IMG/VR virus record: IMGVR_UViG_3300025889_001191
Span: 1-20,455 of that record
Length of the DNA stretch: 20,455 nucleotides
Direction: 5' to 3' (one strand)
Source: a virus
This document shows positions 1 to 20,455 of the stretch, one piece after another. Each line of letters starts with the position of its first letter. Position 1 is the first letter of the stretch. The position numbers and the translations under genes are program-made. Below the pieces are notes generated by a model, which worked only from the letters and a program-made list of their open reading frames with translations, had not been told where the DNA came from and searched no databases.

Positions 1-676
1 ATTTGTATCTATTCTTTGCCATGTATGCGGGACGCTCACTGGTGTATAACAAGCGCTCGCCGGTACTGATACCTCTGGCAACCTGCTTGTTAAACCCAAT
101 GTCGTCTTTCTTTACGAGCGTCTTGTAGTTCGCAAAGAATACAGCGTCACACCACTCGCGGATCAAAGCATTTGACCGCTCCTGTAGTTTCGGCTGGTAA
201 CGGTCATACGGCTCTGTCTCTGGCGAGTCAAAGCGTTTGATCGTTGTATGCGCGATTAGAATAATAGCCATGCCTTTATCGTTACGCAGAGCGTTAAGGC
301 CACCTAATAAATCACGCCACATCTCGGCGGCAATAACCGCGCCTTTCCCATACGCCAAATCTTTAGCGTCATGCGTAGACTCGACTTGTCGCCAGATCAT
401 GTTCTCGCACCAATCTAAACTGTCTAAAACAGCGGTGCCGTATTTGTGATCTTCTTTATAGAGACTGGCTACGGCATCCATTACGTCAGAGAACTTTTCC
501 ACTAATGGAAAGTGATCGACCTTTAGATTGCCTAGCCCATCCTCAGTAGGAATAAAAATAGGCTTTGGCGCGCCAGCGGCAAAGGTTGTTTTACCAATCC
601 CCTCCACACCGTAGAGCATAACCCTCGGTGCGCCGCTTAATGAATTTTTCTGGATGCTTTTTAAATTGAAAGACAT
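1..676 (-). CDS. Sak4-like RecA-fold ATPase (phage AAA_24 family), C-terminus beyond window
   Basis: Reading leftward from the ATG at 676-674, an uninterrupted frame runs to the window edge (225 codons), so the C-terminus is missing. Near residues 22-31 there is a Walker A motif (YGVEGIGKTTFA), near 85-90 a hydrophobic strand ending in Asp (TAVLDSLDW), and near 140 the segment IILIAHTTIKRF. Together these match phage AAA_24 ATPases, the family that includes Sak4-type single-strand annealing proteins. Known members assist recombination-dependent replication, usually with a single-strand binding protein; none is visible here. A 146-bp control region separates it from the divergent replication operon, which fits an early DNA-metabolism role. 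The family assignment is firm; the Sak4 function itself is inferred. Confidence 0.8.
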   Translation of the reverse strand, partial: MSFNLKSIQKNSLSGAPRVMLYGVEGIGKTTFAAGAPKPIFIPTEDGLGNLKVDHFPLVEKFSDVMDAVASLYKEDHKYGTAVLDSLDWCENMIWRQVESTHDAKDLAYGKGAVIAAEMWRDLLGGLNALRNDKGMAIILIAHTTIKRFDSPETEPYDRYQPKLQERSNALIREWCDAVFFANYKTLVKKDDIGFNKQVARGISTGERLLYTSERPAYMAKNRYK

Positions 677-709
677 CGTTTGCTCCGTTGCTTGTTGTTA
701 AGGCGGATG

Positions 710-739
710 AGGCTACTACCACTGTTGCCACAAAGTCAA
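710..739 (-). promoter_or_regulatory. Candidate sigma70-like promoter for the leftward ATPase gene
   Basis: On the minus strand TTGACT (plus 734-739) is a good -35 box. Possible -10 boxes are TAGTAG (713-718, 15-nt spacer) or TAGCCT (710-715, 18-nt spacer). It lies 35-60 bp upstream of the ATG at 676. The -35 is convincing; the -10 is mediocre. Confidence 0.4.
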
Positions 740-741
740 CA
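723..741. promoter_or_regulatory. Candidate operator, imperfect inverted repeat over the -35 box
   Basis: TGTTGCC (723-729) and GTCAACA (735-741) form 7-bp arms that match at 6 of 7 positions around a 5-bp centre. The repeat overlaps the -35 of the leftward promoter, where a phage repressor would be expected to bind. The small helix-turn-helix protein encoded at 1641-1856 is the obvious candidate, but that link is only inferred. Confidence 0.3.
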
Positions 742-822
742 CCATTTTTGACATCTTTTTGGTTGATAGGTTTTGAGTGTTCATGTAGTTATAACGCCCC
801 TCAAAAATGAAGGTGAGCGAAA

Positions 823-1593
823 ATGAACCACAAATTTAAAAGGAAGGTAACAGATAACGGCAAAAACCGTATTGTTTGTTGGTTCTCTTGCGGCGCTGCT
901 TCAGCGGTAGCTACCAAACTGGCGTTGCGTGAATATGACCGCTCTCGTATTTATATTTGCTACACCGATCCAGGCAGCGAGCATCCTGACAACTTACGGT
1001 TTCTGAAAGACTGCGAAAATTGGTTTGATCACCCAGTTACAATTTTAAAAAACGATAAATACGATGACACATGGGCAGTTTGGGAGGATCGGAAGTATGT
1101 TGCTGGAATAAGTGGCGCACCTTGTACGGTTGAGTTGAAGAAGTCTGTACGGCAAAGGTTTGAGCAATTTGATGACATTCAAGTGTTTGGATACACCCAG
1201 GAGGAATTACACCGGGCAGAACGGTTCAGAGAACAGAACCAAGAAGTAATGCTTGATACGCCACTAATTCGCCACGGTTTAGGCAAGGGTGATTGCTTGG
1301 CTATGGTTGAGAAAGCCGGAATTAAACTTCCCGTGGTTTACGAGTATATGGACCATGCTAACTGCATACCTTGTAGCAAAGCATCGGGGGTAGCCTATTG
1401 GCAACGCATTAAGAAGCACCATCCCTTAGAATTTGAACGCTACGCTGAATTGTGTGATCGGCTAGGCGTAAAGCAGATTAAAGTGAAGGGCGAACGTAAA
1501 TCTCTCCGCGAATTACCTGAGGATGAATATCCGTGGGAACCAGAACCAATCGAATGTTCTTTGATGTGCCAGATTGCGGAGAATGAAGAATAA
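823..1593 (+). CDS. PP-loop / PAPS-reductase-like nucleotide alpha-hydrolase, phage type
   Basis: A 256-residue protein starting at an ATG with AAGGTGAG about 7 nt upstream. Residues 18-32 (IVCWFSCGAASAVAT) form a modified PP-loop (SxGxxS), the ATP-binding signature of the PAPS reductase / N-type ATP pyrophosphatase superfamily. Next come YTDPGSEHPDN near 49-59 and PCTVELKKSVRQ near 103-114, both typical of this fold. The C-terminal half has CIPCSK and a terminal CSLMC, so four cysteines could bind zinc or an Fe-S cluster. Phage relatives are usually labelled phosphoadenosine phosphosulfate reductase, but true sulfate reduction is doubtful because the ECGLH-type cysteine motif is absent. An adenylating or thiolating role in nucleic-acid modification is equally possible. 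It is the first gene of the rightward operon. Confidence 0.75.
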   Translation: MNHKFKRKVTDNGKNRIVCWFSCGAASAVATKLALREYDRSRIYICYTDPGSEHPDNLRFLKDCENWFDHPVTILKNDKYDDTWAVWEDRKYVAGISGAPCTVELKKSVRQRFEQFDDIQVFGYTQEELHRAERFREQNQEVMLDTPLIRHGLGKGDCLAMVEKAGIKLPVVYEYMDHANCIPCSKASGVAYWQRIKKHHPLEFERYAELCDRLGVKQIKVKGERKSLRELPEDEYPWEPEPIECSLMCQIAENEE

Positions 1594-1640
1594 GGCAACC
1601 CGAAACAGATACAATCAGGCGCTATGAAAAGGAGATCATT

Positions 1641-1856
1641 GTGTATATCAAACACAAAAAAGAACCGGCGTACTCAATCGTTAATAAGATTGGTGGGGTT
1701 CGCGCAACGGCTCGCGTACTAGACATAGCGCCTAGCGCGGTAACGCGATGGCTAAGTCACAGCGGTGTTATACCGCAACGGCATTTTGGCGCGATACTGG
1801 ATCACGCAAAAAAGCAAAGGCTGAATATAAAGATTGATGATCTATTAACGCTGTAG
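1641..1856 (+). CDS. Small Cro/YdaS-like helix-turn-helix protein
   Basis: A 71-residue basic protein. The GTG start at 1641 is preceded by AAAAGGAGAT; a nearby ATG at 1624 is in another frame. Residues 11-36 (SIVNKIGGVRATARVLDIAP followed by SAVTRW) form a typical helix-turn-helix in which helix 2 is GVRATARVL and the recognition helix is APSAVTRWL. This arrangement is common in Cro-like and YdaS/carph-isopro-type phage regulators. It sits 47 bp after the PP-loop gene and 7 bp before the primase-helicase, inside one operon, which suggests autoregulation of the replication genes. A target near 723-741 is plausible but unproven. Confidence 0.7.
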   Translation: MYIKHKKEPAYSIVNKIGGVRATARVLDIAPSAVTRWLSHSGVIPQRHFGAILDHAKKQRLNIKIDDLLTL

Positions 1857-1863
1857 GTGAGAC

Positions 1864-3783
1864 ATGAACAACGCTAGTTTTTTAGAGTCTCTCAGCGGCG
1901 AAATTGTTGACGGTCAATATCTCTGGGTTAATGCGTTCGCAACCAGCCCTGATAACGCACAGTGGTCGGGTCGATCCTACCAACACAAGACGGCGCAGCA
2001 GATTTTAATAAATGAAGCAGCCGATCAGAACACATATTTTTGCCCGGCATTGCTTTCTGGCTTAGACGATAGCGGGTCGTTTAAACGCAGCAAGGCACAC
2101 TTTACAAAACTGCTTGCGCTGGTAGCTGATGATGCAGACCCGGATGATGTGGTTGGCAGTCTAAGCTGGCTGATCGAGACAAGCGAAAACAATTATCAAA
2201 TGGGCATCTTGGTTGATTTGGATGACCCGGACGCAGCAGACGCGCAGACAGTAGACGCGGTGATGCAAGCAATGGCAGACGCATCGTTGATCAAGGCCGA
2301 CAAATCCGGCAACAACGCGGTGCGCTACCTGAGACTGCCAAATGGCGTTAATACTAAACTCCGAGCTAACAACTGGTCAGTGCGCGTGAGGTCAATGGAT
2401 CTACAATCGCGCTACTCCTTGGCTGATGCTTGCGCGGCTTTTGGATTAGACCTAGAGCAGATCAAGCAATACAGCACTGTCGTTGACTCTGACGCTGCAA
2501 AAATATCTGGCGCGGATCATGCCTCATTGATTGCGGCGCTTGCTGCTGACGTACCAAAAGATCGCAGTTACCACGACCCGCTATTGAAACTAAGCTCCAA
2601 ACTGGTCAAAGCCGGAACCAGTGGCGGCGCTGTAGTTGAGCATTTGCGCGGCCTAATGCTTGCGGTGCGTCCTACTGATCCGCATGAATATCAACGCTGG
2701 GAAGAACGCTACAACGAAATACCGCGCATGGTATCTGGCGCAGAACGGTATCGACAACCAATCATTGATATGCCGGTCATTGACGGGGAAGCTGACGGTA
2801 GCTTGCTCGTTGACATTAATGAGCTAGAGCGAATCAGCGGCAATATACGTTGGCTGGTGAAGGGTTTAGTCCCGGCTGATGCAATGGGTATGCTGTTCGG
2901 CGCAAGCGGCGCGTTTAAAAGTTTTATTGCGCTAGACTTTGGTTTGCATGTCGCGCACGGATTGAACTGGTGCAACCGCAAAACAACGCAAGGCAATGTT
3001 GTCTACGTTGCAGCAGAAGGCGGCGCTGGTGTGTATCGGCGTATTAAAGCATGGCATGAAAAGCGCGGCTTGGGGATTACTGACAATTTTAGCATTTGCA
3101 TCACGCCACTTCTTTTGACGGTAGAGGATGAAATTGACAGGCTTGCCCAGGCTATTGCCGCACTGCCGGAACCGCCATCGCTTGTTGTCATTGACACGCT
3201 ATCGCAGACATTTAGCGGCGACGAGAATAGCAGCACAGACATCGCCGACTACATAAGGAGCATGAACACAAAACTCCGCGCTCAATACGGGTGTAGCGTT
3301 TTGATTTTGCATCACACCGGACACTCTGCCAGTGAACGTCCACGGGGTAGTAGTGCAATCACGGCTAACCTGGACTTTCTTCTTGGCTGCTACCGTCCTG
3401 ACAAGGATTCTCTGTCTGCACAACTCGAAGTGTTTAAACAGAAGGATGGTGACAAGCTAGACACACAATGGTTTACGTTAGAATCAAAAGAGATCGGCGT
3501 GGACGATGACGGTGAAAAAATACAAAGCCTAGTGGCAAGCTGGAACGATCTCGTTGCCAATCTTAAACATAACGCAGCAATGCTGAATCAAAATGAGCGC
3601 GATGTATTAGACGCAATTCCTGTTGCTGGCACTGCGACAGAACAAGAGATGCAAGACGCTTTGATGCACAGGTATGAGAATCAGGCGACTAGATACAAGA
3701 CGCTACAGCGTGCAATTAAGAAGCTCTACAATGAAAAGAACTTAATTATTCCGGTTGGTAAGAGGATTTGGAGGAGGGCTTAG
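1864..3783 (+). CDS. Primase (RepB/AEP-like) fused to RepA-type hexameric helicase
   Basis: A 639-residue protein with AGGTGAG just before its ATG. The N-terminal third resembles archaeo-eukaryotic-type phage and plasmid primases: the acidic metal-site candidate VADDADPDD near 87-95, then WLIETSENNYQMGILVD near 102-118, then RYLRLPNGVNTK near 154-165. The central part is a RecA-like helicase: Walker A GASGAFKS near 346-353, AAEGG near 380-384, Walker B LVVIDTLSQ near 439-447 and LILHHTGHS near 479-487, as in RepA/AAA_25 proteins. The C-terminal tail (about 570-639) looks like a winged-helix DNA-binding domain. It should prime and unwind DNA at the phage origin. Two GTTTAAAC palindromes lie inside the gene. 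Its last 38 bp overlap the convergent gene at 3746-3994. Confidence 0.82.
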   Translation: MNNASFLESLSGEIVDGQYLWVNAFATSPDNAQWSGRSYQHKTAQQILINEAADQNTYFCPALLSGLDDSGSFKRSKAHFTKLLALVADDADPDDVVGSLSWLIETSENNYQMGILVDLDDPDAADAQTVDAVMQAMADASLIKADKSGNNAVRYLRLPNGVNTKLRANNWSVRVRSMDLQSRYSLADACAAFGLDLEQIKQYSTVVDSDAAKISGADHASLIAALAADVPKDRSYHDPLLKLSSKLVKAGTSGGAVVEHLRGLMLAVRPTDPHEYQRWEERYNEIPRMVSGAERYRQPIIDMPVIDGEADGSLLVDINELERISGNIRWLVKGLVPADAMGMLFGASGAFKSFIALDFGLHVAHGLNWCNRKTTQGNVVYVAAEGGAGVYRRIKAWHEKRGLGITDNFSICITPLLLTVEDEIDRLAQAIAALPEPPSLVVIDTLSQTFSGDENSSTDIADYIRSMNTKLRAQYGCSVLILHHTGHSASERPRGSSAITANLDFLLGCYRPDKDSLSAQLEVFKQKDGDKLDTQWFTLESKEIGVDDDGEKIQSLVASWNDLVANLKHNAAMLNQNERDVLDAIPVAGTATEQEMQDALMHRYENQATRYKTLQRAIKKLYNEKNLIIPVGKRIWRRA

Positions 3784-3994
3784 AGTCAGGTAAGAATGGC
3801 TCAAGCCCTTCCTCAATTCGCATAGCGTCAACAAAGCGCACAAAATCCCGGCGCTTCATCTTGTCAATTTTGCCGGTATCCAGGTCGCGCACATAATAGC
3901 TGTTATGGATAAACCATGACAGTTTGCCCCTGGATTTTAACCAGTCGGACACGTTAAACCAAGAATCACTTGGAAGAAATTTTCTCGGCTTCAT
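3746..3994 (-). CDS. Hypothetical 82-residue basic protein
   Basis: I do not recognise this protein. The frame is open further upstream (to 4093), but the ATG at 3994 was chosen because the extension would lie almost wholly inside the gene at 3966-4184. From 3994 the overlap is 29 bp, in keeping with the rest of this tightly packed block. The sequence is rich in Lys, Arg and aromatic residues (SDWLKSRGKLSWFIHNSYYV near 15-34, MKRRDFVRFVDAM near 46-58) with an Asp/Glu/Pro/Ser-rich tail. A small nucleic-acid-binding fold is possible. It is the last gene of the leftward block, and its 3' end overlaps the convergent helicase gene. There is no clear Shine-Dalgarno. Confidence 0.55.
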   Translation of the reverse strand: MKPRKFLPSDSWFNVSDWLKSRGKLSWFIHNSYYVRDLDTGKIDKMKRRDFVRFVDAMRIEEGLEPFLPDSKPSSKSSYQPE

Positions 3995-4184
3995 CTTGTG
4001 CAGCTTTGATCTTGTTTTTAAGTGTGCGCTTGGCGCGTATGGCTTTGTAGTATTCGCTATCGCCTCGACGCTTCGAGTCTCCGCGTCCGGCACTTCCGCC
4101 TTTGGTTCCTAGCCAGGACATATAACGCTTAATTTCCTGCTGTACTCCAGGCGGGAACTGATCGCTCCATTTCTTTTCAGTCAT
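3966..4184 (-). CDS. Hypothetical 72-residue charged protein
   Basis: The ATG at 4184 follows a strong Shine-Dalgarno (AGAGGA, 6-7 nt away) and overlaps the stop of the preceding gene by 8 bp, which indicates translational coupling. The N-terminal half is mixed (KKWSDQFPPGVQQEIKRYMS). The C-terminal half is highly basic and probably helical (AIRAKRTLKNKIKAAQDEAE). I see no recognisable domain, signal peptide or membrane segment. It is likely a small phage DNA- or RNA-associated protein, but no function can be assigned. Confidence 0.65.
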   Translation of the reverse strand: MTEKKWSDQFPPGVQQEIKRYMSWLGTKGGSAGRGDSKRRGDSEYYKAIRAKRTLKNKIKAAQDEAEKISSK

Positions 4185-4461
4185 TTTTTTCCTCTTTTAG
4201 TTCGTAGCCAATCGCCGTGTATGCCGCTTTATCAACCCATGAGTCATCATGCGTGGTAGTTTTCAAAAGGCGGCATGTCTTTTGCCAATCGTTCATCAGT
4301 GCAACGTGCGCTGGCGTGATGCACCCGTCTTTCTCAATCGCACGCTTGGCGATGACGGTCCAGCCTTTTGCAATGTCTGACAGGTTTTCTTTTGGGCTTC
4401 CGTAATCTTTCTGCCGGGCACCCCGCATAACCTTTAATGCTGTTTCAAATATATGCGTCAT
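4177..4461 (-). CDS. DUF6378-like phage protein (94 residues)
   Basis: I chose the ATG at 4461 because it overlaps the upstream stop as ATGA (4458-4461), classic coupling; a TTG 12 bp earlier is in frame but less likely. The pattern ARQKDYGSPKENLSDIAKGW, then TPAHVALMNDWQKTCRL, then DDSWVDKAAYTAIGYEL resembles the DUF6378 family of phages, whose hallmarks are DYGxxxEN, a TPxxVAxM stretch and WVDxAxY. The fold looks all-helical, and family members are sometimes compared with MazG-like nucleotide pyrophosphohydrolases; I cannot confirm activity. It lies in the coupled leftward block between the HslV-like peptidase and a charged small protein. Confidence 0.75.
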   Translation of the reverse strand: MTHIFETALKVMRGARQKDYGSPKENLSDIAKGWTVIAKRAIEKDGCITPAHVALMNDWQKTCRLLKTTTHDDSWVDKAAYTAIGYELKEEKND

Positions 4462-4880
4462 AGCGTTTTGCAAACCACTTTGCCACCAGTGTACGGATCA
4501 AGGCGCATGGCAATCTCGACGGCTTCGGTGGGCGTGGCTCCGGCCAGCATGGCAGCTACCGCAAACGTGCCGCCTGTGCCGCACGCGGCAGGCTTGCCGA
4601 TAGCTACCCGGTACATATTCTTAGTAACGTGGTAAACGCCCTGCCTTGTGGCGTGGATGGCTTCAAAATCTGCGTCTTTGTCAAAGGCTGGCTTGCTGTC
4701 CTTTTTTGATCCGTTGTGCAACCACTCTAAATACTGCCTTGCCTCCGAGTAATCGCCAGCGATACCAACAAGCTCGCCTCGGATGCGAAAAATCTTTGCG
4801 CTCTCAACTTGGTCGATATACTCGCCAACTTGTAGGGTGTCTGCCGCCATCTGCTTTCCGTCTGTCGCAATCGTCGTCAC
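4458..4880 (-). CDS. HslV / proteasome-beta-like Ntn-hydrolase
   Basis: A 140-residue protein with a GTG start at 4880 that overlaps the phosphoesterase stop as GTGA. It aligns by eye along its whole length with bacterial HslV (about 175 residues). The sequence begins MTTIATDG, so Met removal would expose a catalytic Thr1. AAD at 12-14 matches the catalytic Asp17 region, K29 in ESAKIFRI matches Lys33, GIAGDYSEA (39-47) matches the GFAGGTADA segment, and CGTGGTFAVAAM (100-111) matches the GSGG loop. The closing ATPTEAVEIAMRLDPYTGG matches the last HslV helix and strand. It is shorter than HslV, and no HslU or Clp-like ATPase lies nearby. An N-terminal-nucleophile peptidase or amidohydrolase activity is inferred from the intact candidate triad; the oligomer and substrate are unknown. 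Confidence 0.75.
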   Translation of the reverse strand: MTTIATDGKQMAADTLQVGEYIDQVESAKIFRIRGELVGIAGDYSEARQYLEWLHNGSKKDSKPAFDKDADFEAIHATRQGVYHVTKNMYRVAIGKPAACGTGGTFAVAAMLAGATPTEAVEIAMRLDPYTGGKVVCKTL

Positions 4881-5929
4881 TTATACAACTCGTTTAAACG
4901 CGCCATTGAGACAAAATTGTAATCGCGCACGCAGCCATGCTGAATCGTCATATCCGCAATGCCATAGCTCCAGCCTGTCGATGAGTGTAGAGCGTAAGGC
5001 TCTATATAACCGTCTGGAAGGGCGCAGCCCACGTTGATTATTTGGATTTCCCGGCTGTTGCCAATCTTTGACGCTTTGTGTTTGCGGTCAACGTGGGAGT
5101 GACCGCACACTAGGTCGTGTAAGCAGTCGTTTGCAATCTGTTGCTCTGCCGTCTTGCCGCCGTATGGCTTCCCCATGCGGTTAAGTGGCACATGGACAAA
5201 CCCCACACCGCCTATGAAATGCACTTGGCCAAATTGCGAGTACGTCCATTTATACCGGTCAAACAGCCTGAGAAGCTGGAATTGAAGCTGCCCAAACACT
5301 TCTGGGTTATTCTGCTCAAATTTGAACAAACGCTGTTCATGGTTTCCTAGCGTGATGTGCTTCTCTGCGCCGCCGCAATCGAGCAACTCCAACGCTCTGG
5401 CCAGTGACGACATATCTTGCTCAAATGTCGGCTTAAATTTACCGTCATAGCTCGCGTTGGGCGTGTGGTAAGATAAACTATCTAGCGTGGCTAGATCGCC
5501 GATTTGGATCACACAGTCTGGCTTTTCTTTTTTGATGTACTGACCAATGCGTTTAAACCGGCTCTGGTCTGGTATTGCGGGGCCGTCGTGCGCGTCCCCA
5601 ATCACCACCACCCTGGTTTTCTCTGACCGGCGCATGTGATTATCTGACCGCAACGTAAATTTCGGGCGCGTTGCTTTGGATAGCGCGGCGCGTAGGTTTT
5701 CGTTTTCTTTCTTTAAGGTGTTGATAACGTCGTATAGCTCACGATCTTCTTGCGCCACATCAATACCCTCGCCAGGGGTAAGGTTTTGAATCAAAGCGCT
5801 GCGATACCGGCTATCAAAAGTCCCGCGATTCATCTTTAGCTGCTTTGCAGCTTCTGTAACGGAACCGTGTTCTGCTACTGCGTCCACGGCTTGTTGCAAT
5901 AGCTCAATCGGTAGTCGGGAAGTCGCCAT
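4877..5929 (-). CDS. Metallophosphoesterase with N-terminal helix-turn-helix
   Basis: A 350-residue protein. Residues 10-42 form a helix-turn-helix (AVAEHGSVTEAAKQLKMNRG), and 60-86 are a probable coiled coil (ELYDVINTLKKENENLRAAL). The rest is a calcineurin-like phosphoesterase with all metal-binding motifs: GDAHDG (111-116), GDLATLD (144-150), GNHEQR (195-200) and CGHSHVD (265-271). Likely substrates are phosphodiesters (nucleic acid or nucleotide), and the N-terminal module may guide it to DNA. The ATG at 5929 directly follows the palindrome GTTTAAAC with no Shine-Dalgarno; the helix-turn-helix beginning at residue 10 argues against a later start. It overlaps the HslV-like gene by 4 bp, and two more GTTTAAAC copies lie inside it. 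Confidence 0.85.
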   Translation of the reverse strand: MATSRLPIELLQQAVDAVAEHGSVTEAAKQLKMNRGTFDSRYRSALIQNLTPGEGIDVAQEDRELYDVINTLKKENENLRAALSKATRPKFTLRSDNHMRRSEKTRVVVIGDAHDGPAIPDQSRFKRIGQYIKKEKPDCVIQIGDLATLDSLSYHTPNASYDGKFKPTFEQDMSSLARALELLDCGGAEKHITLGNHEQRLFKFEQNNPEVFGQLQFQLLRLFDRYKWTYSQFGQVHFIGGVGFVHVPLNRMGKPYGGKTAEQQIANDCLHDLVCGHSHVDRKHKASKIGNSREIQIINVGCALPDGYIEPYALHSSTGWSYGIADMTIQHGCVRDYNFVSMARLNELYK

Positions 5930-5937
5930 GTTTAAAC
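5930..5937. repeat. GTTTAAAC palindrome abutting the phosphoesterase start codon
   Basis: This copy of the overrepresented 8-bp palindrome ends exactly at the ATG of the leftward phosphoesterase gene, in the place where a Shine-Dalgarno would be. A protein bound here could block translation-coupled transcription; that is only inferred. The other copies start at 2079, 3432, 4892, 5551, 6097, 6754, 7164, 8548, 9433 and 15722. Confidence 0.6.
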
Positions 5938-6012
5938 GCCGCGCTGTTAAAGGGTCCGAGCTACCCGTGACGCACGCTCGGAAGTGCGAGGGATCAGGTC
6001 ACAGGCTACCTT

Positions 6013-6201
6013 TCATGCGTCGGCCACGTCTGGCGAGCATGGAAAAACGCCAATTTGCTGCTCTGCTAACGCGATTTTCAGGAAGTGGATTTGCTCGTTT
6101 AAACGAGCCTCGGTTTCACGCGCCTGCCTCAATGCGTTGACTAGGCGGCGGTGACTGTCGCGTAAATCATTGTAAGACACTGTTACGTCACTGGTTTCCA
6201 T
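6013..6201 (-). CDS. Hypothetical 62-residue coiled-coil protein
   Basis: I chose the ATG at 6201 (METSDVTVSYND). The open frame extends upstream to 6294, but that extension would overlap the zinc-binding gene at 6233-6409. Residues 10-45 (LRDSHRRLVNALRQARETEA and on through ARLNEQIHFLKIALAE) have a strong heptad pattern, so a dimeric coiled coil is likely. No Shine-Dalgarno is clear, and the function is unknown. A perfect 16-bp palindrome built on GTTTAAAC lies inside it at 6093-6108. The 75 bp between this gene and the phosphoesterase hold no gene, only a short inverted repeat (CCGAGC/GCTCGG). Confidence 0.55.
   Translation of the reverse strand: METSDVTVSYNDLRDSHRRLVNALRQARETEARLNEQIHFLKIALAEQQIGVFPCSPDVADA
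6093..6108. repeat. Perfect 16-bp palindrome centred on GTTTAAAC
   Basis: GCTCGTTTAAACGAGC is self-complementary over all 16 bases, the longest perfect extension of any of the 11 GTTTAAAC copies. It encodes Ala-Arg-Leu-Asn-Glu in the 62-residue coiled-coil gene, so protein coding alone does not require the symmetry. Confidence 0.75.
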
Positions 6202-6232
6202 AACGCAAGCATGTACTGTTAGACTTAAAAAG

Positions 6233-6409
6233 TCAAGATTTGGTGGTTTTTGGCTTGAAAAGTGGCGCATCTTTGCCACACCTTCCATCGTCAAGCCTAG
6301 CCTCGCGGGTGGAGATTACGTCGTGATCTGGCGCGTGGCACTCACCCTCCGAGTGTTGCGGCCAATGGCTGTAAGCGCAGTGGAGGCAGAGTTTCTTAGG
6401 TTCAAACAT
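6233..6409 (-). CDS. Small cysteine-rich (probable zinc-binding) protein
   Basis: A 58-residue protein. The ATG at 6409 was chosen over one at 6427 because it overlaps the upstream stop by 8 bp (ATGTTTGA), the same coupling used elsewhere in the block. The spacing CLHC (8-11), GECHAPD (23-29) and DGRCGKDAPLFKPK (41-54) gives a four-cysteine zinc site plus histidines. The pattern CxxC, then GxC, then a closing RCGxxxxLFxPK is recurrent in small phage proteins of unknown function. No membrane segment is seen, and the role is unknown. Confidence 0.65.
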   Translation of the reverse strand: MFEPKKLCLHCAYSHWPQHSEGECHAPDHDVISTREARLDDGRCGKDAPLFKPKTTKS

Positions 6410-6689
6410 CGGCGCGGCCCATCGCATCTTCTGCGCCTCTCAAGGCTGATCCTACCGTGTCGTCAAGCAGATCACCAAGCTGGAGTCCGTAGTCCTCCAA
6501 GGCGTCAAGCGTTGCGTCATAATGAGCGCGGGTCTGGCGCTGTGCTTTTATCGTGCAAATTAGCGCCTCGGTCAGACCGCGCACACGCTCTAGCGCGGCC
6601 ATATCAGCCGTGAGGCGGTGAAAGTCCGGCTGATGGTCTGGGTCGCAGTCGTCGTAGTGATACGGTCGAAAGAAAATAGGGTCTTTCAT
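6402..6689 (-). CDS. Hypothetical 95-residue helical protein
   Basis: The ATG at 6689 follows AAGGTGAG and overlaps the stop of the zinc-ribbon microprotein as ATGA. The N-terminus is acidic and aromatic (DPIFFRPYHYDDCDPDHQPD). The remainder (about 28-95) is predicted to be helical (ADMAALERVRGLTEALICTI, then DALEDYGLQLGDLLDDTVGS). I do not recognise a domain. It is translationally coupled on both sides, so it belongs to the same leftward transcript as the zinc proteins. Confidence 0.6.
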   Translation of the reverse strand: MKDPIFFRPYHYDDCDPDHQPDFHRLTADMAALERVRGLTEALICTIKAQRQTRAHYDATLDALEDYGLQLGDLLDDTVGSALRGAEDAMGRADV

Positions 6690-6847
6690 TTTTGCTCACC
6701 TTTTTCTGGTCTTAATGATGCCGCGCAATCGTAACAGCCAACAATATAGCCGCGTTTAAACAGTGCCTTTGCGCCTTTGGCTAGGTAGCGCTGGCAGCCT
6801 TTGCAGGTGCCAGCGTATCGCAGGAATATGACTCGGGCTTGCTGCAT
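6686..6847 (-). CDS. 53-residue zinc-ribbon microprotein
   Basis: The complete frame on the minus strand from the ATG at 6847 to the TGA at 6688-6686 reads MQQARVIFLRYAGTCKGCQR and ends CCXXXC-like with VGCYDCAASLRPEKGEQK. Cys15/Cys18 (CKGC) and Cys41/Cys44 (CYDC) form two CxxC knuckles 22 residues apart, a typical zinc ribbon. The intervening stretch is strongly basic. Its stop overlaps the next gene as ATGA, and its start is 3 bp after the stop of the membrane peptide. Coupling and the intact knuckles support a real gene. The function is unknown; nucleic-acid or host-protein binding is plausible. Confidence 0.6.
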   Translation of the reverse strand: MQQARVIFLRYAGTCKGCQRYLAKGAKALFKRGYIVGCYDCAASLRPEKGEQK

Positions 6848-6850
6848 GGT

Positions 6851-6955
6851 CTAGCCGCCTAGCAAGAGCAAAAAAGCGACCATGCACGCCCAAACAACCG
6901 GGCCAGCGGCAACGCCAGCGAGAAAGCATTTTGTGATTGGGGACAGGTTTTTCAT
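6851..6955 (-). CDS. 34-residue single-pass membrane peptide
   Basis: The ATG at 6955 follows AAAGGATCAAACG, a good Shine-Dalgarno, and the frame ends in TAG at 6853-6851. The N-terminus is short and polar with Lys2 and Lys9, and one hydrophobic helix follows from about 10 to 34 (CFLAGVAAGPVVWACMVAFL and on to LLLGG). The positive-inside rule places the N-terminus in the cytoplasm. It is the first gene after the candidate promoter at 6986-7014 and lies 3 bp before the zinc-ribbon gene. It is too short for family assignment; a membrane-active early phage peptide is a guess. Confidence 0.5.
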   Translation of the reverse strand: MKNLSPITKCFLAGVAAGPVVWACMVAFLLLLGG

Positions 6956-6985
6956 CGTTTGATCCTTTGTTCTGGTTACTGGTAG

Positions 6986-7014
6986 AAACTAGACTAGCCG
7001 GTTGGGTTATGCAA
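6986..7014 (-). promoter_or_regulatory. Candidate sigma70-like promoter for the leftward microprotein operon
   Basis: On the minus strand TTGCAT (plus 7009-7014) and TAGTTT (plus 6986-6991) are separated by 17 bp, 31 bp upstream of the ATG at 6955. A short palindrome, CTAG-T-CTAG, lies in the spacer beside the -10. The boxes are fair rather than perfect. Confidence 0.4.
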
Positions 7015-7051
7015 GCGTTTCTTTTACCTTAACATTCGGGACAGATTACGT

Positions 7052-7279
7052 TGTCCGAAAAGGCTGTTTCGGACAGCCCATTTGTCCGGATTTGTTGCGA
7101 ATGGTTCTCACGTTTGTCCTGGTTTGTCTTTTTTGTGTCCGGATTGATTGGCGGTTTTGCGCGGTTTAAACGCTCTGCTTGGGCTGTTTTGTCCGAGTTT
7201 GTCCGAGGTAGTTTTAAGGCGACACTATCTCGGACAATCTCTCCCCCCCCCATAGGGGGGGAGAGTGTCCGGGTGTCCG
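7052..7279. repeat. Cluster of nine TGTCCG/CGGACA hexamers
   Basis: TGTCCG starts at 7052, 7083, 7136, 7190, 7200, 7266 and 7274, and its complement CGGACA at 7070 and 7231. Near matches, TGTCCT and TGTCTT, start at 7115 and 7125. Most copies are preceded by T or TT and followed by A or G. The first pair forms a perfect inverted repeat with 9-bp arms (7052-7060 and 7067-7075, 6-bp loop). Nine exact copies in 228 bp is far above chance, and they fall in different reading frames, so they are a DNA-level repeat. Confidence 0.75.
7231..7271. other. Very stable hairpin with C9/G7 runs
   Basis: CGGACA (7231-7236) pairs with TGTCCG (7266-7271). After a 2-nt bulge, the arms 7239-7249 (CTCT plus seven C) and 7255-7265 (seven G plus AGAG) pair perfectly over 11 bp around a 5-nt loop. 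The total is 17 bp. No U-tract follows on either strand, so it is not a standard Rho-independent terminator. It incorporates two of the TGTCCG repeat units. Confidence 0.75.
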
Positions 7280-7300
7280 TTTTAAGGGCCGAAGGCATTT

Positions 7301-7346
7301 GGCGCAAAAGCGCCCCCCGTTGCCCCCGGCCATTTGGCCGGAGGCA
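7301..7346 (-). terminator. Tandem GC-rich hairpins downstream of the DUF7222-like gene
   Basis: GGCGC-AAAA-GCGCC (7301-7314) and a 10-bp stem with one mismatch (CCGGCC/GGCCGG core, 7321-7346, loop ATTT) lie 20-65 bp beyond the stop of the leftward gene at 7367. The position suits transcription termination or RNA stabilisation, but there is no U-run, so termination is uncertain. Confidence 0.4.
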
Positions 7347-7366
7347 CTAGGCTGGGACCTTACTTA

Positions 7367-7714
7367 TCAAGCAGCGTCGGAAAGATCTTCGAGCGTGTCG
7401 TGAGCCATGCTGGCCCACAGCTCGACGGCAACTGATAGGTAGAAAACCGCAATGCCGGACCAGGACGAGTCGGCGGGAATTTGTGGCAATTCGCCGTGGG
7501 CGTCCTCTATGTATTGCGTCACTTCGTCGCCATGCTCGGCCATGACTTCAACAGCGTTAGAATATGTGACGGCTGGCATGTATGCGCCGGAAGCGCAGCC
7601 GCCCTCGCAGATTGAGGCAACGTCGTAAGGCGTGATGTCTTGCTCAATCCATGCGGGAATTGTGATGTCTGTGTCGAGTTCAGCGATCGGGGTTTCGTTG
7701 TTCCATAAGTCCAT
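7367..7714 (-). CDS. DUF7222-like phage protein (115 residues)
   Basis: The ATG at 7714 (MDLWNNETPI) is preceded by AAGGAAAC. The frame extends to 7786, but that would overlap the next gene upstream and lacks a Shine-Dalgarno. The central motif IPAWIEQDITPYDVASICEG followed by GCASGAYMPAVTYSNAVEVM is highly characteristic of a small phage family I recall as DUF7222. It is followed by HGDEVTQYIED, LPQIPADSSWSGIAVF and a hydrophobic helix (YLSVAVELWA). The protein is acidic and probably a soluble helical domain; its function is unknown. It ends just before the hairpin-rich gap, so it is the last gene of the unit that begins at the SprT-like gene. Confidence 0.75.
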   Translation of the reverse strand: MDLWNNETPIAELDTDITIPAWIEQDITPYDVASICEGGCASGAYMPAVTYSNAVEVMAEHGDEVTQYIEDAHGELPQIPADSSWSGIAVFYLSVAVELWASMAHDTLEDLSDAA

Positions 7715-7757
7715 GGTTTTGTTTCCTTGTTTGCGTGGTTTGTAGTGTTGGCATTCT

Positions 7758-7985
7758 CTATCTTTGCAGCCAGTCAGATGCCGCATGCAAAGCGTGCGCT
7801 TGGCAGTCGGCGGCTGTGTTTAATTTGGCCTCGCCAAAAATGTCGCTTTTTGGCACGCCGTCATTCCAGCGCGCAAACATTCTCACTTTATAACGGCGCT
7901 TTGATTGGCCCGGCAAATTCTCGCGAATACCGACAAGCTCGTAATTAACACCGTTTTTGGTCACATTGTGCGAAAAAATTTGCAT
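7758..7985 (-). CDS. Hypothetical 75-residue basic protein
   Basis: The ATG at 7985 overlaps the upstream stop as TGATG and follows GGGGTGAG, so this start is preferred over a GTG one codon earlier. The first half looks like beta strands (IFSHNVTKNGVNYELVGI, then RRYKVRMFARW), and the second half ends in a helix (TAADCQAHALHAASDWLQR). I do not recognise it. It is translationally coupled to the 94-residue protein upstream and separated by 43 bp from the DUF7222-like gene. Confidence 0.65.
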   Translation of the reverse strand: MQIFSHNVTKNGVNYELVGIRENLPGQSKRRYKVRMFARWNDGVPKSDIFGEAKLNTAADCQAHALHAASDWLQR

Positions 7986-8269
7986 CACTCACCCCGCGCC
8001 TTGGCTATAGCGCCGCGCAGGGCGTCAAGCGCCTGCAAATGTTCTGTTTCGGCGTCGTCCTCTGCCCAGAAAACCTTGGCAATCGGCCCTAGCCACTGCT
8101 CGAGTTTTTCCGCGGCCTCCAGCAATTCGGGCGCTGCTGCAATGAGGCGGGCGTCGGCGCTGTTCTTTGGAACTTGGCAAATTTGCTCGCCTTTCGCGCC
8201 CTTAACATTTACCAGAGTGCGGGCCGTCAATAATGACCAAGGCCCCGGCGTGTGTGTCTGTGTAATCAT
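7985..8269 (-). CDS. Hypothetical phage protein with ARLIAAAPELLEA motif
   Basis: A 94-residue protein whose ATG at 8269 follows AGAGGTAG. It starts THTPGPWSL and contains ADARLIAAAPELLEAAEKLE (about 39-58), ending in ALDALRGAIAKARG. This combination (HTPGPW near the N-terminus, xARLIAAAPELLEA in the middle, AIAKAxG at the end) is very common in uncharacterised phage and prophage proteins of Proteobacteria. The first part is probably a small beta domain and the second a helical hairpin. No activity is known to me. It is coupled to the next gene by TGATG. Confidence 0.75.
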   Translation of the reverse strand: MITQTHTPGPWSLLTARTLVNVKGAKGEQICQVPKNSADARLIAAAPELLEAAEKLEQWLGPIAKVFWAEDDAETEHLQALDALRGAIAKARGE

Positions 8270-8305
8270 TGTCTACCTCTTTGTTATGGTGTTGGCACCC
8301 TTTAG

Positions 8306-8330
8306 GCCCGGCCTGTTTCCAGGGCCGGGC
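8306..8330. other. GC-rich hairpin between the SprT-like gene and the next gene
   Basis: GCCCGGCC (8306-8313) and GGCCGGGC (8323-8330) form an 8-bp perfect stem with a 9-nt loop. It lies in the 86-bp gap downstream of the SprT-like gene. Neither strand continues into a T-run, so it may attenuate transcription or protect an RNA end rather than terminate. Confidence 0.4.
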
Positions 8331-8355
8331 TGTCAGGGTGTGGGGTGTGCTTGGG

Positions 8356-8907
8356 CTAGGCTATCTCGATGGTTCCGCCACAACCGCAAGTTGGAAGTCC
8401 GGCGCGCTCTATTGCAGAGCGGGATGCCCTGGCAACAAAACCGCAAGATTGGCACTCCATCTTGATCATGCGAGTTGATTGCTTTTTGGTTGGGACGCTT
8501 GGATTAAGTGCAGCGCCGGGAAACTGGCCGATCTCAGCAATTATGGCGTTTAAACGCTCTTTGAGTGAATCAGTGGCAACCGTAGAAGTCATTTTTCCGG
8601 TTAGGCCAACCGCAACGGCGACCCGGCGGAACTCTTTGCCGTGGTTCATGTATCCGCAGGCGTGGACTAATTCGTGAACTAAAACCGCGAGTATATCTTC
8701 TTGTGTTTGAACGTGCGGCGCTATGAATATCTCACAAGTGCCGTCATTGCTAACGTCTTTATGCCATGCCGCGCCTAAAGCCTTTAGGCCGCTACGTGAG
8801 CCGGTAAAACCGATTGATATGCGTGGGGTCCCGAAGTCCTCGCCGACGGCGTTGAAGTCGGCTCGTAGTGCTTCCGCCGCGTTGTTGAGCCATTCTTCTC
8901 TAGTCAT
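8356..8907 (-). CDS. SprT-like zinc metalloprotease with C-terminal zinc ribbon
   Basis: A 183-residue protein with its ATG at 8907 preceded by GAGGAAAAAC; upstream frame to 8943 lacks a Shine-Dalgarno. It carries HELVHACGYMNHGKEF (78-93): the HExxH metalloprotease site with a downstream His89 as third ligand, the SprT/Spartan arrangement. A C-terminal zinc ribbon uses Cys142 and Cys145 (CQSC) with Cys174 and Cys176 (CGC). SprT-family proteins in eukaryotes cleave DNA-protein crosslinks; the phage versions are uncharacterised, and a role in removing proteins from DNA during replication or packaging is only inferred. It is the first gene of the leftward unit from the promoter at 8944-8971 and contains one GTTTAAAC. 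Confidence 0.85.
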   Translation of the reverse strand: MTREEWLNNAAEALRADFNAVGEDFGTPRISIGFTGSRSGLKALGAAWHKDVSNDGTCEIFIAPHVQTQEDILAVLVHELVHACGYMNHGKEFRRVAVAVGLTGKMTSTVATDSLKERLNAIIAEIGQFPGAALNPSVPTKKQSTRMIKMECQSCGFVARASRSAIERAGLPTCGCGGTIEIA

Positions 8908-8943
8908 GTGTTTTTCCTCGTTTGCGTTGTTGTTACGATGCAC

Positions 8944-8971
8944 ATAATACAGAACCCGGTTGCCTTGTAAA
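8944..8971 (-). promoter_or_regulatory. Strong candidate sigma70 promoter for the leftward accessory block
   Basis: On the minus strand TTTACA (plus 8966-8971) and TATTAT (plus 8944-8949) are 16 bp apart. They stand 37-64 bp upstream of the SprT-like ATG at 8907. Both boxes differ by one base from consensus. This is the best promoter in the window. Confidence 0.55.
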
Positions 8972-8989
8972 GGTCTGCTCGGTGGCCGC

Positions 8990-9017
8990 TTGCGTTTTTT
9001 TCAAAAATCCTTATTCT
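8990..9017 (+). promoter_or_regulatory. Candidate promoter for the rightward packaging block
   Basis: TTGCGT (8990-8995) and TATTCT (9012-9017) are 16 bp apart. Transcription would begin only a few bases before the ATG at 9028, so the message would be almost leaderless, in keeping with the absence of a Shine-Dalgarno there. It is back to back with the leftward promoter at 8944-8971. Confidence 0.4.
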
Positions 9018-9027
9018 ACTGTGACAT

Positions 9028-9438
9028 ATGAGCAACACAAGCGACAACGACGGTGGGCGGCATAGCCCGCCCCCGCCCCGGCCAGCTGTATTCGACGCCA
9101 AACCAGTTCAGTTGGAGAAAACACGCCAGCGCATGGGTTCGGCTCGCACGCTCAGGCGTGCCCTGATGAGCGCCGCGGAGGAGGTAGGCGGTGACGAGGG
9201 GCTGAAGGGGTATCTCAAGTTCCTAGCGAGCAGCGATCAGGCCAGCGACCGCGCCGCGTTCGTTAGTTTGCTGTCAAAACTATTACCCCGAGCTGTGGCA
9301 GTGCAAGCCGAGGTCAGCACTGGCGTGAACGTGGTTCTACCATGGCTGCAGGAACAGCGTAGCGTAGATGCCACACCGGCGGGCGGGGTGGTTATTGACC
9401 AACCCGTTGAAAACATTAGCGAAAACGATGACGTTTAA
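9028..9438 (+). CDS. Probable small terminase subunit or TerS-position protein
   Basis: A 136-residue protein directly ahead of the large terminase. The N-terminus is Pro/Gly/Ser-rich and disordered. Residues 36-90 are helical (ARTLRRALMSAAEEVGGDEG, then LKGYLKFLASSD, then AFVSLLSKLLPRAV), a pattern common in proteins at this position in phage genomes. The tail is acidic. The role in DNA recognition for packaging rests mainly on its position; no helix-turn-helix is obvious. The ATG at 9028 lacks a Shine-Dalgarno. The stop codon TAA lies inside a GTTTAAAC palindrome at 9433-9440. Confidence 0.55.
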   Translation: MSNTSDNDGGRHSPPPPRPAVFDAKPVQLEKTRQRMGSARTLRRALMSAAEEVGGDEGLKGYLKFLASSDQASDRAAFVSLLSKLLPRAVAVQAEVSTGVNVVLPWLQEQRSVDATPAGGVVIDQPVENISENDDV

Positions 9439-9440
9439 AC
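9433..9440. repeat. GTTTAAAC palindrome spanning the stop codon of the small-terminase candidate
   Basis: The central TAA of this copy is the stop codon of the preceding gene. It is the last copy before the 169-bp gap in front of the large terminase. Only one further copy (15722) occurs in the remaining 11 kb. Confidence 0.6.
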
Positions 9441-9486
9441 GCTATGGCAAACATGCAACAACAACTGTGACAAATATGCCACACTT

Positions 9487-9531
9487 ATGGGGGTGGGGGT
9501 AGTGACTCGAAACCTTAGGCCCACCCCCCAT
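9487..9531. other. G-rich hairpin in the gap between TerS candidate and TerL
   Basis: ATGGGGGTGGG (9487-9497) pairs with 9520-9531 (CCCACCCCCCAT) over 11 bp with one bulged C; the loop is 22 nt. A second G-run of seven follows at 9542-9548, then an ATT repeat (about 9552-9565). The 169-bp gap holds no gene. The four G-runs could also fold as a G-quadruplex. A packaging-site role is possible only from the location. Confidence 0.5.
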
Positions 9532-9609
9532 CGACCGGGTAGGGGGGGTACTATTATTATTATATGCCCCTCTCAGCCAGCATGAGAAAAAAGGAAATGT
9601 TCACCTAAA

Positions 9610-10947
9610 ATGGACATTAACGAGTACAGACCCAGAGAAGCCTTTGCGCCGCTGCACGCTAGAAAGCAGCGTTGGGCGGTCATGGTGGCGCATAGACGCG
9701 CAGGAAAGACTGTGGCGATGTGCGTTGACATGCTGGTTAGCGCCTTGCGCTGCTCGCACCCCAAACCGCAGTTCGCCTACCTAGCGCCGTATCGAGATCA
9801 AGCCAAGAAGGTTGCGTGGACATACTTAAAGGACTTGTCAAAGCCTGTCTGGGCCAAGAAGCCCAACGAGTCAGAGCTAATCATTACGATTAAGAACGCC
9901 TACGGCGGCGAGAGCCGCCTGTACGTTGGCGGGGCTGACCACCCGGACAGTTATCGCGGGATGTACTTTGACGGTGTTGTTCTCGATGAGGTTGGTCAGA
10001 TAAGGCCGAGCGCATGGTACTCTGTTTTGCGTCCGAGCCTGTCTGACAGGCTTGGTTGGGCTATATTTGCTGGAACACCGGCTGGGAAAAATTTTTTTTG
10101 GCAAATTAGGGAAGAAGCAAGGCTAAACCCTGAAACGTATTTGCTGATGGAGTTACCGGCAAGCAAGACAAACATTTTGCATCCTGACGAGCTACGCGAT
10201 GCAAGGGCGCAGATGACGGAAGAAGCGTACTTAACGGAGTACGAGATTAGCTTTGACGCTGCTATCCCTGGCGCATACTACGCAAAATACATAACTGATA
10301 GCTACGGCGAGGGGCGCGTAGGTAAGTTTTACGCTGATGACGCGCTTGAGGTGGATGTAGTCGCTGACCTTGGTTACACCGATTCTTGCAGTTGGTGGGC
10401 TTGGCAGACCCTACCTGACGGCTACAAGATAATTGACTTTTACGAGGCAGACGGACAACCTATAAGCCATTACATTGATTGGGTTAAGGACCGGCCATAT
10501 AAGGTCGGCACAGTCTACCTACCGCATGATGCCAGGGCAAAGAGTTTGCAAACTGGCAAGAGCATTATGGAGCAGTTCCTAGCTTCTGGTATTACGCCCA
10601 AGATTGTACCAAGCATGGGATTGCAGGATGGCATTGAGGCGGCGCGTATGGTGCTGCCTAAATGCTATTTTAACGAAGAAACGACATATGAGGGCATTGA
10701 GCATTTACGCTCTTATATGCGGGAGTGGGACGAACGCACCCAGATGTTTAGAAACAAGCCGCGTCACGACCAGCACAGTCACGCGGCTGACGCTTTTAGG
10801 TACCTTGCTCTTTCTGCTAGACCTATTGGTGGCGGCAAGAAAACCAGTTCAGAAGGGCTAAAACAGTTAAAAACCAACGCGATGTATGAGTTCACGCTAG
10901 ACGGAATTTGGGACTGCCAGCCTTCACACTCAACAAGAGTCGGATAA
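9610..10947 (+). CDS. terL: Terminase large subunit
   Basis: A 445-residue ATP-driven packaging motor and nuclease. N-terminal ATPase: Walker A AHRRAGKT (27-34), Walker B GVVLDEV with Asp126/Glu127, and coupling motif FAGTP (143-147). C-terminal RNase H-like nuclease: Asp253 in VADLGYTD, HDARAK (about 306-311), and the last acidic residue Asp394 in HAADAFRY (391-398). Both enzymatic centres look intact, and the length is normal for a compact TerL. A Shine-Dalgarno (AAGGAAA) lies about 14 nt before the ATG, rather far. The stop overlaps the portal start as TAATG. It cuts concatemeric DNA and pumps it through the portal. Confidence 0.95.
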   Translation: MDINEYRPREAFAPLHARKQRWAVMVAHRRAGKTVAMCVDMLVSALRCSHPKPQFAYLAPYRDQAKKVAWTYLKDLSKPVWAKKPNESELIITIKNAYGGESRLYVGGADHPDSYRGMYFDGVVLDEVGQIRPSAWYSVLRPSLSDRLGWAIFAGTPAGKNFFWQIREEARLNPETYLLMELPASKTNILHPDELRDARAQMTEEAYLTEYEISFDAAIPGAYYAKYITDSYGEGRVGKFYADDALEVDVVADLGYTDSCSWWAWQTLPDGYKIIDFYEADGQPISHYIDWVKDRPYKVGTVYLPHDARAKSLQTGKSIMEQFLASGITPKIVPSMGLQDGIEAARMVLPKCYFNEETTYEGIEHLRSYMREWDERTQMFRNKPRHDQHSHAADAFRYLALSARPIGGGKKTSSEGLKQLKTNAMYEFTLDGIWDCQPSHSTRVG

Positions 10948-12860
10948 TGGAACAAACTAGCACGATTAAGAGCATGAATGACTTTTCCGACACGCCGCAA
11001 GGTATGGCGCAGCGTTGGTCAAGTGAGATTGAGGCTTCTAAGAAGGAGCTAGAGCGGTTTCAGGAGGATGGGGACAAAATCACGCGCAGATACTTAGATA
11101 AGCGTGATGAATGGGGAAAAGAAGAAAGTAGGGTAAACCTGTTTTGGTCGAGCATGAAGGTTTTGCTGTCCTTGCTTTACGCAAGGCCACCAAAAGCTAG
11201 TGTTGCGCGATCTTTTCTTGATTCGGCTGACGACGAGGCGCGTGTTGCTGGCATTATTGTGCAGCGTATTCTTAACCGTAGCTTCGATGACAACGTATCT
11301 AACTGGGATTCTGCTCTCAGACAGTGCATTGAGGACTGGCTGGTGGTTGGCATGGGACAAGCATGGTTAAGATATGCTGTAGAAACTGAAGAAAGTGTCT
11401 TACCGGCTGAAATAGACCCTATGACGGGCGAAGAATTGGTTGCTGAACAGGTTGTTGAGCGAATAATCGACGAAACAGCGCCGATTGACTACATTTACTG
11501 GAAAGATTTTTTCTATTCTCCGGCGCGTGTTTGGGAAGAAGTAAGGTGGGTGGCGCGTCGGGTCTATATGACGCGGGATCAGCTTATAAAGCGTTTTGGC
11601 GAAGAAATTGGCAAGGTTGTGCCGTTGTTTTCGTCTACACCGAAGGATGTAAACGCGCAAACACCCAAGCATGACCCGTGGGCGCGTGGTGAAGTCTTTG
11701 AAGTCTGGTGCAAAGAGGACAAAAAGGTTTATTGGTACGCCAAGGGCTGCGAAGTTATCCTTGATGTTAAGGATGACCCATTAGAGCTTGATGACTTTTT
11801 CCCGTGTCCGAAGCCTTTGGCTGCAAATCTTACAAGCAGCAACTTTATGCCGCGTGCTGACTACATTTTTGCACAGGATCAATTCCAAGAGCTTGACGAG
11901 ATTAATACGCGCATAACTTGGTTGACGCGAGCGGCTAAAGTCATTGGTCTTTACGACAAGAACAACGATGGCATCCAGCGCATGTTTAACCAAGCTGCTG
12001 AAAACCAGCTTATTCCGGTTGATAACTGGGCTATGTTTGCCGAAAGCGGTGGCATTAAGGGTAAAGTTGACTGGGTTCCCATCGACCAAGTTGTAAACGC
12101 GATAAATCAGTTGCGCATCTACCGGCAAGACAAAACGGTGCAGATTTACGAAGTATTAGGTATTTCTGATGTTATGCGCGGTAGCAGCAAAGCCTCTGAA
12201 ACGGCTACGGCACAACAGATTAAAGCGCAATTTGGCTCTACTCGCATACAGTTGAGCCAGTTCTACATAGCTGAGTGGATTACAAGCCTTCTGCGTATTA
12301 AAGCTGAGATTATTAGCAAGCATTGGCAACCGGAAACGATTGCTATGCGTTCTAACATTATGCGTACACCTGACGCTCAATTTGCTGCACCGGCTATCCA
12401 GCTTGTTAAGGATGAGCGCCTAGCAGAGTACAGAATTAGCGTAGAAGCTGACTCTTTGGCTGCAATGGATTGGGCGCAAGAGCGTGATAGTGCGGTTCAG
12501 TTTATGCAGGGCATGGGTGCTTTTGTGGCGCAGATTGGTCCTATGATCCAGGTAGTTCCTGGCTCGTCGCCTTACTTCTTGAAACTGCTGCAATGGGCTG
12601 TTTCTAAATTTAAGGTTTCGTCAGAGATTGAAAGCGTGCTGGATCAGGCTCTTGCACAGTTGCAAGCTAATCCGCCGCAACCGCCGCAACCGTCTGCTCA
12701 AGATCAAGCAGAGACAGCGGCAGAGTTGGCAAAAGCCAAGGAAAGAGAGGCAAACACAATGGAAACCCAGGTCGATACCCAGACTAAGGTGTTTCAGCTA
12801 AATCAGATGGCTAAAAACGCTATGCAACCGAACCCTAACTTGCCGCCTATCGTTGGATGA
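10947..12860 (+). CDS. Portal protein
   Basis: A 637-residue protein. I chose the ATG at 10947 because it overlaps the terminase stop as TAATG; the frame is open a further 39 bp upstream. The segment FWSSMKVLLSLLYARPPKAS (about 52-71) followed by ILNRSFDDNVSNWDSALRQC is typical of large podovirus-type portals (roughly 600-700 residues). VLGISDVMRGSSKASETATA (about 400-419) is the characteristic central segment. The C-terminus has a Pro/Gln linker (PPQPPQPS, about 576-583) and then a long charged helix, likely the barrel or crown region. It forms the dodecameric ring at the capsid vertex that TerL docks on. Position between TerL and the scaffold agrees. Confidence 0.88.
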   Translation: MEQTSTIKSMNDFSDTPQGMAQRWSSEIEASKKELERFQEDGDKITRRYLDKRDEWGKEESRVNLFWSSMKVLLSLLYARPPKASVARSFLDSADDEARVAGIIVQRILNRSFDDNVSNWDSALRQCIEDWLVVGMGQAWLRYAVETEESVLPAEIDPMTGEELVAEQVVERIIDETAPIDYIYWKDFFYSPARVWEEVRWVARRVYMTRDQLIKRFGEEIGKVVPLFSSTPKDVNAQTPKHDPWARGEVFEVWCKEDKKVYWYAKGCEVILDVKDDPLELDDFFPCPKPLAANLTSSNFMPRADYIFAQDQFQELDEINTRITWLTRAAKVIGLYDKNNDGIQRMFNQAAENQLIPVDNWAMFAESGGIKGKVDWVPIDQVVNAINQLRIYRQDKTVQIYEVLGISDVMRGSSKASETATAQQIKAQFGSTRIQLSQFYIAEWITSLLRIKAEIISKHWQPETIAMRSNIMRTPDAQFAAPAIQLVKDERLAEYRISVEADSLAAMDWAQERDSAVQFMQGMGAFVAQIGPMIQVVPGSSPYFLKLLQWAVSKFKVSSEIESVLDQALAQLQANPPQPPQPSAQDQAETAAELAKAKEREANTMETQVDTQTKVFQLNQMAKNAMQPNPNLPPIVG

Positions 12861-13147
12861 GTAAGTACGGCGCAAGAATAGACGCTTTGAGAAAAGAGTA
12901 CGGTGGTTTTAACAAGCCAAAACGTACTCCATCTCACGACAGTAAATCTCACGCTGTTTTAGCTAAACAAGGCGAAAAAATACGTCTAATACGGTTTGGA
13001 CAGCAGGGAGTAAGTGGGTCTCCGCGAAAAGAAGGCGAAACAGAAGCGAGTAAGAATAGGCGTAAATCATTTAAAGCGCGTCATGCGAAAAACATTTCAA
13101 AAGGCCCAATGTCTGCTGCTTATTGGGCAGATAAGGTCAAATGGTAA
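12857..13147 (+). CDS. Hypothetical basic phage protein (96 residues)
   Basis: The start overlaps the portal stop as ATGA. The protein is strongly basic. Its C-terminal half, GEKIRLIRFGQQGVSGSPRK followed by SKNRRKSFKARHAKN and MSAAYWADKVKW, is a motif set I associate with small proteins next to portal genes in marine and freshwater phages, annotated only as hypothetical. The motif pair RFGQ-G-x-GSP and KSFKARH suggests nucleic-acid binding or a structural role in the head. No catalytic signature is seen. Confidence 0.7.
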   Translation: MSKYGARIDALRKEYGGFNKPKRTPSHDSKSHAVLAKQGEKIRLIRFGQQGVSGSPRKEGETEASKNRRKSFKARHAKNISKGPMSAAYWADKVKW

Positions 13148-13158
13148 GGAGAAAGACA

Positions 13159-13365
13159 ATGCCAATGCCTAAAATGCAAATTTACGCTGAAATCTTACGT
13201 CAACTAGGGGAAATCCCTAACGACTATGACGACGATATGATGGCAGAAGAAGAAGCCATGGCAGAAGGCGCAGAGGTAGAAGAAGAAATGTTGCCAGAAG
13301 AAGTTATTTTAGCGGAAAACCCAGAATACGAATCTCTCACCAAGGGCAAGAAAAAAGAAAGATAA
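13159..13365 (+). CDS. Small highly acidic protein (68 residues)
   Basis: I chose the ATG at 13159 because AAGGAGAAAG stands directly before it; an in-frame ATG at 13141 would overlap the preceding gene and lacks a Shine-Dalgarno. After MPMPKMQIYAEILRQLGEIP the sequence is a run of Asp/Glu with scattered Met (about 21-58), ending in a Lys-rich tail. It looks like a scaffold-associated or chaperone-like acidic polypeptide, possibly disordered. It lies in the small-gene cluster between portal and scaffold. Confidence 0.65.
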   Translation: MPMPKMQIYAEILRQLGEIPNDYDDDMMAEEEAMAEGAEVEEEMLPEEVILAENPEYESLTKGKKKER

Positions 13366-13369
13366 ACCG

Positions 13370-13642
13370 ATGCCTGACAACCGCCCGTATGTAAACATTT
13401 CACAAGATGAAGAACGTGATCCCAGCCGGTTTCATCCCAAACTATCTATTGGATATAATTCTAAAAAAGGTTGGGGTGGAAAATTTGAAGGATCAGAAAA
13501 TAAGCAAGCCATTTCTGGTTATATGCCGTTATCTGTTGGTGAACTTAATGCCAACGTTACAAGAAACAGAGGTTCTAATACTGCCCGCGTTGGTTACAGA
13601 GTAAAAATAGCTGATTTGGTAAACGCTTTGAGAAGAAGATAA
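13370..13642 (+). CDS. Hypothetical 90-residue phage protein
   Basis: The ATG at 13370 lies 4 bp after the acidic gene; AGAAAG serves as a weak Shine-Dalgarno. The composition is Gly/Asn/Arg-rich with alternating hydrophobic and polar residues (LSIGYNSKKGWGGKFEG, then GELNANVTRNRGSNTARVGY), as expected for a small beta-sheet domain. It ends in a short helix (KIADLVNALRRR). I do not recognise a family. A second, shorter frame at 13407-13604 is a shadow. Confidence 0.65.
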   Translation: MPDNRPYVNISQDEERDPSRFHPKLSIGYNSKKGWGGKFEGSENKQAISGYMPLSVGELNANVTRNRGSNTARVGYRVKIADLVNALRRR

Positions 13643-13699
13643 ACCAATCAACAGGGAATCAAAACAGTCAATGCAAGCGCAAGCATTAAGGCAAAAAAA

Positions 13700-14014
13700 A
13701 TGAAAAGAACCTACCGCTACGATAAAAAACTAGACAAACTCGTTGAAATAACAAGGCAAAAACAAGGTCCAGCCGAGAAGAAAATATTTGTTTCTGACGC
13801 TCACTATGATGGCTTAGTGGCGACTGACGGAACAGATATAAGCACAAGAAAAAAACACCGCGAATACATGAAGCGGAATAACCTTACCACAATGGATGAC
13901 TTTACTAATACTTGGGCGGAAGCCAAGAAAAGCCGTGAACACTATATGCAAAACGGTGGAACCTTCCGCAAAGAAGATATTGCTAGGGCTATCCATAAAA
14001 TAGAAAGCAGATAA
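13700..14014 (+). CDS. Conserved hypothetical phage protein with VSDAHYDG motif (104 residues)
   Basis: The ATG at 13700 follows AAGGCAAAAAAA. The segment FVSDAHYDGLVATDGTDIST (about 30-49) followed by RKKHREYMKRNNLTTMDDFT is a well-conserved feature of small proteins found between portal and scaffold or capsid genes in many phages. The protein is basic overall. The function is unknown; its position and conservation argue for a head-assembly accessory role. It lies 2 bp before the scaffold gene. Confidence 0.75.
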   Translation: MKRTYRYDKKLDKLVEITRQKQGPAEKKIFVSDAHYDGLVATDGTDISTRKKHREYMKRNNLTTMDDFTNTWAEAKKSREHYMQNGGTFRKEDIARAIHKIESR

Positions 14015-14016
14015 AA

Positions 14017-15111
14017 ATGGATGAAGAACCTACCACATTAGAACAACCCAGTTCTTTACGAGAAGCGATTGAGTCGGCAGTAGAGAAAGAAGAAATTGTC
14101 GATGAGCCGGTACAGCAAGAAGTAGAGTCCGAGCCGCTTGAGTCGCCAGAGCCGCTTGCCTCTGAGCCTGTCGAGGCAGAGCCAGAAGCGTCCCAAGATC
14201 AACCTGACGTTGATTTAACGGCTGAAACAAGCCCCAAAGAAGGCATACGCCCAGGGCCAAAGGCAGAGCCAAAGAAGCAAGAAAAAGCGCCTGTTTCTTG
14301 GCGGCCTGATGTCAGGGAACATTGGGCAAAGCTACCAGATAGCGTTAAGAAAGAGGTGCAGCGTAGAGAACGCGAGGTACAGCAAACTCTCAAAGAAACG
14401 TCTAGCGCCCGTAAATATGCCGAGGCTGTCGAAAAGGTGCTTGAGCCATATCAGGTCTTTATTAAGGCTGAAAACAGCAATTCTTTACAAGCCATTGATA
14501 ATGTTATGGCTACTGCTGCCAAGCTACGCACTGGCACAGGGCCAGAAATTGCACAGCTTGTTTCTGGTATCGTAAAGCAATTTGGTGTTGGCCGGTTTGG
14601 GCAGGATTTCATTGCACAATTAGATGCCGCGTTAGTTGGTGAAATACCTCAAAATCACGACCAAAGTACTCAGTTGCAGCAAGCCATACAGCAGCAACTT
14701 CAGCCTGTTCACAACTTTATGAACGAGTTTCAACAAGCCAAGCAGAACCAAACTCAACAAATTCGCATGGAGGCTCAAAGCGAAGTTCAGAACTTTATTG
14801 AAAATGCTGAGTTTGCGGAAGATGTACGCGAAGAAATGGCTGATTTGATGGAAGTGGCCGAAAGGCGTGGCAGAGAGCTTTCCCTGGAGGACGCTTACCG
14901 CCAAGCCTGTCTTGCAAACCCAAAAGTAAGGTCTGTGCTTCAAAAGCGACAACAAGCTAAAGGTGCACAACAAACCACTGGGGCGGCGCAAAAAGCAAAA
15001 GCCGCGGCGGTAAGTGTTTCTGGCGCTCCGGCCTTGGCATCGCCAAACAACCCAGGTGCGGTAGATATTCGATCAGCGATTGAGGCTGCTATTGCAAGCA
15101 ACTCACGCTGA
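14017..15111 (+). CDS. Probable scaffold protein
   Basis: A 364-residue protein just upstream of the capsid gene. Residues 1-85 are extremely Glu/Pro-rich and disordered. A conserved-looking segment, SWRPDVREHWAKLPDSVKKE, at about 93-112 leads into long helices (RREREVQQTLKETSSARKYA). Residues 205-320 are Gln-rich coiled coil (QQAIQQQLQPVHNFMNEF). The Ala/Gly-rich tail ends in VDIRSAIEAAIASNSR. Size, acidity, coiled coils and position fit an internal scaffold that guides procapsid assembly and is later lost. The C-terminal helix would contact the shell by analogy. It is followed by hairpins at 15119-15141 and 15212-15248. Confidence 0.75.
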   Translation: MDEEPTTLEQPSSLREAIESAVEKEEIVDEPVQQEVESEPLESPEPLASEPVEAEPEASQDQPDVDLTAETSPKEGIRPGPKAEPKKQEKAPVSWRPDVREHWAKLPDSVKKEVQRREREVQQTLKETSSARKYAEAVEKVLEPYQVFIKAENSNSLQAIDNVMATAAKLRTGTGPEIAQLVSGIVKQFGVGRFGQDFIAQLDAALVGEIPQNHDQSTQLQQAIQQQLQPVHNFMNEFQQAKQNQTQQIRMEAQSEVQNFIENAEFAEDVREEMADLMEVAERRGRELSLEDAYRQACLANPKVRSVLQKRQQAKGAQQTTGAAQKAKAAAVSVSGAPALASPNNPGAVDIRSAIEAAIASNSR

Positions 15112-15369
15112 TGCTATTGTTGCAAAAGTGCAACGCTTTTTAAGGCAAAGCCACTCTGTTAGAGACTGATGCCGTTGAGCAAGCACTTTTGTAATTAAGG
15201 TATGCAGCGACAAGCGTAAAGAAGGCTGTGCCTCATCTTTGCGTTTTTCGGCGCTAATGCCACCCTTGTACGGCCATTCAAGGGACATGACGAGCCACCA
15301 GTTCGGCTGCATGAACAGGTGAAAACATAGCTCTGCAAACTGCGGAGCCTAACGTCATGGAGAAAAACA
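15112..15369 (+). promoter_or_regulatory. Structured leader of the capsid gene (no gene)
   Basis: This 258-bp gap holds no accepted gene. It contains a small hairpin followed by five T (GTTGCA-AAAG-TGCAAC, 15119-15141), a second strong hairpin at 15212-15248, a 6-bp hairpin at 15263-15284 (CCCTTG/CAAGGG) and a 7-bp hairpin at 15330-15348 (GCTCTGC/GCGGAGC) just before the GGAG Shine-Dalgarno. TTGCAAAAGTGC (15120-15131) can alternatively pair with GCACTTTTGTAA (15183-15194), 11 of 12 bases. No convincing promoter boxes were found. Confidence 0.45.
15212..15248 (+). terminator. Candidate Rho-independent terminator before the capsid gene
   Basis: AAGCGTAAAGA (15212-15222) pairs with 15236-15246 through an 11-bp stem that includes two G-U pairs. 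An inner AGGC-TGT-GCCT hairpin sits on top, and the 3' arm runs into TTTTT (15244-15248). Part of the T-run is used in pairing, which weakens it as a terminator. Confidence 0.5.
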
Positions 15370-16347
15370 ATGGCTTTTGCCAATACGTCCGTTACGGACA
15401 TTATTGCAACAACTATCCAGTCTCGCACAAAACAGATTGCAGACAACGTAACCAAGAACAACGCTTTGCTTGCTCGTCTTAACGAGCGTGGAAACGTCAA
15501 GCCTTTTGGTGGTGGTAACGTAATTCTGCAAGAGCTTTCGTTTGCGGAAAACGGTAACGCTGGTTTCTATAGCGGCTATGATTTGCTGCCAGTAGCTACC
15601 GCTGATGTAATCAGTGCTTCTGAGTTCAACATTAAGCAGCTTGCTTGCCCAGTCGTCATGTCTGGCTTGGAAATGCTCCAGAACTCAAGCCAAGAACAGT
15701 TTATTGACTTGCTCGAAGCGCGTTTAAACGTCGCAGAAAGCACAATGGCTAACAAACTTGCCGAATCTGTCTACTCAGACGGTACTGGCTCCAGCGGTAA
15801 AGAAGTAACCGGCCTAAATGCTGCTGTTCCTGCTGACCCGACAACTGGAACGTATGGTGGCATTGATCGTGCTACTTACACGTTCTGGCGCTCTGGTCTG
15901 TATGACTTCAGCACCGAAGGTGTGACTGCTTCTGCCACAACCATCCAGGCGGCTCTTAATAGCCTCTGGGGAAGCCTTGTAAGGGGTGCAGATCGCCCTG
16001 ACTTGGTGGTTTTGGATAACACCTACTGGACGTACTACATGGGTTCTCTACAGGCCCAGCAGCGCTTTACAGACGCAAGCACAGGAAACCTTGGCTTCCC
16101 AACTCTGAAGTTCATGGACTCTGACGTTGTGCTTGACGGTGGTATTGGCGGTTACTGTCCGTCTGCTACTGGCTTCATGCTGAATACGAAGTACCTTTTC
16201 CTTCGTCCTCACCGTGATCGCAACATGGTAGCGTTGTCTCCGAAAGCACGTTACGCGATCAACCAAGACGCTGAAGTGCAGATTCTTGGATGGGCTGGCA
16301 ACCTGACTTGTTCGGGCGCTCAGTTCCAGGGCCGCATCCAAGCCTAA
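15370..16347 (+). CDS. Major capsid protein (HK97-fold type)
   Basis: A 325-residue protein with GGAG 8-11 nt before its ATG. The pattern FGGGNVILQELSFAENGNAG (about 47-66), SGLEMLQNSSQEQFIDLLEA with RLNVAESTMANKLAESVYSD (about 98-137), and the closing EVQILGWAGNLTCSGAQFQG is that of a widespread HK97-fold phage capsid family. No delta-domain or protease site is obvious, consistent with a separate scaffold. It assembles the icosahedral shell. Codon use is even and strongly biased, as for a highly expressed gene. It contains the only GTTTAAAC in the structural half (15722-15729), encoding Arg-Leu-Asn. A strong terminator follows 27 bp after the stop. Confidence 0.9.
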   Translation: MAFANTSVTDIIATTIQSRTKQIADNVTKNNALLARLNERGNVKPFGGGNVILQELSFAENGNAGFYSGYDLLPVATADVISASEFNIKQLACPVVMSGLEMLQNSSQEQFIDLLEARLNVAESTMANKLAESVYSDGTGSSGKEVTGLNAAVPADPTTGTYGGIDRATYTFWRSGLYDFSTEGVTASATTIQAALNSLWGSLVRGADRPDLVVLDNTYWTYYMGSLQAQQRFTDASTGNLGFPTLKFMDSDVVLDGGIGGYCPSATGFMLNTKYLFLRPHRDRNMVALSPKARYAINQDAEVQILGWAGNLTCSGAQFQGRIQA

Positions 16348-16373
16348 TTGACCTTGTGGTAGGGTCTGCCTTG

Positions 16374-16417
16374 CCTCCGAGCGGTAGGGTAGACCCTCCC
16401 GCTTGGAGGTCTTTTTT
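16374..16417 (+). terminator. Rho-independent terminator after the capsid gene
   Basis: The stem is CCTCC-GAGCGG-T-AGGGT against ACCCT-C-CCGCTT-GGAGG: 16 pairs with one mismatch and one G-U pair around a 2-nt loop. TTTTTT follows at 16412-16417. This is a strong, canonical terminator. Confidence 0.85.
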
Positions 16418-16435
16418 AGAAAGAGGTAATCAGAG

Positions 16436-16633
16436 ATGGCCGTAACTTATGGCGCAGCAGTATCGGCAACTTACCCGGCTGTTGTTGACACAAACGCAAG
16501 TCAAGACACTGGCGCATCAGTAGAAGGCATCGGTCAAAGCGGTGCAGATGAAGCCAGCATTAGTGGTTCACGTATCGGCGGCGCTGCTGGCACAGACTTT
16601 AAGATCGAACATGGAGATGGCGTCGGAGTTTAG
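16436..16633 (+). CDS. 65-residue Ala/Gly/Ser-rich protein, possible capsid decoration
   Basis: The ATG at 16436 follows AAAGAGGT. The protein is small, low in charge, and rich in Ala, Gly, Ser and Val (VSATYPAVVDTNASQDTGAS, then SGSRIGGAAGTDFKIEHGD). It has no membrane helix or known domain. It stands alone between two strong terminators (16374-16417 and 16643-16676), directly after the capsid gene. Small beta-rich proteins at this position are often head-decoration or minor head proteins; that role is inferred from location and composition only. Confidence 0.6.
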   Translation: MAVTYGAAVSATYPAVVDTNASQDTGASVEGIGQSGADEASISGSRIGGAAGTDFKIEHGDGVGV

Positions 16634-16642
16634 TTATCTACG

Positions 16643-16676
16643 ACACCCCCGGCAAAAAGCCGGGGGTGTTTCTCTT
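16643..16676 (+). terminator. Rho-independent terminator after the 65-residue gene
   Basis: A perfect 11-bp stem, ACACCCCCGGC (16643-16653) with GCCGGGGGTGT (16659-16669), carries an AAAAA loop and is followed by TTCTCTT. It is canonical, though the U-tract is interrupted by C. The A-rich stretch just after it contains the Shine-Dalgarno of the next gene. Confidence 0.8.
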
Positions 16677-16692
16677 AAAAAGGAATTAAAAA

Positions 16693-17316
16693 ATGAATAC
16701 CCCTACCGCAGAAAATACAGATTGGTCGTCAGTAGCAGCCGCGCCTGGATTAGACGAAGCCAGATTTGCTAACGACGATAAATTGTTTGTTGAGTTCTTT
16801 AGAAAACCCGCTTTACAGGCTGGAGAAAGCCGAGAAAAAGGCAGGGCCATTTACAAAGAAATCGACTACATACGCATTATGGTCCCAGGCGACAAATTAA
16901 GTGTTGTTGTCAGACCTGTTGATTCGATTGATGAGCGTAGGTTTAAAGATCGTTATGAGAGGTGGAAAGCTGGCGCTGGTAACGTAATAGAGGGAACGCC
17001 TTTAACGTCTTTGCCCTGTATGACACCAGCTAAAGTAGAAGAATATAAATACTTTAACATTCATACGGTTGAGCAGCTTTCCGAAGCCGCTGATAGCGTC
17101 GGACAAAACTTCATGGGCTTTTCGTCTGATAAAAGAGCAGCAGTAGCTTTTATTGAATTAGCAAAAGGTAATGCTCCGCTTGAAAAGATGAACGCAGAGT
17201 TAAAAGAACGCGATGCTAAGATCGAAGAAATGCAAGCGCAAATAACAGAGTTAATGAAAATTTCTTCCCCGCGTCAAAGCAAGAAGAAAGTTAGCGAAGA
17301 ACAAACAGAAGATTAA
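16693..17316 (+). CDS. Conserved post-capsid phage protein with C-terminal coiled coil
   Basis: A 207-residue protein whose ATG at 16693 follows AAAAAGGAAT. The segment EKGRAIYKEIDYIRIMVPGD (about 49-68) followed by RPVDSIDERRFKDRYERWKA and GTPLTSLP-MTPAKVEEYKYF is a pattern shared by many phage proteins encoded just after the capsid gene. FNIHTVEQLSEAADSVGQNF (about 121-140) resembles a helix-hairpin-helix-like repeat (as in SAM/HhH folds). Residues 160-190 are coiled coil, and the tail is Lys/Glu-rich. It is usually called hypothetical; a head-completion or scaffold-like function is inferred from place only. The next gene begins 9 bp after its stop. Confidence 0.72.
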   Translation: MNTPTAENTDWSSVAAAPGLDEARFANDDKLFVEFFRKPALQAGESREKGRAIYKEIDYIRIMVPGDKLSVVVRPVDSIDERRFKDRYERWKAGAGNVIEGTPLTSLPCMTPAKVEEYKYFNIHTVEQLSEAADSVGQNFMGFSSDKRAAVAFIELAKGNAPLEKMNAELKERDAKIEEMQAQITELMKISSPRQSKKKVSEEQTED

Positions 17317-17325
17317 GGATGTCTA

Positions 17326-18075
17326 ATGGCTTATCAGATTATTGACGATAATAGTCTAAGCGCTATCGTTCAAAACATAGCGGAAATGGTAAGCTATCCT
17401 GTTCCGGTTGATCCTGCCGGGGATACAGACACATCTGTTGTGCAGATGGTTCAAGCAGTAAACCAAGCTGGTTATGACTTGCTTTCTTTGTATCCTTGGC
17501 AGGAATTAACTAAAAGTTACGATGTTAGCATAACAGCCGACACTTCTGGTCAAACAGAAAAAGCGTTTTCTTTGCCTACTGACTTCTATCAGTGGGTAGA
17601 TCAGACGCAATGGAACTCCACAAATCAGTGGCCAGCTATCGGCCCTGTTTCACCGCAAATGTGGAAACAGCTAATTGTTAGAACAACTTTGCCGACGCTT
17701 TCTTTCTATTGGCAAGTTAGAGATAACAACATCTACATCCTTGCCCCACCAACAGACGCGCAAACACTAACTTTCTTTTATCAGTCTCTTGCCTGGGTAA
17801 AAGATGCCGATAACGCTGACTTATACAAAAACCGCGCTACAAAGAACGGCGATACTATTCTTATAGACAGCAATCTTGTTACGTTGTTGGGTCGAGTAAA
17901 GTGGTTGGAGATGAAAGGCCTGGATTCAAGCGCGGCTATGCGTGACTTCCAAGTTCAGTTTGAAAACCGAAAAGGCACAAAAAAGGGTGCGCCGGTTCTT
18001 ACAATGGCTAGAGGGTATGGCTTTCCATACATTCAGCCTTTGTCAAACACGCCTGACACTGGATTTGGAAGCTAG
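17326..18075 (+). CDS. Head-to-tail connector / tail adaptor-like protein
   Basis: A 249-residue protein, Shine-Dalgarno AAGGATG. The N-terminus is helical (SLSAIVQNIAEMV, then VVQMVQAVNQAGYDLLSLYP) with a Trp-rich core (WQELTKSYDVSI). FSLPTDFYQWVDQTQWNSTN and PISP-like PVSPQMWKQL follow, then WQVRDNNIYILAPP. This order (helix, LP-x-DF, W, NxIxIxP) is characteristic of podovirus adaptor proteins of the P22 gp4 / T7 gp11 type, which extend the portal toward the tail. The C-terminal part has a long helix and a basic GTKKGAPVLTMARG tail. Position before the tail-hub protein supports it. The match is by pattern only. Confidence 0.6.
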   Translation: MAYQIIDDNSLSAIVQNIAEMVSYPVPVDPAGDTDTSVVQMVQAVNQAGYDLLSLYPWQELTKSYDVSITADTSGQTEKAFSLPTDFYQWVDQTQWNSTNQWPAIGPVSPQMWKQLIVRTTLPTLSFYWQVRDNNIYILAPPTDAQTLTFFYQSLAWVKDADNADLYKNRATKNGDTILIDSNLVTLLGRVKWLEMKGLDSSAAMRDFQVQFENRKGTKKGAPVLTMARGYGFPYIQPLSNTPDTGFGS

Positions 18076-18077
18076 AT

Positions 18078-19664
18078 ATGCCGCTTGTTCCAATCAAGCA
18101 ATTTGAAACGCCAAGGGTAGCCGCTGCCGCTCAAGTGTCTGGGCTTGGCATCGCTCCCGCTCCTGTTGGCGGATTGAATTACCGCGACCCAATTAACGAA
18201 ATGCCACCAACAGACGCGATGGTGCTTGATAACTTTATACCAAAGCGCACAGGCGTTTCTTTAAGGAAAGGCTGGCAATATCACACCAGCGCTATAACCA
18301 ATGACATAGAATCTCTTTTTTCTTATAACGGCGCTACACCAGCAAGCAACAAGCTGTTTGCTGCGTCAAATGGGGATATATATGACGTTACTACCGGCAC
18401 ACCTAGCGTAAGCCAAGCAAGCACTGGCTCAACAGAAGATATTTGGATAACAACCCAATTCTCTAATTCTGCTGGCACTTACTTGTTGGCGGTTTCTCCC
18501 GGCGCAGGGTACTGGACTTACGACGGTACAAGCTGGACGCAGCAAAGTGTGAACGGTTTACCAACAGACCTAACAAGCGTTGCCGTTTGGAAAAATAGAG
18601 TTTGGTTTACAGCAGAAAACGACAGCAGTGTTTATTACCTGCATAATGTTGATGCCATAACTGGAAATTCGACACAATTTGTTATGGGGCCGCTGCTAAG
18701 AAACGGCGGTTCTGTCAGAGCCATTATTAACTGGACGCTTGACGCTGGTGTTGGTGTAGACGACTACCTTGTTGTTATAGGCTCTCAAGGTGACGTTGGT
18801 GTATGGCAGGGAACAGACCCAACTAGCGCGGCAACCTTTGGTTTAAAGGGTGTCTGGTATGTAGGCCCGGTTCCAAAATACGGGCGCTTCTTTACCTCTT
18901 ATGGCGGCGATGTGATGGTTTTGTCTGAGCTTGGCATTGTTCCAATGTCTCGACTTGTAAACGGTCAATTTGTTGAAGGCGCTTTAGGCGTAGCCGACAA
19001 AATAGAAAACAAACTTACTGAGTTGGTTTCTGATCTAAAAGATGAAAAGTCTTGGGACATATTGCTTGTTCCAGGCACAAACATTCTTTTGATTAAGCCA
19101 CCACCACAAAACAACATATACACACAATATGCAATGAGCGTTAGCACTGGCGCGTGGTGTACGTTTAGCAATATGCCAATGTCTTGCACCGCTGTTCTTG
19201 GGGATCAGTTTTATTTTGGGACAGACAGCAAAACTGTTGCAAAAGGTTTTTATGGCGAAAGTGACGCGGTATCTACTGCCGGGACGGGGGGCGATGCAGT
19301 ACAAGGCGATATACAATCATCGTTTAATTCTTTTGGAAATCCAGGCCAGTTAAAGAAATTTAACATGGTCAGGCCGATATTTATATCCAGCCAGTCACCA
19401 GCGTACAAAGCGCAGATAAACACGCAATACACATTTGATGGTGTGTATGGCTCACCGCCTTTTGTTGAAGGAACGGTCGCGGAGTGGGATGTAAGTAAGT
19501 GGGATTTAGCAGCTTGGTCGCAATCCTCAAACACTTATCAAAGCTGGTCTGGGGTGACTGGTCTGGGCTACTACGGCGCGTTAAGAATGAAAGTTAAGGG
19601 TGTTGGTGGAGGCACCACTTTCAGTAGCTATCATGTATTAAGCGAGATTGGTGGAGTAATGTAA
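18078..19664 (+). CDS. P22 gp10-like tail hub / stabilisation protein
   Basis: A 528-residue, almost all-beta protein with GGAAG before its ATG. Near the N-terminus AAPVGGLNYRDPINEMPPTD (about 27-46) leads into AMVLDNFIPKRTGVSLRKGW, a signature of large podovirus structural proteins at the adaptor-hub position. Repeated blocks of Gly-Asp/Trp-Thr strands (LFAASNGDIYDVT, LAVSPGAGYWTYDG, VAVWKNRVWFTAEN, LVVIGSQGDVGVWQG) suggest beta-propeller blades. The C-terminus ends in a short beta-rich domain (YGALRMKVKGVGGGTTFSSY). Homologues seal the portal channel and connect to the tail. The stop overlaps the next gene as TAATG. Confidence 0.65.
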   Translation: MPLVPIKQFETPRVAAAAQVSGLGIAPAPVGGLNYRDPINEMPPTDAMVLDNFIPKRTGVSLRKGWQYHTSAITNDIESLFSYNGATPASNKLFAASNGDIYDVTTGTPSVSQASTGSTEDIWITTQFSNSAGTYLLAVSPGAGYWTYDGTSWTQQSVNGLPTDLTSVAVWKNRVWFTAENDSSVYYLHNVDAITGNSTQFVMGPLLRNGGSVRAIINWTLDAGVGVDDYLVVIGSQGDVGVWQGTDPTSAATFGLKGVWYVGPVPKYGRFFTSYGGDVMVLSELGIVPMSRLVNGQFVEGALGVADKIENKLTELVSDLKDEKSWDILLVPGTNILLIKPPPQNNIYTQYAMSVSTGAWCTFSNMPMSCTAVLGDQFYFGTDSKTVAKGFYGESDAVSTAGTGGDAVQGDIQSSFNSFGNPGQLKKFNMVRPIFISSQSPAYKAQINTQYTFDGVYGSPPFVEGTVAEWDVSKWDLAAWSQSSNTYQSWSGVTGLGYYGALRMKVKGVGGGTTFSSYHVLSEIGGVM

Positions 19665-20299
19665 TGGCTAATGGCAACGCTTTAATAGCCGCGCTAAGAA
19701 GCGCAACGCCTAGCGGAATGGTAAAAGCACCAGGAGCGCCAACTACGTTTGAAGCGCCGTGGACAAATGTTAGCCGTCAGCCTTTAAGTGCGGTGTTAAG
19801 TCCAGAAGCCCCGTTTGTGCCTGTTGAAAGCTGGAGAGACACAGCAAATCTTGAGCCAGCCGTTTCTGGGTACGCGGCTCCAGGGTATTCCCCACAGGAA
19901 GGCTCTGTTTCCGGTCCTGTTGTAAATACCACTCCACCGCCGCCTCCACCGCCGCCTCCATTGGCTCCAAGCTATGAATCTGTTGGCCCTGATTTTTGGG
20001 ACAATATAAACGCTGAATATGCAGATGAATACGCTTCTTTTGGTGGAACAGATGAAGAATGGGTTAATAGTGATCGATTTAGAGATTATCAATCAAGGGT
20101 GTTGGGTGGTATTCAACGTACCTACGACACTGATAAATTAGAGAGCGACATTGCTTCCTTTGAAACTCAGCTAGATGACCCAATTTTTGGTCCAAACGCT
20201 AGAATGTTGAGAGATGCAGAGCAAGCGCAATTAAATAGGGTTAGGCAACTTCAAAGTGGGGATTATTCCGACTTTGATTTTAATTTTTATGGGATGTAA
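19664..20299 (+). CDS. Proline-tract virion-associated hypothetical protein
   Basis: A 211-residue protein that starts at the TAATG overlap with the tail-hub gene. The first half is Pro/Ala/Ser-rich and disordered, with a nine-proline run at about 91-99 made of a duplicated 12-bp unit. The second half is acidic with predicted helices (DFWDNINAEYADEYASFGGT, then RDYQSRVLGGIQRTYDTDKL, then ARMLRDAEQAQLNRVRQLQ). It ends in an aromatic tail, DFDFNFYGM. I do not recognise a family. Its stop overlaps the next gene, so it belongs to the tail operon; an internal virion or ejection protein is possible. Confidence 0.65.
   Translation: MANGNALIAALRSATPSGMVKAPGAPTTFEAPWTNVSRQPLSAVLSPEAPFVPVESWRDTANLEPAVSGYAAPGYSPQEGSVSGPVVNTTPPPPPPPPPLAPSYESVGPDFWDNINAEYADEYASFGGTDEEWVNSDRFRDYQSRVLGGIQRTYDTDKLESDIASFETQLDDPIFGPNARMLRDAEQAQLNRVRQLQSGDYSDFDFNFYGM
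19934..19957 (+). repeat. Tandem 12-bp repeat encoding poly-proline
   Basis: Two perfect copies of CCACCGCCGCCT, in frame, encode eight of the nine prolines in the linker of the protein at 19664-20299. Such repeats can expand or contract by slippage without a frameshift. Confidence 0.8.
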
Positions 20300-20455
20300 T
20301 GATTTTATTCGGACCACATGATGTTTTAGGTGGTTGGCTTTGTGAAAAGATTGGCTATGTGCCGACAGTGCATTTTCGCTGTATTGGCAATGTAAACGAA
20401 GAAGGAGAGATAAAAGGCGTAGTTGGTTTTGACGGTTGGAACGGTGCTTCATGTC
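20299..20455 (+). CDS. GNAT-like phage protein, 5' part only
   Basis: The start overlaps the previous stop as TAATG, and the frame is open to the window end (52 codons). It begins MILFGPHDVLGGWLCEKIGY and continues VPTVHFRCIGNVNEEGEIKG, then VVGFDGWNGASC. A G-V-V-G-F-D-x-W stretch after about 40 residues resembles the central strand of the short GNAT-type acetyltransferase-like proteins that many podoviruses encode near their tail genes. The acetyl-CoA-binding loop lies beyond the window, so activity cannot be judged. Such proteins have been considered virion-associated or host-modifying; the role is unknown. Confidence 0.55.
   Translation, partial: MILFGPHDVLGGWLCEKIGYVPTVHFRCIGNVNEEGEIKGVVGFDGWNGASC

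Follow-up and report, generated by a model that had tools for sequence, protein, structure and literature searches.

Zinc metalloprotease folds are known to be combined with the transcription control of a mobile element in the ImmA/IrrE-type regulators of phages and ICEs. Distributed regulatory sites, in turn, are described for cluster A mycobacteriophages such as L5 and TipsytheTRex, in which one phage protein, a repressor consisting of an HTH plus a stoperator-domain, blocks both initiation and elongation at more than 20 short stoperators that lie genome-wide at promoters and elsewhere, each of them 13 bp long, asymmetric and oriented with transcription (PMC9283540). A different kind of repeated site is HIP1 (GCGATCGC), the highly iterated palindrome of cyanobacteria, which occupies host chromosomes and goes along with orphan methyltransferases (PMC4390886). 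The SprT/SPRTN metalloproteases include SPRTN, a DNA-dependent protease (PMC5127644), and in the literature searched we found no sequence-specific operator function for this family.

Here, we analysed a 20,455-nt stretch of viral DNA (the window) in which the palindromic octamer GTTTAAAC is repeated. It resembles the stoperators in that one short site occurs in many copies, 13 in 33.5 kb here and up to 39 in a 9.3 kb contig of another phage (one per 240 bp). Unlike the stoperators, however, it is an 8-bp palindrome (or a one-base variant of it) that lies on both strands and inside genes with no asymmetric orientation, and its candidate binder is a SprT-like zinc protein and not an HTH repressor. 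With HIP1 it shares the strict palindromic octamer, repeated much more often than expected and reaching one copy per few hundred bases, but it is specific to phage lineages, and its enrichment is in non-structural genes and ahead of SprT genes. The window protein is like SprT and SPRTN in its match to PF10263, its HExxH motif and its C-terminal zinc-binding segment, whereas phage members are often without HExxH or consist of the ribbon only. The SprT-like proteins belong to a different family from ImmA/IrrE, in which the DNA reader is unlinked, and a fold match to IrrE at E = 0.26 is not evidence of homology.

Over-representation and conservation of the octamer

The first-pass annotation had reported 11 copies of GTTTAAAC in the window, and every one of its coordinates proved exact (Table 1). 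Dinucleotide shuffling of the window gave a mean of 0.50 copies and a maximum of 3 (100 shuffles). Markov models of orders 2–4, which had been set as a refuting test should they predict about 10 copies, gave means of 0.6–1.1 and a maximum of 4, and an order-5 model, which nearly contains the motif itself, predicts about 3. Likewise, 10 coding sites were observed where a codon-aware null gave 1.1–1.5 (maximum 7 of 500); 3 further sites fall outside coding sequence or at the edge of a gene. No other 8-mer palindrome exceeds 2 copies in the window. The extended form CGTTTAAACG is found at 6 of the 11 sites, and the 16-bp perfect palindrome described earlier was confirmed. Since one-mismatch variants of GTTTAAAC are not in excess in the window (8 seen, about 12 expected), the motif is strict. 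The over-representation is real, and neither composition nor the codon-aware null explains it.

Contig G017 overlaps both ends of the window and thereby closes the genome as a circular permutation of 33,543 bp, adding sites at -2931 and -956 to give 13 per genome. The concentration in the left half that had been noted before holds for the closed genome, with 12 of the 13 sites in a non-structural region of ~13 kb and a single one in the ~20 kb that hold the structural genes (binomial about 1e-4, by hand arithmetic). The window sites lie in genes of both strands; most are inside genes without clear promoters, and no convincing promoters were found at the window sites.

Table 1. Octamer sites and candidate binder genes in the window.
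Feature	Position	Strand	Remarks
GTTTAAAC site	2079..2086	.	coding, helicase-primase, Phe-Lys phase; kept in 11/11 relatives aligned there
GTTTAAAC site	3432..3439	.	coding, helicase-primase
GTTTAAAC site	4892..4899	.	coding, metallophosphoesterase, Arg-Leu-Asn phase
GTTTAAAC site	5551..5558	.	coding, metallophosphoesterase; not kept in L038, L039
GTTTAAAC site	5930..5937	.	abuts upstream side of ATG of the 4877-5929 (-) gene
16-bp perfect palindrome GCTCGTTTAAACGAGC	6093..6108	.	surrounds the 6097 site
GTTTAAAC site	6754..6761	.	coding
GTTTAAAC site	7164..7171	.	iteron-like array between genes; G002 and L045 keep the site, with flanks about 64% identical
GTTTAAAC site	8548..8555	.	within SprT-like gene
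GTTTAAAC site	9433..9440	.	overlaps stop codon of the 9028-9438 gene
GTTTAAAC site	15722..15729	.	major head protein gene; sole structural-half site; kept in G002, G003, L029, L033
SprT-like zinc metalloprotease-fold protein, C-terminal Zn-ribbon	8356..8943	-	HELVH; from PF10263, phrog_6361 and association tests; proposed cognate DNA-binding protein
P22 Cro/YdaS-like HTH protein	1641..1856	+	adjoins helicase-primase; PF14549 E 3.4e-5, below cut-off; rival binder candidate

Where the flanking sequence diverges among relatives, 25 of 35 sites are kept, against 12.5 expected from neighbouring phase-matched octamers (3/5000 permutations), and where relatives have a site that the window lacks, the two differ by synonymous codons. 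The earlier claim of selection on the DNA is thus supported, because the codon null fails, the sites outlast their flanks and the differences are synonymous only. A lack of sites in close relatives had been named as a ground for refutation, and here the outcome is divided: the 67–69% relatives are indeed without sites, but the SprT-like gene is undetected there too. No equivalent distributed palindrome was found in these relatives, which carry a local TGTCC[CG]GG repeat array instead. In the close relative G002, the place of the window's SprT gene is taken by an unrelated gene, yet the sites at 7164 and 15722 are kept.

Co-occurrence with SprT-like genes across phages

Is the octamer a property of the host or of the phage? 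GTTTAAAC or its one-letter variant GTGTAAAC recurs in many unrelated phages, mostly carriers of SprT-like genes, with GTTTAAAC spread across phages of 32–64% GC and the non-palindromic one-base variant GTGTAAAC used by actinophages. We found no report of either as a phage motif in the literature searched. Since Venkman and Melnitz both infect strain H5P1, the former with 34 sites and the latter with 0 in 141,548 bp, the presence of GTTTAAAC is independent of the host; MEP301, a phage of another OM43 host, has 0 sites as well. GTTTAAAC is not a host trait and tracks the phage gene for a SprT-like zinc protein. Neither this link nor the wide occurrence of the motif among phages was visible to the first-pass annotation.

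The association was observed in both directions. Among contigs selected for two sites 100–130 bp apart, a SprT-like gene was present in 26 of the 33 densest (16 or more sites), in 11/33 with 8–15 sites, in 7/27 with 4–7 and in 1/27 with 2–3, compared with 1/74 for contigs chosen by a control palindrome of matched composition. Of the whole records that reach 30 kb or more, 9 of 11 site-rich and 0 of 10 site-poor ones carry SprT (Fisher 2e-4). Starting instead from the gene in a sample of named phages, GTTTAAAC or GTGTAAAC was in excess in 13 of 17 with SprT versus 0 of 10 without (P = 1.5e-4), although relatedness among many of these SprT phages means that the association tests are not fully independent. 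Counts in these SprT phages include 17 (R5C), 7 (Mica), 41 (Araceli), 22 (Zeta1847) and 20 (Yang); ep3 shows a weak excess with 4 sites (P = 0.006), and CN2, Epa5, Eden and Sharkboy have neither octamer. SprT or ribbon was undetected in G034 (37 kb, 18 sites) and in G043 (33 kb, 31 sites) and its lineage, records that may be incomplete. In the site-rich records without SprT, the search for a diverged ribbon gave only the known G036 ribbon, and no other shared family was found to account for them. Two scans of genome contigs gave no prophage-like TerL or PAPS reductase relatives.

The placement of the sites follows the gene as well. The octamer lies within 150 nt upstream of 31 of 46 SprT genes (one per contig; 10.9 expected, P = 4e-10). 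Stoperator-type operators would be expected at promoters, that of the regulator gene included; many SprT phages have this arrangement, but in the window itself no site stands immediately ahead of the SprT gene. In Mano, Mica, Emotion and Yang the site upstream of this gene comes after a -10-like hexamer. About 12 sites of Zeta1847 coincide with promoter-like TTGCGC..TATGAT elements, and in six genes of Venkman GTTTAAAC stands directly before the ATG, as at 5930 in the window; Venkman also has sites between SD and ATG.

The SprT-like protein of the window matches PF10263 above the cut-off (E 7.3e-6; 26.2 bits, cut-off 25.6) as well as phrog_6361, and carries the HExxH zinc site as VHELVHA. Its structure was predicted with a mean pLDDT of 86.6; no PDB fold match to the model had E below 0.001 and the sequence search of the PDB was empty. 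HExxH is lost in the SprT-like proteins of L110, L092 and L199, and L151, L165, L136 and G036, all site-rich, encode the C-terminal zinc ribbon alone. At least 163 named phage records contain a gene for a SprT-like protein, mostly with no annotation beyond SprT-like protease, and the paper on Arthrobacter cluster AZ, in which no motif is mentioned, groups the gene with those for DNA processing.

Candidate binder and competing readings

Because the octamer recurs with SprT-like genes and often stands before the SprT gene, it looks like the binding site of a phage regulator that had so far escaped notice. We consider it probable that GTTTAAAC serves as a distributed operator, recognised by a DNA-binding regulator that the phage itself encodes; the SprT-like zinc protein is the likeliest candidate. 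The C-terminal Zn-ribbon would be the putative DNA-reading module, and the predicted binding would repress the promoter of the protein's own gene, and likewise other early ones, wherever a site overlaps a promoter element or a start codon. At intragenic sites on both strands, the protein probably blocks or tunes elongation in a stoperator-like manner, or marks the phage DNA. Counting against this reading are the site-rich G034 and the G043 lineage with no SprT detected, the four SprT phages that have neither octamer, the two sites kept in G002, the lack of a site ahead of the window's own SprT gene, the weak excess in ep3 and the location of most window sites inside genes.

The operators could also serve a different phage DNA-binding protein, either the HTH protein of Table 1 or an unrecognised small protein, with the SprT-like protein as a regulated frequent companion. 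We regard this as unlikely, even though some site-rich records have no detectable SprT-like gene, the HTH protein is 90–100% identical throughout the close clade, and sites before SprT could equally reflect regulation by another protein. The HTH protein stays below the cut-off of the P22 Cro profile (24.0 bits, cut-off 30.2), and as octamer binder it is disfavoured by its homologues in the zero-site relatives G005, G007, G008, G011 and G012. Moreover, site-rich phages retain ribbon-only proteins, and of the ORF families listed for comparison, the SprT-like one alone was common to the window, to Venkman and to a large number of site-rich contigs. We speculate with still less conviction, as an improbable reading, that the octamer is a site of DNA metabolism (partition, recombination, packaging, nicking or the handling of protein-DNA crosslinks) at which the SprT-like protease acts, and not a transcription operator. 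SPRTN-type proteases do act on DNA-bound proteins (PMC5127644), and the location of most window sites inside genes of both strands would suit such a role; the clustering upstream of SprT genes beside -10-like hexamers, the promoter-like and SD-to-ATG positions in Zeta1847 and Venkman, and the absence of HExxH or of all but the ribbon in several site-rich phages argue against it.

Distributed operators are also the best fit among the roles proposed in the first-pass annotation, which had included a HIP1-like host motif and a methylation mark. A palindrome dictated by the host, or a methylation or restriction mark, would account for a strict octamer without excess of near-misses and for its highest densities, but it is very improbable given the 34 to 0 difference between phages of the same strain, the concentration in non-structural genes, the non-palindromic variant of actinophages, and the scanned window genes, among which no methyltransferase was recognised. 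A compositional or codon artefact, for which the order-5 prediction could be invoked, deserves practically no credence, as the codon null and Markov models of lower order give about 1 copy, the sites are conserved beyond their flanks and the same octamer occurs in phages from 32 to 64% GC.

Returning to the SprT-like protein as regulator, it is an even call whether phage SprT-like proteins in general make up an extensive class of sequence-specific regulators that has gone unrecognised, in which the ribbon reads GT(T/G)TAAAC, the protein represses its own promoter and acts at dozens of genome-wide sites, and the protease domain serves for optional control, some phages having shed it and kept only the ribbon. 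Such a class would extend over phages of Alpha-, Beta- and Gammaproteobacteria and of Actinobacteria. If true, this would explain why the octamer reaches such density in some viruses, and the targets of SprT-like regulators would be readable directly from the octamer in many genomes, with a function that is testable in culturable phages. It would also add a non-HTH, protease-linked class to the phage regulators.

Excess and persistence of the palindrome

All 11 copies of GTTTAAAC lie exactly where the first-pass annotation had placed them, and the over-representation that it claimed was borne out by shuffles (mean 0.5, maximum 3), by Markov models of order 2-4 (means 0.6-1.1 vs 11) and by a codon-aware null, which predicted 1.1-1.5 coding sites where 10 were seen; three further sites, which lie outside coding sequence or at the edge of a gene, are not part of this last count. 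Other 8-mer palindromes reach at most two copies each in the window. One-mismatch variants of GTTTAAAC were counted and are not in excess, and the octamer is therefore strict. Its strongest flank bias is a C before and a G after (65% of half-sites).

The window is a fragment of a phage genome, with recognised genes for a terminase, portal, head protein, helicase-primase, Sak4-like annealing protein and PAPS reductase, and its TerL is 37-41% identical to those of Venkman, P26218 and related Pelagibacter phages. A near-identical contig (G017) adds leftward sequence and re-enters the right end of the window, giving a 33,543-bp circular permutation with 13 sites. Of these, 12 fall in the non-structural part (~13 kb) and the remaining one in the gene for the head protein. 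The PAPS reductase gene, missing from several close relatives, is a recent insertion or deletion.

Close relatives (80-99% at the nucleotide level) carry GTTTAAAC; relatives at 67-69% have none. Across eight divergent relatives, 35 sites could be compared and 25 of them are unaltered, where phase-matched octamers nearby would give 12.5 (3 of 5000 permutations), which supports the proposed selection on DNA. At two extra sites in relatives, Gly-Leu-Asn across the octamer is the same in window and relatives, encoded by GGC CTT AAC or GGA TTG AAC in the window and GGT TTA AAC in the relatives.

An iteron-like intergenic array in the window, with one GTTTAAAC inside, is likely a replication origin or a RepA/HTH binding site. 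The 67-69% relatives have an array of like kind, with units spaced at 10-12 bp, which lies some 2.4 kb upstream of TerL. The repeats of record L079 are apparently related to these arrays.

Coordinates of features in the window and in compared records
Feature	Record	Position
SprT-like gene, minus strand	window	8356-8943
TTTGTCCG(A/G) array, both orientations	window	7030-7280
TGTCC[CG]GG array	L068	6530-6660
TGTCC[CG]GG array	G008	24052-24210
TGTCC[CG]G repeats, 15-bp spacing, between repA and parB-like gene	L079 (MW202557)	10904-11189
PAPS reductase gene	window	823-1593
Junction lacking PAPS reductase	L038-L044	window 805 joined straight to 1628
Indel between near-identical contigs	L005 vs window	around 13255-13661
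Protein with proline run of varying length	L055 vs window	19664-20299
Extra GTTTAAAC in relatives		window 293, 2960
Site at ATG	window	5930

Host independence and the SprT-like gene

Is the iteration a host-wide, HIP1-like motif, as had also been suggested? Phages of the same host, OM43 strain H5P1, speak against this: Venkman carries 34 copies (30 within the first 14.7 kb) vs none in the 141 kb of Melnitz. MEP301, on a different OM43 host, has none either. The iteration is not a host trait. Among the matches listed in an incomplete IMG/VR sample (query: two CGTTTAAAC spaced 100-130 bp), we found contigs with 20-39 sites in <15 kb, where about 0.2 is expected, at GC contents from 32% to above 50%.

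When ORFs of the 59 densest contigs, Venkman and the window were clustered, the SprT-like protein was the top family by contig number and, among those listed, the sole family linking both window and Venkman to the remaining contigs. Its frequency among the matches listed climbs with site number (1/27, 7/27, 11/33 and 26/33 for 2-3, 4-7, 8-15 and 16 or more sites); for contigs picked by CAAATTTG, a palindrome of matching composition that served as the control, it is 1/74. Of the whole records that reach 30 kb or more, 9/11 site-rich and 0/10 site-poor ones encode the protein. Conversely, among named phages, partly related to one another, that were chosen for having the protein (17) or for lacking it (10, verified by profile), 13 of the 17 carry GTTTAAAC (R5C 17, Mica 7, ep3 4, Mano 4, Persinger 4, besides Venkman) or its one-base variant GTGTAAAC (Araceli 41, Zeta1847 22, Yang 20, Soondubu 19, Emotion 17, Percival 14, 4A 13), and 0/10 controls show an excess of either. 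The excess in ep3 is weak (P = 0.006), and CN2, Epa5, Eden and Sharkboy have neither in excess. G034 and the G043 lineage, both site-rich, have no detectable SprT or ribbon; in contig G002 an unrelated gene occupies the SprT position, yet two sites are kept.

Many aligned members have a SprT domain with HExxH, which is lost in three (L110, L092, L199); four proteins of 50-77 residues (L151, L165, L136, G036) are ribbon-only. The conserved core reads KQxTRxxKxxC..[C/D]xYxxRxSR...GxPxCPxC. That these four site-rich records keep only the ribbon suggests the Zn-ribbon as the candidate DNA-reading part. The AlphaFold model (pLDDT 86.6) had no significant PDB match.

Site placement and proposed regulation

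A site lies within 150 nt upstream of 31/46 contig SprT genes, where local density predicts 10.9 (P = 4e-10). A -10-like hexamer closely precedes the site in Mano and Yang (TACACT), Mica (TACAAT) and Emotion (TAGACT), and about a dozen Zeta1847 sites lie, by eye, at TTGCGC..TATGAT-like promoter elements. In Venkman, six sites are immediately 5' of an ATG, several precisely between Shine-Dalgarno and start; relative to its own ATG, the window site at 5930 is placed likewise. The window's own SprT gene has no GTTTAAAC directly in front, and the window sites are mostly coding, without promoters. Read from the sequence, the placement near SprT genes and promoter-like elements is the predicted layout of operators and autoregulation.

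Besides the octamer, Zeta1847 repeats the element ATGACGAACA 12 times, at translation starts, and it also has promoter repeats of CACGCGTGTA type. Other over-represented octamers, CAGGCTCA (12 in G010/L067) and CAACCTGA (9 in G009/L069), are not clearly operator-like.

Among the roles first listed, distributed operators fit best. The set resembles stoperators in logic, but we do not class it with them because site symmetry, placement and protein family differ. We consider it rather probable that GTTTAAAC copies act as distributed operators of a phage-encoded regulator, for which the SprT-like Zn protein is the best candidate.
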